Positions 1 to 64,000 of a DNA stretch of 64,000 nucleotides are shown in pieces (positions within the stretch are counted from its first letter, which is position 1; every line of letters starts with the position of its first letter). This DNA comes from Alteromonas macleodii (GTDB lineage Bacteria; Pseudomonadota; Gammaproteobacteria; Enterobacterales; Alteromonadaceae). The notes under the pieces were generated by a model, which made no database searches, was not told the origin of the DNA, and saw only the letters and a program-made list of their open reading frames with translations. The stretch spans positions 488,055-552,054 of the forward strand of contig NZ_LR812090.1 of the NCBI RefSeq assembly GCF_903772925.1. The letters run 5' to 3'. Both the position numbers and the translations under genes were made by a program.

Positions 1-1640
<1,640 letters not shown>

Positions 1641-1680
1641 ACATTAAAATTAAATGGCATTGAATTGCGTGTGCCAAAGA

Positions 1681-1706
1681 AAAGCCGTGCTTAGCACGGC
1701 TTTTTT
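1681..1706. terminator. Bidirectional intrinsic terminator between hemB and gppA
   Basis: Perfect stem AAAGCCGTGC / GCACGGCTTT with a three-base loop (TTA), followed by a T run. The minus strand also ends in a short T run (TTTT), so it can serve the convergent gppA gene as well. Confidence 0.9.
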
Positions 1707-1731
1707 AATTATAGAATAAAGATGTAAGTAT

Positions 1732-3243
1732 TTACTTACATACAAGCTCGCACCCAGCTTTGTGCTGTAGCCAGCACTCGTTAGCTAACTCAGCATTAAT
1801 TAAAGGGTGAGACTTTAACCAGCCTTCAGGGAAAGTAAGTGTCCACTTACTGTTATCACATTGTAGCGAAACTTCTGGAATATGTTTGTTTTGGCGGCGC
1901 AGGCATAAGACTACCGCTATGCGCAATACTCGAAGCATGCCTTTTAGCATAGGGCGATAGTCTTCGTGGTACTTATCAAAAATTTCGGCATTAATCGTTA
2001 AACGATGCTGCGCAACAAGGTCGCGAATTGCTGATCGCTGCAAGCGAGTAAACCCCGGTAAATCGATATGACTCAGAATATATTCACCGTGTTCATGATG
2101 GCGTTTATATTCAATATGAAGACCAATTTCATGCAACTGTGCAGCGGCCCCTAAAATAGTTTCCGTATCTAGATGGCAAATATTTTGTTGAGCACAAAGC
2201 TGGTGGCATAAAGCTAGCGCCACGTGGCGAACAGAATTAGCGTGGTTTTTATCAACGTGATAACGCTGCTTTGCTTGGTTGAGCGTTTGTTGGCGTCTAT
2301 CGTTTTCAGTAACGTTATCTAACATCCCGTAGATAAGCCCTTCGCGCAATGCCCCGCCAGATATATTCATATGTTTGATATTCAGCGCTTCAAACAAGCT
2401 GATAAGAATCGCCAACCCAGAAGGGAAAATAGCTTTTCTATTATCTTCTAATCCGTCGATATCAAGGCTTTTAATACTGCCGCATTCGATGCACTGCTTT
2501 TCCAAGTGATACAGATAATCTAAACGAATGGCATCGCTGATACCCTGCGCTACCAAAATTTCGGTAATCGCTTGCGGCGTCCCCGACGCACCTAAGCAAT
2601 TTTCCCAGTCGAAACACAAAAAAGCGCTTGATACATCATCAATCAATGCATGGGCCGCTTTTTTGGCATTAATAAAGTTCTCTTCGGTTATGGTACCGCC
2701 TGTGAAATAACGCTCCATAAAAGTCACACAGCCCATATCCAAACTCTTCAAGTGGATAGGCTGCATGTCGTTACCGATAATAATTTCGGTGCTGGCACCA
2801 CCAATATCAATGACTAGGCTGTTACCTTGGTTTGCAGATGTATAGGCTACCCCTAGGTAAATTTGTCGCGCTTCTTCCTCGCCACTTATCACGTTGAGCT
2901 TGTGATTAAGTATTTCTTCAGCTTTGCGGATGAAAACATGGGCGTTGGTCGCAAGACGTAGGGTAGCAGTAGCGACTATTTTGATATTAGATGAAGGGAT
3001 ATCTTGCAGACGTTCCGAGAAAACTTGCAGACATTGCCAGCCGCGCTCCATGCTCACGTCATCAAGTGATAAGTCATCGTCTAAGCCAGCGGCTAAACGT
3101 ACTTTTTGTTTAATTTTCCCTATTATTTGCACACTGCCGTTAACAACGTGAACAATCACCATATGAAAGCTGTTAGAGCCTAAGTCTACGGCAGCATAAT
3201 ACTCGCCGTAGGTTTGTGCATCGTGCTGAAGTTCTGCCTGCAT
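1732..3243 (-). CDS. gppA: Ppx/GppA family phosphatase (guanosine pentaphosphate phosphatase / exopolyphosphatase)
   Basis: 503 residues, close to E. coli GppA. The N-terminal actin-like ATPase fold starts with YAAVDLGSNSFHMVIV, and the second phosphate loop VIDIGGASTEI lies near residue 145. The C-terminal half is HD-like, with HEIGLHIEYKRHHEHGEYI. Expected reactions are pppGpp to ppGpp or release of phosphate from polyphosphate, linking it to the stringent response. It lies directly downstream of rhlB on the same strand, as in E. coli, where the neighbours are also trxA and rho. That synteny favours gppA over ppx, but the substrate cannot be decided from sequence. Confidence 0.9.
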   Translation of the reverse strand: MQAELQHDAQTYGEYYAAVDLGSNSFHMVIVHVVNGSVQIIGKIKQKVRLAAGLDDDLSLDDVSMERGWQCLQVFSERLQDIPSSNIKIVATATLRLATNAHVFIRKAEEILNHKLNVISGEEEARQIYLGVAYTSANQGNSLVIDIGGASTEIIIGNDMQPIHLKSLDMGCVTFMERYFTGGTITEENFINAKKAAHALIDDVSSAFLCFDWENCLGASGTPQAITEILVAQGISDAIRLDYLYHLEKQCIECGSIKSLDIDGLEDNRKAIFPSGLAILISLFEALNIKHMNISGGALREGLIYGMLDNVTENDRRQQTLNQAKQRYHVDKNHANSVRHVALALCHQLCAQQNICHLDTETILGAAAQLHEIGLHIEYKRHHEHGEYILSHIDLPGFTRLQRSAIRDLVAQHRLTINAEIFDKYHEDYRPMLKGMLRVLRIAVVLCLRRQNKHIPEVSLQCDNSKWTLTFPEGWLKSHPLINAELANECWLQHKAGCELVCK

Positions 3244-3279
3244 AAAATCTCGTTTCTTATTAACTACCCTTACGCCTTA

Positions 3280-4569
3280 TTATTGCGCTCTGCTGTTTCT
3301 GTTTTGAGGCTTGCCACGGCCTCTACCGTTACCACGGCGTGAAGAGTTGCGGTTGTTGGGCGTGCGTCTTCTACGTGGCTTGGGCGGCGTTACATCATCA
3401 AGCAGGGCACTGCGGTCGTAATCGGTAACCGGAATTGCTTTTTGAATGTATTGCTCGATAGCAGGTAAGTTTAGTGCGTATTTCTCACATGCAAAACTAA
3501 TTGCGACACCGCTTTGACCTGCGCGACCAGTACGGCCTATTCGGTGCACATAGTCTTCCGCATCGTCAGGGAGGTCATAGTTAAATACGTGAGTAACCGC
3601 GTCAATATGGAGGCCTCGCGCTGCAACGTCAGTTGCTACCAAGATATCAAGGTTACCCTTGGTAAAGCCCTCTAAGATCCCTAGGCGCTTTTTCTGCGGT
3701 ACATCACCGCTTAGTAAGCCTACGCGATGTCCATCAGCGGTAAGCCAGTCGGTGACTTTTTCACAGCTATTTTTAGTGTTGGCAAAAACAATCGCTTTTT
3801 CTGGCCACTCTTCTTCAAGTAACGTAAGAAGAAGCAACATCTTGTCATCGTCAGAAGGGTAAAATAGCTCTTGTGAAACGCGAGTCGCCGTGGTTTGTTC
3901 CGGGGCAACCTGAACATGAGTCGGGTTATTCATATGCTCATAGGCAAGTTCTTGTACGCGATAGCTTAGCGTAGCTGAAAACAGCATGCTTAGGCGGTCG
4001 CTTGCTGGTGGCATACGGCGGAATAAAAAGCGGATATCTTTAATAAAGCCTAAATCGAACATTCGGTCGGCTTCATCAAGTACGGCAACCTGAATATTAT
4101 TCAGAGTAAACACATTCTGTTTATAGTAATCAAGAATGCGTCCCGTCGTACCAATTATAATATCCACCCCTTCTTCCAAAGTTTCACGTTGACTTTGGTA
4201 ACCTTCGCCCCCATAAATCAAACCAAGCGACAATCCGGTATGCTCACTAAGCAGTTTGGCGTCGTTATAAATTTGAACGGCGAGTTCTCTGGTCGGCGCC
4301 ATAATAATTGCGCGAGGGCCATTTGATTTGCTGTTATCTGCATTTTCTGCTTTGCTTAGCAAATAGTGAAATGTAGCCACCAAAAAGGCAATGGTTTTAC
4401 CGGTTCCTGTTTGAGCTTGACCTGCAATGTCGTGACCTTCCAATAATGGAGGCAGTGCAAGTGCTTGAATTGGTGTACAATGTGAAAAATTAGCTGCCGC
4501 TAAGGCGTCAACAACCTTGCCGTTAATCGGCAGGTCGGAAAAATGAGTATCAGTTAAGTGAGTAGGCAT
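3280..4569 (-). CDS. rhlB: ATP-dependent RNA helicase RhlB (DEAD-box)
   Basis: 429-residue DEAD-box helicase. Visible motifs are the Q motif ([16 protein letters not shown]), motif [17 protein letters not shown], the DEAD box [13 protein letters not shown] (FSATLS) and the C-terminal [13 protein letters not shown] and [10 protein letters not shown]. The Arg-rich, low-complexity tail (about residues 395-429) fits RNA binding. In E. coli RhlB unwinds RNA for the RNase E degradosome. Position opposite trxA and upstream of gppA matches the E. coli arrangement and supports the RhlB subfamily. Confidence 0.95.
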
Positions 4570-4669
4570 AGCTTATAGCTTATCAGTGCTTGCATTAAAA
4601 AACAGTTTCTATATAACACTTATGGTCGGGCTGAGACAAATCAGCGACAGACCAATAATGGAGAAAAGA

Positions 4670-4996
4670 ATGAGCGACAAAATTATCCAGTTATCTGACG
4701 ATAAATTCGAAGCAGATGTTATCAATGCTGAAGGTCCTGTACTGGTTGACTTCTGGGCCGAATGGTGTGGCCCGTGTAAAATGATCGCACCAATCTTAGA
4801 AGAAGTTGCGACCGAGTTTGAAGGCAAGTTAACAGTTGGCAAGTTGAATGTCGATGAAAATAACGAAACTCCACCTAAATATGGTATTCGTGGTATTCCT
4901 ACATTGCTACTTTTCAAAAACGGTAACGTTGCTGCCACTAAAGTTGGCGCGCTATCAAAAGCTCAATTAACAGAATTCCTAAACGAAAATCTGTAA
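4670..4996 (+). CDS. trxA: Thioredoxin 1
   Basis: Small cytosolic disulfide reductase of 108 residues with the classical WCGPCK active site (C33 and C36), the buried Asp (D27) and the cis-Pro loop GIPTLLLF. I chose the ATG at 4670 because GGAG lies six bases upstream and the protein then starts [11 protein letters not shown], as in E. coli TrxA; an in-frame start at 4586 would add 28 unconserved residues. Divergent from rhlB and followed by its own hairpin terminator before rho. Confidence 0.97.
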
Positions 4997-5010
4997 TTGA
5001 AACAAAATAA

Positions 5011-5042
5011 AAAACCGGTGCGAATAAAGCACCGGTTTTTAT
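5011..5042 (+). terminator. Intrinsic terminator of trxA
   Basis: Stem AAAACCGGTG / CACCGGTTTT with a nine-base loop followed by T's, 15 bp after the trxA stop. It separates trxA from the ~225 nt leader of rho. Confidence 0.88.
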
Positions 5043-5267
5043 TTGCATCACAGGTACTTACAAATTGTTTTAGAAAAGGGCATATCAATTTATTTAACAT
5101 TTCGGTGGTAAAACGCTGGACGTTGATTAAATATAGTGCTAACTTTTCCTCAGCGCTCATCCGAGCAGCATTCTGCTTACGCCCACATCCGGGTGATATC
5201 AAATCTAAACTAGAACAGAGTGACTTTAAGTCCTGTAAGCGAAGTTCAAGCACAAAGACCCACCAGT

Positions 5268-6533
5268 ATGAATTTAACTGAATTAAAGAACAAACCAATA
5301 AGCGAGTTGGTTAACCTGGCCGAGGAAATGGGCCTGGAAAACATGGCGCGCGCCAGAAAACAAGACATCATTTTCTCAATCCTAAAGACACACGCAAAAA
5401 GCGGTGAAGATATCTTTGGTGATGGGGTACTAGAAATTTTACAGGACGGTTTCGGCTTCTTACGCTCAGCTGACTCTTCGTATCTTGCAGGGCCAGACGA
5501 TATCTATGTATCGCCAAGCCAAATCCGACGCTTCAATTTGCGTACAGGTGATACGATTGCTGGAAAAATTCGTCCACCGAAAGACAGTGAACGATATTTC
5601 GCTCTGTTAAAAATTCGCGAAGTTAACTTCGACAAGCCTGAAAACTCACGTAATAAAATTCTTTTTGAAAACCTTACACCGCTTCACGCAGCAGACCGCT
5701 TGCGTATGGAACGCGGCAACGGTTCAACGGAAGATATCACGGCACGTGTCCTAGATTTAGCATCGCCAATCGGTAAAGGTCAACGTGGTCTTATCGTAGC
5801 ACCACCTAAAGCCGGTAAAACCCTTCTTCTTCAAAACATTGCTCAGTCAATTGCTGCTAATCACCCAGATTGTGAGTTAATGGTATTGCTTATCGATGAG
5901 CGTCCAGAAGAAGTTACAGAGATGCACCGCCTTGTTCAGGGTGAAGTTGTTGCATCGACCTTCGATGAACCAGCAAGCCGTCACGTACAAGTGGCAGAAA
6001 TGGTAATTGAAAAAGCGAAGCGTCTTGTAGAGCATAAAAAAGACGTGGTTATCTTGCTTGACTCAATCACTCGATTGGCGCGAGCATACAACACGGTAAT
6101 TCCTTCATCAGGTAAAGTACTTACCGGTGGTGTTGACGCAAACGCACTACACAAGCCTAAGCGCTTCTTCGGTGCTGCACGTAACGTTGAAGAAGGCGGA
6201 AGCTTAACCATTATCGCAACAGCGCTAATTGATACCGGCTCTAAGATGGATGAAGTTATCTACGAAGAGTTTAAAGGCACAGGTAACATGGAACTTCACC
6301 TTAACCGCAAGATTGCGGAAAAACGTGTATTCCCAGCTATCGACTTTAACCGCTCAGGTACCCGTCGTGAAGAGCTACTTACTGCGCAAGACGAACTACA
6401 GAAAATGTGGATTCTTCGCAAAATTGTTCACGAAATGTCTGAAATTGATGCCATGGACTTCCTTATCAGTAAGCTGTCGATGACTAAGACTAACGATGAG
6501 TTCTTTGACGCAATGCGTAGACAAAAGAGCTAA
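5268..6533 (+). CDS. rho: Transcription termination factor Rho
   Basis: Hexameric RNA-dependent ATPase that ends transcription at Rho-dependent sites. The protein begins [15 protein letters not shown], nearly the same as E. coli Rho, which fixes the start at 5268; an in-frame start at 5220 would add 16 unconserved residues. The 421-residue product has the N-terminal RNA-binding OB fold ([17 protein letters not shown]), the Walker A APPKAGKT (K184, T185), Walker [15 protein letters not shown] and the C-terminal motor. The leader between the trxA terminator and the start is about 225 nt without a convincing gene; rho leaders are often autoregulated, which I infer but cannot show here. Confidence 0.98.
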
Positions 6534-6565
6534 TCGCGACTTAGCAATAAGTTGATATATACATC

Positions 6566-6588
6566 AGGCGCCTCATGGCGCCTTTTTT
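6566..6588 (+). terminator. Intrinsic terminator of rho
   Basis: Stem AGGCGCC / GGCGCCT with a four-base loop and a run of six T's, 32 bp after the rho stop. Confidence 0.9.
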
Positions 6589-6759
6589 GTTTCCCAGATT
6601 ACTCAGTGGCTTACCTTATACTTCCGTCTAATATTCACGGCTGGGCGAATGGGGTATTTTCAAGTGCCTGCTAATTCTATGCTGCAATTGTAGAAGCATT
6701 GGTGTGTTCTCCTTTAAGATGATTTACTCTGTCTAAAAACATCAAAGGAAATAAGAGAT

Positions 6760-8055
6760 ATGAATCGGAAGTTGCTGTCACTTGTATTTGCTGGCCTAGC
6801 CTCTTTTACAGCTAGCGCTAACCCCATTAACGTTGATGAACTGGCTAACAAAGTTGAGCCGGACGTTATTAAATGGCGCCATCATTTTCATGAGTTTCCA
6901 GAACTGTCGAACCGCGAGTTCAAAACCGCTGAGTATGTGGCTGATTACCTTAAGAGCCTAGGCTTACAAGTTCAAACCGGTGTAGCTAAAACCGGGGTGG
7001 TAGCAATATTAGATTCTGGCAAGCCTGGCCCCGTTGTTGCCCTACGAGCTGATATGGATGGGCTTCCGGTCAAAGAGCAAAACGACCTAGCATATCGCTC
7101 TACGCAAGTAGGCGAATATAATGGTAAAGAAGTGCCAGTGATGCACGCCTGTGGTCACGATACGCATATGGCTATGCTCATGGGTGCTGCAAAAATTCTT
7201 ACTGAAATAAAGGGTGAATTAAAGGGTAAAGTGAAATTTATCTTTCAGCCTGCAGAAGAGGGCGCCCCCGCTGGAGAAAAAGGCGGTGCTGAAGTTATGG
7301 TGGCAGAAGGCGTATTAAAAAATCCTGATGTTGATGCTATTTTCGGTTTGCATATTAATGCCAACACCGATGTGGGCAAAGTGCGCTATAACGCCGGTGG
7401 CACTATGGCCGCAGTAGATCCGTTCAAAATTGTTATTCACGGTAAGCAAGCGCATGGCGCTTATCCGTGGAAAAGCGTAGACCCAGTAGTTACTGCTGCG
7501 CAAATGATAATGTCTATTCAAACCATTGTAAGTCGTGAATTAAAACTGATTGACGACGCGGCAGTGGTATCGATTGGCTCAATCCATGGTGGTAACCGCT
7601 CTAACATCATTCCAAATGAAGTAGAGATGGTAGGCACTATCCGTACTCTTAACGAAGCCGCTCGCGATCATATTTACGAGTCGCTTCCACGCAAAGTAAA
7701 AGCGATTGCAGAGAGTATGGGGGCGGAGGCAGAACTTACGTTACCACTAGATTACTATTACCCAATTACCTATAACGATCCAGAGCTTACAAAAGCCATG
7801 CTACCTACCATGCAGCGTACCGCTGGTATTGAAAACACATTGCTTTCCAAGCCGGTAACCGGGGCAGAAGACTTTTCATTCTTCCAAGAGCAAGTTCCAG
7901 GCTTATACGTTTGGGTGGGCGGTAAGCCGCTAGATGTATCAGAAGAAGACAGCCCCGCTCATCACACGCCAGAGTTCTATGTTGATGATGAGGGAATGAA
8001 GCTGGGTGTTAAGCTGCTTACTAACTTTACTTTAGATTATATGGCGCAACACTAA
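6760..8055 (+). CDS. Exported M20-family amidohydrolase/peptidase
   Basis: 431 residues with an N-terminal signal peptide (hydrophobic [16 protein letters not shown], cleavage near residue 20). The M20D features are present: RADMDGLPV, the metal-binding [26 protein letters not shown] and the late His in TGAEDFSFF. Family members hydrolyse N-acyl amino acids, hippurate or small peptides with two metal ions. The signal peptide suggests periplasmic scavenging. It stands alone between the rho terminator and the sensor kinase, which starts 22 bp downstream and may be co-transcribed. Substrate unknown. Confidence 0.88.
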
Positions 8056-8077
8056 CACTGGCGGCTGGAGACATGTA

Positions 8078-10894
8078 TTGAAAATTGGTAGTAATTCGTT
8101 TTCCATTTCATGGTCTCTGGCCTTCCAAGCATTAATTGTATGTGTACTTGGTGCAAGTTTAAACGCCCTCTCTCCACCTTTTGACAGCACTGGGATAGCC
8201 GCATTTGGTATAGGAGCGGCAGTTTACGCCTCTCTTCGCTTTTCCCCTTTTATTTCAATTCCCATTGCACTGCTAACCAGTCTTCCATTGTGGTTAAACG
8301 AAGGCAGCATTGTAGGCAAGGAAAGTCTCACTCTTTTGCCAATAGTACTTAGCTTTTTCGGCTACGATAAATCGCTAAAGCAGGTGATTAAAGTAGGCGC
8401 AGGTTTCTGGTCTATCGTCTTTTTACCCATTTTGCTGTTAGAACACTCTCTGTTCGATGATGACAACGTGAACATGGTGTTCTCGGGTGTTTTAGTTACT
8501 TGGGTCAGCGGTGTATTTGGCTTAATCATCGGCCATTTCGCATACTTAGCCATTTATGGTCTGAAGCGGCAAACTTCGTACAAATCCGAGCGGGTCACGC
8601 TTCACTTTCTCTTCGGGTATTTTTTCTCTGGATGCTTCTTTGTCGCTTCTATGGCGGTGATATATCTGTCAGTAAGCTTGTTTCAGCATCAACAAGAACG
8701 GCAAATTCACAGTTATATGACCCAGCGCGTTAAAGTGCTGGAGTTTCAGCTTTCAAATTTTTTACGTCATCATCAAAATGCTATTACCGCCACAGCAAAA
8801 GTACTTTCTAATAGTGGTTCGGAAAAAAACAACGAAAACACCGCAGCCAAAAATCTACAAATTGTGGCTTCTAATAACCCTGAATTTTTAACCTTTTTGG
8901 TAGCCAATGAAGATGGTGATATTACGCATGCCTATCCACCAAGCATGTTGGAAAAAGCAAAGCGAAATGGGCGGCCCAATGTGTCTTATCGGCCTTATTT
9001 TTATGAGGTAATGCAAAGTGGGGCGCCATTCTTATCTAACGTTTTTCAAGGCCGTGGCTTTGGTAACGACCCCATTGTCGCGCTATCTGCGCCTATTTTA
9101 GATAGTAATGGGTCGCCTAAAGGTATTGTAGAAGGGTCATTATCACTAAAGAGCTTTCATGCTATTGATAAACTTAGTCTCGGTGGATTCTCGATGTTAA
9201 TCGAAGATCAAAAGGGTGAGGTAATTTACGCCTCCGAGGCGTTAGCGTTAAAGCCCTTAACTAAGGCACCGTTTTATTCATGCGAGCCTAAATGTGCCAT
9301 TGAAGTTGATAATGGCCCTCAAGGTAAGACGTGGCTTAGATTTACTGATAATGTTTCTTTTGCTAATTGGAAGGTTAGCTATTATTTCGATAAACGGCTT
9401 TTGATGGCATCAATGAGTAGTTATTTACTCAAAGATTTGCTTTTATTACTGGCTTTATCTGCATTCGGGACCTTTACAGGCTATGTAGTAGCGAAAATGG
9501 TGGGAGCACCCATTCGCCGTCTTATTCGCTACATAGCAGACTTCGAACCTACACAGCAACAAGGAAAAAAAGCGCCGCAAAGAGCACTCCACATTCAAGA
9601 GTTATCGTCACTAAGCGATGAGTTTATGCGCTTAGAAACCCGCTTGTTAGGTGCTTTTGATGAGCTTAAGAAAGCGCGAGAAATAGAGCAGGGGCTAAAC
9701 GTAGAACTTAATGAGTTAAACCAGTCTTTAGAAAAACGTATAGAGGAAAAGACTGAGCATTTAGCGCTAGCGTTGAAAGAAGCTGAAGCTGCTAACGTTG
9801 CCAAAACCCAATTTCTTGCCAATATGAGCCACGAGATAAGAACGCCGATGAACGGTATCGTTGGCTCTTGCGAATTGATGTTAGACAATGACCTCCCCGA
9901 GCATATCGCAGTGAGAGCAAAAACGATTTCTCGTTCAGCTACTAATTTACTGATTATTTTGAACAGTATTTTGGATTGGTCGAAAATTGAATCAGGAAAA
10001 ATGCTCAGTGATATCCAGCGCTGTGACATTCGTGAGTTGCTTATTGCTTCCTGTGAACTTTATCGCCATACAGCGCAGGTTAAGGGGTACGACATTGCAC
10101 TTAATATTAGAGACAATGTACCCAATGCTTTAAACATTGATGCTGGAAAAGTAGCTCAGGTTATTAATAACCTTCTTAGCAACGCGATTAAATTTACCAA
10201 TGAAGGTGAAGTTTCGGTTGACGTTAGTTACGCGCACCAAGGGCTTAAAGTTTCGATACAGGATAGCGGCATTGGTATCGCCCCGGAAAAAATACATCTT
10301 ATCTTTGAAAAGTTTGAACAAGCTGACACATCGACCACCCGCCACTTCGGAGGAACCGGTCTAGGCTTGGCCATATCCAAAGGGCTAGTTGAGTTGCTCG
10401 GCGGCGAGCTCTACGTTGAAAGTGAATTGGGCAAGGGGACTAATTTTACTTTCCATATTCCGGCCACTACGAGTAATAGCGATAAGCAGGAGCAACCTAA
10501 GACCTCAGCAACACTCCCCAGTGGTCTTCGCGTACTTCTTGCAGAAGATAACGATATAAACGCTGATATCGTGATGGATATGCTTAAATCAGCGAACATC
10601 AAATGTATTCGAACTAAGAATGGCAGAGATACCGTACAAGCAGAGAAAAAACATGATTTCGACCTGGTTTTAATGGACTGTCAGATGCCCATAATGGATG
10701 GATTGGCTGCATCCACACTTATCCGCAAAGAAGGTAGAAATAAAACTAAGATTAAAATTATAGCGTTAACGGCCAACGCATTTGTTGAAGATAAAAATGC
10801 CTGCTTAGAAGCAGGCATGAATGCGCATTTAAGTAAGCCTATACGCAAGCAAGTGCTATTTGACTGTATTGCCCGTGAGCTTGCTAGCGTTTGA
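8078..10894 (+). CDS. Hybrid sensor histidine kinase with MASE1-like membrane region, periplasmic Cache-like domain and receiver
   Basis: 938 residues starting at TTG. The first ~205 residues form about six to eight membrane segments resembling MASE1. A periplasmic region (~210-440) with [11 protein letters not shown] and [21 protein letters not shown] resembles a dCache ligand domain. After another membrane segment come a HAMP-like linker, a coiled coil and HisKA with phospho-His H585 ([12 protein letters not shown]). The HATPase boxes [22 protein letters not shown] and [19 protein letters not shown] follow, then a C-terminal receiver with D867 (LVLMDCQMP). No HPt or response regulator lies nearby. 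Its 3' end overlaps nhaA by 39 bp in convergent orientation. Confidence 0.9.
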
Positions 10895-12130
10895 AGCTAC
10901 GTCAGTGTCATCACTTGGGGCATCACTTACCAGTCGCAATACAATGTAGCCCAAGCACGCAGACACAAGAGAGCCCGCTAAAATTCCGACCCGCTCATCA
11001 AAGATTTGATTAATCCCGGTTTGTTCAAAAGCAAGTCCTCCTATGAACAGGCTCATAGTGAAACCAACGCCACACAGTAGTGCACAACCGTAAATATGCT
11101 TGAAGTTAAGATCGTCAGGCAACTTTGCTAGTTTTAGCTTCACCATTAAATAGCAAAACCCAAATACACCAATCTGTTTACCCACAACCAAGCCAAGGAA
11201 AATACCAAAGGTTACAGGGTGGAAAATTCCTTCTGGGCTAATATTGCCAAAACTAATGCCCGCATTAGCAAACGCGAACAGAGGCAAAATGGCAAAACTT
11301 ACAGAACCATTTAAGCCGTGCTCAAGTCGTGTTACGGGAGAGTATGACGCGTCTTTTTGATCCCGCATGGGAATAAAACTAGCCAATACCACACCGGCTA
11401 ACGTCGCGTGTACGCCCGATTTCAGCATAGCGACCCATAAAATGATGCCTACAAAAACATAGGCTGGAATATCCACTACATTTCGCTTGTTCATTTGCCA
11501 CAGCAGTAACAAGCACCCAGCAGCAACGTACAACGCGCCAGCTGTAATGTTGTCGGTATAAAACAAAGCAATAATTACAATAGCGCCGATGTCGTCGATG
11601 ATGGCTAACGTAACCAAAAATACTTTTAGGCTAGTAGGTACTCGGCTACCCAGTAACGCGAGAATACCCAACGCAAAGGCAATGTCTGTGGCAGCGGGAA
11701 TCGCCCACCCTGCAATCGCCACAGGGTTATCCCAGTTTATGCCTACATAAATCAATGCAGGCAACGCCATGCCGCCCACTGCACCTGCAGCGGGTAAAAT
11801 AATATCTTTAGGGTTTGCCAGCTCACCTTCACACACTTCGCGTTTAAGCTCTAGGCCTACGTGAAAGAAAAAGACTGCCATCAAGCCATCGTTAATCCAT
11901 AGCAGCAAAGGTTTATCGATAGCCCACGAACCAGCGGATATTTGAACTGGCATGCTGATTAAATGGTCGTAAAGTGTATCTAGTGGGGAGTTGGCAATAA
12001 TGAGTGCGAGTATTGTCGCGGCCATCAGCAAAATACCGGGAGCCGCCTCGCGGTTTAAGAAGTCAGAGACAACGTCCTGTACTTCTTCTATCACTTCATC
12101 AAGTACGTCGGGTTCATGCTTATCTGTCAT
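10856..12130 (-). CDS. nhaA: Na+/H+ antiporter NhaA
   Basis: Inner-membrane antiporter exporting Na+ in exchange for protons. 424 residues with the NhaA hallmarks: [11 protein letters not shown], the TM4-5 region with [17 protein letters not shown] and the Asp pair [18 protein letters not shown]. The start at 12130 ([11 protein letters not shown]) has AGAGGT just upstream; an in-frame start 33 bp earlier lacks such support. The acidic N-terminus and the C-terminal tail make it longer than the 388-residue E. coli protein. Its last 39 bp overlap the convergent sensor kinase gene, with no terminator between them. Confidence 0.95.
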
Positions 12131-12406
12131 CAATAACCTCTTGCGCCATTTAACTACTAACACCGCAAAGCTTGTAGAGTCGCGGTTGCTAATCCGTGTT
12201 ATAAGGCAGTTTTTCTACACAAATTAATTATAGTTAATACGGATTATTAAGTTTAGATAGATCACCCTTAAAGGTAGAGTGCTTTTACACGCTCGTAATC
12301 TATAGCGCTATATTTCACGCCATTTACGGTGGGATTTTGAACGGTTTTAAGCTACAATCGCGGCCTTTCCAAGGTTGTCCATTTTACCTACTCCGAGGAT
12401 CTCTAG

Positions 12407-12901
12407 ATGGCAAAAGTCGCGATTGTAATGGGTTCAACTTCAGACTGGCCTACCATGCAGCAGGCCGCAAAAATGCTGAAGTCGTTTGGTGTTGAATTTG
12501 AAGCGAAGGTGGTGTCGGCACATCGTACACCCAACTTGCTAGTAGAGTTTGCAGAAAGCGCTGCCGATGAAGGTTTTAGCGCAATAATTGCTGGCGCGGG
12601 CGGTGCAGCACACTTGCCGGGAATGATTGCTGCACACACGCATTTACCTGTGTTTGGCTGCCCGGTTAAATCAAAAGCGCTCAACGGGTTAGATTCATTG
12701 CTTTCTATCGTTCAAATGCCGAAAGGCGTAGCAGTAGGCACACTAGCCATTGGTGAAGCTGGTGCAGCAAATGCTGGTCTACTGGCGGCGCAAGTCGTAG
12801 CGCTGCAAGACGAGAGTGTGCGTGAAGCCGTTATCGCTTTTAGAAAATCTCAGACTGAGACAGTACTTGCTTCAAGCAACACATTGGAGCTAGATGAATG
12901 A
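12407..12901 (+). CDS. purE: N5-carboxyaminoimidazole ribonucleotide mutase
   Basis: Moves the carboxyl group of N5-CAIR to C4 to give CAIR in purine synthesis. 164 residues with [10 protein letters not shown], the catalytic-His loop VVSAHRTPN and [17 protein letters not shown] lies eight bases before the ATG. The stop overlaps the purK start by four bases (ATGA), giving a tight two-gene operon. No PurR box was recognised upstream. Confidence 0.97.
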
Positions 12902-14034
12902 GAGTAGTTGTTTACGGCGCAGGCCAACTTGCTCAAATGATGTACTTAGCGGGAAGCCCGTTAGGTATTGAGGTTCAAGCTGTGGACGTAAACAACGATA
13001 CCGTTGTACATCCAGTTAGCAAAACCCCACTCGATACAACACTAGCGCAAGCGCTAGAGGATGCCGATGCATTAACAGTAGAGTTTGAGCATGTACCTGA
13101 AAGATTGCTTGAAGAAGCGGCTAAAACAAACAAGTTGATGCCGAATATCGACAGTATTCTAGTTGGTGCCGACCGCGTACGCGAGAAAAAGCTGCTTGAA
13201 AGCATGAAAGTAGCAAACTGTGATCACCAGATAGTGACCGACCTTGCTCAATTAGATGATTGCGTAAAACAGCTTGGTAGCAAACTTATTCTTAAAGCGA
13301 GTCGCGATGGCTACGACGGTTACGGACAGTGGCGTTTAAGTGATGAAGCGGATTTGCCAGCACTAAAACGCTCGCTACAAGGCCTGGACTTAGAAAACGT
13401 GCCATTAGTGGTAGAAAAAATGGTGGCATTCGATAGAGAACTATCATTAATTGGTGTACGCAACGCTAATGGCGACGTGAGAACCTATCCACTTGCTGAA
13501 AATCTGCATCACCAAGGTCAGCTTCATGTGTCGGTCGCGCCTGCAACTAGTGTGGATGATGCTCTTCAGGCTCAAGCTCACGATATTTTCGTGAAACTAG
13601 CTGAAGGCATGGACTACATAGGCGTGCTGGCAGTGGAGCTATTCCAAGTAGGCGATAAACTGCTTGTCAATGAACTTGCTCCGCGTGTACATAACTCTGG
13701 GCATTGGAGCCAGTCAGGCGCTGTAACCAGTCAGTTTGAGAATCACTTGCGTGCTGTTTGCGGTTTGCCTCTTGGCGATACGTCAGCCATAGGGCCTAGT
13801 GCTATGGTTAACATCATTGGTTGCAGCAGCTTTTCACGAGACCTGCTAAGCATTGATGGAAGTCACCTGCACTGGTACGGAAAGTCTGTTCGTGAAAAAC
13901 GCAAAATGGGACACATCAATGTCACCACTAATAGTTATGAAAATTTAGGTGAAAAGCTCATGGCGTTGAGCAAATATTTACCACTTGAGTACTTCCCGAA
14001 ATTAGTTGGTGAAGCAACGCGATTAAAAGGTTGA
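12898..14034 (+). CDS. purK: N5-carboxyaminoimidazole ribonucleotide synthase
   Basis: ATP-grasp ligase making N5-CAIR from AIR, bicarbonate and ATP; its product feeds PurE. 378 residues. The N-terminal nucleotide-like fold starts [13 protein letters not shown], the ATP-grasp core includes [14 protein letters not shown] and [14 protein letters not shown], and the metal ligands are in [12 protein letters not shown]. Overlaps purE by four bases. The -35 box of the tRNA-Thr promoter overlaps its stop codon. Confidence 0.97.
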
Positions 14035-14058
14035 CACCCACGCGTTTATCGCTAGAAT
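14031..14058 (+). promoter_or_regulatory. Promoter of tRNA-Thr
   Basis: TTGACA at 14031-14036, a 16-base spacer and TAGAAT at 14053-14058, about 37 bases before the mature tRNA. The consensus -35 overlaps the purK stop. A GC-rich stretch (GCATCCGC) follows the -10, as in many stable-RNA promoters. Confidence 0.75.
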
Positions 14059-14094
14059 ACGCATCCGCTGTCTAGGCAGCGGTTTTTAAAGTGT

Positions 14095-14170
<76 letters not shown>

Positions 14171-14236
14171 TTTTTCTTTTTTCCTATGCCAAACTTACGT
14201 ACACTTGCTTACGAATACTCATTCGGAGCAGACTGT

Positions 14237-14818
14237 ATGTCACTTTTTTCCAAATCACTTAAACCTTTAGTTATCGTTACTGGCTTATTTTCTTTAAGCT
14301 TGTCTGGGACTATTTCAGCCCATGGCAATGATCATGATAACCACCACAAGCCAGAAGAGCAGCACAGGCACGCCAGTAAGCAAACTGACGTTATGGTGAT
14401 GAACGGTTACGCCAGAGCAACCTTTGCCTTGGCAAAAACCGGCGCAGTGTACTTTACTTTACATAATCAAAGTAAAAGCGATAAAACGCTGATATCTGTT
14501 TTAGTACCCCAAGATATAGCAAGTGATGCGCAAATCCACACAACGGTTATGCAAGATGACGTCATGAAAATGCGTGAGCTAACTGAAGGGGTTAAGGTTA
14601 AAGCGGGCCAAATGATTGCGTTTGAACCAGGTGGTCGCCACATAATGCTGTTGGGACTGACCAAAGGTTTAAAAGAGGGTAGTGAAATAGCGCTAACACT
14701 TAAGTTTGACGATGCGAGCGAGGCTAAGGTAAGACTGCCTGTTAAAAAAGAGCCATCAGCTGGAAAAGAGCCATCAGCCAAAAAAGAAACGGGTGATGGC
14801 CATCATCACCACCATTAG
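14237..14818 (+). CDS. PCu(A)C-family periplasmic copper chaperone, His-rich
   Basis: 193 residues from the ATG at 14237, chosen because GGAG lies eight bases upstream and a signal peptide follows directly (IVTGLFSLSLSGTISA). The PCuAC core has the expected H..M..HIM pattern: H in DAQIHTTVMQDDVMKM, then GGRHIMLLGL. These ligands bind Cu(I) for delivery to cytochrome oxidase CuA sites. Two additions are unusual: a His/Asp-rich segment after the signal peptide (HGNDHDNHH) and a tail with duplicated KEPSA followed by five His. Both could bind extra copper. Lies just after tRNA-Thr with no oxidase genes nearby. Confidence 0.88.
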   Translation: MSLFSKSLKPLVIVTGLFSLSLSGTISAHGNDHDNHHKPEEQHRHASKQTDVMVMNGYARATFALAKTGAVYFTLHNQSKSDKTLISVLVPQDIASDAQIHTTVMQDDVMKMRELTEGVKVKAGQMIAFEPGGRHIMLLGLTKGLKEGSEIALTLKFDDASEAKVRLPVKKEPSAGKEPSAKKETGDGHHHHH

Positions 14819-15005
14819 TCAGATATCTAAGACAAAACGCTTAACGTCATCGATTAATACGATGGAAGCAATTAACTAAACCGTTAATCTAAATCAAAAA
14901 TTATAGAGTATTATTAACCTATATTATCAAGACCTAGATTTTTGATGGCCAAGAAACTGGCTGAACGAAAATCTCTAAAAGGGTTTCAACGTTAAGGAGT
15001 GTGAC

Positions 15006-15479
15006 ATGAGCAAGATTGATATTGGTATTTCTGAAAGCGATCGTAACGCAGTAGCAGAAGGCCTGAAAAAGCTATTGGCCGATTCTTACACTTTGTACCT
15101 TCAAACGCATAACTTCCATTGGAATGTAGAAGGGCCGCAGTTCCGTGAACTGCATCTTATGTTTGAAGAGCATTACACCGAACTTGCGGAAGCGGTAGAC
15201 GAAATCGCAGAGCGTATCCGTACTTTAGGTGTTTCAGCGCCGGGCACATATAAGTCGTTCGCTGAACTTAGTTCAATTGAAGAAGTTGAAGGTGTGCCTG
15301 AGGCCAACGAAATGGTTCGCTTACTGACTCATGGTCATGAGCAAGTAGTGAAAACGTGCCGCGAATCATTAAAGCTAGCGCAAGATGCGGACGATGAATC
15401 ATCTGCAGCGCTAATCGGTGACCGCATGCGTGTTCACGAGAAAACAGCGTGGATGCTTCGTGCAACGCTTCCAAAATAA
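15006..15479 (+). CDS. dps: Dps/ferritin-like DNA-protection protein
   Basis: 157 residues, the usual Dps length. The ferroxidase residues lie in [16 protein letters not shown] and [19 protein letters not shown], shared between subunits in the dodecamer. Dps oxidises Fe(II) with peroxide, stores iron and shields DNA in stress. AAGGAG lies about seven bases before the ATG. The AT-rich 190 bp upstream probably holds its promoter, but I recognised no certain OxyR or Fur site. A hairpin terminator follows 81 bp after the stop. Confidence 0.94.
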
Positions 15480-15560
15480 ATACGCCGCCGTGGTGAAGGT
15501 GGTTCGCATCGTTTAGACGACAAACTAACTTTATCGCATTAGCGAGTAAAACTATCACAA

Positions 15561-15588
15561 AGGGTACAGCAGCGCTGTACCCTTTTTT
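15561..15588 (+). terminator. Intrinsic terminator of dps
   Basis: Stem AGGGTACAG / CTGTACCCT with a five-base loop and a run of T's. Confidence 0.9.
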
Positions 15589-15666
15589 GTATACTGCTAT
15601 AACTTAAAAAATAATAGAAGAAGTCTGTGCAACCAAACACAGCTTCTGTAAAAGAGGCTTCTAACG

Positions 15667-16860
15667 ATGAAACCATTAAGCACTTTAGCAGTTAAGTCCA
15701 AACCCTTAAGCACGTTAGCGCGCCCGATAGCGTGCGCAGTAGCGAGTGCAATGGCGCTAACGGTAAGCCAATTCGCCCTAGCTCATGGCGATCATAAGCA
15801 TGGCGAAGCGCATGAAATTACTGACAGCGATATAACCGTAACCACGCTTGCTGAAGGTTTAGAGCATCCATGGGGCATGGTGTTTTTACCTGATGGAGAC
15901 TTGCTGGTAACCGAACGAGCGGGTGGTATCCAACGATTGTCAAAAGACGGTAAATTGTCAGGGCGCCTAAACAACGTACCAGAAGTGGTCGCGCAGAACC
16001 AAGGTGGTATGTTAGACATTACCATCGACCCAGACTTTGCCAGCAACAACACAATTTATTTCTGTTACAGCAAAGCGAGTGAGAAAGAAGGCAAGCCTGG
16101 CAGCAGTAGTAGTGTTGCAAAAGCCACGCTTACTGATTCGGGCCTTGAGAATGTCGATGTTATCTTCAGTGCCGACTCTATTGTCGATAATGGCTTTCAC
16201 TTTGGCTGTCGCTTAGCATTCGATGCTAAAAAGCACTTATACGTGACCATGGGCGATCGCTATAAGTACATGAAAGAAGCGCAGAACACCGATAATCACT
16301 TTGGTAAAATTGTGCGTATCAACCGTGACGGCAGCGCAGTAGAGGATAACCCCTTTACCGATGGCAATGCCCCTGAAATATTTAGCTATGGTCACCGCAA
16401 TGTCCAAGGCGTAACTATTCACCCTGAAACCGGCGCAGTTTGGGCGATGGAACACGGTCCTAAAGGCGGTGATGAAATTAATATCTTAGAGCGCGGTGCG
16501 AACTACGGTTGGCCAGAAATTACCTATGGCGTTGACTACAGCGGCGATATTATCAGCGATAAAACTCATATGGATGGTATGCAGCAGCCTTGGTTGTACT
16601 GGGATCCGTCCATTGCACCAAGCGGCTTAACCTTCTATCAGGGCGACATGTTTAAAGAGTGGAACGGCGATATATTAGTGGGCTCTTTAAAATTTACGCA
16701 CCTTCGCCGTATCAAGGTAGAAGATGGAAAGCCAGATGAGCAGTTCGAGTATGTTCGAGACAATCACGACCGCATCCGCGACGTAGAAGTGGGGCCAGAT
16801 GGTGCTATTTACTTACTGACAGACGCGCCCAATGGCAAAGTTGTGAAGCTGACCAAATAA
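15667..16860 (+). CDS. PQQ-dependent sugar (aldose) dehydrogenase, YliI/Asd-like, exported
   Basis: 397 residues with an N-terminal signal region. The six-bladed propeller of the glucose/sorbosone dehydrogenase family is shown by LEHPWGMVFLPDGDLLVTERAGG, the NQGGMLDITIDPDF segment, SYGHRNVQG, MEHGPKGGDEIN and GANYGWPEITYG. Family members oxidise aldose sugars in the periplasm using PQQ and calcium. The signal region holds an imperfect duplication of KPLSTLA (residues 2-8 and 12-18), and a His-rich HGDHKHGEAH follows. Stands alone between two terminators, with no PQQ synthesis genes nearby. Confidence 0.88.
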   Translation: MKPLSTLAVKSKPLSTLARPIACAVASAMALTVSQFALAHGDHKHGEAHEITDSDITVTTLAEGLEHPWGMVFLPDGDLLVTERAGGIQRLSKDGKLSGRLNNVPEVVAQNQGGMLDITIDPDFASNNTIYFCYSKASEKEGKPGSSSSVAKATLTDSGLENVDVIFSADSIVDNGFHFGCRLAFDAKKHLYVTMGDRYKYMKEAQNTDNHFGKIVRINRDGSAVEDNPFTDGNAPEIFSYGHRNVQGVTIHPETGAVWAMEHGPKGGDEINILERGANYGWPEITYGVDYSGDIISDKTHMDGMQQPWLYWDPSIAPSGLTFYQGDMFKEWNGDILVGSLKFTHLRRIKVEDGKPDEQFEYVRDNHDRIRDVEVGPDGAIYLLTDAPNGKVVKLTK

Positions 16861-16880
16861 GGGTCGATGATAAAAAAAGA

Positions 16881-16913
16881 AAGGCGCCATTTTCACTGAA
16901 GGGCGCCTTTTTT
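16881..16913 (+). terminator. Intrinsic terminator of the sugar dehydrogenase
   Basis: Stem AAGGCGCC / GGCGCCTT with a loop of about 13 bases and six T's. The convergent S9 peptidase gene ends 30 bp to the right. Confidence 0.85.
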
Positions 16914-16942
16914 CTTAAAGAGAGCTCATAATTTAAACCGAT

Positions 16943-19051
16943 TTACTCGCTGTCGTTGTCTTTCTTGTGGCGCTCAAACCACGCCACAATATTTCCCACC
17001 TTTTGAATCAAGCGAGAGGGGCGGCTTGCAATGCCGTGTGAAGCCCCTGGAATTCGCACCATCGCCGCATCCACACCTTGCAGTTTCAGCGCTTGGTAAT
17101 ATTGCTCGGTTTCACTGATGGGGGTGCGGTGATCGGCTTCGCCGGTTAGCAGCATAGTTGGCGTTACTACATTACCCACTAAACTTAGCGGGCTGCGCTG
17201 CCACAACTTATCGGCAATTTTCCAAGGCATATCAGCCATCCAATATTGGCTAAAGTAAGGATATGCATCAGCCGTCAACGAAAAGCTCATCCAGTTGATA
17301 ACGGGTTTCGCCACTACTGCCGCACTAAAGCGCTCAGTTTTACCAATAGACCAGGCAGTAAGTGTACCGCCACCCGAGCCGCCGGTAATAAACAAGTTCT
17401 CTGAATCAACATAGCCTTGTTCAACAACGGCGTCTACCACGTCCATCAAGTCGTTGTAGTCTTCTGACGGGTAGTTATGGTGAATTAAATTACCAAATTC
17501 TTCACCGTATGAGCTACTGCCTCTTGGGTTAGCCCATACCACAACATAACCTTGCGCCGCCATTAGCTGAATTTCCATAGCAAAATGAGGGCCGTAGGCC
17601 GCATGAGGACCGCCGTGAATTTCTAATATCAGCGGGTATTTCTTGCTGCTATCGAATCCAGGTGGCAAAGCAATCCATGCGTCGATAGGTAGTTCGTCAA
17701 CACTTGATTCTACGGAAAGATCTTGTACCTCTGCCAACGTCTTATGCCCGAGTGCGTCGTTATTTAAAGCGGTAAGCACTGTGTCGTCTTTACCTTTTCT
17801 GTAAAGCGCTAAGTCGCCAGGCATGGTGCGGCTGGCAGTGGTATAAACGATGTCACCTTTTTCACTAACTGCAAAGTCACCTGACGTGTAAGGGCGGCCA
17901 AAGGCCTGACCGCCAATACTTACATCAATAGTTCTTACATCACCTTTAAGGTTGACTGTAGCAAGCTTAGTCTCGCCATGATCAAGATAAGAGAAAACTA
18001 ATCCGCGACTGTCTTTACGCCACGTGAACTTACCTAAGCTTCTATCTAACGATGTAGTTAAGCGGGTGATATCACCACTTTTAAGCTCTAGTACAACAAT
18101 GTCACCGTTTTGGTATGAAAGCTTTCTGTCGTTTAGCTGAGTAAACGCAAGGTACTTTCCGTCGGGGCTTAAGGTTGGTCTGCCTTCAGGGCCCTCCATA
18201 TCGGTAACTTGTTCAACTGCCGCTGTGCTTACGTTCACTTTGTAGATATCGCCAGACAATGGGTGCAGCGCATAGTCTTCTCGCTGCGGTGTGGCGAAAT
18301 AAATCCAGTCATTGTTTCTAGAAAAGGCAAGGGTACCGCCGCTTGGGAATTTCCCCATTGTTAACTGTCGCGGTGTGCCGCCTTCCACAGGTAAAACAAA
18401 AATCTGATCGAAGCCTTCGCGCAAGTAGCCTATGCCGTCACCTCTATATTTTACCGCGTCAATATAGGTGGCTTGGTCAGCCCACTTTGCTCCTTTTGGC
18501 TTGCTCGGCATTCCTGTAAACAATGGCTTTTGCTTTTCTTCGGTAAACTGCGTAAAGGCTAAAGTTTTGCTGTCGTGAGACCAGGTTAACTGGCGAGGTG
18601 TCTCGCTGGTATTGGTTAAACGCACAGACTGCATTGTATCTAAATAATAAAGGTGGATTTGTGCGCGGCCGTTGACCGATTTTGTATACGCCACCATTTT
18701 ACCGTTGGGCGACAAAGTCGCCTGTGACAAGTTCTCGTCTAGTCCGATAAACGGGCGATGCTCACCTGATTTAATGTTCACCTGCCACAATCGGCTTTGT
18801 CTTCCGTCAGTCATGACATCCATGCTTTGACGAGAATAAATGACTGTTTCTTTATCAAGGAATTGAGGGTTAGCGACAAATTCCAAGTTAAAGGTATCTT
18901 CGTACGTTAGCGCATTTACGCTATCTGAATCAGAGCCAGAATTTTGCAACGCACTGGCTTGGCTGATACCTAAAACCAATAATGATAATGCTGTCGAGGT
19001 AGCTAATAAGCCTTGTCGCATAGGGCGAAGGGGGAAACGAGACACAAACAT
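16943..19051 (-). CDS. Exported S9-family serine peptidase (acylaminoacyl peptidase / DPP-like)
   Basis: 702 residues: signal peptide (STALSLLVLGISQASA), a beta-propeller of WD40-like repeats (LSPNGKMVAYTKS, WSHDSKTLAFTQF, LSPDGKYLAFTQL), then an alpha/beta hydrolase domain from about residue 440. Triad residues are visible: Ser in FITGGSGGGTLTAW, Asp in LTGEADHRTPI and His in PGASHGIASRP. Such enzymes cut short peptides in the periplasm. No operon partner is evident; the gene to its right (DUF962) has a separate upstream region. Confidence 0.92.
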   Translation of the reverse strand: MFVSRFPLRPMRQGLLATSTALSLLVLGISQASALQNSGSDSDSVNALTYEDTFNLEFVANPQFLDKETVIYSRQSMDVMTDGRQSRLWQVNIKSGEHRPFIGLDENLSQATLSPNGKMVAYTKSVNGRAQIHLYYLDTMQSVRLTNTSETPRQLTWSHDSKTLAFTQFTEEKQKPLFTGMPSKPKGAKWADQATYIDAVKYRGDGIGYLREGFDQIFVLPVEGGTPRQLTMGKFPSGGTLAFSRNNDWIYFATPQREDYALHPLSGDIYKVNVSTAAVEQVTDMEGPEGRPTLSPDGKYLAFTQLNDRKLSYQNGDIVVLELKSGDITRLTTSLDRSLGKFTWRKDSRGLVFSYLDHGETKLATVNLKGDVRTIDVSIGGQAFGRPYTSGDFAVSEKGDIVYTTASRTMPGDLALYRKGKDDTVLTALNNDALGHKTLAEVQDLSVESSVDELPIDAWIALPPGFDSSKKYPLILEIHGGPHAAYGPHFAMEIQLMAAQGYVVVWANPRGSSSYGEEFGNLIHHNYPSEDYNDLMDVVDAVVEQGYVDSENLFITGGSGGGTLTAWSIGKTERFSAAVVAKPVINWMSFSLTADAYPYFSQYWMADMPWKIADKLWQRSPLSLVGNVVTPTMLLTGEADHRTPISETEQYYQALKLQGVDAAMVRIPGASHGIASRPSRLIQKVGNIVAWFERHKKDNDSE

Positions 19052-19343
19052 GTTTGTTCCTTTTGTTATTCTTGTTGCGCTAAGCGCGATAGGTAATGTG
19101 TTCGCAGTCGTGCTCTTAACGTTAACGCTAGGGTTAATTTAGTAAACTGTGAACCTTATTCTCAACCATATCGCTTTCGTTTCCATTATGTAAAGGGTGT
19201 GCGGTGAAGGGGCAGGATTGTCCGTTAAAAGTGCGTATTACTGCATGTATCGCAACACATAGCGCTATGTATAACAATGGGAGGCTAACAGCGGGTATTA
19301 TCGGTAATAACGCAGTATCGCCGTTGTCTAATTCTCACAAGGC

Positions 19344-19676
19344 TTATTCACCTTTAAGGCTAATTTTGCCCACCAGAATATCTTTAAACATAACCCAATC
19401 GCCCATCAAACTGTAAAGGGGGTGTTTGAATGTGGCGGGGCGATTTTTCTCAAAAAAGAAGTGTCCTACCCACGCAAAGCCGTAACCTACTAGCGGTATA
19501 AACCACAGTAGCGACCAGCTCGCCATATATATTGCCAGCGCTATAACGCTAAGTACTAGCCAAGAGCCGATAAAATGAAGCGTGCGGCATGTGCCGTCTT
19601 TATGCTCATTTAAATAAAACGGGTAAAACTCTTTGAATGAAGCAAACTGAGTGTCTGTGCTGGTTTGTGTAGTCAT
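19344..19676 (-). CDS. DUF962 / Mpo1-like membrane protein
   Basis: 110 residues. The family features are visible: FYPFYLNEHKDGTCRTLHFIGSWLV, two to three membrane segments (residues ~37-70) and GHFFFEKNRPATFKHPLYSLMGDWVMF. Yeast Mpo1 is a 2-hydroxy fatty acid dioxygenase with a His-based iron centre; the conserved His residues here (HKDG, LHFIG, VGHFFFEKN) fit that family. Whether the bacterial protein has the same reaction is not known. Single gene. Confidence 0.85.
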   Translation of the reverse strand: MTTQTSTDTQFASFKEFYPFYLNEHKDGTCRTLHFIGSWLVLSVIALAIYMASWSLLWFIPLVGYGFAWVGHFFFEKNRPATFKHPLYSLMGDWVMFKDILVGKISLKGE

Positions 19677-19926
19677 AAAACCCTCTCGGCCAAATCTTAA
19701 AGATGTAGGGTGGCTTGATAATAAAGTAGCTCAATAGAGCGAATTTACACTACATTAACATTCATTGAGATTGTAGATTGTCGTGAAAGCGACAAAGACG
19801 AAATGGCTGCTTTTATAAAAAGAGTATGTCGCTCATTGCGAAACTAAAGATAACGCGCGTTAACCTTGTAATTTTACAGCGTCTGCCCCATATTCCTCTC
19901 AATACAAGAAATTAAAGGCCTGCGTC

Positions 19927-20796
19927 ATGGAAAATCTCGTTGCAAATAGCCAAGCAACCATCGTGGATATTACGGTAGAAAACTTTCAGCAAATTATTGT
20001 AGAAGCATCACAAGAAAAACTAGTGCTTATCGATTTCTGGGCTGATTGGTGCGAACCTTGTAAAGACCTAATGCCCATATTAGAAAAGCTGGCAGGTGAA
20101 TATAGCCAGCATTTGATTTTGGCCAAAGTAGACTGCGAAGCACAGCAAGAAGTGGCGGCTCAGTTTGGTATTAGAAGCCTACCAACGGTGATGGTGGTGC
20201 AAAATGGTCAGCCCGTCGATGGCTTTGCAGGTGTACAACCTGAGCAGCAAATTCGTGAAATGCTGGATAAATATTTGCCAAACCCAGAAGATGACCTACT
20301 TGCCACTGCTGGCAAGGCGATCCAACAAGGGGATTACGCAGAAGCACTGCCAGCGGCAAAAGAAGCCTTAACGCTTAACCCTGATAACGTAAACGCTAAG
20401 TATATGCTTATTGATTGCTACGTTGAGACTGGCTCTATCGATGCAGCTAAAGCTTTGCTTGAAGAGATTAAGCTAGTAGATCAAGATTCTCGCTATAAGA
20501 GTTTGGCTGGCAAAATTGAACTTGCAGAACAAGCGGCAGATACGCCTGAAATACGCCAGCTTCAAGCGGCAGTAGAAGCGAGCCCTGATGACCTGCAGCT
20601 TAAGGTTGACCTAGCTGTACAGTTGCAGCAAGCGAACAAAGCACAAGATGCACTAGAACTTCTTTATACTGTATTAAAGAAAGAACTTGGCTTTGGCGAT
20701 GCCAGAAAGTTAATGATGGATATGATGAACGCACTCGCTGACGGCGACCCGCTTAAGTCAGAGTATCGTCGTAAAGTCTATAGCTTGTTGTACTAA
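19927..20796 (+). CDS. cnoX: Thioredoxin-TPR chaperedoxin CnoX (YbbN)
   Basis: 289 residues: a thioredoxin domain (1-~115) followed by TPR-type helical repeats, the length and layout of E. coli CnoX/YbbN. CnoX binds oxidised or unfolded proteins and hands them to GroEL. The active site here is WCEPCK, with both cysteines. E. coli CnoX has lost the first Cys, whereas the Caulobacter protein keeps a redox-active CxxC, so this one may also reduce disulfides. The tail repeats include AEALPAAKEALTLNPDNVNAKY. Confidence 0.9.
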   Translation: MENLVANSQATIVDITVENFQQIIVEASQEKLVLIDFWADWCEPCKDLMPILEKLAGEYSQHLILAKVDCEAQQEVAAQFGIRSLPTVMVVQNGQPVDGFAGVQPEQQIREMLDKYLPNPEDDLLATAGKAIQQGDYAEALPAAKEALTLNPDNVNAKYMLIDCYVETGSIDAAKALLEEIKLVDQDSRYKSLAGKIELAEQAADTPEIRQLQAAVEASPDDLQLKVDLAVQLQQANKAQDALELLYTVLKKELGFGDARKLMMDMMNALADGDPLKSEYRRKVYSLLY

Positions 20797-20854
20797 GCCT
20801 ATTCGGGTTTTAGCGTTCACAGTAACGCTAAAACCATCGCCTTGGGCTATAAAA

Positions 20855-21274
20855 CTAGCAAATAGGTGAAAACCCTTCCTTATGCAACCAGTTAAGTGCC
20901 TCGAAGTATTTTTCAAAATACTCCCGTTCATAGTTGCTCGTTTCAAAATCACGTTGGTTTGAAGGATGGGTGCGTTCTAGTTGAGCACGCTTGATCATTC
21001 CGCTATCTAGCACATACGCTGAACGACTAAGCCCTTTCGAAATATTTACCTTTATTGCATCCGCTAAACGGGTCTGACATTCCGGCGTAGATAATACCCA
21101 ACGGCGTCCGTCCATTAAGGCTGCCCAAGGCTTATTGTCGAACCTATCAATAAGCTCATGCATTTCCTCTATAAAAAATTCTGTTGTTTTAAGGTTCCAC
21201 GCTCCGGTAGCAAACACTTCAAGAACGTTACCTGAGACATCCAATGAATAATTTCCGTATTTAGGAAAACGCAT
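20855..21274 (-). CDS. Hypothetical protein, possibly STAS/SpoIIAA-like fold
   Basis: 139 residues without a signal peptide or membrane segment. The N-terminal alternation of strands and helices (NYSLDVSGNVLEVFATGAWN, then a long helix with EEMHELIDRF and the strand WAALMDGRRW) resembles the SpoIIAA-like/STAS superfamily of small marine-bacterial proteins. I infer this from pattern only. It is convergent with cnoX (59 bp apart) and no partner is evident. Codon use looks like its neighbours, so it is probably a native gene. Confidence 0.7.
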   Translation of the reverse strand: MRFPKYGNYSLDVSGNVLEVFATGAWNLKTTEFFIEEMHELIDRFDNKPWAALMDGRRWVLSTPECQTRLADAIKVNISKGLSRSAYVLDSGMIKRAQLERTHPSNQRDFETSNYEREYFEKYFEALNWLHKEGFSPIC

Positions 21275-21538
21275 AAAGTACCTTTAATGTGTGTCTGCGT
21301 GGAACAGATGGAGCTTGCTAACTAGACTTACAAATCCAGCTCACCTCTATAGGGTATAGCAGAGTTTTTCAGTTTTGCAGTGGGCGTATGTATATAAGAA
21401 ATAACATTAAGCGCAACGACTTGGGCAAAACTATTTACACCTATTTTGTAAATAAATGTTTTGCTGTAGGCGCAGGTTCATGCGAAGTACGCTGAAGTTT
21501 GATAGGGTTTAAGCGGTTTTAATATTAGGCAATAAAGC

Positions 21539-22717
21539 ATGGCATATCAGCAGTTTTATACGGGGTTTCTCAACGCTAACAAAGGTAAGCAGCACTATGC
21601 GTGTCACAGCCATTATTTTTGGCCAGACTGCACACGCGAAGCAATGCTTAACTATTGGGATGACAGTGCTAAATACGTAGACGAAAAGTGGGGGTATTTT
21701 TTCCAAACTTTAGTACCGGAACTGCAGCAGCGTATTAGCAACATACTGAATACTGGCGCGCCTGAGCAAATCGTTTTTGCGCCAAATACTCATGAATTGC
21801 TTTATCGTATTATGAGCTGCATAGATAGTGCTGCACCTTATAAAGTGGTGTCGACGGACAGCGAGTTTCACAGTTTTCAGCGCCAAGCGAGTAGGCTAGA
21901 AGAACAGGGTGCAATAGAACTTATTACCGTACCTACCAAGCCCTATCATACTTTTTCTTCACGCTTTAAAGCGGCTATTGCCGAACACAATCCTGAGCTA
22001 GTTTTCCTTAGTCAGGTCTTTTTCAACTCTGGTTATGTGGTAAGTGATATTTCACATATTGTACATAGTGTGACTAACGACAATACCCTCGTCGTAGTTG
22101 ATGGTTATCACGGCTTTATGGCAAAGCCTACGGACCTTGCCGATATTGCTCATCGTATTTTTTATCTTTCAGGTAGTTATAAATACGCACAGGCGGGAGA
22201 GGGGGCGTGCTTCGCCCACGTGCCGGTGGGTTGTAAGCTAAGACCCACGTATACCGGCTGGTTTGCCGAATTTGGCGAGTTAGACAAACCCCGCGAGACG
22301 GGCGGTAAAAATAACGTGCAATATAGTTTAGATGGGATGCGCTTTGCCGGTGCCACTATGGATTTTACAGCGCTCTACAGGTTAAGAGCTGTGCTTCGCA
22401 TGTTTGAAGATAATAGTTTAGATGTTGCCACAGTTAACGAATATATAATGGGCATGCAGCGCACATTTCTAGAGAAACTTGCTACCTGCAACCATCCCTT
22501 GCTAAACGAAAAACATCTAGCAGTAAGTGATGAAGCAAACCGAGGGCATTTCCTTACCTTTGAATTAGATAGTGCCGATGAAACAAAAGCCCTTGCTTCA
22601 GCGCTTAAAGAGCACCATATCCTTACCGATTTTAGAGGAAACCGCTTACGGTTTGGTTTTGGTCTGTACCACACCCCTGAGTACATTGATTTAACCGCAC
22701 TGAATCAGAAAGCGTAA
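21539..22717 (+). CDS. PLP-dependent aminotransferase class V-fold enzyme (kynureninase-like)
   Basis: 392 residues of fold-type I PLP architecture. Visible features are NKGKQHYACHSHYFWPD near the N-terminus, FAPNTHELLYRIM, the Asp of VVVDGYHGFMAKP and the Schiff-base Lys in YLSGSYKYAQAGEGACF. The C-terminal small domain ends DFRGNRLRFGFGLYHTPE. The sequence resembles kynureninases and cysteine desulfurase-like enzymes, but the substrate cannot be set from sequence. There are no tryptophan-catabolism genes nearby. A 60-residue DUF2065 gene follows. Confidence 0.83.
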   Translation: MAYQQFYTGFLNANKGKQHYACHSHYFWPDCTREAMLNYWDDSAKYVDEKWGYFFQTLVPELQQRISNILNTGAPEQIVFAPNTHELLYRIMSCIDSAAPYKVVSTDSEFHSFQRQASRLEEQGAIELITVPTKPYHTFSSRFKAAIAEHNPELVFLSQVFFNSGYVVSDISHIVHSVTNDNTLVVVDGYHGFMAKPTDLADIAHRIFYLSGSYKYAQAGEGACFAHVPVGCKLRPTYTGWFAEFGELDKPRETGGKNNVQYSLDGMRFAGATMDFTALYRLRAVLRMFEDNSLDVATVNEYIMGMQRTFLEKLATCNHPLLNEKHLAVSDEANRGHFLTFELDSADETKALASALKEHHILTDFRGNRLRFGFGLYHTPEYIDLTALNQKA

Positions 22718-22773
22718 GTCGTTGCTTTAAACATACGTAAATATTAACGTCACACTTATTTAAGGATAGTTTT

Positions 22774-22956
22774 ATGGAGTGGCTACTACCCGCTTTAGCG
22801 TTGGTACTTATTATAGAAGGAATAGGGCCGCTTCTTTTTCCTAATAAATGGCGCAATTATTTACTTCAGATAAGCCAACAGCCCAGCAATCAACTGCGTC
22901 AAATTGGCGGAACCCTTGTGATAATAGGCGCACTACTGCTGTTTTATTTCAGTTGA
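22774..22956 (+). CDS. DUF2065 small membrane protein (YjeT-like)
   Basis: 60 residues with two hydrophobic segments (LLPALALVLIIEGIGPLLF and VIIGALLLFYFS) and the family motif FPNKWRNYLLQI. In E. coli yjeT lies between hflC and purA; here purA also follows, but hflKC do not precede it. RBS AAGGA lies before the ATG. Function unknown. Confidence 0.88.
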   Translation: MEWLLPALALVLIIEGIGPLLFPNKWRNYLLQISQQPSNQLRQIGGTLVIIGALLLFYFS

Positions 22957-24758
<1,802 letters not shown>

Positions 24759-24780
24759 TAGTTTCACATTAAATATGTTT

Positions 24781-24808
24781 AAAAGCCCAGTGTTCACTGG
24801 GCTTTTTT
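24781..24808 (+). terminator. Intrinsic terminator of purA
   Basis: Stem AAAAGCCCAGTG / CACTGGGCTTTT with a short loop, ending in T's. The following ~265 bp up to the aldehyde dehydrogenase hold no gene I can support. Confidence 0.92.
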
Positions 24809-25074
24809 GTTTGTAATTTTTCGACCTTTTACTTTTATATAATCTTGTTATCGCTTCAACGTTAACTGTTTATACTTCTTAAGTGTAACGTCAGCCACTT
24901 GCACCTAAAATACGAGCTCATTAAACATTAATTAACAATTTAGTTGCGTTGTCTTCGAACATCCCTATTAATATAAGATAGTATCAGTTAATTATTGCGC
25001 TGCTTTGCCCGACAACAATCTTAAGATGAGCCATAGAATTGTTGCAGTGGGTGTTATGCTATCGGAGCCTTCTT

Positions 25075-26481
25075 ATGCCAAATAGACCTTCTCTTCACGC
25101 AGTGGAAACTGGCGTGTGTTTCGTTGACGTTGTTCACAAGCTTAACGACAGTTTCGATACAGGGAAAACCCAGTCCTTGGAGTGGCGTAAAAGCCAGTTA
25201 AAGGCATTAGAAACTTTACTGAAAGACAACCAGCACGACATTTTGCAGGCCCTTAAAAATGACCTGGGCAAATGTAAGACCGAAGCCATGGTAGCGGAAC
25301 AAGGGTTTCTGCTTTCTGATATCAAGCATACGCTTAAGCATTTGGATAAATGGGCAAAGCCACGCAAAGTATCAACGCCCATGGTGGCATGGCCAGGTAA
25401 GAGCTTTCGCAAGCCTGAGCCGCTTGGCACTGTGCTTATTATCGGAGCGTGGAATTATCCGCTTCAGTTATTGCTTGCCCCTTATATCGCCGCTATTGCA
25501 GCGGGCAACTGTGCGGTATTGAAACCCTCTGAATTGGCTGAAGAAACCTCGTCGCTGGTGGCTAAGCTTATCCCCCAATATATGGATAATTCATGCGTTG
25601 CCGTAATAGAAGGCGGTAAAGATGAAGCGACGGCGCTACTTGCCTGCAAATGGGACCATATTTTTTACACCGGTGGTGAAGTGGTGGGCAAAATTGTCAT
25701 GAGCGCCGCGGCCAAACATTTAACTCCAGTAACCCTTGAGCTTGGCGGTAAGAGTCCCTGTTTTGTTGATAAAAACACAAACCTTGCTGTCACCGCGCGC
25801 CGTTTAGTGTGGGGTAAATGGATGAATGCGGGCCAAACTTGTATTGCGCCTGACTATGTCATTGTTGAAAAGGGCTTTGAGCAAAAGCTTATTGATGCGG
25901 TTAAAAAAGAGCTGAAAAAGCAATACGGCAAAGCACCTTTATCGTCACGAGATTACGGCAATATCGTTAATCATCGTCACTTAAAGCGTCTTGAAAATTA
26001 CCTTGAAAACGTCAATGTGGTGTATGGCGGCGAGCTAGATGAATCTCGTCCAGCAATGGCGCCTACCCTTGTACTGGAGCCATCGCTAGATAGCCCGCTA
26101 ATGAAAGAAGAGATATTCGGCCCTATTCTACCTATTATCACTGTCGACAACATGGAGGCGGGCATAAAGTTTGTGAACAGCAGGCCTAAGCCACTCGCAC
26201 TTTATGCATTTAGTGATAAGGATGATGTGCTTGATAATATTATCAGCAAAACCAGTTCAGGCAGTGTGTGTACTAACGACACTATGCTGTTTATGACTAA
26301 CCCTGAGTTACCGTTTGGTGGCGTAGGAAATAGCGGCATGGGTAGCTATCATGGCCAAGCAGGTTTTGATACATTCAGTCATATTAAAACAGTGATGAAG
26401 CGTTCTTTTGCGTTAGACGTGTTCTTTCGTTACGCACCGTTTTCAAAGTTTAAGCTATCGTTACTTAAGAAGTTTTTATAA
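25075..26481 (+). CDS. NAD(P)-dependent aldehyde dehydrogenase (class 3-like)
   Basis: 468 residues from the ATG at 25075, preferred to an in-frame TTG at 25039 because GGAG lies eight bases upstream. Features: IGAWNYPLQLLLAP, catalytic Glu in LELGGKSPCFV, catalytic Cys in NAGQTCIAPDYV and EEIFGPILPI. The short family form lacking an N-terminal extension, with a hydrophobic C-terminus (FFRYAPFSKFKLSLLKKFL), matches fatty-aldehyde dehydrogenases that associate with membranes. The VOC gene starts 11 bp downstream and is probably co-transcribed. Confidence 0.92.
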   Translation: MPNRPSLHAVETGVCFVDVVHKLNDSFDTGKTQSLEWRKSQLKALETLLKDNQHDILQALKNDLGKCKTEAMVAEQGFLLSDIKHTLKHLDKWAKPRKVSTPMVAWPGKSFRKPEPLGTVLIIGAWNYPLQLLLAPYIAAIAAGNCAVLKPSELAEETSSLVAKLIPQYMDNSCVAVIEGGKDEATALLACKWDHIFYTGGEVVGKIVMSAAAKHLTPVTLELGGKSPCFVDKNTNLAVTARRLVWGKWMNAGQTCIAPDYVIVEKGFEQKLIDAVKKELKKQYGKAPLSSRDYGNIVNHRHLKRLENYLENVNVVYGGELDESRPAMAPTLVLEPSLDSPLMKEEIFGPILPIITVDNMEAGIKFVNSRPKPLALYAFSDKDDVLDNIISKTSSGSVCTNDTMLFMTNPELPFGGVGNSGMGSYHGQAGFDTFSHIKTVMKRSFALDVFFRYAPFSKFKLSLLKKFL

Positions 26482-26492
26482 CAGGAATTTTC

Positions 26493-26909
26493 ATGGTTCA
26501 GCCTTTTCACCTTGCCATACCGGTCACTAATCTAACCGATGCTGAAGCGTTCTACGGTGAGTTGTTGGGTTGTGAAAAGGGCCGCAGTGACACCCAGTGG
26601 ATAGATTGGAACTTCTTCGGCCATCAATTAGTGACCCATTGTGTAGAGGCTATGCCGTCGCCGCCTTCCTATAACGGGGTAGACGATCATGCTGTGCCGG
26701 TGCCGCACTTTGGTGTTGTGCTAACCATGGACGACTGGCAAGAATTGGCAAGTAAACTGGAAGCTGCTGATATTGAGTTTGTTATCGCACCTTATATTCG
26801 TTTTAAAGGTAAGCCGGGCGAACAAGCCACCATGTTTTTCAAAGACCCTTTCGGCAACGCGTTAGAGTTCAAAGCGTTCGCCGATATTTCTCAGCTTTTC
26901 GCTTCATAA
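26493..26909 (+). CDS. VOC/glyoxalase-superfamily protein
   Basis: 138 residues with two beta-alpha-beta-beta-beta modules. The N-terminal metal-ligand His lies in PFHLAIPVTNLTDAEAFY, a second in HFGVVLTMDD, and the Glu in FKDPFGNALEFKAF. Members include dioxygenases, lyases and resistance proteins, so the reaction is open. Starts 11 bp after the aldehyde dehydrogenase and is probably in the same operon. Confidence 0.85.
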   Translation: MVQPFHLAIPVTNLTDAEAFYGELLGCEKGRSDTQWIDWNFFGHQLVTHCVEAMPSPPSYNGVDDHAVPVPHFGVVLTMDDWQELASKLEAADIEFVIAPYIRFKGKPGEQATMFFKDPFGNALEFKAFADISQLFAS

Positions 26910-27036
26910 TAATTGGGGTCTTTTACTCTTTGTTAGCGTCCTGTAGCGCAGTTCCCTTTGTGGGCAGCACTGTTGCCCTCTTTAAAAGACTTCCATCTAG
27001 ACCAAAATTAGTACGTTAAAGATTACAGGCTCTTGG

Positions 27037-27780
27037 CTAGCGCTTCTTCTTTTTTGGTTTGAAGCGCTTATATAAAAGCGCAACACCTGTAAGGGTGAAC
27101 AAAAAGGCGCTGCCCGAAAAAGCAATTAACCACGGCGTGTTAAAGTTACTTCTGTCCTTATAATCCATTATGTGCAGCATCCACATAAAATCAAACAGCC
27201 GCCATGTGTCGGTACGTACGCGCAGAACACTGCCTGTGTTTGGGTCGATATAAAACCGCGAATTAAAGTCGTCATCGAAGTTTACCTGCCATAATGGCGC
27301 AGACAGGTTTTGCACTTCTTGAGGTAACACGCTTAATAGCTGGGTCTCACCAATATCGCCAGTACCTGTGTATTGCCCTTTTGCTGCTTTACGAATAGCG
27401 CTTTCTTGCATGGTTTGCAAAGCTTCACCTGTTAATGCGCTGTAGCGATAGGCAATGTTGTCATCTACGACATGATAAACAGGAATAGCATCAAGCGTGT
27501 TTGAGCCAGCATGGCCAACTTCATTTATACGATGAGTAAGTGAAAGTACGGCAGCGCTACTGTGGTGGCGCAAAATGTCGGAAGGGGTAACCGTAACATC
27601 GTGCCACGACGTAGTGACGGCATGTTTTAAGTGATTGCCTCTTACTTCATCTATGGGTAACAAGGCCATGACTAAGCCACTTAAAAACCATAGACCTATT
27701 TGCACAAACAAAATTAAGCCCAGGTAGTTGTGCGCCTTGCGCATAAATTTCATCATCAGGTTTTTTGGTTTTATTATCAA
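27037..27780 (-). CDS. PepSY-associated membrane protein
   Basis: 247 residues: a membrane helix at residues ~16-40 (LGLILFVQIGLWFLSGLVMALLP), a periplasmic region with PepSY-like segments (FYIDPNTGSVLRVR), and a C-terminal membrane helix (WLIAFSGSAFLFTLTGVALLY) with a basic tail. PepSY-TM proteins often accompany iron uptake or reduction, but no such partner lies here. The start could be the TTG at 27780 or an ATG about 24 bases further in; neither has a clear RBS. Confidence 0.8.
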   Translation of the reverse strand: MIIKPKNLMMKFMRKAHNYLGLILFVQIGLWFLSGLVMALLPIDEVRGNHLKHAVTTSWHDVTVTPSDILRHHSSAAVLSLTHRINEVGHAGSNTLDAIPVYHVVDDNIAYRYSALTGEALQTMQESAIRKAAKGQYTGTGDIGETQLLSVLPQEVQNLSAPLWQVNFDDDFNSRFYIDPNTGSVLRVRTDTWRLFDFMWMLHIMDYKDRSNFNTPWLIAFSGSAFLFTLTGVALLYKRFKPKKKKR

Positions 27781-27833
27781 AAGGCTATAACATCAGAAAA
27801 CAATAACCGAGTAAACCGAAGAAGAGGGTGGTT

Positions 27834-28304
27834 TTGAATAAAGCATTAGTGCTGGTAGACGTACAAAACGTGTATTACACCTGCCGTCAGGCGTACAAAC
27901 GTAACTTTAATTACAACCAGTTTTGGCGTGAACTTACCTATAATTTAGACATAGCACATGCTTTTGCTTACGCAATAGACAGGGGTGACAGCAAGCAACG
28001 TGAATTTCAAAACATTCTTCGTGCTATTGGGTTTGAAGTAAAGTTAAAGCCTTTCATTCAACGTGCTGACGGCTCGGCGAAAGGTGATTGGGATGTAGGT
28101 ATAACAGTAGATGCACTTGAACACGCCGACGATGTTGATGAGATCATTTTGGTGTCGGGCGACGGCGATTTCGATATTCTTGTAAACGCCCTTAAAGCAA
28201 AAGGGAAAACCGTAACGGTGTACGGTGTCCCTGCATTAACGGCTGAAAGTATTCAAAAAGTGGCGTCTAAGTACGTGCCTATCGACGCTGCATTGTTGCT
28301 GTAA
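27834..28304 (+). CDS. NYN-domain (LabA/DUF88, PIN-like) putative RNase
   Basis: About 156 residues. The PIN-like fold has the expected acidic residues: LVDVQNVYYTC at the N-terminus, DWDVGITVDAL in the middle and ILVSGDGDFDILVNALK near residue 110. Family members are predicted metal-dependent RNases acting on RNA. I prefer the TTG at 27834, five bases after GAAGAGGG, to the GTG at 27828 that overlaps that RBS. Divergent from the PepSY gene. Confidence 0.87.
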   Translation: MNKALVLVDVQNVYYTCRQAYKRNFNYNQFWRELTYNLDIAHAFAYAIDRGDSKQREFQNILRAIGFEVKLKPFIQRADGSAKGDWDVGITVDALEHADDVDEIILVSGDGDFDILVNALKAKGKTVTVYGVPALTAESIQKVASKYVPIDAALLL

Positions 28305-28537
28305 ACACACTAGCAGTTTCGCCAGAGTTGATGCGATATTTAAATAGGCCAACTGTGGAATACTCCACAGCTATCTCCTCTGAAAAAGGGCTGTATGAAT
28401 ACTGAAACCACTTGAAGTTCCACGTTTCCATCAGCCCTTTAGCTAGTAGCCATAAGTTCTCAGTCATCATCGCTTCGCCTTTAAAGGGCTGAGCAAATAC
28501 GGCTTACCCTAATATGGCTTACATTAATACTACTGTG

Positions 28538-30256
28538 CTAATAAGGCTGGACAAGGCTCTTACCTCGTCCGCTTTTTTCAGATGCGGCTTCTACACCCTC
28601 TTTAGTGCGCTTAATTAAATGCACATCACCAAATCGACGGTTATCTATGGTATAGCCCATTGCTTTAAGCTCATTTACCGTTGCCTCTGTAAACCCGTCA
28701 TGCATACGAATGGTGTCTTTGGGCAGTAGCTGGTGATGAAAACGTGGTGCGTTCACGGCTTCTTCAGCGCTCATATCGTAAAGCAGTGCATTCAATAGCG
28801 ACTGTGTGACCGACGAAATAATGGTAGTGCCGCCAGGAGAGCCTGTTACCAGAACCACTTGGTCGTCTTTAGTGACCAGCGTTGGTGTCATAGAAGACAG
28901 CATGCGCTTGTAAGGTTCAATAGCATTCGCTTCACCACCCACTGCGCCAAAGAAGTTAGGCACGCCAGGCTTGGCACTAAAGTCGTCCATTTCATCATTC
29001 AACAAAAAGCCAGCACCAGTCACAACAACACCGCTACCAAACGTAAGGTTGATGGTCGTTGTATTGGCAACCGCGTTACCCCATCTGTCCATAATGGAGA
29101 AGTGTGTAGTATCTTCGCTTTCTTTTAAACCAGGCTTAACGCTTGGGGTATCAGAAATGCTGGTAGGCTGAATATCTGCTGCGCGTTGAGTAATATAGTT
29201 AGCGTCAGTAAGCGCTTTTACCGGAACACTAACAAAGTCAGGATCGCCCATGTATTCAGCGCGATCGGCAAACACGCGCTTGCCTATTTCAGACATAACA
29301 TGAATATATTCGGTGCTGTTTTGCGCTGGCAAGTCGTGCGTTTCGTCATAGGCTTCTAGCATGCCAATCCACTGGGCAACGGCAACACCACCAGAGCTTG
29401 GAGGAGGTGCGGTCACCAGCTCATAACCTTGCCAGTTTAAGTGTAGCGGTTTGCGCCACACGGCTTTGTAAGCTTGCAAATCTTCATAGGTAATAAGGCC
29501 GCCGTTTTGCTGCATAAAATCAACAATATGCTTTGCTACATCGCCTTTATAAAAGCCATCCTTTCCCTGTTGCTGAATAGCTTTAAGCGTTTTCGCTAGC
29601 TCTGGCTGTTTGAAGGTAGTGCCTGCTTTGGCGTGTGCAAAATACTCGCTAAAGTTGTTATTGATACCTGCTTTTTTGGTACGTTCAATATAGCGTCTAA
29701 TGTTATTAGCCAGCTTCTCGTGAACCACAAAACCTTGCTCGGCCAAATCAACCGCTGGTGCGAGTAGACGCTCCCAATCCAATGTGCCGTATTTTTTGTG
29801 CGCGGCCCACATGCCGGCAACGGTACCGGGAATGCCAGACGCTTTAGCGCCAAACAATGACTCATATGGCTTTACGTTACCTTGCTCGTCAAGATACATA
29901 TCCCGATGCGCATTTTCAGGTGCCATTTCGCGGTAATCAAGAAAGTCGGTGCTATCTTCGAACTTTATTGTCATAAAGCCACCGCCGCCAACGTTACCCG
30001 CCTCTGGCAATGTTACGGCTAAAACAAACTGAGCAGTAATAGCCGCATCAATAGCGTTGCCGCCTTCCTGAAGTACCTGCATAGCAGCATCGGCGCTATA
30101 GCTGTCAGGCATGGCAACGGCCTGCTGACTTAAGCCTACGGCATTTTCTCCAACAGTATTAACTGTGTCGTTTGGCGAATGTGAACATGCTGCCACTACC
30201 GAAATAAATGCTACTATCATCGAGATAAACCCGATGTTTGCTATCCGTCTTTTCAT
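28538..30256 (-). CDS. ggt: Gamma-glutamyltranspeptidase, exported (possible lipoprotein)
   Basis: Cleaves gamma-glutamyl bonds of glutathione and related peptides in the periplasm. 572 residues from the ATG at 30256, chosen for AGGAG eight bases upstream. A hydrophobic leader ends VVAACSH, a weak lipobox. The self-cleaving Thr is in SEDTTHFSIMD, dividing the large and small subunits, and the small-subunit GSPGGTTIISSV motif is present. It lies 76 bp downstream of the NhaC-type gene on the same strand, suggesting co-transcription. Confidence 0.94.
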   Translation of the reverse strand: MKRRIANIGFISMIVAFISVVAACSHSPNDTVNTVGENAVGLSQQAVAMPDSYSADAAMQVLQEGGNAIDAAITAQFVLAVTLPEAGNVGGGGFMTIKFEDSTDFLDYREMAPENAHRDMYLDEQGNVKPYESLFGAKASGIPGTVAGMWAAHKKYGTLDWERLLAPAVDLAEQGFVVHEKLANNIRRYIERTKKAGINNNFSEYFAHAKAGTTFKQPELAKTLKAIQQQGKDGFYKGDVAKHIVDFMQQNGGLITYEDLQAYKAVWRKPLHLNWQGYELVTAPPPSSGGVAVAQWIGMLEAYDETHDLPAQNSTEYIHVMSEIGKRVFADRAEYMGDPDFVSVPVKALTDANYITQRAADIQPTSISDTPSVKPGLKESEDTTHFSIMDRWGNAVANTTTINLTFGSGVVVTGAGFLLNDEMDDFSAKPGVPNFFGAVGGEANAIEPYKRMLSSMTPTLVTKDDQVVLVTGSPGGTTIISSVTQSLLNALLYDMSAEEAVNAPRFHHQLLPKDTIRMHDGFTEATVNELKAMGYTIDNRRFGDVHLIKRTKEGVEAASEKSGRGKSLVQPY

Positions 30257-30332
30257 TAGAAAACTCCTTGCTACAGATATTGCTAACACCTTGATATTAG
30301 CAATCGGCTACCAACAAACCTTAGTCACATGT

Positions 30333-31709
30333 TTAGCCAAGCATGACTAAGCTTGCTACAAAATAGGCAATAAGCGTAAGTGCGCCGGCAAATAGTGCGT
30401 AAGGAAACTGGGTTTTAACGTGCGTTAATACGTCAGTACCCGCTGCTAGCGAAGATACGGCTGTGGTATCGGAAATAGGCGAACAGTGATCGCCAAATAT
30501 ACCGCCACCCAATATAGCGCCAATAACCAAAGAAGGAGGCAACCCTAAACTCTGAATTAGTGGTACACCAATAGGTATAAGGATGGCGAACGTACCCCAT
30601 GACGTGCCTGTGGTAAACGACATGATCCCGCCGGCAATAAATAACATGGGAACAATCAGCACCATTGGAAGGTATTCACCCACTATTCCTGCCACAAATA
30701 CGCCGGTTCCTAGCACCTTAAGGCTATTGCCTAAGGTTAATGAAAGTAACACTATGGTAACTAGGGGGAGTAGTTCGCCCATCCCTTTAAAACCGATGTC
30801 TACCGCTTCTTTATGAGTAAATCGTTTATGAACGAGAAGCAGACCGTAGGCAATAGCAGTGGCAAGAGCCGTCGCATAAAGAACTGATTTACTGCCGCTG
30901 CCTTCAGATAAAACGCCGTTACCTGTCCAGAACATGAAGCCAACCATACTCAATACCATCACCAGCAGCGGAACCAGCATAAATCGCGCTTTAGTGGCAG
31001 GCTCAGTCGTGTGATTTACCTCAACATGAGACAGTGCTTTTTCTTCTTCAGCCATAGGGCCGTGCACTTTATCAGCGGAAATTGTGTAAGCCACAATAAG
31101 TAAAGTGAAAATAGCGTAAAAGTTAAAAAATACGCTGCCCCATAAAATGGAAGCTGACGAAGCGGGTAGTTCGTAGGCATCGAGTAGGCTGAGTATAAAA
31201 GCGCCCCAGCCGTTTAATAAAATCAAAATACAAACTGGCGCGCTGGTGGAATCAATTATGTAAGCTAAACGTGCGCGGCTCATGTTGAAACGATCAAACA
31301 ACCCTCGGGCGAATATACCAGCAGTAAGCACGCTCAAGTTCGATTCTATGAATACGGCAATACCAGTAAACATGGTTAAGCCGCCTACTTGTTTACGGCT
31401 TTTCGCTACGCCCTTATTAACCAGAAAGTTAACGGTTGCCGTTACGCCACCAGAATCACGAATAAAAGCCAATAGTGCGCCGACTAGAACGGAAAAAATA
31501 AGCACCCGCGTGTTCCCTGGGCTAGCAGCGGTATCAACCACACGTTCTATGGCATTAATAGGGGCCATATAGCTGGTTGTGATATCAGCATTGACTAGAA
31601 TTAAGGCTTCAGCAGACAGTACGGCCAGCGCCAATGCTAAGATAACTTCTTTTTTCCAAAAAACGACGGCAATAGCCACAAGAGGGGGGATGACTGACAT
31701 CCAATCCAT
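30333..31709 (-). CDS. NhaC-family Na+/H+ antiporter-like transporter
   Basis: 458 residues with 10-12 hydrophobic segments. Family motifs are LIFSVLVGALLAFIRDSGGV, the SNLSVLTAGIF loop, IDSTSAPVCILILLNGWGAF and the GGGIFGDHCSPISDTTAVSS signature. NhaC proteins exchange Na+ for H+, and relatives also move malate/lactate or other organic ions. Being first in an apparent operon with ggt hints at a substrate linked to peptides or amino acids, but that is inference. The ATG at 31709 has GGAAAGAAG just upstream; a TTG four codons earlier is less likely. Confidence 0.85.
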   Translation of the reverse strand: MDWMSVIPPLVAIAVVFWKKEVILALALAVLSAEALILVNADITTSYMAPINAIERVVDTAASPGNTRVLIFSVLVGALLAFIRDSGGVTATVNFLVNKGVAKSRKQVGGLTMFTGIAVFIESNLSVLTAGIFARGLFDRFNMSRARLAYIIDSTSAPVCILILLNGWGAFILSLLDAYELPASSASILWGSVFFNFYAIFTLLIVAYTISADKVHGPMAEEEKALSHVEVNHTTEPATKARFMLVPLLVMVLSMVGFMFWTGNGVLSEGSGSKSVLYATALATAIAYGLLLVHKRFTHKEAVDIGFKGMGELLPLVTIVLLSLTLGNSLKVLGTGVFVAGIVGEYLPMVLIVPMLFIAGGIMSFTTGTSWGTFAILIPIGVPLIQSLGLPPSLVIGAILGGGIFGDHCSPISDTTAVSSLAAGTDVLTHVKTQFPYALFAGALTLIAYFVASLVMLG

Positions 31710-31929
31710 ACTTCTTTCCAAACTTAAATTTATGTGTGCTTAGAACCTGCTGCTCTAGATTGTTTACCTAAGTTCAGCGTGCCCTACAGGTATGTCTTTT
31801 CACGTAGCAAATTATATAAACTAACGCGTAAGAGAAGGTGTGAATACAGTTCAAAGTTGGCGAACATGCTTCTCTCATTTATGCTAGCGTACCGTATTGT
31901 GCTCTGTGTTACCAAGGATTAGATAAACA

Positions 31930-34032
31930 TTGTTATTCCAGCAAGTTATTTGTAAAAAGCGTACTTCTGTATTGAGCTTAAGCCATTTTCTTTCAGGCAT
32001 TTTAGTTTTATTTAGTGTCGGCATTCTTGCTGCTAGTGCAACGGCAAACGCTTTAAACGGCGACACATCTACCCCAAGTGCCACCAATACTGAATTGCCC
32101 CCAACTAACGCCAAAAAGGCTAGCGCTAACAAAATCACCGCTAAAAAGGTTGCTGCTAAAAAAGCTGGCGATGAAACGGGTAGCGCGAAAACGATTAGCA
32201 GCGAAGCTGTCAGCGCAGTAAAGAACATGCTTGGGCAAAAGATTATTTTGGATTTTCGCTATTTTTGTGAAGATGGTACGCCATCGTCACGCTGTCGCAC
32301 GCCCATGACCGAAATTCCTCCTTCGCTTTTAAGTGTGCTCAGTACACACAACATAGGCGGCGTTATTTTATTTTCGGAAAACATTCAAAATGCCGAGCAG
32401 TTAATTACGCTTAATTACACCATGCAGCGACATATGGTAAATGCAGGTAGACAACCGCTATTCATTGCTGTCGACCAAGAAGGGGGGAGAGTAGCGAGAC
32501 TGCCTTCAGATATGCTTTCGCCGTTTGCAGGTAACATGGCCATCGGTGCTACCTTTCATCAGCGGGGCCATGCCTTTGCCCAAAGCGTAGCATCGCACAT
32601 TGGCCAAACGCTGTTACCTTTAGGGGTTAACACTAATTTTGCGCCGTCGGTGGATGTAAATAGTGAGCCAAAGAACCCCGTTATAAACGTACGCAGTTTT
32701 TCTGAAAAACCAGAACAGGTGGCGGCACTCGGACAGGCGTTTGTAAGTGCGATGCAAAGTACGGGAGTCTTGGCTGCTATTAAACACTTCCCAGGTCACG
32801 GTGATACCCATGTGGACAGTCACAGTGGCTTACCGCAAGTCACGCATACCAAGGCTCAAGCAATGGCAGAGGATGTTCTTCCTTTCGCTAATATAATTAA
32901 TAGTGCGACCCCGCCGGCAATGGTAATGAGCGCACACATTCAATATCCGTCTTTGGATGATACTGAAATTGCAGACAAGAATGGCAAGCTGCAAATTGTT
33001 CCCGCTACCTTGTCGAAAAAGATACTAACCGACGTGCTTCGCAAGCAATTAGGGTATAAAGGCCTGGTCGTTACAGATGCGTTAGATATGGCTGGTATTA
33101 CACAGTTCTTCTCGCACGAAGAAGCACTCGTTCGCGCATTCAGTGCCGGTGCGGATATTGCGCTCATGCCTTTCACCATAAGAAATAAAAAGGATATCAA
33201 CGCATTCTCAAAGCTTTTAGATAATGTGGCAATAAGACTTGTAAACACGTCATCAGACTCGTTTTCAGAAAGCGCTTTCTTGGTATCTTCCTATAATCGT
33301 ATTCTTAAAGCAAAACAACAGTTTACTTTAGAAAGCTTCGTTTCTAAACCTGTATCTTGGTGGCTTGATGAGGCAAAAGAAAATACAACGATTGATAATC
33401 CTAACAGTCTAAAAAACAAAGGAATCCGAATTGAGAAAGCGCTTTCTAAGGCTTCGGTCTCGGTACTATATGGAAAGGGGAAGCTTCCGGTAAAATCAAC
33501 GCGCTGGCTTGCGCTAATGCCTGATGCCGCAAGGTGTTTAGCCTTTGAAAGTGCACTGATACGAGCAGGTTCAAAGAGTACTAATAAGCCCCTAGAATTT
33601 GCTTGTCTACCCTTAATGGCATTGCCAAAAAAACAGCTAGCTATGATGCTTTTAAAACAGGCAGAAGTACTAGTGGTGGGTAATATTAATCCGCTTCACG
33701 CGAACTATGAGTTAGGTGGGCTTGATCTACCTGAACATATAAAGCATCGCGCAAGTGAATCTGATGTGATGGCATTTAGCAAAATGATGATGACTGCTGC
33801 GAAAACACAGAAGAAAACCGTGGTTTTTGCTCCCCTACGTATGCCGTATGAAGCAAATGATCTCAAAAATGTGACAGACATCGCTATTGCAACATTTAGT
33901 TATGCGATAAGCATAGACGAGCAAGTTGGTAAGGGTGATAACAAGGTTACCAGCTATAGTCTGAACGCACTGGCTGATGTCTTAGTAGGTAACGCAGTTG
34001 CCGAAGGTCGTGCACCAGTTTCGTTAGAGTAA
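31930..34032 (+). CDS. Exported GH3 beta-N-acetylglucosaminidase (NagZ-like)
   Basis: 700 residues, twice the length of cytosolic NagZ. It has an N-terminal signal peptide (GILVLFSVGILAASATANA), then a low-complexity Ala/Lys/Thr linker (residues ~45-85). The GH3 barrel includes FIAVDQEGGRVARL and the NagZ signature KHFPGHGDTHVDSHSGLP carrying the His/Asp catalytic dyad. The nucleophile Asp is in VVTDALDMAGI. A second alpha/beta domain (~480-690) resembles GH3_C. NagZ removes GlcNAc from muropeptides; an exported form would act outside the cytoplasm. The start is a TTG and is uncertain. Confidence 0.88.
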   Translation: MLFQQVICKKRTSVLSLSHFLSGILVLFSVGILAASATANALNGDTSTPSATNTELPPTNAKKASANKITAKKVAAKKAGDETGSAKTISSEAVSAVKNMLGQKIILDFRYFCEDGTPSSRCRTPMTEIPPSLLSVLSTHNIGGVILFSENIQNAEQLITLNYTMQRHMVNAGRQPLFIAVDQEGGRVARLPSDMLSPFAGNMAIGATFHQRGHAFAQSVASHIGQTLLPLGVNTNFAPSVDVNSEPKNPVINVRSFSEKPEQVAALGQAFVSAMQSTGVLAAIKHFPGHGDTHVDSHSGLPQVTHTKAQAMAEDVLPFANIINSATPPAMVMSAHIQYPSLDDTEIADKNGKLQIVPATLSKKILTDVLRKQLGYKGLVVTDALDMAGITQFFSHEEALVRAFSAGADIALMPFTIRNKKDINAFSKLLDNVAIRLVNTSSDSFSESAFLVSSYNRILKAKQQFTLESFVSKPVSWWLDEAKENTTIDNPNSLKNKGIRIEKALSKASVSVLYGKGKLPVKSTRWLALMPDAARCLAFESALIRAGSKSTNKPLEFACLPLMALPKKQLAMMLLKQAEVLVVGNINPLHANYELGGLDLPEHIKHRASESDVMAFSKMMMTAAKTQKKTVVFAPLRMPYEANDLKNVTDIAIATFSYAISIDEQVGKGDNKVTSYSLNALADVLVGNAVAEGRAPVSLE

Positions 34033-34121
34033 CTTTCTCTATACCTAAAAGCGGCAGTTTGAGCGACAATGTGAAAGGCTAGTTTAAAGGTGTTTCTTTA
34101 GCCAACCTTAAAGGAAAACAT

Positions 34122-35192
34122 GTGAATACAGAAAACTTATCAGGTACTACGCGAGCATCACTAATTGACTCTGTGTTCAGTACGTTCCTTACATTTGTTC
34201 CTTTACTCGTTGCTATAGCATTGGTTGTAAGTACACTCGTTACTCTACATTACCTTTTGCTTGCTAAACAAAGCCACCTTACCAGCGAGCAGAAACTGCC
34301 CCGACAAGTTGGAATGTTAGTACTTACTATCATTGGTACAGTTGTTATAGCGATGACTCTTCCAGTAAGTGAAAGTACGCGAAATCAAGTTATCGCACTT
34401 ATCGGTGTACTTATTTCTGGTGTCATTGCTTTTTCATCTACCACAATGGTGGGTAGTTTGATGGCAGGAATAGTACTTAGGGTAAACCGCCCCTTTAGGG
34501 TCGGTGACTTCATAAAAGTAGAAGGTTATAGCGGGCGCGTTACTGAAATGGGCTTGCTTGATGTTGAAATTCAGACGGAGAGCAGAGAACTAATTGCTTT
34601 CGCCAACACGCTTATGGTGAGTTCGCCTGTTTCGGTCACGCGTGCTTCTGGTGCAATTGTTAGCGTGGATATTAGCTTAGGCTATGATATTCACCACAGT
34701 GTCATTGAAAAGCATCTACTTGCGGCTGCTGAAAATGCAAAGCTGGCAGAGCCTTTTGTACAGGTCATGGGGCTAGGCGATTTCTCTGTAAGCTATCGTA
34801 TTTCTGGGTTACTAACCGAAGTAAAGAGCTTGCTGAGCGCTCGTTCAAGGCTGCACAAAGCTGTACTTGATGCCTTACACGATTCTGATATTGAAATTGT
34901 TTCGCCTAGTTTCATGAACCAGCGTCCTCAGGCCGATGGTTTGAAAATGATTGCTAAATCTCCCAGCCAAACCACTAAAGAAGAAGCGTCTCCAGAAGAC
35001 GTGATTTTTGACAAGGCTGAAGAAGCGGAGCAAAAAGAAAAGAACAAAGAAATGTTAATGCAGACCATTGCCGATATTGATGCAAAAATCGCAGAGACCG
35101 ACAGTGAAAATAAAGACGAGCTAAAGCAACAAAAAGCCACAGCAGAAGCTAGACTTGCAACACTGGTAAAAACTAAAACAGAGGAGAGTTAG
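34122..35192 (+). CDS. MscS-family mechanosensitive channel
   Basis: 356 residues. Three hydrophobic segments (~20-45, 62-80, 88-120) precede the MscS beta domain with NRPFRVGDFIKVEGYSGRVTEMGLLDVEIQT. A cytoplasmic region follows, and residues ~295-356 form a Lys/Glu-rich coiled coil not found in E. coli MscS. The GTG start at 34122 has AAGGAA five bases upstream. A minimal ATGTGA start-stop overlaps it at 34120-34125. Releases solutes upon membrane tension. Follows the GH3 gene by 90 bp. Confidence 0.88.
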   Translation: MNTENLSGTTRASLIDSVFSTFLTFVPLLVAIALVVSTLVTLHYLLLAKQSHLTSEQKLPRQVGMLVLTIIGTVVIAMTLPVSESTRNQVIALIGVLISGVIAFSSTTMVGSLMAGIVLRVNRPFRVGDFIKVEGYSGRVTEMGLLDVEIQTESRELIAFANTLMVSSPVSVTRASGAIVSVDISLGYDIHHSVIEKHLLAAAENAKLAEPFVQVMGLGDFSVSYRISGLLTEVKSLLSARSRLHKAVLDALHDSDIEIVSPSFMNQRPQADGLKMIAKSPSQTTKEEASPEDVIFDKAEEAEQKEKNKEMLMQTIADIDAKIAETDSENKDELKQQKATAEARLATLVKTKTEES

Positions 35193-35339
35193 TTTTCACT
35201 AACTTTTTTTAGGACTTGTGATATAAGCCTTAAGGGCTAAGTAAGTATTTACTTTAATGTTAACCCTTTCAATGGTCGCTAATCGTGCCTCCCGATTTTG
35301 TCTATCTAACAGCTTGTTAAATTAGCAAGGCTACGTGAG

Positions 35340-36806
35340 TTATTCTTGACGTCGTTCGATGTCTTCATAAAGTAGATATGGCTTTCTTTTTTCTCTGAAC
35401 GCACTCAAACTCTTTTGCCAACTTTGGCGAATCTCAGCAGATGTTTTCCCGGTTTGGATTTGATTCCTTAGTGCATCAGTACCCGCCAATTTATCGAAAA
35501 ATTCTGGGCGTGTGAAAAATGTTTCTGTAGAACTTCCACTGGCGGTGGCAATACGGTTGTATTCAGAAAAGCGAGAATAGGCATTAATCAAGGTTTCTAT
35601 TTCCAATCCGCTAACTGGTGAACCTTCTCTATTCTGTAACTTAAGGCTTGAGTTTTCCAAGTCCATATATTCAGAGTCGATAAGATCAGCGCGGGTAAAA
35701 ACGTGAGCATTTAGTAAAGTGTTTTCATGTTTAGGGTAAGGCGCTGCACTATTTGCTTTTACCAGTATTTGAGATTCACCGAATTCGATATTAGGGTGAC
35801 CAACAAGCTGAAATGGGAAGTCAGTGCCACGGCCAATACTGACATCGCTTCCCTCGAAAAAGCATAGCGTGGGGTATAGCTGGATAGACAAATCGTTTGG
35901 TAAGTTAGGACTAGGTGCCACCGGCAGGGAATAGTGCGCAGTGCGTTCATAGTCCTCTACCGGCACTACGGTAAGTTTTGCTTGGTTGTAGTTAGTTGCC
36001 TCAATATCTAACCAGCGCTCTCCCACGATCATTTGAGCAAGTTCACCTAATGTCATGCCGTGCAAAACGGGAATAGGGTGCATGCCAATAAACGATGAAA
36101 ATGCTGGCTTTAGCACTGGGCCGTCGACATATCGGCCGTTAGGGTTTGGTCTATCTAGAACCACAACCTGAATGCCTTGGGCAAAAGCGGCTTCCATTAC
36201 ATAGTGCAACGTACTTAAATATGTGTAAAAACGTACGCCCACATCCTGAATATCGAAAACAATTATGTCGGTATTTTCCAGCATAGCCGTCGTGGGCTTT
36301 TTAGTTGCCCCGTAAAGCGAATGAATAGGTAAACCCGTTTTAGCATCAATATCGCTATTTACCTTTTCACCTGCGCCTTTATCCCCCCTAAATCCGTGCT
36401 CGGGTGACATAATACTTACTAGGTCAACATTACGTTGTAATAAGGCATCCACCAAATGCTGATAGGGTTGGTTTGCTTTTATCGTTCCTGAAGGACCAGT
36501 TATCTCGTTATTTCTAACCAAATCACCTCTAACTAAAGAGCTTTGGTTTACTACCAAACTAACTCGCTTACCTTCTAACAAAGGGAGGTATCTTGAATAG
36601 CGTTCAGCACCTACAGCAAGTTGATTGGCGTTTAAGTCTTCATTAGCCAGCCCACTTTGTTTTGCTTTTAAACTGTCACCATCAGTTGTATATACATGTG
36701 TAGATAAGCTGTTTTGCGCACATGAGGTCAAGAAGGAAAAACTGACCAGTAAGGTAAGCGCGATAATCAATGCGCTCTTTGTATGACGTGTAATATTTGT
36801 GCTCAT
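35340..36806 (-). CDS. namZ: DUF1343 exo-beta-N-acetylmuramidase NamZ-like lipoprotein
   Basis: 488 residues with a lipoprotein signal ending LTSC. The DUF1343 core has GKRVSLVVNQSSLV, IMSPEHGFRGDKGAGEKV, IVFDIQDVGVRFYTYLSTL and VLDRPNPNGRYVDGPVL. Bacillus subtilis NamZ of this family removes MurNAc from the non-reducing end of peptidoglycan fragments after NagZ has removed GlcNAc. It is the second gene of an operon with murQ, which handles MurNAc 6-phosphate; this supports the role strongly. Confidence 0.9.
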   Translation of the reverse strand: MSTNITRHTKSALIIALTLLVSFSFLTSCAQNSLSTHVYTTDGDSLKAKQSGLANEDLNANQLAVGAERYSRYLPLLEGKRVSLVVNQSSLVRGDLVRNNEITGPSGTIKANQPYQHLVDALLQRNVDLVSIMSPEHGFRGDKGAGEKVNSDIDAKTGLPIHSLYGATKKPTTAMLENTDIIVFDIQDVGVRFYTYLSTLHYVMEAAFAQGIQVVVLDRPNPNGRYVDGPVLKPAFSSFIGMHPIPVLHGMTLGELAQMIVGERWLDIEATNYNQAKLTVVPVEDYERTAHYSLPVAPSPNLPNDLSIQLYPTLCFFEGSDVSIGRGTDFPFQLVGHPNIEFGESQILVKANSAAPYPKHENTLLNAHVFTRADLIDSEYMDLENSSLKLQNREGSPVSGLEIETLINAYSRFSEYNRIATASGSSTETFFTRPEFFDKLAGTDALRNQIQTGKTSAEIRQSWQKSLSAFREKRKPYLLYEDIERRQE

Positions 36807-36862
36807 ATTGGCTAAACCTGAATCCCCTTATTGCAGTCCCTTATTGGAGAGAAGCGCCTTAG

Positions 36863-37858
36863 CTATTTACTTTCTACTACGGCTTTACGTAAGTAGCCAT
36901 CGTTAGCACTTAGCTGTGCGGCTGCCTGCTCTGCGGTTTGCCCTGTTAGTACCATTAGAATGGCGACCTTTGCTTTGTTGTTGCATGCACTAAGCGCTGC
37001 TAAAGCGGCATCTTCACTACAGTCGGTAGCCTGCATAACAATGCGAAGAGCACGAGCTTTTAGTTTTTCGTTAGTAGCATTCACATCTACCATCAAATTT
37101 TGGTAGGTTTTTCCCAGCTTAATCATAGCGCTGGTGCTAATCATATTAAGTACAAGCTTTTGTGCCGTACCCGACTTCATACGTGTACTGCCGGTAAGTG
37201 CTTCAGGGCCGACAACGGGGCATATGGCCGTGTCAGCATTTTCAAAAATAGCTGCGTTAGGGCTACAAGCAATTGCGCCGGTAAAGCAGCCAAGGGAACG
37301 GGCATATTCCAATGCTCCACTTACATAGGGCGTGCGACCGCTAGCTGAAATACCAATAACTGTATCGTTCTGCGTTAGTGATAAACTTTCAAGGTCAGTT
37401 CGACCTGAATTAAAATCGTCCTCTGCGCCTTCAACTGCGTGCTGAACGGCCTTCTCTCCGCCGGCTATTACACCCACAACCATTTCATCGGGTACACTAA
37501 AGGTAGGGCGACACTCAACTGCGTCAAGAATGCCCAGCCTACCGCTGGTACCTGCACCGATATAAATAAGTCTTCCGCCGTTTTTAATGCTGATAGTTGC
37601 GGCATCAACCGCTTTCGCTATTTGGGGTATTTGAAGTGCTACCGCGTTTGCGACTTTAGCATCCTCGGCGTTAAGGCGGGTAAGAATGCCTTGGGTACTT
37701 AACGTGTCTATATCCAAGGTATCGGGGTTTCTGCCTTCTGAGACGACTTTATTCAGTGATTTAGCTAATTCATTCACGGTGGGAGTATCAACTGCCGCTT
37801 TGTTTTTAATACGGGTGTTTGCGGGCAAATCTGAAGTAGAAGGGTTGTGCGAAGACAT
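36863..37858 (-). CDS. murQ: N-acetylmuramic acid 6-phosphate etherase
   Basis: 331 residues. Converts MurNAc 6-phosphate to GlcNAc 6-phosphate and D-lactate in the cytoplasm. SIS-domain features: GRLIYIGAGTSGRLGILDAVECRPTF (given here in shorter form as IGAGTSGRLGILDA), GISASGRTPYVSGAL and GPEALTGSTRMKSGTAQK. A UBA-like tail (TDCSEDAALAALSACNN) is typical of MurQ. First gene of the murQ-namZ operon, 56 bp apart. A MurNAc kinase or PTS transporter that would supply its substrate is not in the window. Confidence 0.96.
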   Translation of the reverse strand: MSSHNPSTSDLPANTRIKNKAAVDTPTVNELAKSLNKVVSEGRNPDTLDIDTLSTQGILTRLNAEDAKVANAVALQIPQIAKAVDAATISIKNGGRLIYIGAGTSGRLGILDAVECRPTFSVPDEMVVGVIAGGEKAVQHAVEGAEDDFNSGRTDLESLSLTQNDTVIGISASGRTPYVSGALEYARSLGCFTGAIACSPNAAIFENADTAICPVVGPEALTGSTRMKSGTAQKLVLNMISTSAMIKLGKTYQNLMVDVNATNEKLKARALRIVMQATDCSEDAALAALSACNNKAKVAILMVLTGQTAEQAAAQLSANDGYLRKAVVESK

Positions 37859-38046
37859 GATAAACCTTGAAGCGACGAAATGATTATAATAAGCGAGCGC
37901 AAAGCATAACGGTATTTTAAACCATAAGAAACCTTGCGTTAGACAGTCGTTTTTTCAATATTAATCCTGCGCCCTTAATGCGCTTCTCGTGGTACACTTC
38001 GGCTTTATATGTTTCCCCATTAAACATTTAAGGAACGTGTTTTTCA

Positions 38047-39123
38047 GTGAGCCGACAAACGCAAGCTATTATTCATGCTGACGCCATTTTACATAATTTC
38101 AAAGCCCTTGCCGCTTTAGCGCCATCAAGCCAATCTATGGCGGTGGTGAAAGCTGATGCCTATGGTCATGGAGCCGTAAATGTGGCGCGTATTCTTCAGC
38201 ATGTTTCTTCGCGTTTTGCTGTAGCTATTATCGAAGAAGCTATTGCCCTTCGCGATGCGGGAATTACCGCGCCAATTGTTGTTTTAGAAGGGGCTCATCA
38301 AGCAAAAGAGTGCCAAATGGCGTTTCAGCATAACTGCATTTTGGTTATGCATTGTGAAGAACAGCTTGCATGGCTAGAAAAATGCCCTGAACAACAACGC
38401 CCCCACATTTGGTTGAAAGTAGATAGCGGTATGCATCGCTTAGGCTTTGCGCTTTCAAAAATCGAAGAGATTACTGACAAATATCGACATCTATTAAGTG
38501 ATAACACGGTTATTGCTACACACTTTGCATGTGCCGATGATGTGGATAACAGTTTCACCCATACTCAAATGAGTGGGTTTAATCAGGTTGCTGAAAAGCT
38601 GGGCTTACCTACTAGCGTGGCTAACTCTCCGGCTACGGTAAATTGGCCGGCAAGTCGAAATGCATGGAACCGGTTGGGAGTGGGCGTTTACGGTGGTGCT
38701 GTTTCAACCTCGCAAAACATAGATGTTGAAATGTATCCAGCCATGACCCTTCGCTCAAGCGTACTGGCTGTGCGAACTATACCGGCAGGCGAGGGTATCG
38801 GGTACGGGCAAACCTGGGTGGCGAATAAAACCAGCAAAATTGCAACCGTAGGTATTGGTTATGCCGACGGCTACCCTAGGCATTGTAAAAACGGTACGCC
38901 AGTCTTGGTTAGGGGTAAGCGCGCTTATTTGGCTGGTCGCGTATCTATGGACATGATCACCATTGATGTGACCCATATCGACAACGTAGCTGTGGGCGAT
39001 GAAGTAGAGCTGTGGGGTCAGAATGTATCTATTCAGGAAGTTGCAGCCAATGCTGACACCATCGACTACGAATTAATGACGCGAGTTTCTCAACGTGTAC
39101 CGCGCATTGTGAAATACCTTTAG
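38047..39123 (+). CDS. alr: Alanine racemase
   Basis: 358 residues. Interconverts L- and D-alanine for peptidoglycan using PLP; the PLP lysine is in AVVKADAYGHGAV near residue 34. The catalytic Tyr of the opposite face is in GYADGYPRHCKNG. The GTG start at 38047 has AAGGAA about 11 bases upstream; MSRQTQAIIHADAI is a typical beginning. Divergent from murQ, adding D-Ala supply to this cell-wall group. Confidence 0.96.
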   Translation: MSRQTQAIIHADAILHNFKALAALAPSSQSMAVVKADAYGHGAVNVARILQHVSSRFAVAIIEEAIALRDAGITAPIVVLEGAHQAKECQMAFQHNCILVMHCEEQLAWLEKCPEQQRPHIWLKVDSGMHRLGFALSKIEEITDKYRHLLSDNTVIATHFACADDVDNSFTHTQMSGFNQVAEKLGLPTSVANSPATVNWPASRNAWNRLGVGVYGGAVSTSQNIDVEMYPAMTLRSSVLAVRTIPAGEGIGYGQTWVANKTSKIATVGIGYADGYPRHCKNGTPVLVRGKRAYLAGRVSMDMITIDVTHIDNVAVGDEVELWGQNVSIQEVAANADTIDYELMTRVSQRVPRIVKYL

Positions 39124-39160
39124 TTATCAACGCAATGCCAGTTTGAGTAATCTTTATACA

Positions 39161-39425
39161 ATACCAGTCCGCACAGATAATTACCCACTCAGCGAGAGTT
39201 AAAATGTTCGTAATCGCGGCGTGTTACCGCAGGTATAGTGGTTCTACATCAAGGTGACACAACAAAGAGTACGGGCATTTTAAACTCGCCCTTCGGGAAG
39301 GTCTGGCAAGCTTCCTAGCTACATTCTGGGAATTTGAAAGGGAACAGCCATTCCTGCATTCCCACGCTTTGCTAGGAAACTTGCCAGCGCCTTCTGAGTG
39401 GGCAATGATATGTGCGGATTGGTAT
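39161..39425. mobile_element. MITE-like element with 32 bp terminal inverted repeats
   Basis: The ends at 39161-39192 and 39394-39425 are inverted repeats matching at 28 of 32 positions, beginning ATACCA(G/A)TCCGCACA and ending CCCACTCAG. Inside, 39303-39319 and 39371-39387 form a second inverted pair (16 of 17). The 265 bp element holds no credible gene; the small frames that cross it are by-products of the palindromes. Size and structure fit a non-autonomous miniature element. A target-site duplication could not be defined with confidence. Confidence 0.72.
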
Positions 39426-39564
39426 AATTTAATAAAGCACTATTCATTAAAAGAATGAGACTTTTACCCCTAATTTGGGCTTTACTGTTGTAGCTTAGTG
39501 ATGGGATTGCGGCGAATATTTCGCCTCCAACTGTTCTGAGCATAAACTCATAAGTGAGGTTTGT

Positions 39565-39642
39565 ATGCGTACTTCGTTTTCTCGACCGAGAGTGAATCGT
39601 GGAGTAGTTAGTCGACCGTCAAGGCCTGTTCAAAAGAAGTAA
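39565..39642 (+). CDS. Probable 25-residue Arg-rich peptide
   Basis: ATG preceded by GTGAGGT at five bases, then 25 codons: MRTSFSRPRVNRGVV followed by SRPSRPVQKK and TAA. Eight of 25 residues are Arg or Lys, with repeated RP and SRP. A perfect 14-bp-stem terminator lies 45 bp after the stop, so this looks like a short transcription unit of its own in a 700 bp region with no other gene. I do not recognise the peptide; a nucleic-acid or ribosome-binding role would fit its charge but is inference. Confidence 0.55.
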   Translation: MRTSFSRPRVNRGVVSRPSRPVQKK

Positions 39643-39687
39643 TAGGTTTGTTGTAGGCGTCAAGGAATACAAATAAAAGATACAATA

Positions 39688-39721
39688 AAGCCCGGTTAGG
39701 TTTGCCTAACCGGGCTTTCTA
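39688..39721 (+). terminator. Strong intrinsic terminator after the small peptide gene
   Basis: Perfect 14 bp stem AAAGCCCGGTTAGG / CCTAACCGGGCTTT, four-base loop TTTG. The reverse strand also ends in a T-rich stretch, so it could stop transcription from the right as well. Confidence 0.9.
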
Positions 39722-39825
39722 TTAACTACTTATGTGCACCGTTAAGTACTTTCAGCTTGCCGGTATCTGTTTACACGCTTGAGCTTTTAAACGTAAACGC
39801 AAAACCATAAGAACTGACTACCAAC

Positions 39826-40539
39826 TTAGCCGTTTTGGGCGCGAAGCTCGCTGTCTATGCTGTTGTGCTCATTGCTATCCACACGCTTCGCGTCAGCCTT
39901 TTTTGATTCTGTTTTAGCCTTGTCTGAACTGTCTTCGCCGAGTACTGGGAAGTAACGCTCAGGTCTATGGTTAAGCGAAATTACCATATTTAAACAAAAC
40001 GCGGCGAGTATCGAGATAAGCACTAATGGCCACGAAATAAAAAACAGTGCGCTAAGCAATATGCAGCTATCTACAGTTAACTGAAAAGTCCCAGCTCTGA
40101 TATTAAAGCGTTGCTGTAAGTAAAAGGCCATAATACCAACGCCGCCTAGGCTAGAGCTGTGACGGAACATCATCAGCATGCCTACACCAATTAAAATTCC
40201 GCCAAATACCGCTGCGAAAAACGGGTTAACGTGGCTAATATCTACAAATGCCGGAATTTGCTCTGTTAACACTGAAACAGTGGTAACAGAGATAAACGTA
40301 TTGATGGTGAAACGTTTACTAATTTGCGTCCAAGCTAGAGTATAAAAAGGTAGGTTAATCAAAAAGAATAACAAGCCGAAGTCCATGTCGAAAGCATAGG
40401 TACCTAATAGCGCAAGACCTGCCGCGCCACCTACCATTAGGTCTTGAGACTGAAAAAGATATACGCCAAAAGCAACAAACAAGCCGGCGCTTATCAGGGC
40501 GAAAACATCCTCGATGACACTGTGTTTTGTTTTTTGCAT
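39826..40539 (-). CDS. YitT-family membrane protein
   Basis: 237 residues with five to six membrane segments and the YitT motifs FQSQDLMVGGAAGLALL, FFLINLPFYTLAWTQISKRF and FRHSSSLGGVGIMAFYLQQRF. A charged C-terminal tail (from about residue 200) follows. Function of the family is unknown; a transport role is often supposed. Stands alone. Confidence 0.87.
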   Translation of the reverse strand: MQKTKHSVIEDVFALISAGLFVAFGVYLFQSQDLMVGGAAGLALLGTYAFDMDFGLLFFLINLPFYTLAWTQISKRFTINTFISVTTVSVLTEQIPAFVDISHVNPFFAAVFGGILIGVGMLMMFRHSSSLGGVGIMAFYLQQRFNIRAGTFQLTVDSCILLSALFFISWPLVLISILAAFCLNMVISLNHRPERYFPVLGEDSSDKAKTESKKADAKRVDSNEHNSIDSELRAQNG

Positions 40540-40772
40540 AAAAAAGAGTTTGCGTTAAGAAGACACAGCGTAATTATACGTTTACAGCACATTCGGTGAC
40601 AGCAAGATGAAAAGTTAAGTCAGTACGATAAAAGTAAGAAGGTAAGTTTGCCTTTACGACTTTTAGCGCTTCGGTGAATAGGGTGTTGCGGCAATGTAAA
40701 CGCTGCACCAAGGTGGTTCAGTTTTATAACTTGAAAAGCGCAATGCGCTCTTAATATTTGTAGGCTGTATGA

Positions 40773-41084
40773 TTATTCAACAATAGAGAACACTACAATA
40801 TCTTGCTTATTAAATTCTACACTGCACTTCATGATTCCTAAGTGCAGTGGACTATATGCTTCAATTTTGCTGCCATTTGCTACAAACTCAGTATCCCACA
40901 ACAATAAGTCTGCGGTGTTAAGCTGGCGTTCAACGCTTTTTTTTGACACCCCTGGCGTAAAGTTGTCGCAAAGAATAATGACCTCACGTCTTGCTTCAAT
41001 CCAGTAAAAGGTAGTGGTGATCAACAGTGCTATCGCCGCTATTGCAACAACATCTGCAATAATAGAACGTTTCATGGCCTGCAC
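40773..41084 (-). CDS. Hypothetical single-pass membrane protein
   Basis: 103 residues: one N-terminal membrane anchor (IADVVAIAAIALLITTTFYWI) and a small exported domain. The GTG at 41084 has AGGAG about ten bases upstream; an ATG three codons later lacks one. I do not recognise the family. No partner is evident. Confidence 0.65.
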   Translation of the reverse strand: MQAMKRSIIADVVAIAAIALLITTTFYWIEARREVIILCDNFTPGVSKKSVERQLNTADLLLWDTEFVANGSKIEAYSPLHLGIMKCSVEFNKQDIVVFSIVE

Positions 41085-41172
41085 GTTTTACTTCTCCTCT
41101 ACGTCTTTACTGTGAATGATAAAACCTTGTGATACAAAATGCGCTATAAGCAAGGTGCACCTGTATAAAGTG

Positions 41173-41562
41173 CTATTCAGAGGTTTGGATCAAATCCCAC
41201 TTATTGCCAAACTTATCTTTAAAGATGGCTACCGTACCATAAACTTCTTCACGGGGAGTTTCTAAAAACACCACGCCTTTACTTTGCATTTCGTTAAAGT
41301 CGCGCCAAAAGTCATCGGTATTTAAAATTAAAAATACTTTGTCTGCGGCTTGGTTACCAATAAGCGCTAATTCAACGTCGTTTTTAGCTTGTGCTAGCAG
41401 CAAGCTGGCTGAACTGTTTGGCGGCGTTACTAACACAAAGCGCGAGTCTTCTCCGGTTGCTTTATCTTCAGTTAAGGTGAAATTTAAAACCGTTGTGAAG
41501 TACTCAATTGCGTTGTCGTAGTCGTCTACAAAGAAGGTAATCGCCGAAAGGTGTTGTCTCAT
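41173..41562 (-). CDS. VOC/glyoxalase-superfamily protein
   Basis: 129 residues of the short single-domain form: HLSAITFFVDDYDNAIEYFTTVLNF at the start, RFVLVTPPNSSASLLLAQ, and the closing FKDKFGNKWDLIQ. Resembles the YaeR/bleomycin-resistance-like subgroup. Substrate unknown. Lies between two unrelated single genes. Confidence 0.85.
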   Translation of the reverse strand: MRQHLSAITFFVDDYDNAIEYFTTVLNFTLTEDKATGEDSRFVLVTPPNSSASLLLAQAKNDVELALIGNQAADKVFLILNTDDFWRDFNEMQSKGVVFLETPREEVYGTVAIFKDKFGNKWDLIQTSE

Positions 41563-41607
41563 AAATGTAGTTCAGTTCAAATTGGTTAAGTGAACTCGGC
41601 ATACTAC

Positions 41608-41898
41608 CTAAAAGCTCACCGAGCTGAAATGCGGATTATCAGTTATTGCATGAAGTTGAGCGATTTCATTAAGGGCAATATTTTCTACATTACCGTTAAT
41701 GCGCATTTGTATACATTCTGTTGGCGCGTCACCGTGTTTATCTATAATTGTATTTAGTGCCTTGCCGTTTTTTAGTTCCCCACTTTTTAATACGGCGCTT
41801 ACCTCAAGTTTATACATGCAGGCTATTTCTATGTAGTCATAAAGCTGACAGGCTATATTCACAGGCTTTCCTATAGTTGCTTTTAAAGTGTTGCTCAA
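41608..41898 (-). CDS. rof: Rho-binding antiterminator (Rof/YaeO-like)
   Basis: 96 residues. The segment IACQLYDYIEIACMYKLEVSAVLK aligns by eye with E. coli Rof INCDDYDNLELACQHHLMLTLELK, followed by a Sm-like beta fold. Rof binds Rho and blocks its loading on RNA. E. coli Rof is 84 residues, so the length fits. The start is a TTG without a clear RBS and may be misplaced by a few codons. Its target rho lies 35 kb away in this window. Confidence 0.8.
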   Translation of the reverse strand: MSNTLKATIGKPVNIACQLYDYIEIACMYKLEVSAVLKSGELKNGKALNTIIDKHGDAPTECIQMRINGNVENIALNEIAQLHAITDNPHFSSVSF

Positions 41899-42205
41899 AT
41901 TTTAGATAAGCCCTGGCGTTCACGGCAAAAACTTCTTTATTTACCGTACATTCATTCCACTTCACTTTAAACATTCGACTGCCAATGTTTAAATGCCGCC
42001 GCCTATCGGGGCGGCGAAGTTTCTCAACTCAAATCACAGAAGTCAGACCTTAACAAATGATCTTTTTTTAAGGTTTGCTCAGTATTGTAAGTACTGAAGG
42101 ATTTATTTTGGTGCACGAAACTCCTAAGCGCTTAAACGCCCCTTTACTCATTAGAGGCAATTTTTAGCAAAGGGTTCCCGCCAAAAATTCAATACAGGAA
42201 CAGTA
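41899..42205. other. 307 bp intergenic region between rof and the porin gene
   Basis: No gene seen. A GC-rich hairpin (GCCGCC..GGCGGC) lies near 41995-42016 with no T run after it on the plus strand; it may be part of a leader or a weak terminator. The porin promoter must lie in the remaining ~190 bp, but I could not place it. Confidence 0.4.
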
Positions 42206-43324
42206 ATGAACAAGCTACTATCCGCATTTTCTTTAGTTTCAATTGCTACATGCGCTTCGAGCGGCGTAAAAGCCGACGAACTCCCCTTTAATTTAAGCGG
42301 TCACGTAAGGGTTAATTACGGACATCAAGATTGGCAAATTCCCGAGTTTAGAGATGGTTTTGAGTTCGAATCATTCAAACTTGGCGTATCCGGCGAGTCA
42401 GATCAGTTTAGCTATAAAGCAGAGTACCGCTGGTACGAAAATACCGATTTTGATACCGTTCGCTTCGCTGATCTTACTTATCATTTTGATGATCAAACCG
42501 AAATTACCGCAGGTATAACGCAAACCCCGTTTGGTCTACAGCCCTTTGCCAGTAACAACTTTTGGTTTTCAGTTAATTACTATCTTGGCTTCGAAGATGA
42601 CTACGATGCTGGGGTCAAAATCAATCACGACTGGGGTAAATGGGATTTTCAAGCCGCTTACTTTATGAATGATGAGTACAATGACGCAGCCGAATTTGGT
42701 CGTTACTCATTTGATGTAGCAGATGACGGGGAATACCGAAATAAAGAAGACGGGCAGTACAATCTACGTGCTAACTACTCTGCGAATTTTATTCGCGGTG
42801 CCACTACCGATATCGGCGTGTCGTATCAGTACGGTAACATTTTAAACTTAGATACATTAGACGATGGCGATATGAATGCTTATGCCGTTCATATGCGTCA
42901 CACTCAAGGTGACGTGAAAGTTGAGCTACAGTATATCGACTATGAATACGATTTAGCTGCACCTGAAGGGCAGGCTGATGACCGTATAGCGCTATCGTCT
43001 TTTACCTTTCCTTTCTTGGCGGCTGCTGACGGCAAAACTTATTCAGCAAACCTTGTGTACTCGGTGCCCTATAAGTTTACGCATATAGAGTCACTTACCT
43101 GCTATTCAGAATACAGTGTTGCCAAAGGCGAAGGAAATGAAGGGAAAAACTCTTCACAGTGGATAAATGGCTGTAGCTTTGGCTGGGATAAATTGTTTGT
43201 ATATGTAGATAGTATCCAAGGCAAAAACATGTGGTTTTCAGGCGGCCCTGGCGTAGGGCTAGACTTAGGCGGTAGACAAGAAACTACCCACAGGTTGAAC
43301 ATAAACCTTGGCATTTACTTCTAA
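42206..43324 (+). CDS. Outer-membrane porin-like beta-barrel
   Basis: 372 residues with a signal peptide (LLSAFSLVSIATCASSGVKA). Alternating amphipathic strands with aromatic girdles (FSYKAEYRWYENTD, DLTYHFDDQTEITAGITQ) and a final residue pattern ending in Phe (LNINLGIYF) show an outer-membrane barrel. The protein is acidic. It lies 19 bp upstream of a periplasmic binding protein gene, so the two may form an uptake route. Substrate unknown. Confidence 0.85.
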   Translation: MNKLLSAFSLVSIATCASSGVKADELPFNLSGHVRVNYGHQDWQIPEFRDGFEFESFKLGVSGESDQFSYKAEYRWYENTDFDTVRFADLTYHFDDQTEITAGITQTPFGLQPFASNNFWFSVNYYLGFEDDYDAGVKINHDWGKWDFQAAYFMNDEYNDAAEFGRYSFDVADDGEYRNKEDGQYNLRANYSANFIRGATTDIGVSYQYGNILNLDTLDDGDMNAYAVHMRHTQGDVKVELQYIDYEYDLAAPEGQADDRIALSSFTFPFLAAADGKTYSANLVYSVPYKFTHIESLTCYSEYSVAKGEGNEGKNSSQWINGCSFGWDKLFVYVDSIQGKNMWFSGGPGVGLDLGGRQETTHRLNINLGIYF

Positions 43325-43343
43325 TTAATAACAGGACTTTGAC

Positions 43344-44141
43344 ATGCGATTACTACTTATAGCGACATTGATACTAGCGCTAATTCCAATGCAAAGTTTT
43401 GCCCATTCATGGATGAAACTGCGCATAGCGACCACAGAATATGCGCCTTACACGTCAACTGATATGCAGCACGAAGGTTACATAAACCATATTATCGCCG
43501 ATGCGTTCTTAGAGACGGGCGTTGTGGTTGAGTTCGTATCCTTACCATGGGAAGAAGCCTTAGAGGCAACGCTAAAAGGTGAATACGACGCAGTTTCTTA
43601 CGGTAACTTTGTACGTTCTCGAGAAAGCGAGTTTTTTCACAGCAACCCAATAAGCGCAGAGAGCCTGGTGTTTTATGTTAATGCCGAAAAAGGCCCCGAT
43701 AGTTGGAGTGACCTTAGCGATATGCAAGGTCTAAAAATGGGGATCACAGAAGGGTATCTATATAACGATGAGCTTGCTGCCTTCATTAAAGGTAACGAAA
43801 GTGTAGTAGAGCGCAAGACTGATAAAGCGAACCTAGAAGCGCTAATAAACGGTGATATCGATGTTTTCCCCATTGATGAACTTACCGGTTGGTATTTGCT
43901 ACAGCGAGACTTCAACATTGGCGACCGTCGTGATGTCATGCCTATTAAACCTTTTGTTTCTACGGTAACCACGCATTTGTTAGTGCCTAAAGGGCAAGGC
44001 GATAGCCAGCTTATTTTGTCTTTATTCAATAAAGGGCTAGAAGAGCTAACGTTGGAAGGTAAACTAACTCGCTTCAAGCGTCTGCTAAAAGAAGGTTATT
44101 ATCAGCACCCGCAGAAAAAGGTAAATTTCGACCGACGCTAA
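43344..44141 (+). CDS. Periplasmic solute-binding protein, family 3
   Basis: 265 residues with a signal peptide (LLIATLILALIPMQSFA). The family-3 layout is visible: LRIATTEYAPYTSTDMQHEGYINHII, FVSLPWEEALEATLKGEYDAVSYG and the second lobe from MKLGITEG-like MGITEGYLYNDELAA. Binds amino acids or similar small molecules. No ABC permease follows, so it may be an orphan that works with distant permeases or as a sensor. Follows the porin gene by 19 bp; a strong terminator ends the operon. Confidence 0.87.
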   Translation: MRLLLIATLILALIPMQSFAHSWMKLRIATTEYAPYTSTDMQHEGYINHIIADAFLETGVVVEFVSLPWEEALEATLKGEYDAVSYGNFVRSRESEFFHSNPISAESLVFYVNAEKGPDSWSDLSDMQGLKMGITEGYLYNDELAAFIKGNESVVERKTDKANLEALINGDIDVFPIDELTGWYLLQRDFNIGDRRDVMPIKPFVSTVTTHLLVPKGQGDSQLILSLFNKGLEELTLEGKLTRFKRLLKEGYYQHPQKKVNFDRR

Positions 44142-44193
44142 CACACAGCCGTGTTTTAAACGCATGCTAATCCACGACTTTTCAATTTGAAAA

Positions 44194-44229
44194 AAAGGTT
44201 GCGAACCAAATGCGGTTCGCAACCTTTAT
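44194..44229 (+). terminator. Intrinsic terminator of the porin/binding-protein operon
   Basis: Perfect 14 bp stem AAAGGTTGCGAACC / GGTTCGCAACCTTT with a six-base loop. Confidence 0.88.
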
Positions 44230-44322
44230 TCATGCTGCTTTCTCATCACTTAGTGTCTTTTCTGCTGATTATTAAACTGATATGGTTAACGGCTATTTTC
44301 TAATGCCCATTTAGAGGTTGCC

Positions 44323-45594
44323 TTGTCGTACTCAGCTGAAACATCGTTCCTTGCCCGCGTTACCACCTTACTAAAATTACTCGGTCCTGGTGTGCTTATG
44401 GCAACGGCGGCGGTAGGTGGAAGCCATTTGGTGGCCTCAACTCAGGCGGGTGCAAAGTTCGGATGGCAGTTAGCGCTTCTCATATTGGTGGTAAACCTAC
44501 TTAAATACCCGTTTTTCAGGGCAGGCGTAGGTTACACCATCAGCACGAAGCAAACCCTGCAGCAAGGCTATTTAGAGATGGGTAAACGCTACCTAGCCAT
44601 TGCCTTGTGCTTAAATACTATCGCATCGGTAGTCAATGCTGCGGCACTGTTACTGTTTGCAGCAAGTTTATTGTCGTATTTTATTCCATTTGATATAGCT
44701 ATAGCGGTGTCTGCCTCAGTAGTTTTAGCACTCATATTACTGATTTTACTGGCAGGGCATTTTGAAGGGCTAGACAACATTGCCAAAGGCATAATGGGTG
44801 TGCTTGTAGTGGCAACCATAGCAGTGTTTATCGTTGCACTTAGTAATTATACTGCGCCAATGGTGCCTGCCGAAGAGCAGCCTTCGCCTTGGACGCTTGC
44901 CACGCTCGGTTTTTTAGTGGTAACAATGGGGTGGATGCCTGCACCTATTGAAATATCGTCTATTACTTCTCTTTGGTTAAAGCGACAATGCAAAGGTCAA
45001 GCGGTGACCCCGAAGTCGGCCCTTTTTGATTTCAACTTGGGCTATGCGGTAACCGTATTGCTTGCTCTGCTGTTTTTGGGGCTAGGCGCATTAATTCTGT
45101 ATGGCAGCGGCACAGAACTTAGTACTAGTGGTATTGGCTTTTCTCACCAGCTAATCAGCATGTACTCGTCAACCATCGGGGAGTGGGCGCATCTGCTTAT
45201 TGCGATAGTGGCGTTTCTATGTATTTTCGGCTCGGCGTTGACGGTATATGATGGCTATGCGCGAGTGGTTGCAGAAGCAATTGCGCTATTGTTTAACAAG
45301 GATAAAGCTGCCCGCAATACACTTGTGACACCAGTATTGCTTTTCATGGCAATATTCAGCTTTGTTATTGTGCTCTTTTTCAAGTCTGCTCTATTAGCCA
45401 TGCTAGGCTTTGCTATGACGTTAGCTTTTGTAACCACGCCCATGTTTGCTTGGCTTAACCATAAGCTGGTGGCACAAACTAAACTGCACCCTGATGCCGC
45501 GCCTAATAAGGTAGTAAAGTTACTTAGTTTGCTAGGCCTGGTTTACCTGTTTGGGTTTCTTTTGGTATTTGTTTGGTGGAAGTGGTTTAGCTAA
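44323..45594 (+). CDS. Divergent NRAMP-family transporter
   Basis: 423 residues, about 11 membrane segments. The first helix has the NRAMP frame (LLGPGVLMATAAVGGSHLVA), yet the metal-binding DPGN is replaced by VGGS, and the sixth-helix MPH motif reads MPAPIEISS. In known NRAMP transporters the Asp, Asn and Met of those motifs bind Mn or Fe. This protein therefore belongs to an outgroup whose substrate may not be a transition metal. Start is TTG with AGAGGT six bases upstream. Single gene. Confidence 0.82.
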   Translation: MSYSAETSFLARVTTLLKLLGPGVLMATAAVGGSHLVASTQAGAKFGWQLALLILVVNLLKYPFFRAGVGYTISTKQTLQQGYLEMGKRYLAIALCLNTIASVVNAAALLLFAASLLSYFIPFDIAIAVSASVVLALILLILLAGHFEGLDNIAKGIMGVLVVATIAVFIVALSNYTAPMVPAEEQPSPWTLATLGFLVVTMGWMPAPIEISSITSLWLKRQCKGQAVTPKSALFDFNLGYAVTVLLALLFLGLGALILYGSGTELSTSGIGFSHQLISMYSSTIGEWAHLLIAIVAFLCIFGSALTVYDGYARVVAEAIALLFNKDKAARNTLVTPVLLFMAIFSFVIVLFFKSALLAMLGFAMTLAFVTTPMFAWLNHKLVAQTKLHPDAAPNKVVKLLSLLGLVYLFGFLLVFVWWKWFS

Positions 45595-45841
45595 CGACTA
45601 ACCCCAGAACATGGCCTCTCTCGCCACCACCTTTGCCAGCCGGTTACTGCTATTGCTAGCCGGCCCACTTCAGCAATTTAATACGAATCTTTTGAAAGCG
45701 CCTAAAGACATGAGAACCCCTCGGTTGGTGCTTTATTTCTTCGAGCAGTAGTAAATTAGTTTAATTATTTATACCAGTCCAAGTATTCATTTAAGACTCA
45801 TCTATACTAAAAGCGACGCTGCTAAAGGAGTGCGCAATTCG

Positions 45842-46309
45842 GTGCGTAAAGTAAAATTATTTCCATCACTACATTCAGGCAAATACATAAGCTTTGTGTT
45901 GCTTTGCTTCGTATGTTTGACGATGTGGGGATGCACAAAAGATGAGCCGAAATCCATACAGTGGAACAATGCCTATGATATTGAAAGGGAGCTTCACCTT
46001 CTAGGGCAGCAGGATGACCCGAGAAAAATTTATAAGCGTTTGCAGGGCATGAAACTGCAAGCATCGCTTCAGCTATCCCAGCTTCGCAAGACAGGGCAGC
46101 ACGACCCACTATTTACCGAATGGCTAGAGTCATTAAGAATAAGTTTGTCGCTAGCACCACTGTATAGCAACACAATCGAAACCTGTGACGTGTGGCAAAA
46201 TTCAATGGAAGAAGCATGGGGCGTTCAAACTATTGAGTTTAACGAACGAGCTAAACTCGTGTGGCGGGTAATGGTCGCTACCTGCAACGCACGAGTTCGC
46301 TCTTTGTAA
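45842..46309 (+). CDS. Hypothetical lipoprotein
   Basis: 155 residues with a lipoprotein signal (ISFVLLCFVCLTMWGC). The mature part is helical and contains two further Cys (ETCDVW and VATCNA) that could pair. The GTG at 45842 is preferred, since AAGGAG at 45825-45830 overlaps the alternative GTG at 45830. Family not recognised. Convergent with glyA. Confidence 0.7.
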   Translation: MRKVKLFPSLHSGKYISFVLLCFVCLTMWGCTKDEPKSIQWNNAYDIERELHLLGQQDDPRKIYKRLQGMKLQASLQLSQLRKTGQHDPLFTEWLESLRISLSLAPLYSNTIETCDVWQNSMEEAWGVQTIEFNERAKLVWRVMVATCNARVRSL

Positions 46310-46320
46310 GCCGTTAGGTT

Positions 46321-47577
46321 TTACTTAGTGTAAACAGGGCGAGCAGCAGTTAGCGTAGCAACCTTATCTTTAACTTGCTGAATAAGATTATTGTCTTCAG
46401 GTTCTGATAACACATCGCAAATCCAGTTAGCTAACTGGGCACAATCGTCTTCGCTAAAATTACGAGAAGTCACCGCTGGCGTACCTATCCGAATGCCACT
46501 TGTAACAAAGGGCGACTGTGGGTCGTTAGGCACAGTATTCTTATTAACAGTGATATTCACACTATTTAAAATAGCGTCTGCCTCTTTACCCGTCATCCCC
46601 TTACTAACCAGACTTAGCAAAAACATGTGGTTGTCAGTTCCGTTAGAGACCACATCAAATTTACGCCTCATAAATACGTCTGCCATCGCGCGTGCATTGG
46701 TAACCACTTGCTTTTGATACGCTTTAAATTCGGCTGTCATGGCTTCTTTAAACGCAACAGCTTTAGCGGCGATAACGTGCATGAGTGGACCACCCTGAAT
46801 CCCCGGGAAAATAAGTGAGTTAAACTTCTTTTCAAGTTCAGGGTTTGATTTACACATAATGAGCCCGCCGCGAGGGCCACGTAGTGTTTTGTGGGTAGTG
46901 GTAGTAACCACGTGCGCGGCGTTAATTGGCGAGGGATAAACTCCCGCTGCGACAAGACCTGCTACGTGCGCCATATCTACCAGCAAATACGCGCCTACAC
47001 TATCGGCAATCTCTCTAAACTTTTGCCAATCGACAACACGAGAATAAGCTGAAAACCCTGCCACGATCATCTTTGGGTTATGCTCTTTAGCTAAGGCTTC
47101 TACTTGGTCGTAGTCAATCTCACCGGTTTCGGTGTTGAGCCCATATTGAATGGCATTGTATAGCTTGCCTGAAAAATTAGGTTTTGCACCATGGGTTAGG
47201 TGACCTCCGTGATCAAGACTTAACCCGAGTATGGTATCGCCAGGGCTTAGCAGTGCCATGTAAACAGCAGTATTCGCTTGCGAACCAGAGTGGGGCTGAA
47301 CATTAACATAATCAGCTTCAAACAGGACTTTGGCTCTGTCGATAGCAAGCTGTTCAACTTTATCCACGGCTTTACAGCCACCGTAATAGCGCTTACCCGG
47401 ATAGCCTTCCGCATACTTATTCGTTAGCTGACTTCCCTGTGCCTGCATAACGGCTTTGCTGGTGTAGTTCTCTGATGCGATTAGCTCGATGTGATGTTCT
47501 TGGCGTTCGTCTTCTTGTGCAATAAATTGGGCGATATCTGGGTCTTGCTGAGTAAGGTTTTGGTTTAGCGTATTCAT
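46321..47577 (-). CDS. glyA: Serine hydroxymethyltransferase
   Basis: 418 residues. Interconverts serine and glycine, loading tetrahydrofolate with a one-carbon unit; PLP-dependent with Lys in [36 protein letters not shown] and [15 protein letters not shown] are diagnostic. The start at 47577 is chosen because AGGAGAA lies just upstream and the protein begins as usual; the open frame extends 40 codons further with no similarity. A LysR-type gene is divergent across a 233 bp AT-rich gap and may control it. Confidence 0.96.
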
Positions 47578-47810
47578 GCTTTCTCCTAATTGTCGTTGTT
47601 GTGTACTCGATACTAGAAGTGCAAAATGAATAAATAAAATTAATAAAAAATATGGCATTATAATTTTATTAAATGACTGCAGCTGTACTTTTGGCACGGC
47701 ACGTTTGTGCTTTGTCTGTAGTGAAGCGGCTAATAGAGTGGGCCTTTAAACTTCGTTGGTGAAAGGTCAGTGTTTAATTGAAGCTATTAAAGAAGGTGTA
47801 AAGCAAAGTA

Positions 47811-48668
47811 ATGAAGAACTTGTCCATAGATTTCCTACGTTCGTTCGTGCTTATCGCACAGACGGGAAGCTACACACAGTGCGCCGAGCAGCTGCAACGG
47901 ACTCAACCTGCAATAAGTCTTCAAATTAAAAAACTAGAAGAAATGATTGGGGAGAAGCTATTTTCTCGCGACAAAAATCGTTTAGCGCTTACTGGCGCTG
48001 GTAGTCGCTTGTTGTCATATGGTGAGAAAATAGTAGCGCTTAATGACCAAGCTATGGCTGAGTTCGGTAAGCCTCAAGTGACCGGAAATATTAAGTTAGG
48101 CATCCCCAGTGAATTTAGTACCACGCTTATGCCTAAAATCATTCGGCGGTTCACACAAACTTACCCGGAAATATCGCTAGAGGTGCATTGCGCGCTAAGC
48201 AAAGATTTGTTGAGCGAACCGTTAAAAAGCCAGTTCGACTTAATTTTGTCATTACAGGAAACACCAAATCCACAGCAGGATGGCTTCATCATCTCAGATC
48301 AACTGGTATGGGTAGGCAGTCAGCGCTTTGTTAACAGTGTGCCTGCTAAGCTCCCTATTATTGCCGCCCCCTCACCGTGTATTTATCGCAAGCGTGCCAC
48401 TAACCTTTTATCCGCAATAAAAAAGCCGTGGCAGGTGGTATACACCATTGCAGATTTAAACGGTATTCAAACTGCTATTAATGAAGGGCTAGGCATTACG
48501 GTACTGGCAAAAAGCTCAGTACCGTCAGGATTGCACATTTTATCTAATTCAGAAAACTTGCCCGAACTTGGACATGTAGGCGTTTGCTTAGTTAACCCTC
48601 AGAAAGTATCATCTAAAGCGATTAGCCTGCTGACCGAAACCATTACTAACGAGGTCGCTAATTTCTAA
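47811..48668 (+). CDS. LysR-family transcriptional regulator
   Basis: 285 residues: winged helix at residues 1-60 (IDFLRSFVLIAQTGSYTQCAEQL, QRTQPAISLQIKKLEE) and a periplasmic-binding-protein-like effector domain from ~88. LysR regulators usually act on a divergent neighbour; here that is glyA, so glycine/serine or one-carbon control is plausible but unproven. The effector is unknown. Confidence 0.9.
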   Translation: MKNLSIDFLRSFVLIAQTGSYTQCAEQLQRTQPAISLQIKKLEEMIGEKLFSRDKNRLALTGAGSRLLSYGEKIVALNDQAMAEFGKPQVTGNIKLGIPSEFSTTLMPKIIRRFTQTYPEISLEVHCALSKDLLSEPLKSQFDLILSLQETPNPQQDGFIISDQLVWVGSQRFVNSVPAKLPIIAAPSPCIYRKRATNLLSAIKKPWQVVYTIADLNGIQTAINEGLGITVLAKSSVPSGLHILSNSENLPELGHVGVCLVNPQKVSSKAISLLTETITNEVANF

Positions 48669-48685
48669 AGTGATATATTGTTTGT

Positions 48686-49015
48686 CTATGCTTTTTTAAC
48701 AAACTGCGCGGTAAGCATCATTTCACCGGCACCATCTACTTTACAGTCTAGCTGGTGGTCTTTGGCATCTTTCACATGACGGATAACCGCTTTGGTACCA
48801 ATTTTAAGTACAAGCGAGCTGCCTTTTACTTTCAAATCTTTTGCCAGCGTTATCTTGTCACCAGCAACTAACGGCGTACCGTTATAATCTTTTGCAGAGA
48901 CTTCTTCTTCAACCTCGTTCGGGTTCCACTCATGACCACATTCGGGGCAAATAAGTAAAGACTGGTCTTCATATACATATTCAGACTGGCAATGCGGGCA
49001 AGGGGGTAGTGACAT
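48686..49015 (-). CDS. yjdM: PhnA/YjdM-family zinc-ribbon protein
   Basis: 109 residues: zinc ribbon with two CxxC pairs (CPHC and CPEC, residues 6-27) and the C-terminal PhnA domain (KDYNGTPLVAGDKITLAKDLKVKGSS). Close to E. coli YjdM, whose function is unsettled despite the old phosphonate name. Single gene, convergent with the LysR gene. Confidence 0.92.
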   Translation of the reverse strand: MSLPPCPHCQSEYVYEDQSLLICPECGHEWNPNEVEEEVSAKDYNGTPLVAGDKITLAKDLKVKGSSLVLKIGTKAVIRHVKDAKDHQLDCKVDGAGEMMLTAQFVKKA

Positions 49016-49039
49016 GTGGAATTCTCTTAAAATACTAAA

Positions 49040-49495
49040 TTAAAGCGCTCGGGTCATAAAGTGACTGTTAGAGTCTAGTGAATAGCTACCAAAAGGGCCG
49101 CAGTCGACAAAACCGAACTTTTTATAAAGCGTTCTTGCAGCTAAAAAGTAGTCTTGCGTTCCTGTTTCTAAACTTACCGAACTAAACCCTTTCATTTTCG
49201 CATGTTCTAAGGCAAAAAGTAATAACTGAGAAGCCACGCCACACCCTCTATAGGGCTTTGCCGTTCTCATAGATTTTAGCTCTGCGCTTTGCGCATCAAG
49301 AGCTTTAATAGCAACACAACCCGCAAGCTGTTGCTGCTTCCAACCACTAAAAAAAGTAATGTTAGGCGCTTTTAGTGCATTAACATCTAGTGCGTGCACG
49401 CACTCTGGCGGCGACGTTGCATACATATCTGACAAATGCTCTTCTAAAAGCGCTAGTACATCTCCTCCCGTAAGATCATCAATTATAATCTTCAT
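49040..49495 (-). CDS. GNAT-family N-acetyltransferase (YsnE-like)
   Basis: 151 residues. The acetyl-CoA loop reads RTAKPYRGCGVASQLLLFALEHA, followed by the Tyr/Leu region AARTLYKKFGFVDCGPFGSY. The segment LEEHLSDMYATSPPECVHALDVNAL is typical of the YsnE-like group. Substrate unknown. There is no attC between this gene and its neighbours, so I place it outside the integron. Confidence 0.87.
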   Translation of the reverse strand: MKIIIDDLTGGDVLALLEEHLSDMYATSPPECVHALDVNALKAPNITFFSGWKQQQLAGCVAIKALDAQSAELKSMRTAKPYRGCGVASQLLLFALEHAKMKGFSSVSLETGTQDYFLAARTLYKKFGFVDCGPFGSYSLDSNSHFMTRAL

Positions 49496-49547
49496 GTACT
49501 TTGTCCTTTATATGTATCGGGAATTGGCGACCATAAAAGCCTGTGGG

Positions 49548-49976
49548 TTAATTGTGTAAAGGTTTAACCATGTTATAAAAGCGATCGTCTTCACTACTTA
49601 CAACAAAGCCCACTTTATTATAAAGCGAAATCGCTGGGCTAATTTTGAAAACCCGCAAAGTTAGCGAGTTAACCTTGGCCGCTAGAGCAAGCTTTTCTGC
49701 TTCTTTAATAGCTGCACTACCTATGCCCCTATTTTGCGCACTTGGTATAACTTGAAGATCGCGTAAAACACAGTTGTTATCTTCAAACTGTAGGCGCATA
49801 ACACCCACTGTTTGGTTGTCTAATTGAATGTCGTAGTTAACTAGCTCAGCCGTAACCTCTAGCACTTTTTCAGCGTTCCAGTCGGGAGCGAATTTAGCGT
49901 AATAATCTTGCATGTTCGCAAAGGTAAACTCGGCTGCTCGCTGAAGGTTTGTAGTTTTAAAGAAAGTAATCTCCAT
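49548..49976 (-). CDS. GNAT-family N-acetyltransferase
   Basis: 142 residues with the CoA loop VIPSAQNRGIGSAAIKEAEKLA and the C-terminal ISLYNKVGFVVSSEDDRFYNM. Eight bases after the monooxygenase-like gene's stop, so probably co-transcribed. Substrate unknown. Confidence 0.86.
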   Translation of the reverse strand: MEITFFKTTNLQRAAEFTFANMQDYYAKFAPDWNAEKVLEVTAELVNYDIQLDNQTVGVMRLQFEDNNCVLRDLQVIPSAQNRGIGSAAIKEAEKLALAAKVNSLTLRVFKISPAISLYNKVGFVVSSEDDRFYNMVKPLHN

Positions 49977-49984
49977 GGTTATAA

Positions 49985-50311
49985 CTACACCTCAAATTCC
50001 CGACGATGCAGGTAGTCAATTTCAACTTCCATTTCATGTAACGTACGAGTGGACTTTAGATTGAGACTGTCACGCATATTCTGACGGTGAAGTTCGTACT
50101 CGGCGCTCATTTCAATATCAGCTGCCTTTCGGTAAGTTTCCTCGCTAGGCCACTGAGCATAAGCTATGTATGCTCCACTTTTATCTCGGTGTAATCTGGA
50201 GCCAAGACTTCCTTTGAATAGGTAAATGCCTTGCGTAGCCTTTGGCCATGACGCTAGGAATTGCTCTTCAAATCCCTCTTTTACGACAAACTCAAACATG
50301 ACGATAAACAT
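49985..50311 (-). CDS. Antibiotic biosynthesis monooxygenase (ABM)-fold protein
   Basis: 108 residues from MFIVMFEFVVKEG; a start five codons earlier is also open. The ferredoxin-like fold with GSLGSRLHRDKSGAYIAYAQWPSEETYRKA is that of the ABM dimeric alpha-beta barrel. Such proteins oxidise small molecules or act as stress-related heme/quinone monooxygenases; the role here is unknown. Probably in an operon with the GNAT downstream. Confidence 0.82.
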   Translation of the reverse strand: MFIVMFEFVVKEGFEEQFLASWPKATQGIYLFKGSLGSRLHRDKSGAYIAYAQWPSEETYRKAADIEMSAEYELHRQNMRDSLNLKSTRTLHEMEVEIDYLHRREFEV

Positions 50312-50329
50312 CGGTATATCCTCCAACCG

Positions 50330-50764
50330 CTATTCGCAAGCCATTGCGGCTTGTTGCTTACACTTTGAAATAGATTCTGCCTCTGTATTACCACCCATGC
50401 AGAAATCTAACCTCAATAGCTTTTCTTCGCGTTTAGGGGTTTTGCTCTTAACCAATGTCCACTCCCAATCTTGAATAACTTTGGTTGCCGGCTTAGAAAT
50501 AACCTTTTTAGGTACTGAACTTATAAGCTCAATGCTTTCGGTCAAACCACTTTCGTCCACTATTACTTTAAATACTCCGCAGCCAACAATGCCTTTTTTT
50601 GCTAATTCAACGGGGTAGCGTGGCATAAATTGTTTTTCTCTCAACCAGGTGGTTTCAGCAATTGTTGGCTTTAGATGTGTCAACTCCACAGAAGCATAAT
50701 TAACTGCTGCGAGTGTGCCATTAGATAAAAAATAGATGACGAAGAGTAAATTCTTATAGTTCAT
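50330..50764 (-). CDS. Exported protein with TonB-like C-terminal domain
   Basis: 144 residues from MNYKNLLFVIYFLSNGTLA, a signal peptide. The central part (PRYPVELAKKGIVGCGVFKVIVDESG..) is the TonB C-terminal beta-alpha-beta fold, followed by a Cys-containing tail. It has no membrane anchor or Pro-rich spacer after cleavage, so it is not a complete energy transducer. It lies at the left border of the integron and has no attC on its distal side, so I treat it as chromosomal. Confidence 0.78.
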   Translation of the reverse strand: MNYKNLLFVIYFLSNGTLAAVNYASVELTHLKPTIAETTWLREKQFMPRYPVELAKKGIVGCGVFKVIVDESGLTESIELISSVPKKVISKPATKVIQDWEWTLVKSKTPKREEKLLRLDFCMGGNTEAESISKCKQQAAMACE

Positions 50765-50785
50765 ACAACCTTCCTTAGTGGGTTC

Positions 50786-50888
50786 AAAAAACATTAGCAT
50801 AAAAGCTCAAATACGGCTTCTATGGACGGAGCGATGGGACGAAGTCTAATGTAGCGTGTCAGTTTACGAAGAAACTATTTTGTTAGGT
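50786..50888 (-). repeat. attC-like site, degenerate (most distal)
   Basis: Ends in GTTAGGT at 50882-50888; inner arms ACATTAG (50791) and CTAATGT (50846) are complementary. The outer left core is unclear. Marks the apparent end of the array. Confidence 0.45.
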
Positions 50889-51167
50889 GCTTGCATTTTC
50901 AGACCCACAGACAAATGTTTCTTGACCCAGATGGTAGACATTATTAATAGCTACGTATGTGCCGGAAACAACACCTGATATGGGGAGTAGTACAAGGCCA
51001 CTAATTGAATAAAAGGTATTGGTATCCTTAAATCCATTAATAACTTTTAGGGTTTTGCGATCCGATGATATCTCACACTTGTTCACTTTAGCCGTATCGG
51101 TTTCTGGAACGACTACACAAGCACTTAGCAAAGACACACTTAGAATTAAAAACGGGACTAATTTCAT
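50883..51167 (-). CDS. Cassette: small lipoprotein
   Basis: 94 residues from MKLVPFLILSVSLLSAC, a clean lipobox (LSAC). Start chosen at that Met rather than an upstream in-frame Met with no signal. The mature part has two further Cys (NKCEIS and FVCGSE) and a hydrophobic stretch LVLLPISGVVSGTYVAI. Family not recognised. Most distal cassette. Confidence 0.7.
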   Translation of the reverse strand: MKLVPFLILSVSLLSACVVVPETDTAKVNKCEISSDRKTLKVINGFKDTNTFYSISGLVLLPISGVVSGTYVAINNVYHLGQETFVCGSENAST

Positions 51168-51189
51168 AAAATAATTCCTTTTATCTTTC

Positions 51190-51255
51190 GTCACACAGAT
51201 TAGCACATATTTTCGCCTAGCCTACAAAGAGGGCGAACTAAGTTTTTTGTTATAC
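51190..51255 (-). repeat. attC-like site, short and degenerate
   Basis: Ends in GTTATAC (51249-51255) with a small internal hairpin TCGCC / GGCGA. The TAA of the membrane-protein cassette is part of this core. Confidence 0.5.
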
Positions 51256-51546
51256 GTGCATCATTGAGCCAACACATAAAAGTATAAAAGCGCAAAGAAA
51301 ATATTTACTACTAACTGGGTTGACGCTTACATTTTGTTTGAACCAAGCCTTCACTGGCATGGTTAACATGTACGGCGATGACAACAATCCGCCTAATAAA
51401 CATAAGACGCCCAATGTCATGGTGATAGAACCGAAGTTCAGTGTCTTAGTGTTTTGGTAAGCGACTGATTCTATAAGAATCACGGCTGCCATAGCTACTT
51501 TGATTAAAATTGCAGCCCTTTGGGCTTTAATTGCTTCGTATTCCAT
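51250..51546 (-). CDS. Cassette: small membrane protein
   Basis: 98 residues with three to four hydrophobic segments (AAILIKVAMAAVILIESVAY, ITMTLGVLCLLGGLL, YFLCAFILLCVGSMMHV). Stop codon lies in the attC core. No family recognised. Typical size and character for integron cassettes. Confidence 0.68.
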   Translation of the reverse strand: MEYEAIKAQRAAILIKVAMAAVILIESVAYQNTKTLNFGSITMTLGVLCLLGGLLSSPYMLTMPVKAWFKQNVSVNPVSSKYFLCAFILLCVGSMMHV

Positions 51547-51567
51547 TGCGAATAAATCCTAATAGTA

Positions 51568-51730
51568 CTTATAACATCCACTAAGGGGCAGTAATGTATA
51601 GATTGAAGATCAATTAACCATCTAACATAGTGCGATGAATTGAGATTATAGGATCTTCCATATACAGCTTATGCCCCGCCAGTATATTTCCCCTCTAGCG
51701 AAACGAGTGTGTTAATTAGCTCTTTAAGCA
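51568..51730 (-). repeat. attC-like site, long and degenerate
   Basis: Left end CTTATAACATCCACTAAGGG matches better-conserved sites; the right end reads GTTAATTAGCTCTTTAAGC, with a degraded core. About 160 bp. Confidence 0.5.
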
Positions 51731-52173
51731 TGTTCACCCATAACTTTCAGTTGCGATATGTCCATTACCCTCACATGCGTTTGGTAATAGTATTTACCAG
51801 TAGGTTTACCATCTGATAGCAATGCAATCTTAACCCGCTGAGCAATACCATTAACTACTATTGCTTTATTTATAAAGTATTCCTGTGGTGGCATTCCATA
51901 TCTAGCAGATAACTGTGCAATTACTTTCGGATGTAGAGTGACGGTTATAGCTCTCTGATCACGATAGTCTTTTTCAGTATTCAAATATACATATTGCCCT
52001 TGGCTACCAGTGGCTACTATTTGAAGTGAGTATTGCCCAGGAACACCTTTGGGCGCTGAATCTGCAGCAGCCTTTATTATTGCCATTGTGTCTGAGAATG
52101 TAGACTCAGTGTGTAAAGTTGTGGAAGTGCAACCAGCGAGTAAAAAGATAAACGTCAAAACAACAATTTTCAT
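51724..52173 (-). CDS. Cassette: lipoprotein of unknown function
   Basis: 149 residues; signal VVLTFIFLLAGC with a strong lipobox (LAGC). The mature part has GQYSLQIVATGSQGQYVYLN and HPKVIAQLSARYGMPPQEYFINKAI. No family recognised. Cassette on the array strand. Confidence 0.7.
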   Translation of the reverse strand: MKIVVLTFIFLLAGCTSTTLHTESTFSDTMAIIKAAADSAPKGVPGQYSLQIVATGSQGQYVYLNTEKDYRDQRAITVTLHPKVIAQLSARYGMPPQEYFINKAIVVNGIAQRVKIALLSDGKPTGKYYYQTHVRVMDISQLKVMGEHA

Positions 52174-52185
52174 AATTTATTTCCT

Positions 52186-52299
52186 TATAGCACCATACTA
52201 AAGGGTGATAGCATGTGGGCTAAAATAGGTAACGAAATGAGTAACCCATGAGTAAGCGTCCCAGCGAACGAAGTGAGTAACTTAATTTTCTTTGTTAGG
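52186..52299 (-). repeat. attC-like site
   Basis: Inner arms GCATGTGGGC and a diverged partner near AACCCATGAGT; GTCCCAGCGAACG and GAGTAACTTAA precede the core GTTAGGT at 52293-52299. Confidence 0.72.
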
Positions 52300-52313
52300 T
52301 GCCAGCACACTTT

Positions 52314-52751
52314 CTACTGCCGCCATAACTTTATTGTGCCTAATAAATAAAACGTACCATAAATACAGCATATAGTTGAGCTGACTAACCAAAAGGTTAT
52401 TGAATTTTGGTGCACCACAGGGTCTGAAGTTAGAAAGGGACCAACTAAACCTGCGATACCACGCAACAAATAGATGGCAGTAATTAAAGCTAAACAGGTT
52501 TTTAGTAGTGGTAATTTGATGATGATACCTGCACCAGAAAATGCATATAAGCCCCAGCCAGTAAGAATTGAAGCAATTACCAAAGTTGCAATTGTGGGGT
52601 AAGGGTCGCCCTGAGCTGCGAGTTGAGCCATGCGTTGACCAGCACCAAAAAAGAGATACCAATCAGGACCACCGAAAATACAACTGATATGAAGTAGTGC
52701 GGCTAAGAAGCTTAAAATACCAGCGATTAATAGTTGGTTATTCTTGTGCAT
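52314..52751 (-). CDS. Cassette: four-helix membrane protein
   Basis: 145 residues, four hydrophobic segments (~8-27, 50-72, 78-100, 115-140). The C-terminus is a positive KLWRQ. Resembles small uncharacterised integron membrane proteins with FGGPDWYLFFGAGQRMA. A second long frame on the same strand in another phase (52282-52662) is a shadow. Confidence 0.72.
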   Translation of the reverse strand: MHKNNQLLIAGILSFLAALLHISCIFGGPDWYLFFGAGQRMAQLAAQGDPYPTIATLVIASILTGWGLYAFSGAGIIIKLPLLKTCLALITAIYLLRGIAGLVGPFLTSDPVVHQNSITFWLVSSTICCIYGTFYLLGTIKLWRQ

Positions 52752-52766
52752 TCAAATTCCTTTTGG

Positions 52767-52825
52767 CACATAACATCGCCCGCAAAGGCGAGCACGTAGT
52801 ACGATTTTACTTGGCTTTGTTACAT
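52767..52825 (-). repeat. attC-like site, short
   Basis: ACATAAC at the left, hairpin TCGCCCGC / GGCGAGC next to it, core GTTACAT at 52819-52825. About 59 bp. Confidence 0.6.
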
Positions 52826-53401
52826 GTTTTCAAAAAATAACCTTATGTCTGCTTGCTTGGCCAACAATGAAATATTACTACGTTGATCCAGCGGGCAAAC
52901 GAAAAGCACTAAAACATCACTACTATCGTCTATTGCTAAAATAGCCAAATTTGCGGCACGAGCGCAAGTAAAAATATCGGGGCTATGCTCTACGCTACCA
53001 GCACCACCTACAAGTGAGCCAAATCCAAACTCAGTTTGTGCGTAGAAGTTTTTTAAGTCCTCATAGTGGGTACTTTTTTCTAGAAGGCCTTCGGATCGAA
53101 GATTCAATTTATCTAAGACTGATAACGGTTCTTCACGGCCATTGGCAACTGCCAACAGATTCGACTCATAAAGAGCACGGACTAGAACAAAGGTGGTTGA
53201 AATATCTGTGGGCGATTCTATAAAACAGTCGTCTTTTAAATCTTCATCAAGTGCCTCAAAATATCTGTTCGGCGAAGACTCAAAAAGCCGAACTTTTCTC
53301 ATCACCTCTGGGTTGTTCCGAGAAACGAGTTTCGACAAAGCCACTAAAGGCTGCTGATCCGATTTAGGGCCTCGTAACAATTTTTTTAAAAGCTCCCTCA
53401 T
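52820..53401 (-). CDS. Cassette: hypothetical 193-residue protein
   Basis: 193 residues, soluble, no signal. Basic N-terminus (LLKKLLRG), then helical segments and a C-terminal beta-rich part with DDSSDVLVLFVCPLDQRSNISLL. I do not recognise the family. The stop is inside the attC core (ATG TAA C), as in several cassettes here. Confidence 0.7.
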   Translation of the reverse strand: MRELLKKLLRGPKSDQQPLVALSKLVSRNNPEVMRKVRLFESSPNRYFEALDEDLKDDCFIESPTDISTTFVLVRALYESNLLAVANGREEPLSVLDKLNLRSEGLLEKSTHYEDLKNFYAQTEFGFGSLVGGAGSVEHSPDIFTCARAANLAILAIDDSSDVLVLFVCPLDQRSNISLLAKQADIRLFFENM

Positions 53402-53420
53402 CTGGTGTACCTCCTTGAGA

Positions 53421-53527
53421 TGTAACTTTTAAATAAGGGGCGCAGACGCGTGGGGCATAATGGCGAAGCAGCCCCGCGAGTATGCGTTTCAGCGAACGCA
53501 GTGAGTGAGTTGATTGGGGGGTTAGGC
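53421..53527 (-). repeat. attC-like site
   Basis: Left TGTAACTTTTAAATAAGGGG, arms GCGTGGGGC / GCCCCGCG, right half with CAGCGAACGCAGTGAG and core GTTAGGC. Member of the subtype also found at 56516 and 63342. Confidence 0.82.
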
Positions 53528-53983
53528 GTTTGAAGTATGCGCCGATTCGAGCTTGGCATAGTTACCTTTAAAGCTAAATGCTTCCTGAGTTTCTCCATTT
53601 TGCCTAAGGTGCTCCAATTTGGCCATGGCTTCTTGTACGGTTGGTATATGGCCTTCTGGAATCCACCACAACACATAAGATGCTTCGCCAAGCGGAATAA
53701 ACCATTCTTTTTTGCGCTTAAGAAAATCGATGTGATGCGTTTTAAACATGAAGTTTTTAAGCGACTCTACGCTTTCCCAGACCGACATATTTACGATGAT
53801 ATCTGGGTTGTTTTCTACTTCTATACTAGTGGCATCGCCTGTTTCATCTTTTAAGCGCCAAATAAAACCCGGACTCTTTTCTGCAATAGCATTAATAGGC
53901 TCTAAATTATTAACAAAGTCCGACATTTCCGGTGACTCTAGATCAAATCTTACTTTTGCAATATTAAGTTGAGCGAGGTGCAT
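53522..53983 (-). CDS. Cassette: DUF3291 protein
   Basis: 153 residues with the DUF3291 pattern: HLAQLNIAKVRFDLESPEMSDF, SPGFIWRLKDETGDATSI, NMSVWESVESLKNFMFKTHHIDFLKRKKEWF and YVLWWIPEGHIPTVQEAMAKLEHL. The fold is ABM-like. Function unknown; common in integron cassettes. Stop codon inside the attC core (GCC TAA C). Confidence 0.88.
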   Translation of the reverse strand: MHLAQLNIAKVRFDLESPEMSDFVNNLEPINAIAEKSPGFIWRLKDETGDATSIEVENNPDIIVNMSVWESVESLKNFMFKTHHIDFLKRKKEWFIPLGEASYVLWWIPEGHIPTVQEAMAKLEHLRQNGETQEAFSFKGNYAKLESAHTSNA

Positions 53984-54117
53984 TTAGTCTCCTTAACGCA
54001 TAACGATTTATTATGTCTCACTAGCAAAAAACTTCCTTGAACAGACTTAGAGTCGCACTAATCATTTAAGATGGCTACTACAAAGTGCTTTATAGCAAGC
54101 CCCGCATCTATTTCACA

Positions 54118-54243
54118 CTATGTCATAGTTCTGTTTTTTTCCTCATACAAAATTAGGGGAAAGATAGAGGTTGTTTCCTCAATGCTGTCTGATACCAGCC
54201 ATACAGAATAAGAAATCTGACCTTCAAAATTTTTCTGAGACAT
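54118..54243 (-). CDS. Possible 41-residue small ORF in a cassette gap
   Basis: ATG at 54243 directly after the zinc-ribbon cassette's stop, running 41 codons: MSQKNFEGQISYSVWLVSD and onward to TAG at 54118. There is no clear RBS of its own, so it may depend on read-through from the upstream gene. The ~125 bp between it and 53,990 hold nothing I can name. It could equally be a remnant of a larger cassette. Confidence 0.3.
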   Translation of the reverse strand: MSQKNFEGQISYSVWLVSDSIEETTSIFPLILYEEKNRTMT

Positions 54244-54247
54244 AACG

Positions 54248-54736
54248 CTAAGCGTCTTGTTTACTGCCCGTGTCAATTCGAAGCAGCTTTTCATCTTTTA
54301 TGTACCCTAATTGGAATAGTTCCATTGCAATTTGTTTAAGCTGTTTATTTTGCTTGGTGGTTCTGTTTTCCGTCTCTACAAGTAATTGATAGCGTTTTTG
54401 TAAGCTTTTGGTATTTCTTGAGTGCCTTCGGCAATCTGGGCATCGGTTGCAATGCGCATCTACATAAAAGCCCAACTGTTCAAACCAAAACATTTGCTCC
54501 TTGGCGAAAAAGATGAACGCTCTTTTACAAATGTTGCATGTTTCCTCAATATCTACGTAGATTTTACGCGGGTACAAACCGTAATTTTGCTTTGATATAT
54601 CAGCTTTTATAGCGGTTTCTTTGAAGATCTTAAGCGATGAGTAGCTCCAGTGAGCAGATAAAATATCTTCTTCAGAGTAGTTTTCGCCTGATGGGATAGG
54701 CTTATTTCCATATCTGGGGTGTTTTACATAATTCAT
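54248..54736 (-). CDS. Cassette: zinc-ribbon protein
   Basis: 162 residues. The segment CNICKRAFIFFAKEQMFWFEQLG followed by HCNRCPDCRRHSRNTKSL is the probable zinc-ribbon domain (zf_Tbcl type) with three CxxC pairs. A coiled-coil region follows (KRYQLLVETENRTTKQNKQLKQ). No complete attC follows this gene; only CATAACGCTAAGC directly beside the stop is attC-like. Confidence 0.78.
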   Translation of the reverse strand: MNYVKHPRYGNKPIPSGENYSEEDILSAHWSYSSLKIFKETAIKADISKQNYGLYPRKIYVDIEETCNICKRAFIFFAKEQMFWFEQLGFYVDAHCNRCPDCRRHSRNTKSLQKRYQLLVETENRTTKQNKQLKQIAMELFQLGYIKDEKLLRIDTGSKQDA

Positions 54737-54745
54737 TTGGATGAA

Positions 54746-54820
54746 AATAACCTCTGGCGGAGCCGCCCCGCATGTATGCGTCGCAGCGTGCCCGCGAGCG
54801 GCTTAATGTGATTGTTATAC
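54746..54820 (-). repeat. attC-like site, left side shortened
   Basis: GGCGGAGCCGCC hairpin, ATGCGTCGCAGCGTGCCCGC and core GTTATAC at 54814-54820. Only the proximal half of the usual site is present. Confidence 0.65.
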
Positions 54821-54842
54821 GCGCCTTTATACCGCCGCCAGA

Positions 54843-55102
54843 TTATAGGGGGTAGACATGTAAAGAACTTTGATATTGCCGCGTTTGCCATAAATCAAAA
54901 GCATTTTGCAAACGTAGCCAAAGGCCAGCTCCAAACGAAGAGCCATCTCTGGGGTGATAGCTCCTTTGCCATTAAGAACTTTTGACAGTGTTTTGCGGCT
55001 AACATCTAAATGCTGAGCTACGTCAGTGATAGTGAGTTCTAGAGCTTCAATAACAAGTTCTTTGAGTATCTAACCGGAATGTGCTGGGTTATGCTTATTC
55101 AT
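54843..55102 (-). pseudogene. higA: Broken higA antitoxin
   Basis: From ATG at 55102: MNKHNPAHSG, then TAG at codon 11 (55072-55070). After it the same frame continues ILKELVIEALELTITDVAQHL and KTLSKVLNGKGAITPEMALRLELAFG, the HigA XRE fold. There it shifts: a +1 frame resumes WLRLQNAFDLWQTRQYQ to a TAA near 54843. Two lesions (nonsense plus indel) in a 260 bp gene mean it is dead. The intact higA at 58519 serves as the comparison. Overlaps the end of the higB remnant as TAATG. Confidence 0.85.
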
Positions 55103-55221
55103 TAGTGATAACTCTCGTAGTTAACGATTTCGACATCTCGTCCGACAAAGCGATATGTAACTTTCCAGTTACCACTCACTCTGACAGACCAAATATCATT
55201 TCTGTTACCTTTGAGTTTATT
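55102..55221 (-). pseudogene. higB: 3' remnant of a higB toxin
   Basis: About 39 codons of HigB C-terminus: LNKLKGNRNDIWSVRVSGNW, then a strand ending NYESYH-TAA. The N-terminal half is gone; the sequence to the right is an attC core plus the relE stop. Compare the 58812 copy with QLKGERSNIWSISVNGNW. A deletion joined an attC start (TAACAACTCAAT) to the middle of higB. Confidence 0.82.
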
Positions 55222-55227
55222 GAGTTG

Positions 55228-55491
55228 TTAGGTACGTTTATAAACATCGGATCGATGCCCAATTTTTATCACCTGTACTACAAGCTCGGTTTCTCGGATT
55301 TCATAAATAATTCTATAAAAACCTTGCCGGATACGATACAAGTCGAGTTCACTAAGCTTAGTTGCCCTATCCCTTCGCGGGTTTTCAGCCAATAAGTCGA
55401 TTTTGGCGAGGATCTTTTTAACGTCCGACTTGGGAATTGCCCTAAAATCTTTGGCTACTGATTTCTTGAAAGTGACGCTATAATTTTCCGT
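55228..55491 (-). pseudogene. RelE-family toxin lacking a normal start codon
   Basis: An 87-codon open frame with clear RelE character: ENYSVTFKKSVAKDFRAIPK, KKILAKIDLLAENPRR, then LYRIRQGFYRIIYEIRETEL and a final HRSDVYKRT. The expected start codon at 55491 reads ACG; the frame offers only a CTG just before it and no ATG, GTG or TTG. The bases of that codon overlap the antitoxin's Asp codon (GAC), where GAT would restore ATG. The stop TAA forms part of an attC core (ACC TAA C). Confidence 0.75.
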
Positions 55492-55711
55492 CAGCTTCCA
55501 AACTGTTTAGCAAGTCCTCATAGGAAATTTCGGGCTCTTCGGCCCTTTGTCTTACCGCAGCCAAATCTTCTTGATCCTCTTTCATAAGGAGTTTTACTGC
55601 TTCATCAATCAGTTCTGATATTGAGGTGTCTGATGATGCTGCCCGCAGTTTCAAAGCATTATGAATTGCTGGTTCGAAGTAAACGGTTGATCGTTTTGAT
55701 AAAGTACTCAT
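55478..55711 (-). CDS. Ribbon-helix-helix (CopG-like) antitoxin of a RelE toxin
   Basis: 77 residues. RHH N-terminus SKRSTVYFEPAIHNALKLRAASSDTSISELIDEAVKLL and an acidic tail that would cover the toxin (EDLLNSLEADGKL). Overlaps the relE frame by 14 bases. A TATAAT box on the minus strand lies at 55743-55748, about 32 bases upstream of the ATG, within AT-rich repeats that could be the operator. If the toxin is not made, this is an orphan antitoxin. Confidence 0.86.
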   Translation of the reverse strand: MSTLSKRSTVYFEPAIHNALKLRAASSDTSISELIDEAVKLLMKEDQEDLAAVRQRAEEPEISYEDLLNSLEADGKL

Positions 55712-55786
55712 GAATAAGTCTCCATTTAAGTAACATTAAAACATTATAGCGTTAAAGTGTCAGTGGGGCTAATTTTTGCTCAAGAG

Positions 55787-55846
55787 TACCTAACTTTTAA
55801 ATGCGTCCCAGCGAACGTAGTGAGTATGTTGATTGAGTTGTTAGCT
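55787..55846 (-). repeat. attC-like site with internal deletion
   Basis: TACCTAACTTTTAAATGCGTCCCAG.. to core GTTAGCT at 55840-55846. Compared with 53421 and 56516, about 50 bp of the central stem is missing after TTTTAAAT. Confidence 0.65.
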
Positions 55847-55853
55847 GCAATCA

Positions 55854-56417
55854 CTATTCTGTCGCGTTGCTTGCTTGCACTTCTGCTGCTCTAACCTCTA
55901 ATCCGTTATCTACTCTCGTAATTCGAGCGTCCGAAACTAAAAATGATGATCCACCCGTAGTGATTTTGAGTTGATAGCCCTTGCTCGAGTGATTTTCAAT
56001 CGATGAAATCTCAAATGGAACTGTAGAGGGAATAACCATAATTACATTGCCCAAGAACGTGGTATCTCTTTTATCCTGAGAGACAATCATTTTTTCCGCT
56101 TGAACTTCCATACCTGGTGAAGCAGTGGTTGTTGATGTAAGAAAAATACTCGTGGCTAAACTAAAAAGTAGAGCAAAAGAGGTTATTGTTTTCTTTAGCA
56201 CCTTGTTTGGTTGTGGGGATCTGAGAATTAGACTGTTAAAGTCAGTTTCAAAAGCTGATGCTAGAGATTTCAGCGTTTCTATAGATGTGTTTCCTTCGTT
56301 CTCTACCCTCTGAATAGTGCGTAGACTTACACCTGAAACAAGGGAAAGATGCTGCTGACTCCACCCTTTCTCTTTTCTGAGTTTAACGATTAATTTTGAG
56401 TTTATTTTCATTTCCAT
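55854..56417 (-). CDS. Cassette: XRE HTH regulator fused to a membrane anchor and OstA/LptA-like domain
   Basis: 187 residues. Residues 7-65 form an XRE HTH (LRKEKGWSQQHLSLVSGVSL and RTIQRVENEGNTSIETLKSL). Residues ~78-95 are hydrophobic (TSFALLFSLATSIFLTSTTT). The rest, GMEVQAEKMIVSQDKRDTTF and LGNVIMVIPS with DARITRVDNGLEV, resembles repeated strands of the OstA/LptA family that face the periplasm. That is inference by pattern. A one-pass regulator of this type could sense envelope state. The final Glu codon is followed by TAG, then attC. Confidence 0.72.
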   Translation of the reverse strand: MEMKINSKLIVKLRKEKGWSQQHLSLVSGVSLRTIQRVENEGNTSIETLKSLASAFETDFNSLILRSPQPNKVLKKTITSFALLFSLATSIFLTSTTTASPGMEVQAEKMIVSQDKRDTTFLGNVIMVIPSTVPFEISSIENHSSKGYQLKITTGGSSFLVSDARITRVDNGLEVRAAEVQASNATE

Positions 56418-56515
56418 ATTACTATTCCTTTGTTTAACAAAGCTCTATCGTAAGGGAATAGTCCTCATTTTTGTTACGACAAACACACGCCAGTGCGACG
56501 TCAGTAGTACGCCAA

Positions 56516-56625
56516 GCAGCTAACTTTTAAATAAGGGGCGCAGGCATGTGGGGCTTAATGGCGAACCCGTCCTGCATGTTTGCGACCCAGCCCGCGCAGC
56601 GGGCGAGCTTGATTTTTTGTTATGT
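56516..56625 (-). repeat. attC-like site
   Basis: GCAGCTAACTTTTAAATAAGGGG start, arms GGCATGTGGGGC and CCTGCATGTTTGC, core GTTATGT at 56619-56625. Same subtype as 53421. Confidence 0.8.
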
Positions 56626-56628
56626 TAC

Positions 56629-56976
56629 TTACCCAAAAAAACAAGCATATTCATCATGATCTATAATGGCAAAGACTTGCTCAATAGTTTTTACATACAT
56701 ATTCGGCTCATAGCCATGCCATTTTAGATCTTGTCGCATCCAGAAAATTTTCCATTTACCTTGAGTACGGATAAAAGTTGCTTTGGCCATATCTAAGTCA
56801 TGATATTCATTTGGGCTGTTCCAAATAGGACGTGTTTCATAGATATAAACTGATTGTTTCTCCAGCCGCCAACCAATATCTAACTCATTTCTAATATGCA
56901 CTGGTGGCCTACGCTTATTTAAAAACGCGTTGGCAGCTTTTTCTATCTTCTTTATTTCGAATTCACTTAAGGCCAT
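56629..56976 (-). CDS. Cassette: DUF3024 protein
   Basis: 115 residues: FEIKKIEKAANAFLNKRRPP, IRNELDIGWRLEKQSVYIYE, IWNSPNEYHDLDMAKATFIR and KIFWMRQDLKWHGYEP are the DUF3024 pattern. Function unknown; family common in Vibrio integrons. Stop TAA lies just before the attC. Confidence 0.86.
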   Translation of the reverse strand: MALSEFEIKKIEKAANAFLNKRRPPVHIRNELDIGWRLEKQSVYIYETRPIWNSPNEYHDLDMAKATFIRTQGKWKIFWMRQDLKWHGYEPNMYVKTIEQVFAIIDHDEYACFFG

Positions 56977-57000
56977 AAACGTTTAATTTTCCATCTGTCA

Positions 57001-57103
57001 CATAACACCCGCATAACGGGCTAGAATACCAAGCGAAGGGAAGGGAGCCTACGTGTTTTTGTCCCAAGAAGCGCCAGCGACCGAGTTAATGCGTTTGTTA
57101 GTT
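57001..57103 (-). repeat. attC-like site
   Basis: CATAACACCCGCATAACGGG, then GGGAGCCTACGTGTTTTTGTCCC and core GTTAGTT at 57097-57103. It follows the cassette on its right, whose genes run on the other strand. Confidence 0.78.
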
Positions 57104-57160
57104 GCCGTAAATTCAATAGGCGTGCTAACATCTGTGTGTACATTTCATAAGGAGTTTACC

Positions 57161-57445
57161 ATGGATACCCGTATTCAGTTTAGAGTAGATGAAGAAACTA
57201 AACGGCTAGCTCAGATAATGGCCGAAAGCCAAGGACGCACTCTAAGTGACGCTTGTAGAGAGCTTACGGAAGAACTCGCTGAACAGCAACGAAAAATAAT
57301 TACTCATGATCGGTGGCTTACTGAAGAGGTTAATGCTGCGTTCAGTAAATTAGAGAGTGGGAAAAGTAAGTTTGTCAGTCATGAAGAAGCGAACTTGGAC
57401 ATGGAAGCTCGAAAAATGAAAATTAGGAATAAAGCCAAAAAATGA
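57161..57445 (+). CDS. RelB/DinJ-type antitoxin, inverted cassette
   Basis: 94 residues from the ATG at 57161, which has AAGGAG eight bases upstream; a longer frame starts within the attC and is not used. RHH start MDTRIQFRVDEETKRLAQIMAESQGRTLSDACREL with a basic tail (RKMKIRNKAKK). Overlaps the toxin by four bases (ATGA). The cassette is inverted with respect to the array, so it needs its own promoter; TTGCCG and TAACAT lie upstream, 18 bases apart. Confidence 0.87.
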   Translation: MDTRIQFRVDEETKRLAQIMAESQGRTLSDACRELTEELAEQQRKIITHDRWLTEEVNAAFSKLESGKSKFVSHEEANLDMEARKMKIRNKAKK

Positions 57446-57723
57446 TCTTATGGGAAAAAAGTTCGTTGGACGACCGTGAGGCTATTTTCGAGTTTTTATA
57501 CGAATTTAACCCATTAGCAGCAGAAAAAACTGACGCATTAATTGAGAAGAAAGTTGAAAAGTTGAGCCAGCAACCTCTTATGGGAGTGGAGAGAGAGGGT
57601 ATACCGGGAAGACTGTTAATAACTCCAGAGGTTTCAATGATCGTTTCATATTTCATAAAAGACGACATTATTCACATTCTTCGAGTTTTACACCAGAAGC
57701 AAAAATTTCCTGTAGGCAACTAA
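57442..57723 (+). CDS. RelE/ParE-family toxin, inverted cassette
   Basis: 93 residues: ILWEKSSLDDREAIFEFLYE, then AEKTDALIEKKVEKLSQQPLMG, GIPGRLLITPEVSMIVSYFI and HILRVLHQKQKFP. RelE/ParE fold with the usual helical N-terminus and C-terminal strands. Intact and translationally coupled to the antitoxin. May inhibit gyrase or cleave mRNA; not decided by sequence. Confidence 0.87.
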   Translation: MILWEKSSLDDREAIFEFLYEFNPLAAEKTDALIEKKVEKLSQQPLMGVEREGIPGRLLITPEVSMIVSYFIKDDIIHILRVLHQKQKFPVGN

Positions 57724-57833
57724 CTCCCGCATAACGGGCAAAAATACGTAGGCTAGAATACCAAGCTAAGCGCAGGGAGCCTACGTGTTTTTGTCCCTAG
57801 CGAGCGCAGCGAGTGTTAATGCGCTTGTTATGC
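57717..57833 (-). repeat. attC-like site
   Basis: ATACGTAGGCT and AGCCTACGTGTTTTTGTCCC are the complementary arms; core GTTATGC at 57827-57833, with GAGTGTTAATGCGC before it. Confidence 0.85.
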
Positions 57834-57845
57834 GCAATTTGCCAC

Positions 57846-57868
57846 AATTGTAGCGCATTGCTACAATT
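57846..57868. promoter_or_regulatory. Operator palindrome of the ParD-like module
   Basis: Perfect 9 bp arms AATTGTAGC and GCTACAATT around GCATT, 28 bp before the antitoxin ATG. Such a palindrome fits autoregulation by the antitoxin-toxin complex. Confidence 0.75.
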
Positions 57869-57895
57869 TGTTTATGAACTGACTGGAGATATATT

Positions 57896-58117
57896 ATGGC
57901 AACCGCGAGCGTAAGACTAGACCAAGATCTAGTTGAGAAAGCTACCATTATGGGCAAAGCACTAAATCGAACTATGCCAAAACAGATTGAGCATTGGGCA
58001 AAAATAGGTGAAATGATGGAAGATAATCCTGATTTACCATACGAATTCGTGAAACAGGCAATTATTTCCAAAGCGGAAAAAGAGGCAGGAAAATTGGAGC
58101 CTTACGATTTTGGCTAA
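57896..58117 (+). CDS. ParD-like antitoxin, inverted cassette
   Basis: 73 residues: TASVRLDQDLVEKATIMGKA, TMPKQIEHWAKIGEMMEDNP. The ParD_like family pairs with RelE-type toxins. GGAGA lies eight bases before the ATG. Preceded by an inverted-repeat operator, and its stop overlaps the toxin start by eight bases. Runs against the array polarity. Confidence 0.86.
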   Translation: MATASVRLDQDLVEKATIMGKALNRTMPKQIEHWAKIGEMMEDNPDLPYEFVKQAIISKAEKEAGKLEPYDFG

Positions 58118-58400
58118 GATTACGAGTGTTTTACAGACAGCCAATTTTAAAAGAGCAGTAAAGAAGTTACATAAGAATCAGAAAAAAGACTTGGATAAAG
58201 CTGTAAAGGAACTGATGGACGATCCTCTTTTAGGAGAACAGAAAAAAGGCGAGCTAGCTTTTCTTCGCGTGTACAAGTTCAAGATGGTTAAGCAGTTAAC
58301 CTTACTAGGTTACAGCTACGAGGATGGCACTATGATACTTGAATTAATAGCTCTTGGTTCTCATGAAAACTTTTACCGCGATGTTAAAAAGTTATTCTGA
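58110..58400 (+). CDS. RelE-family toxin, inverted cassette
   Basis: 96 residues from a TTG start overlapping the antitoxin. ITSVLQTANFKRAVKKLHKN, KDLDKAVKELMDDPLLGEQK, FLRVYKFKMVKQLTLLGYSY and ALGSHENFYRDVKK are the standard RelE pattern. Complete. The TTG start may keep toxin translation low relative to antitoxin. Confidence 0.86.
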   Translation: MAKITSVLQTANFKRAVKKLHKNQKKDLDKAVKELMDDPLLGEQKKGELAFLRVYKFKMVKQLTLLGYSYEDGTMILELIALGSHENFYRDVKKLF

Positions 58401-58407
58401 CCGGATG

Positions 58408-58524
58408 CGTATAACACCCACATAAGGGGCAGTAATACGTGGGCTAAAATTAGGAACGAAGTGACACAGCCGCCATATTTGTGTCCCAGCGAGCGGAGCG
58501 AGTGACTTAATTTTTTTGTTAGGC
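58408..58524 (-). repeat. attC-like site
   Basis: GCGTATAACACCCACATAAGGGG, arms TACGTGGGC / a diverged GCCGCCATATTTGTG, then GTCCCAGCGAGCGG and core GTTAGGC at 58518-58524. Confidence 0.82.
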
Positions 58525-58812
58525 GGCATGCAGATCTATTGGCTGTACGTTATCCAAGTTGATGTTTTGCTTTGCCTGCCAGAGTTCATAGTTGTCTTGC
58601 ATACTAAGCCAACTTTCAGGGCTGCGCCCTAATACCTTTGATAGCCTTAATGCCATTTCTGGCGTTACTGCACTTTTCCCCTTAACGACGCGATTGAGTG
58701 TAGAAGCGGCAACACCAAGATGTGTCGAAAGTGTCCGGCAACTTATGCCGTGTGGCTCCATGTAAATGGACTCAATAAATTCACCGGGATGTGGTGGGTT
58801 ATGCATATTCAT
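58519..58812 (-). CDS. higA: HigA-family antitoxin
   Basis: 97 residues with the HigA pattern MNMHNPPHPGEFIESIYMEP, HLGVAASTLNRVVKGKSAVTPEMALRLSKVLG and WLSMQDNYELWQAKQN. XRE fold; binds and represses its own promoter with HigB. Complete, stop codon inside the attC core (GCC TAA C). Its toxin lacks its N-terminus, so this is probably an orphan antitoxin. Coupled to that toxin remnant as TAATG. Confidence 0.9.
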   Translation of the reverse strand: MNMHNPPHPGEFIESIYMEPHGISCRTLSTHLGVAASTLNRVVKGKSAVTPEMALRLSKVLGRSPESWLSMQDNYELWQAKQNINLDNVQPIDLHAA

Positions 58813-59018
58813 TAGTGATAATCCTCGTAATTTAAGATGTAAGCATTACCATCCGTGAACTCGAAAGTTACTCTCCAATTACCGTTAACTGATATCGACC
58901 AAATATTTGACCTTTCTCCTTTAAGTTGGTGAAGAGAAAATCCGGGCAAATTAATGTCATCGATATCTTGTGCGGTATGGATAGCAGCTAACTGCATGCG
59001 AAGTTTTTTCGCATGCAT
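58812..59018 (-). pseudogene. higB: N-terminally truncated HigB toxin
   Basis: 68 codons: MHAKKLRMQLAAIHTAQDID and SVNGNWRVTFEFTDGNAYIL with the closing YEDYH. HigB is normally about 92 residues; the first ~24 are missing. The break lies at the shared GCATGCG / ATGCAT with the parE gene to its right. No RBS precedes this ATG. Overlaps the end of parE by 31 bases in another frame. Confidence 0.82.
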
Positions 59019-59272
59019 AATCTGTATACCACACTAATTTCCCTGTTTTCGATAATTTTATAAATAATAGAGTATGGGAACCTGCTTAAGACAAAGCGTC
59101 GATGAGTTTGCCCCATTTGTGTCCATGCCGATGGCAAAGAGCTAACTGAATCGATGGCTTCCTTGAGTTCTTGAGTAAATTCGTGACCCAACCCCAATGA
59201 CTGTTCTTGATACCAATCAAACGACTCTTTTATTTCCCTTTTAACCTCTGGGTGAAAGGAAACAGGCAGCAT
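58988..59272 (-). CDS. ParE/RelE toxin with foreign C-terminus
   Basis: 94 residues: PVSFHPEVKREIKESFDWYQ, GLGHEFTQELKEAIDSVSSL, RRFVLSRFPYSIIYKIIENR. The usual ending after EISVV (AVMHT..RRKP in relatives as I know them) is replaced by YRLCMRKNFACS, which is higB DNA read in another frame. The core fold is nearly whole, so activity may remain. It starts three bases after its antitoxin. Confidence 0.8.
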   Translation of the reverse strand: MLPVSFHPEVKREIKESFDWYQEQSLGLGHEFTQELKEAIDSVSSLPSAWTQMGQTHRRFVLSRFPYSIIYKIIENREISVVYRLCMRKNFACS

Positions 59273-59275
59273 CTT

Positions 59276-59476
59276 TTAATTAAGATCCTTTTCTATCTCG
59301 TCCCAATTAATGCTTTTTACCGCACCAGACTCCAGCTCTGCGCTGCAAGATTCTGCAAGTTTTAACCACTCGGACTCCACATCGCTATCAATCTTGGTAT
59401 CCATAGCCGTTAAAAGACAGTGGGCAGCAAGTGCTTTCTCTTTAGTACTGAGTTGCTCGATATTTTCAAGCATCAC
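59276..59476 (-). CDS. Addiction-module antitoxin (CHP02574-type)
   Basis: 66 residues: NIEQLSTKEKALAAHCLLTAM, ESEWLKLAESCSAELESGAV and the closing SINWDEIEKDL are the pattern of short antitoxins paired with ParE/RelE toxins. The ATG follows an attC remnant by a few bases. Coupled to the toxin. Confidence 0.82.
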   Translation of the reverse strand: MMLENIEQLSTKEKALAAHCLLTAMDTKIDSDVESEWLKLAESCSAELESGAVKSINWDEIEKDLN

Positions 59477-59496
59477 TCTTAAATGCTTTGTTATGC
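59477..59496 (-). repeat. attC remnant
   Basis: Only CTCTTAAATGCTTTGTTATGC survives between the antitoxin start and the DUF1349 stop, that is the first ~20 bases of a site on the minus strand (GCATAACAAAGCATTTAAGAG). Confidence 0.55.
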
Positions 59497-59500
59497 TAAT

Positions 59501-60133
59501 TTAGACCGCATGAGCAAGCCACGTGCAAGGCTCTAAGCTCATATCGGTAAAAAAAGCTGTGAACGACGAATCTAATGGGCTGCACGCATATACACCAAAA
59601 TTTACTACCGAGTTTGCTGGCATTGGTGGGTTGCATTTACCCATTTCAGCCGTTGTTTCGCCAAGCTTATGTAGATGGAAAATACGCATTTGCTTAAAAG
59701 TAACACCGTCCAAGGATGATTCAATTAAGAAGTCCGGCCCTCTTCGACTTAACCGATACCAAATTTCATTTGGAAGCGGAATATCTGAAGTTGCCCAATC
59801 TGAGTAACCTAGGTTGGTTACAACACTACCCAATCGTGAAAACTCACTATTTTCGTACTCAATAGAAGCTTTAAACCAGTTTTCATTATCTAGGTAGATA
59901 ATTAATCCACATTGATCAAATTGAGCTTGATAATCGAAGCTTACTTTAGTTGTAAATGTGAAATTTTCACCAGATTCAATTTGTAATGCTGGCGCATTAT
60001 CATTACGGAAACCGTAGTATGAACGTTGCCAAAAATCAGTACTTGGCTCGGTTGTGATTGAGACTGATTTTTCACTCACTTCACTGACTTTCGGCTCAAA
60101 TATCCACTTACCAACTGTAAAATCTACCATCAT
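59501..60133 (-). CDS. Cassette: DUF1349 (concanavalin A-like) protein
   Basis: 210 residues. TTEPSTDFWQRSYYGFRNDN, VSFDYQAQFDQCGLIIYLDN, NWFKASIEYEN, LGYSDWATSDIPLP, and DFLIESSLDGVTFKQMRIFHL are the DUF1349 pattern, a jelly-roll fold that may bind sugars. No signal peptide. Starts at one of two adjacent Met codons. Its attC is reduced to a remnant. Confidence 0.86.
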   Translation of the reverse strand: MMVDFTVGKWIFEPKVSEVSEKSVSITTEPSTDFWQRSYYGFRNDNAPALQIESGENFTFTTKVSFDYQAQFDQCGLIIYLDNENWFKASIEYENSEFSRLGSVVTNLGYSDWATSDIPLPNEIWYRLSRRGPDFLIESSLDGVTFKQMRIFHLHKLGETTAEMGKCNPPMPANSVVNFGVYACSPLDSSFTAFFTDMSLEPCTWLAHAV

Positions 60134-60169
60134 TACTCTCTTATTAATTGCACTGAACTTACTGGATTC

Positions 60170-60274
60170 ACATAACGCTAAGCTAACGGGCAGTGACGTG
60201 GCGGCATAATCGCGAAGCGCCGCCGCGTTACTGTCCCAGTGAACGGAGTAAACGAGTTTAGCGCTTTGTTATAC
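60170..60274 (-). repeat. attC-like site
   Basis: CATAACGCTAAGCTAACGGG, arms GTGACGTGGCGGC / GCCGCCGCGTTAC, GTCCCAGTGAACGG, and core GTTATAC at 60268-60274. Confidence 0.85.
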
Positions 60275-60277
60275 ACA

Positions 60278-61117
60278 TCACTTCTCGGTGGTTGGTAAGA
60301 GAACCTTTAAACCTTCATACCATGCCAAGAATGCAACCGTTCCATGAGTTTCGTTTTCGAAATATTGCTGCTTACCTATTTTCTGAACATCTTTGATGAT
60401 AGAAGACGCGAAGGACGTTCCTCACTTATAGTTTGTGAGTCCAATTTCTCCAATGTGAGAATTATTCGCAAAGGCAAAATACACATTGAAACCATAGTCC
60501 TGAGGCTTGTTCATATTACTATATGTGCGATTTAGATAATTATCATCCCAGAGCGCCGTTGGGTCTATGATTAGATAATCTGTAAACAACGAGGAATAAT
60601 TAAGAAGCGTGTTTGCGGCGAACAAACCGCCAAAAGATTCGCCTACCAACACTCGCTTGCCAGAAGTCCTATATATTTGCTCAATTTGTGGGATTAGCTC
60701 TGTTTCCAGAAACTCTTGAAATTGTGAAGCGTTTCCCGTCTCTGAAAATGTATCCAAGACACGATCTTTGAACACCCATTCTTTTAGCTTTGATGGGGTT
60801 AAATCTCTTGGTCTATTTGTATTTGGGACCGCAATAACAATCGCTTCTTGTACCTGATTTCCCAAAGTGTCAGTGCTTAATGATTCCAATACACCCACGA
60901 AACCTTTAAACCGATGCACATCTCCGTCTAATAGGTAAATGACCGGGTACACTTCTGAAACAGCGTCGTAAGACGGTGGGAGATAGACCATATAAGGCCT
61001 TTCTTCTTCCATGACATTCGATGTTAATGAAGTTGAAATCCCTAACTTGATTACTTCTGAAGCAAGAGTATTTGCAGTGAACATACAAGCCATAATCACT
61101 GACACTAATTTATTCAT
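60278..61117 (-). pseudogene. Exported alpha/beta-hydrolase (esterase D-like), interrupted by TGA
   Basis: 280 codons in one frame from ATG at 61117, with a signal peptide (LVSVIMACMFTANTLA). DGDVHRFKGF and the nucleophile LVGESFGGLFAANTLL are present. A TGA at 60424-60422 cuts the frame after LTNYK (231 residues). Beyond it the same frame goes on GTSFASSIIKDVQKIGKQQY and FENETHGTVAFLAWYEGLK, which contains the expected catalytic His, and ends just before attC. The cut product lacks that His and should be inactive. Confidence 0.83.
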
Positions 61118-61133
61118 ACTAACTTCCTTGATG

Positions 61134-61234
61134 TGTATAATGCCCCAAGAAGGGGCAATAACACGTAGGCTATAATAGGGAACGAAGTGACGGAAGCCTA
61201 CGTGTTAGTGTCCCGCTTACTTGGTTTGTTATGC
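61134..61234 (-). repeat. attC-like site
   Basis: GTATAATGCCCCAAGAAGGGG, arms AACACGTAGGCT / AGCCTACGTGTT (perfect), core GTTATGC at 61228-61234. Confidence 0.87.
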
Positions 61235-61702
61235 GCTAAGTTCCAAGCTAAAAAAGGGACGTTCACCTTCGTATCTATCAATATTTGCCCCAATGCGAAT
61301 GTAGAAGTCTATTCCACGCTTATTGTTTGGGCTAGCTGTCCACGCAATATGTGACGCATTAATTAGGTTTGCTTCTAGCTGTAGTGCTTTCATTAATTCT
61401 TGTCCAACGCCTTTTGAACGATTGGACGAAATAACTAATAAGTCGTCAAGCCAGATAGAAGGCTGACCTTTAAATGACGAGTACCTGAAATGATAAAGAG
61501 CAAATCCAATTACTCTATTATTGCTCTCTGCTAACAACACAGCAGCAAATGGAGTAGATGAAGTGATAGTGTTTTTTATAGCTGTAACGTCAGTACTAAT
61601 TTCACCATCAAAACCTTTCATGCTTCTATCGAATTCAGCTTTCTGTTGTATTAGCGCAAGAATAATCTCCTCGTCGCCAGGTTTTCCTTTCCGAATAATC
61701 AT
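61229..61702 (-). CDS. Cassette: GNAT acetyltransferase
   Basis: 157 residues: IIRKGKPGDEEIILALIQQK, FALYHFRYSSFKGQPSIWLDD, and the CoA loop ISSNRSKGVGQELMKALQLE. Resembles diamine-acetyltransferase-like GNATs. Stop codon inside the attC core (GCA TAA C). Substrate unknown. Confidence 0.88.
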   Translation of the reverse strand: MIIRKGKPGDEEIILALIQQKAEFDRSMKGFDGEISTDVTAIKNTITSSTPFAAVLLAESNNRVIGFALYHFRYSSFKGQPSIWLDDLLVISSNRSKGVGQELMKALQLEANLINASHIAWTASPNNKRGIDFYIRIGANIDRYEGERPFFSLELSA

Positions 61703-61716
61703 AAATTCTCAAATTG

Positions 61717-61832
61717 ACGCATAACGCTAAGCTTTGGGGCGCTAGCACGTGGGCTAAAATCCGAGCGAAGCGGCAGAGCCCATGTGTTACTGTCCCAGCG
61801 AGCCTGCGAGCGGCTTAATGTGATTGTTATGC
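61717..61832 (-). repeat. attC-like site
   Basis: GACGCATAACGCTAAGC, arms GCACGTGGGCT / AGCCCATGTGTTAC, GTCCCAGCGAGC and core GTTATGC at 61826-61832. Confidence 0.87.
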
Positions 61833-61836
61833 GCTA

Positions 61837-61884
61837 TTGACTTACAACGCGCAAGTACCATAATTAGGTATATATTGGTACTTG
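61837..61884 (+). promoter_or_regulatory. Promoter and operator of the parDE cassette
   Basis: TTGACT at 61837, 16 bases, CATAAT at 61859. A perfect inverted repeat CAAGTACCA (61852-61860) and TGGTACTTG (61876-61884) brackets the -10 and probably binds ParD. Confidence 0.75.
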
Positions 61885-61894
61885 GAGAAATCAG

Positions 61895-62137
61895 ATGGCT
61901 AAAAACACCAGCATTACCCTTGGAGACCATTTTGATGGCTTTATTGCTAGCCAAATTCAAACTGGTCGGTATGGTTCAGCAAGTGAGGTGATTCGTTCAG
62001 CTCTTCGCTTACTAGAAACACAGGAAACCAAATTAAACACTCTGCGTCAATTACTTGTAGCAGGTGAAGAAAGCGGTGAAGCTGAATACGACCTTGAGCA
62101 TCTGATATCAGAACTAGACGGTGAATTAAAAGAGTGA
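61895..62137 (+). CDS. parD: ParD antitoxin, inverted cassette
   Basis: 80 residues: RHH start KNTSITLGDHFDGFIASQIQ, YGSASEVIRSALRLLE, acidic end EYDLEHLISELDGELKE. Classical ParD. TTGGAGA precedes the ATG, and an operator palindrome lies just upstream. ATGA overlap with parE. Confidence 0.93.
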   Translation: MAKNTSITLGDHFDGFIASQIQTGRYGSASEVIRSALRLLETQETKLNTLRQLLVAGEESGEAEYDLEHLISELDGELKE

Positions 62138-62436
62138 AACCGTTTAAATTAACCGTACTAGCAAAATCAGATCTAAAAGATATCGCATTGTTTACGCAAC
62201 GGAAATGGGGCCGAGAACAGCGTAATGTATATCTTAAACAATTCGACGATTCATTTTGGATGTTGTCTGAAAATCCTGACATTGGTAAAAGCTGCGACGA
62301 AATAAGAGATGGATACAGAAAATTTCCTCAAGGTAGCCATGTGATTTTCTACAAACAAACGGGCAGTCAGGAAATTCTGATCATAAGAATCCTTCATAAA
62401 AGTATGGATGTAAATCCTGTACGCTTTGGCGCATAA
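62134..62436 (+). CDS. parE: ParE toxin, inverted cassette
   Basis: 100 residues: FKLTVLAKSDLKDIALFTQR, NVYLKQFDDSFWMLSENPDI and GYRKFPQGSHVIFYKQTGSQ with final RILHKSMDVNP. ParE poisons DNA gyrase. Complete; the end lies within the following attC. Runs against array polarity with its own promoter. Confidence 0.93.
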   Translation: MKPFKLTVLAKSDLKDIALFTQRKWGREQRNVYLKQFDDSFWMLSENPDIGKSCDEIRDGYRKFPQGSHVIFYKQTGSQEILIIRILHKSMDVNPVRFGA

Positions 62437-62544
62437 CTTCCACATAAGGGGCAGTAACACATGGGCTAAAATAGAAACGAAGTGACGCAGCCTATGTGTT
62501 AGCGTCCTAGCGAGCTTGCGAGCGATTTAATGCGTTTGTTATAA
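62431..62544 (-). repeat. attC-like site
   Basis: GCATAACTTCCACATAAGGGG, arms GTAACACATGGGCT / AGCCTATGTGTTA, core GTTATAA at 62538-62544. On the minus strand the site reads TTATAACAAACGC at its start, very close to Vibrio VCR. Confidence 0.88.
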
Positions 62545-62946
62545 GCCGCCCCGCTCCCAAGCTAAAATTGATTTCGCTACTGGTTTAAAACCCGCCCGAC
62601 GACAAAACTGCGAAGCTGAGTCTGTACTTAAAGTGAACTTGTTTACTGCAGACAACTCTGGCGCATCAAGTAATGCCGTTAACAATGAACTACCAATTCC
62701 CGTATTCCGCAGACCATCTGAGGTAAAGAAGTCCATGATGTATGCATGAGTACAATAGTCTGTTACTACCCTTGCAAATGCAACCTGACGTCCCTTTGAA
62801 TAGGCTGCAATACAAAACGAGTTTTGGATAGTGTTAACCACTGTTTCTAAGGAACGGCCTTTCGCCCAATACGACTCTTGAGACAAGAAACGATGAATTA
62901 ACTCAACATCGAGCTTCGTTTTATCAGATAAGATTTCAATTTCCAT
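62539..62946 (-). CDS. Cassette: GNAT acetyltransferase
   Basis: 135 residues: LDVELIHRFLSQESYWAKGR, RQVAFARVVTDYCTHAYIMD, CoA loop LRNTGIGSSLLTALLDAPEL and CRRAGFKPVAKSILAWERGG. The YjgM-like pattern. Stop codon inside the attC core (TTA TAA C). Substrate unknown. Confidence 0.88.
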   Translation of the reverse strand: MEIEILSDKTKLDVELIHRFLSQESYWAKGRSLETVVNTIQNSFCIAAYSKGRQVAFARVVTDYCTHAYIMDFFTSDGLRNTGIGSSLLTALLDAPELSAVNKFTLSTDSASQFCRRAGFKPVAKSILAWERGGL

Positions 62947-62964
62947 AACTCAGCTCTGGTAAGG

Positions 62965-63020
62965 CTTATAACATTAAGCTAAGCGGCGCAGTTGCGTGCG
63001 ACATAATTTTTTTGTTATGC
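62965..63020 (-). repeat. attC-like site, short
   Basis: CTTATAACATTAAGCTAAGCGG, a weak central stem and core GTTATGC at 63014-63020; about 56 bp. Confidence 0.65.
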
Positions 63021-63314
63021 CTTAACTGTTGAAGTAGAAACGTCAGTTGTTTTAACTAGTGCAATACGATAACCGTTGAAGCTTTTCGCTAGGACCCGTT
63101 TTAGTGCAAAGATTGCAAAAAACACACCGATAAGCCCACCTGTCAACTGTGTAATAAAGGCCATAGTTGTTGCATCTATATTTGTCGCCTGACCTGAAAT
63201 ACCGACTATGAAGCCAAACAGGAAAGCAACCGGCAATGTATACGCCATAGAGCGCCAAAACCAACTCCACCATATCCTTAATGCTTTGGTCCATGTAACT
63301 GTTAATTCTTCCAT
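63015..63314 (-). CDS. Cassette: small membrane protein
   Basis: 99 residues from MEELTVTWTKALRIW with GGAGAAA upstream. Two to three hydrophobic segments (MAYTLPVAFLFGFIVGISG, FITQLTGGLIGVFFAIFALK). Stop in the attC core (GCA TAA C). Family not recognised, though similar small proteins occur in Vibrio cassettes. Its ATG overlaps the read-through end of the upstream GNAT frame (TAATG). Confidence 0.75.
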   Translation of the reverse strand: MEELTVTWTKALRIWWSWFWRSMAYTLPVAFLFGFIVGISGQATNIDATTMAFITQLTGGLIGVFFAIFALKRVLAKSFNGYRIALVKTTDVSTSTVKA

Positions 63315-63913
63315 TATTTTCTCCTTGTTAAACTCGATGGGGCATAACTTTCCAATAACGGGCGCAGACATGTGGGGCATAATGGCGTAGCCGCCCCGCG
63401 TGTATGCGTCCCAGCGAACGCAGTGAGTGTGTTGATTGGGTTGTTATGCATTAGTTTTAATGTAAAAAAAAAAGCGTCGATCATTTTGCCAGACTTTTCT
63501 ACCCTACATTTTTTGTTAACCTTAAATCCGCATTTTTCGAGAACTCGCAGTGAACCAATGTTTTCTGCTGCTACTTTTGCAGCAACTTTCGGAGTGGTTG
63601 GGAATATTGTACTGTCTAGTAAACTAGACACTGCAGTGGTCGCGATTCCTTTACCCCAAAAAGATTTGCCTATCCAATAGCCCACTTCGGTAGTCAGTGA
63701 ATCTAAATGCCAATATGAAATGCAACCAACTAGTTTGTTTTCTATTTCTATGGCGAGTGGTTTTCGAAGAGAATTTTCTTGTTTTTTTAGCCAAGAAATC
63801 GCGTCGTTTTCTGTGTATGGAAAAGGAATGTGAGAGGTCCACTTTGAAACATCAGCATCGTTCAACAATGCGACTATATTTGATGAATCTTCCAAATTAA
63901 ACTCTCTAAACAT
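63314..63913 (-). CDS. Cassette: GNAT acetyltransferase (RimJ/RimL-like) reading through its attC
   Basis: Starts at MFREFNLEDSSNIVALLND. TEVGYWIGKSFWGKGIATTA and ENIGSLRVLEKCGFKVNKKC are RimJ/RimL motifs. The natural end should be near 63444, in the attC core as for its neighbours. As given, a run of ten T (63464-63473, A on the plus strand) leaves the frame one base off. It then reads through the whole attC (from NNPINTLTAFAGTH..) for about 45 residues to a TAA overlapping the next gene's ATG. With one more T the protein would be 156 residues ending YIKTNA. Confidence 0.78.
   Translation of the reverse strand: MFREFNLEDSSNIVALLNDADVSKWTSHIPFPYTENDAISWLKKQENSLRKPLAIEIENKLVGCISYWHLDSLTTEVGYWIGKSFWGKGIATTAVSSLLDSTIFPTTPKVAAKVAAENIGSLRVLEKCGFKVNKKCRVEKSGKMIDAFFFTLKLMHNNPINTLTAFAGTHTRGAATPLCPTCLRPLLESYAPSSLTRRK
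63342..63449 (-). repeat. attC-like site
   Basis: GCATAACTTTCCAATAACGGG, arms GACATGTGGGGC / GCCCCGCGTGTATG, GTCCCAGCGAACGCAGTGAG and core GTTATGC at 63443-63449. Confidence 0.87.
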
Positions 63914-63934
63914 ACCTTTAAATCCTATAAAGAT

Positions 63935-64000
63935 GCATAACATTAAGCTAAGGGGCGCAGGTACGTGGGGCATAATGGCGAAGCCGCCCCGCGTAAATGC
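63935..64000 (-). repeat. attC-like site, cut by window edge
   Basis: GCATAACATTAAGCTAAGGGG, arms GTACGTGGGGC and the beginning of GCCCCGCGT; the rest, including the core, is outside the window. Confidence 0.75.

Follow-up and report, generated by a model that had tools for sequence, protein, structure and literature searches.

The right end of the window (the whole 64,000-nucleotide stretch of Alteromonas macleodii DNA analysed here) is the old, distal end of a complete chromosomal integron. Very probably it is a sedentary integron of Alteromonas seated at the fadA locus, with its recombinogenic strands on the lagging-strand template. Integrons of this kind have already been described in Alteromonas; the orientation relative to replication is the unexpected part. 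A large chromosomal integron array in an Alteromonas-like genome had been proposed from the letters of the window, and this identification held: an intI gene, an attI-like junction, 40 strong attC sites and exact cassette units were all found.

Extent of the array and its attC sites

The array continues approximately 13 kb beyond the window to the attI-like junction and an intact intI, followed by fadA. Its total length is about 25-26 kb, at 0.54-0.57 Mb of the 4.67-Mb chromosome. The intI that the sequence-only reading had suggested looking for is present outside the window:

C1:565517-566497, plus strand: intI, outside the window
C1:566573-567736, minus strand: fadA

The intI gene is an uninterrupted frame of 326 amino acids, 98% identical to that of Alteromonas marina AD001. 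It scores 437.6 bits against TIGR02249 (cut-off 265), which places it in the IntI family, and aligns over its whole length with the solved IntI4 (PDB 2a3v, 7e-110). The junction GTTAGGT stands ahead of the first cassette, near L009:13262 (approximately C1:565261). A promoter-like match, TTGAGT-17-TATTAT, lies at L009:13396-13368, in a region that has 2 such matches against a shuffle mean of 6.3.

Sites were sought with R1, a covariance model of attC built from 20 sites, six of them in the window. R1 found 40 attC sites at 44 bits or more, all matched on the plus strand. Twelve are in the window, namely 11 complete sites (57.8-106 bits, five of them outside the training set) and one cut by the window end; the 28 others, each at least 58.6 bits, extend up to C1:564783. 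The plus strand also carries three short sites (19.9-24.5 bits, E at most 5.5e-4, filters off) and four weak attC-like sites (9.4-15 bits, E 0.03-2.7), all in the window. Minus-strand matches (n = 14, at most 29.4 bits) every one overlap a plus-strand attC site. In the following list the strand given is the cassette, or top, strand; R1 matches the opposite one.

50849..50888, minus: attC-like remnant, weakest and most distal, 9.4 bits, E 2.7, alone not significant
51198..51255, minus: weak attC remnant, 10.4 bits, E 1.1, alone not significant
52185..52300, minus: attC site, 66.4 bits, outside training set
52768..52825, minus: weak attC remnant, 11.1 bits, E 0.66, alone not significant
53420..53527, minus: attC site, 74.9 bits, outside training set
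54745..54820, minus: shortened attC site, 21.9 bits
55155..55233, minus: weak attC remnant, 15.0 bits, E 0.03
55788..55846, minus: shortened attC site, 24.5 bits
56518..56625, minus: attC site, 77.6 bits, outside training set
57000..57103, minus: attC site, 57.8 bits, outside training set
57718..57833, minus: attC site, 96.5 bits
58409..58524, minus: attC site, 106 bits
60170..60274, minus: attC site, 89.4 bits
61135..61234, minus: attC site, 78.3 bits, outside training set
61719..61832, minus: attC site, 92.6 bits
62431..62544, minus: attC site, 103.9 bits
62966..63020, minus: shortened attC site, 19.9 bits
63342..63449, minus: attC site, 101.9 bits
63935..64000, minus: attC site cut by window end, 44.9 bits

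The nineteen sites counted by the sequence-only reading can thus be paired with 19 R1 matches, a pairing that is our own assignment, and only 15 of these are significant. A further match at 63623 (9.3 bits, E 2.7), similar in score to the weak sites, was omitted from the count of 19 because it lies inside a gene. As a negative control, R1 gave no match at E of 1 or less in window positions 1-50000; with filters off and E up to 10, two matches of at most 9.2 bits appeared in 40000-50000. Rfam at gathering scores returned no attC family in the window, the single hit being a tRNA, and low-threshold matches in L009 (Rubella_3, mir-610, STnc320), which fall below gathering, were judged to be chance.

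The 40 sites at 44 bits or more have the foldable R''/L''/L'/R' architecture with conserved AAC/GTT ends. In the alignment 94.4% of cells are paired; shuffles give 81.1%, and sliding leaves no more than 52.6%. Of the 34 pairs, 19 vary on both sides, and this covariation supports the attC fold; most training sites were chosen for complementary ends, so that R''/R' pairing there is partly by construction. Six copies of one cassette establish polarity: the unit is G/TTATAAGGCGTC...CTTAATG/TTA (slashes marking its borders), which reads body first and attC last on the minus strand, so the minus strand is the top strand. Exact cassette units ending at G/TTA, an adjacent intI and like structure beside intI in relatives already contradict an origin of the sites as REP- or MITE-like repeats, for which palindromic form and dispersal among small genes would speak and which retains next to no probability.

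IntI acts on attC hairpins, whose bottom strand it folds and cuts, and carries cassettes to attI. The bottom strand is here the plus strand of the window, and IntI is encoded just to the right of the window. Since IntI inserts at attI beside intI, new cassettes would enter on the right, and the window would hold the oldest, partly decayed end. Site score drops the farther a site lies from intI (Spearman -0.42, p 0.008, 39 sites), a trend that is not significant in the 19 non-training sites (p 0.14). It is very unlikely that the array is a dead relic that no longer recombines: sites at the distal end are short or score very low, but intI is stop-free over its full length, the proximal sites are strong and close relatives differ in cassette content.

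The conserved position in relatives, the length of the array (40 sites) and the homogeneous attC sites identify a sedentary chromosomal integron. It does not appear to be a mobile (class 1-5) integron, given its chromosomal location and the lack of any named drug-resistance family among 48 cassette-region proteins (NCBIfam, E of 1e-5 or less). In the genome as a whole we found at least three array regions and at least one single site; 150 of 1174 attC candidates were scored, so further sites may exist.

Cassette content

Cassette proteins were picked by eye from ORF lists. Six toxin-antitoxin pairs were found, all in the old part of the array, together with several other recognizable cassettes:

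55228..55711, minus: toxin-antitoxin, ParE (N-terminal part outside the frame) and RHH antitoxin (Pfam PF05016, PF20605)
56629..56976, minus: DUF3024 cassette (Pfam; PADLOC candidate defence model PDC-S43, 1.4e-48)
57161..57723, plus, against array direction: toxin-antitoxin, RelB-like antitoxin (below cut-off) and ParE (Pfam), also present in the array of G024
57896..58400, plus, against array direction: toxin-antitoxin, ParD-like and ParE-like (Pfam PF11903, PF15781), also in the arrays of G272, G276 and G149
58519..59018, minus: toxin-antitoxin HigB/HigA (Pfam PF05015, PF01381)
58988..59476, minus: toxin-antitoxin, Unstab_antitox and ParE-family toxin (Pfam PF09720, PF05016)
59501..60133, minus: DUF1349 cassette (Pfam)
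60422..61117, minus: putative esterase cassette (Pfam PF00756)
61229..61702, minus: GNAT acetyltransferase cassette (Pfam)
61895..62436, plus, against array direction: toxin-antitoxin ParD/ParE (Pfam PF03693, PF05016), also in the arrays of G261 and G149
62539..62946, minus: GNAT acetyltransferase cassette (Pfam)

One of the 48 proteins matched the NCBIfam HigA family. The remark that no cassette resembles a known resistance gene stood as far as named drug-resistance families are concerned; the nearest approach is a single match to an acetyltransferase whose name refers to arsenic resistance (NCBIfam, 2.4e-6). Among the 34 cassettes outside the repeated family, four are common to the array of G261 and three to that of G272. 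Content is nearly wholly different between genomes whose intI are 98-99% identical, although these are different species and the difference is therefore not a rate.

The repeated cassette, present in six copies, lacks an ORF, carries a covarying stem and recurs in Alteromonas; it is a candidate non-coding cassette RNA. A gene was rejected, as each of 23 distinct copies has at least two stops in each of the six frames and the variable columns (59/55/65) have no codon periodicity. A role as a promoter cassette was not supported, promoter-like matches in L009:10900-13600 being fewer than in shuffles. Nor did the searches support a widespread element: a class-wide search with stricter filters (best 8 candidates per genome) found it in 2 of 369 genomes, both Alteromonas, and a search of 100 mixed-genus loci gave 17 hits, every one in an Alteromonas locus. 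A family search (best 3 candidates per genome) gave 8 of 246 genomes, six of the genus and two of other genera, one of the latter matches spanning only 32 bases.

Orientation relative to replication

Sedentary integrons have their attC bottom strands on the leading-strand template in 25 of 30 cases, a tendency and not a strict criterion (PMC5371416); the five exceptions are Xanthomonas integrons of at most 22 cassettes (PMC5371416, PMC8946536). The array described here departs from this tendency, and published work ties the direction it has to instability and small arrays. Replication direction was deduced from dnaA (C1:1358), a dif-like site (C1:2362743) and GC skew, which is positive in all 11 samples taken from the right half and negative in 7 of the 9 taken from the left, some values being near zero. 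Inside the array, skew is positive in only one of four 4-kb windows; to the left of the array it is positive in 10 of 12. Transcription of intI runs with the replication fork, which puts the recombinogenic strands on the lagging-strand template. In the partial literature covered, exclusive of Data Set S1 of PMC5371416, we found no account of how an Alteromonas integron is oriented to replication.

Fourteen Alteromonas genomes were compared (of 16 handles; G259 has no intI, and G068 only a 42% relative interrupted by a stop), the terminus of G264, which has no dif match, being taken as the antipode. In 11 of the 14, intI lies beside fadA, always in the lagging orientation and with strong attC sites of the same polarity to intI; in the remaining three it occupies other loci in the leading orientation. 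Four of the 11 fadA-locus arrays have more than 22 sites, and three still do at 50 bits; the table of relatives' sites was cut at 30 bits. A single inherited position at fadA means that the 11 count as one ancestral event and not eleven. Among 80 named loci of mixed genera, intI is within 600 bases of fadA in only three and at 1.1-2.5 kb in three more. Outside the genus, 25 integrases from the hits listed were assessed for orientation, on the integrase and not on attC polarity. They come from 24 genomes (25 handles tried); a dif-like site marked the terminus in 6 of these and the antipode served in the other 18. The set excludes G113, whose dif is on another contig, as well as the third intI of G163 and further secondary hits.

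The boldest reading, at just short of an even chance, is that Alteromonas species keep a large working integron at fadA in an orientation that is deleterious when made in V. cholerae, either because turnover is selected or because the orientation is tolerated through weak intI expression, limits on attC folding or toxin-antitoxin retention. By extension from work on Vibrio, the lagging-template orientation would raise attC folding and excision. Toxin-antitoxin cassettes would penalise their own loss. We infer that the orientation may be one source of the rapid turnover of cassettes that has been reported for Alteromonas.

A substantial possibility, if one below even, is that the orientation arose by accident, when an ancestral integron inserted once at fadA, and is without consequence because intI is near-silent or attC folding too poor for recombination. 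Such an accident would account for the locus and orientation common to all 11 fadA-class genomes. It is also in line with the lack of a perfect LexA-type (SOS-type) box before our intI, where a match of 7 of 8, approximately 80 nt ahead of the start, is kept in G261 but not in G272 or G276, so that intI may be little expressed. Folding bears on the same point: of 38 complete sites (100-116 bp; one site with N dropped), 36 fold more stably on the plus strand, yet the four-base R-box stem reaches a pairing probability of 0.5 on that strand in only 18, so that poor folding may affect many sites whatever the orientation favours. Against an accident without consequence stand the near-complete difference in cassettes noted above, the perfect LexA-type box before intI in four other fadA-locus genomes and the different cassettes carried by published strains 87 SNPs apart (PMC4119200).

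If an integron maintained at work in this orientation is indeed what fadA holds, the leading-strand-template rule for large arrays would not be general, and the orientation would offer a testable reason for the reported hypervariability of the Alteromonas integron. The explanation of integron stability by orientation comes from work on Vibrio and Xanthomonas. Alteromonas arrays, which run the opposite way, reach 40 sites and have SOS-type boxes before intI in some species and none in others, would form a natural test of it in a marine bacterium not known as a pathogen.

Comparison with known integrons

As in the Vibrio superintegron, intI here is divergent from the cassettes and the attC sites are long and homogeneous. 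The VCR type assigned by the sequence-only reading applies only loosely: the core words resemble VCRs, but R1 matched one Vibrionaceae locus at 51.7 and 31.2 bits (L026) and another not at all at E of 1e-5 or less (L053), neither being the V. cholerae VCR. Among the loci searched with R1 (17 in all), a Pseudoalteromonas locus scored 107 bits and a Glaciecola locus 80 bits. The Vibrio superintegron is likewise described as a large array with toxin-antitoxin cassettes (PMC11023631), whereas its bottom strands are given as always on the leading-strand template (PMC5371416). The experimentally inverted V. cholerae integron has the same strand arrangement relative to the fork as the Alteromonas array, but it is laboratory-made, costly and quickly lost with integrase expressed, while the present arrangement is natural and common to several species (PMC11023631).

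The supposition that a large integron is notable in this group was not supported, since Alteromonas integrons were described in 2014 as fGI-2/fGI-3 (Lopez-Perez, PMC4119200). According to that source, these also combine intI with attC arrays spread over three regions of the chromosome, and they carry toxin-antitoxin cassettes and highly variable content, with attC sites of 55-87 bp as against 100-116 bp here. Xanthomonas integrons, as reported, likewise have the lagging-strand template carry their attC bottom strands (PMC5371416, PMC8946536). They differ in having at most 22 cassettes (IntegronFinder) where R1 finds up to 40 sites, the finding methods not being the same, and in an often inactivated integrase, whereas intI is free of stops in 10 of the 11 fadA-locus genomes.

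attC sites and the polarity of the array

Scoring with R1, a covariance model of attC sites, recovered 40 sites at or above 44 bits, 12 in the window (C1:488055-552054 of a single-contig genome of 4,665,060 bases) and 28 in the adjoining locus L009 (C1:552000-568500), together with three short sites and four weak ones seen only with filters off. No R1 match at E ≤ 1 was found in window 1-50000. The training set drew 14 of its sites from those 28 in L009 and 6 from the 11 complete ones in the window, so the scores of these 20 are partly by construction. The palindromic sites with complementary arms described in the sequence-only reading were borne out, and pair counts speak for their structure: paired cells made up 94.4%, versus 81.1% after shuffling and at most 52.6% after sliding, and 19 of 34 stem pairs had changed on both sides.

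A cassette terminates with its own attC. One cassette, which has no ORF, occurs in six minus-strand copies, the attC of each starting at the first coordinate:

L009:309-740, minus strand, ORF-less cassette copy
L009:5724-6155, minus strand, ORF-less cassette copy
L009:9139-9570, minus strand, ORF-less cassette copy
L009:10535-10949, minus strand, ORF-less cassette copy
L009:10939-11370, minus strand, ORF-less cassette copy
L009:11360-11791, minus strand, ORF-less cassette copy

On the minus strand the unit starts G/TTATAAGGCGTC and ends CTTAATG/TTA, and its flanks are variable save where copies stand back to back. Because a cassette ends with its attC and the unit reads so on the minus strand, the array's top strand is minus and its bottom strand is plus in window coordinates. 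The more stable fold was on the plus strand at 36 of 38 attC sites. R1 score decreased away from intI, with a Spearman coefficient of -0.42 over 39 sites (p 0.008); for the 19 that had not been used in training, p was 0.14. Of the 10 folded sites farthest from intI, 2 had an R-box pairing probability of at least 0.5, versus 16 of the 28 others. Since both measures fall distally, the window is in all likelihood the older part of the array. Left of the last attC remnant, at window 48686-50800, several small genes follow one another on the minus strand (GNAT, TonB C-terminal and others), possibly cassettes with decayed attC.

A known kind of integron and its cassettes

The sequence-only reading had considered a large integron notable in this group, a claim of novelty that does not stand: in 2014, by the available text of PMC4119200, Alteromonas was already described as carrying integrons in three chromosomal regions, made up of intI, attC and toxin-antitoxin cassettes. 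Accessible portions of PMC4223743 also cover them, PMC5864184 mentions them, and an attC model for Alteromonadales exists (PMC8352920, in the part available). In the genus 56 of 59 genomes had a relative of intI (E ≤ 1e-60), and in the family 212 of 295 did. Given that description and this spread, the integron is known, and ordinary, as a kind. Our genome shares the layout given in the available text of PMC4119200, with further attC clusters beyond the main array (L154, L155 and L156; 17 + 4 + 1 sites among the best 150 of 1174 candidates scored):

C1:2491753-2506044 (in L154, C1:2490000-2507000), second attC cluster, at least 17 sites of at least 30 bits, integrase-less
C1:2745177-2748366, third attC cluster, at least 4 sites of at least 30 bits, integrase-less
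C1:2278053, single attC site of at least 30 bits, integrase-less

The ORF-less cassette was found in several Alteromonas arrays, with a seventh own-genome copy in the second cluster, and on two A. macleodii plasmids (171 bits), where an incomplete gene table held no annotated gene under it. In its 23 distinct copies all six frames contain stops, and codon periodicity is absent. The consensus fold energy was -41.2, against which column shuffles gave -19.8 (sd 4.3); folding also occurs on the reverse strand, at -32.9. Within a 14-pair stem, three pairs were changed on both sides, each in 10 of 23 copies; these double changes may be few events. The unit is a candidate cassette RNA. Another cassette that recurs and shows no obvious ORF (L009:8180-8485) was 84-89% identical in G261, G272, G024 and one own integrase-less cluster.

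For the array region 48 proteins were picked by eye, 28 in the window and 20 near intI. The Pfam cut-off was passed by 25 (22 of 28 and 3 of 20, respectively). Six toxin-antitoxin pairs lay between 55.2 and 62.4 kb of the window, and three of them run opposite to the array direction; Pfam found none among the 20 proteins near intI. No named drug-resistance family was found among the 48 (NCBIfam, E ≤ 1e-5). The strongest PADLOC match was:

Window 56629-56976, DUF3024 cassette, candidate defence model PDC-S43, 1.4e-48

Counting cassettes as the 40 intervals between strong sites and leaving out the six-copy family (34 remaining), 4 of 34 were shared with G261 (intI 99% identical) and 3 of 34 with G272 (98%).

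The intI gene at the fadA locus

The array's right end is an attI-like GTTAGGT junction, followed by intI and then by a minus-strand gene, a thiolase by Pfam, which we take to be fadA. The integrase gene that had been sought for the array is thus intact on its right-hand continuation: intI lies on the plus strand with an uninterrupted frame (TIGR02249, 437.6 bits) and aligns over its full length with solved IntI4 (PDB 2a3v). Among the eleven Alteromonas genomes with intI beside fadA, G264 has two stops in intI and the other ten have none.

The LexA-type box CTGT-N8-ACAG is known from the SOS literature. A perfect box precedes intI in G292, G282, G262 and G149 and a 7/8 match in G024; our genome and G261 have a 7/8 match about 80 nt upstream of the intI start, G276 scores 6, and G272, G264 and G256 at most 5. 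The perfect box was absent before intI from our genome and its close relatives G261, G272 and G276. The intI class with perfect boxes (L136, L138, L141, L145) occupies the same fadA locus and is more divergent, sharing 58-61% identity with ours. In G149 and G024 (L141 and L147 compared with L009), fadA is 99% identical to ours and intI just 58%, as if intI had been swapped in place at this locus.

In a set of 80 named intI loci, drawn from mixed genera, a convergent fadA lay within 600 bases in three and 1.1-2.5 kb off in three (five titled Alteromonas, one Salinimonas; the Alteromonas marina contig stops too early to judge the neighbour). As 6 of 80 have fadA nearby, the locus is a feature of part of the group; being a single inherited position, it counts as one event.

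Replication orientation

The array lies at 0.54-0.57 Mb, dnaA at C1:1358 and a dif-like site with one mismatch at C1:2362743. GC skew agrees, being positive in 11 of 11 right-half samples and negative in 7 of 9 left-half ones, some near zero; 4-kb windows with positive skew numbered 10 of 12 left of the array and 1 of 4 inside, where genes are mostly minus-strand. Because these markers indicate a rightward fork and the attC bottom strand is plus, the array's bottom strands would lie on the lagging-strand template. The same markers make the 17-site cluster lagging, as they do the single site, and the 4-site cluster comes out leading. The dif-like site has a tyrosine recombinase gene some 2 kb away (C1:2364590-2365192), possibly of an element using dif.

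All eleven Alteromonas arrays beside fadA were lagging: G000 (our genome, 40 sites), G261 (38), G272 (22), G276 (29), G264 (6), G282 (18), G262 (16), G149 (8), G256 (9), G292 (22) and G024 (27), counted at 30 bits or more, and at 44 bits for G000. Where intI stands elsewhere (G280, G278 and G253, the last on a contig shorter than a whole chromosome), 3 of 3 were leading, each lying no more than about 0.35 Mb from dif. Outside Alteromonas, 17 of 25 integrases were leading and 8 lagging, or 7 and 3 once integrases closer than 0.45 Mb to the assumed terminus or 0.1 Mb to dnaA are set aside. Orientation is therefore mixed in the family, and the uniformly lagging fadA class stands out (Fisher p 1.5e-4 against the full outside-genus set, though the genomes are not independent).

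According to the available text of PMC5371416, attC bottom strands lie on the leading-strand template in 25 of 30 chromosomal integrons, always in Vibrio, the five exceptions being Xanthomonas with at most 22 cassettes. In the part of PMC11023631 at hand, inversion of the V. cholerae array is reported to bring more excision and a growth cost; the orientation seen here would likewise have a functional consequence. The departure from the published rule is well supported and testable. Our array's bottom strands are lagging, in contrast to those of Vibrio in PMC5371416 as available. They resemble those of the Xanthomonas exceptions there in being lagging, with 40 sites in our array; four fadA-class arrays exceed 22 sites (three at 50 bits), our counts being by R1 and the published 22 by a different method.
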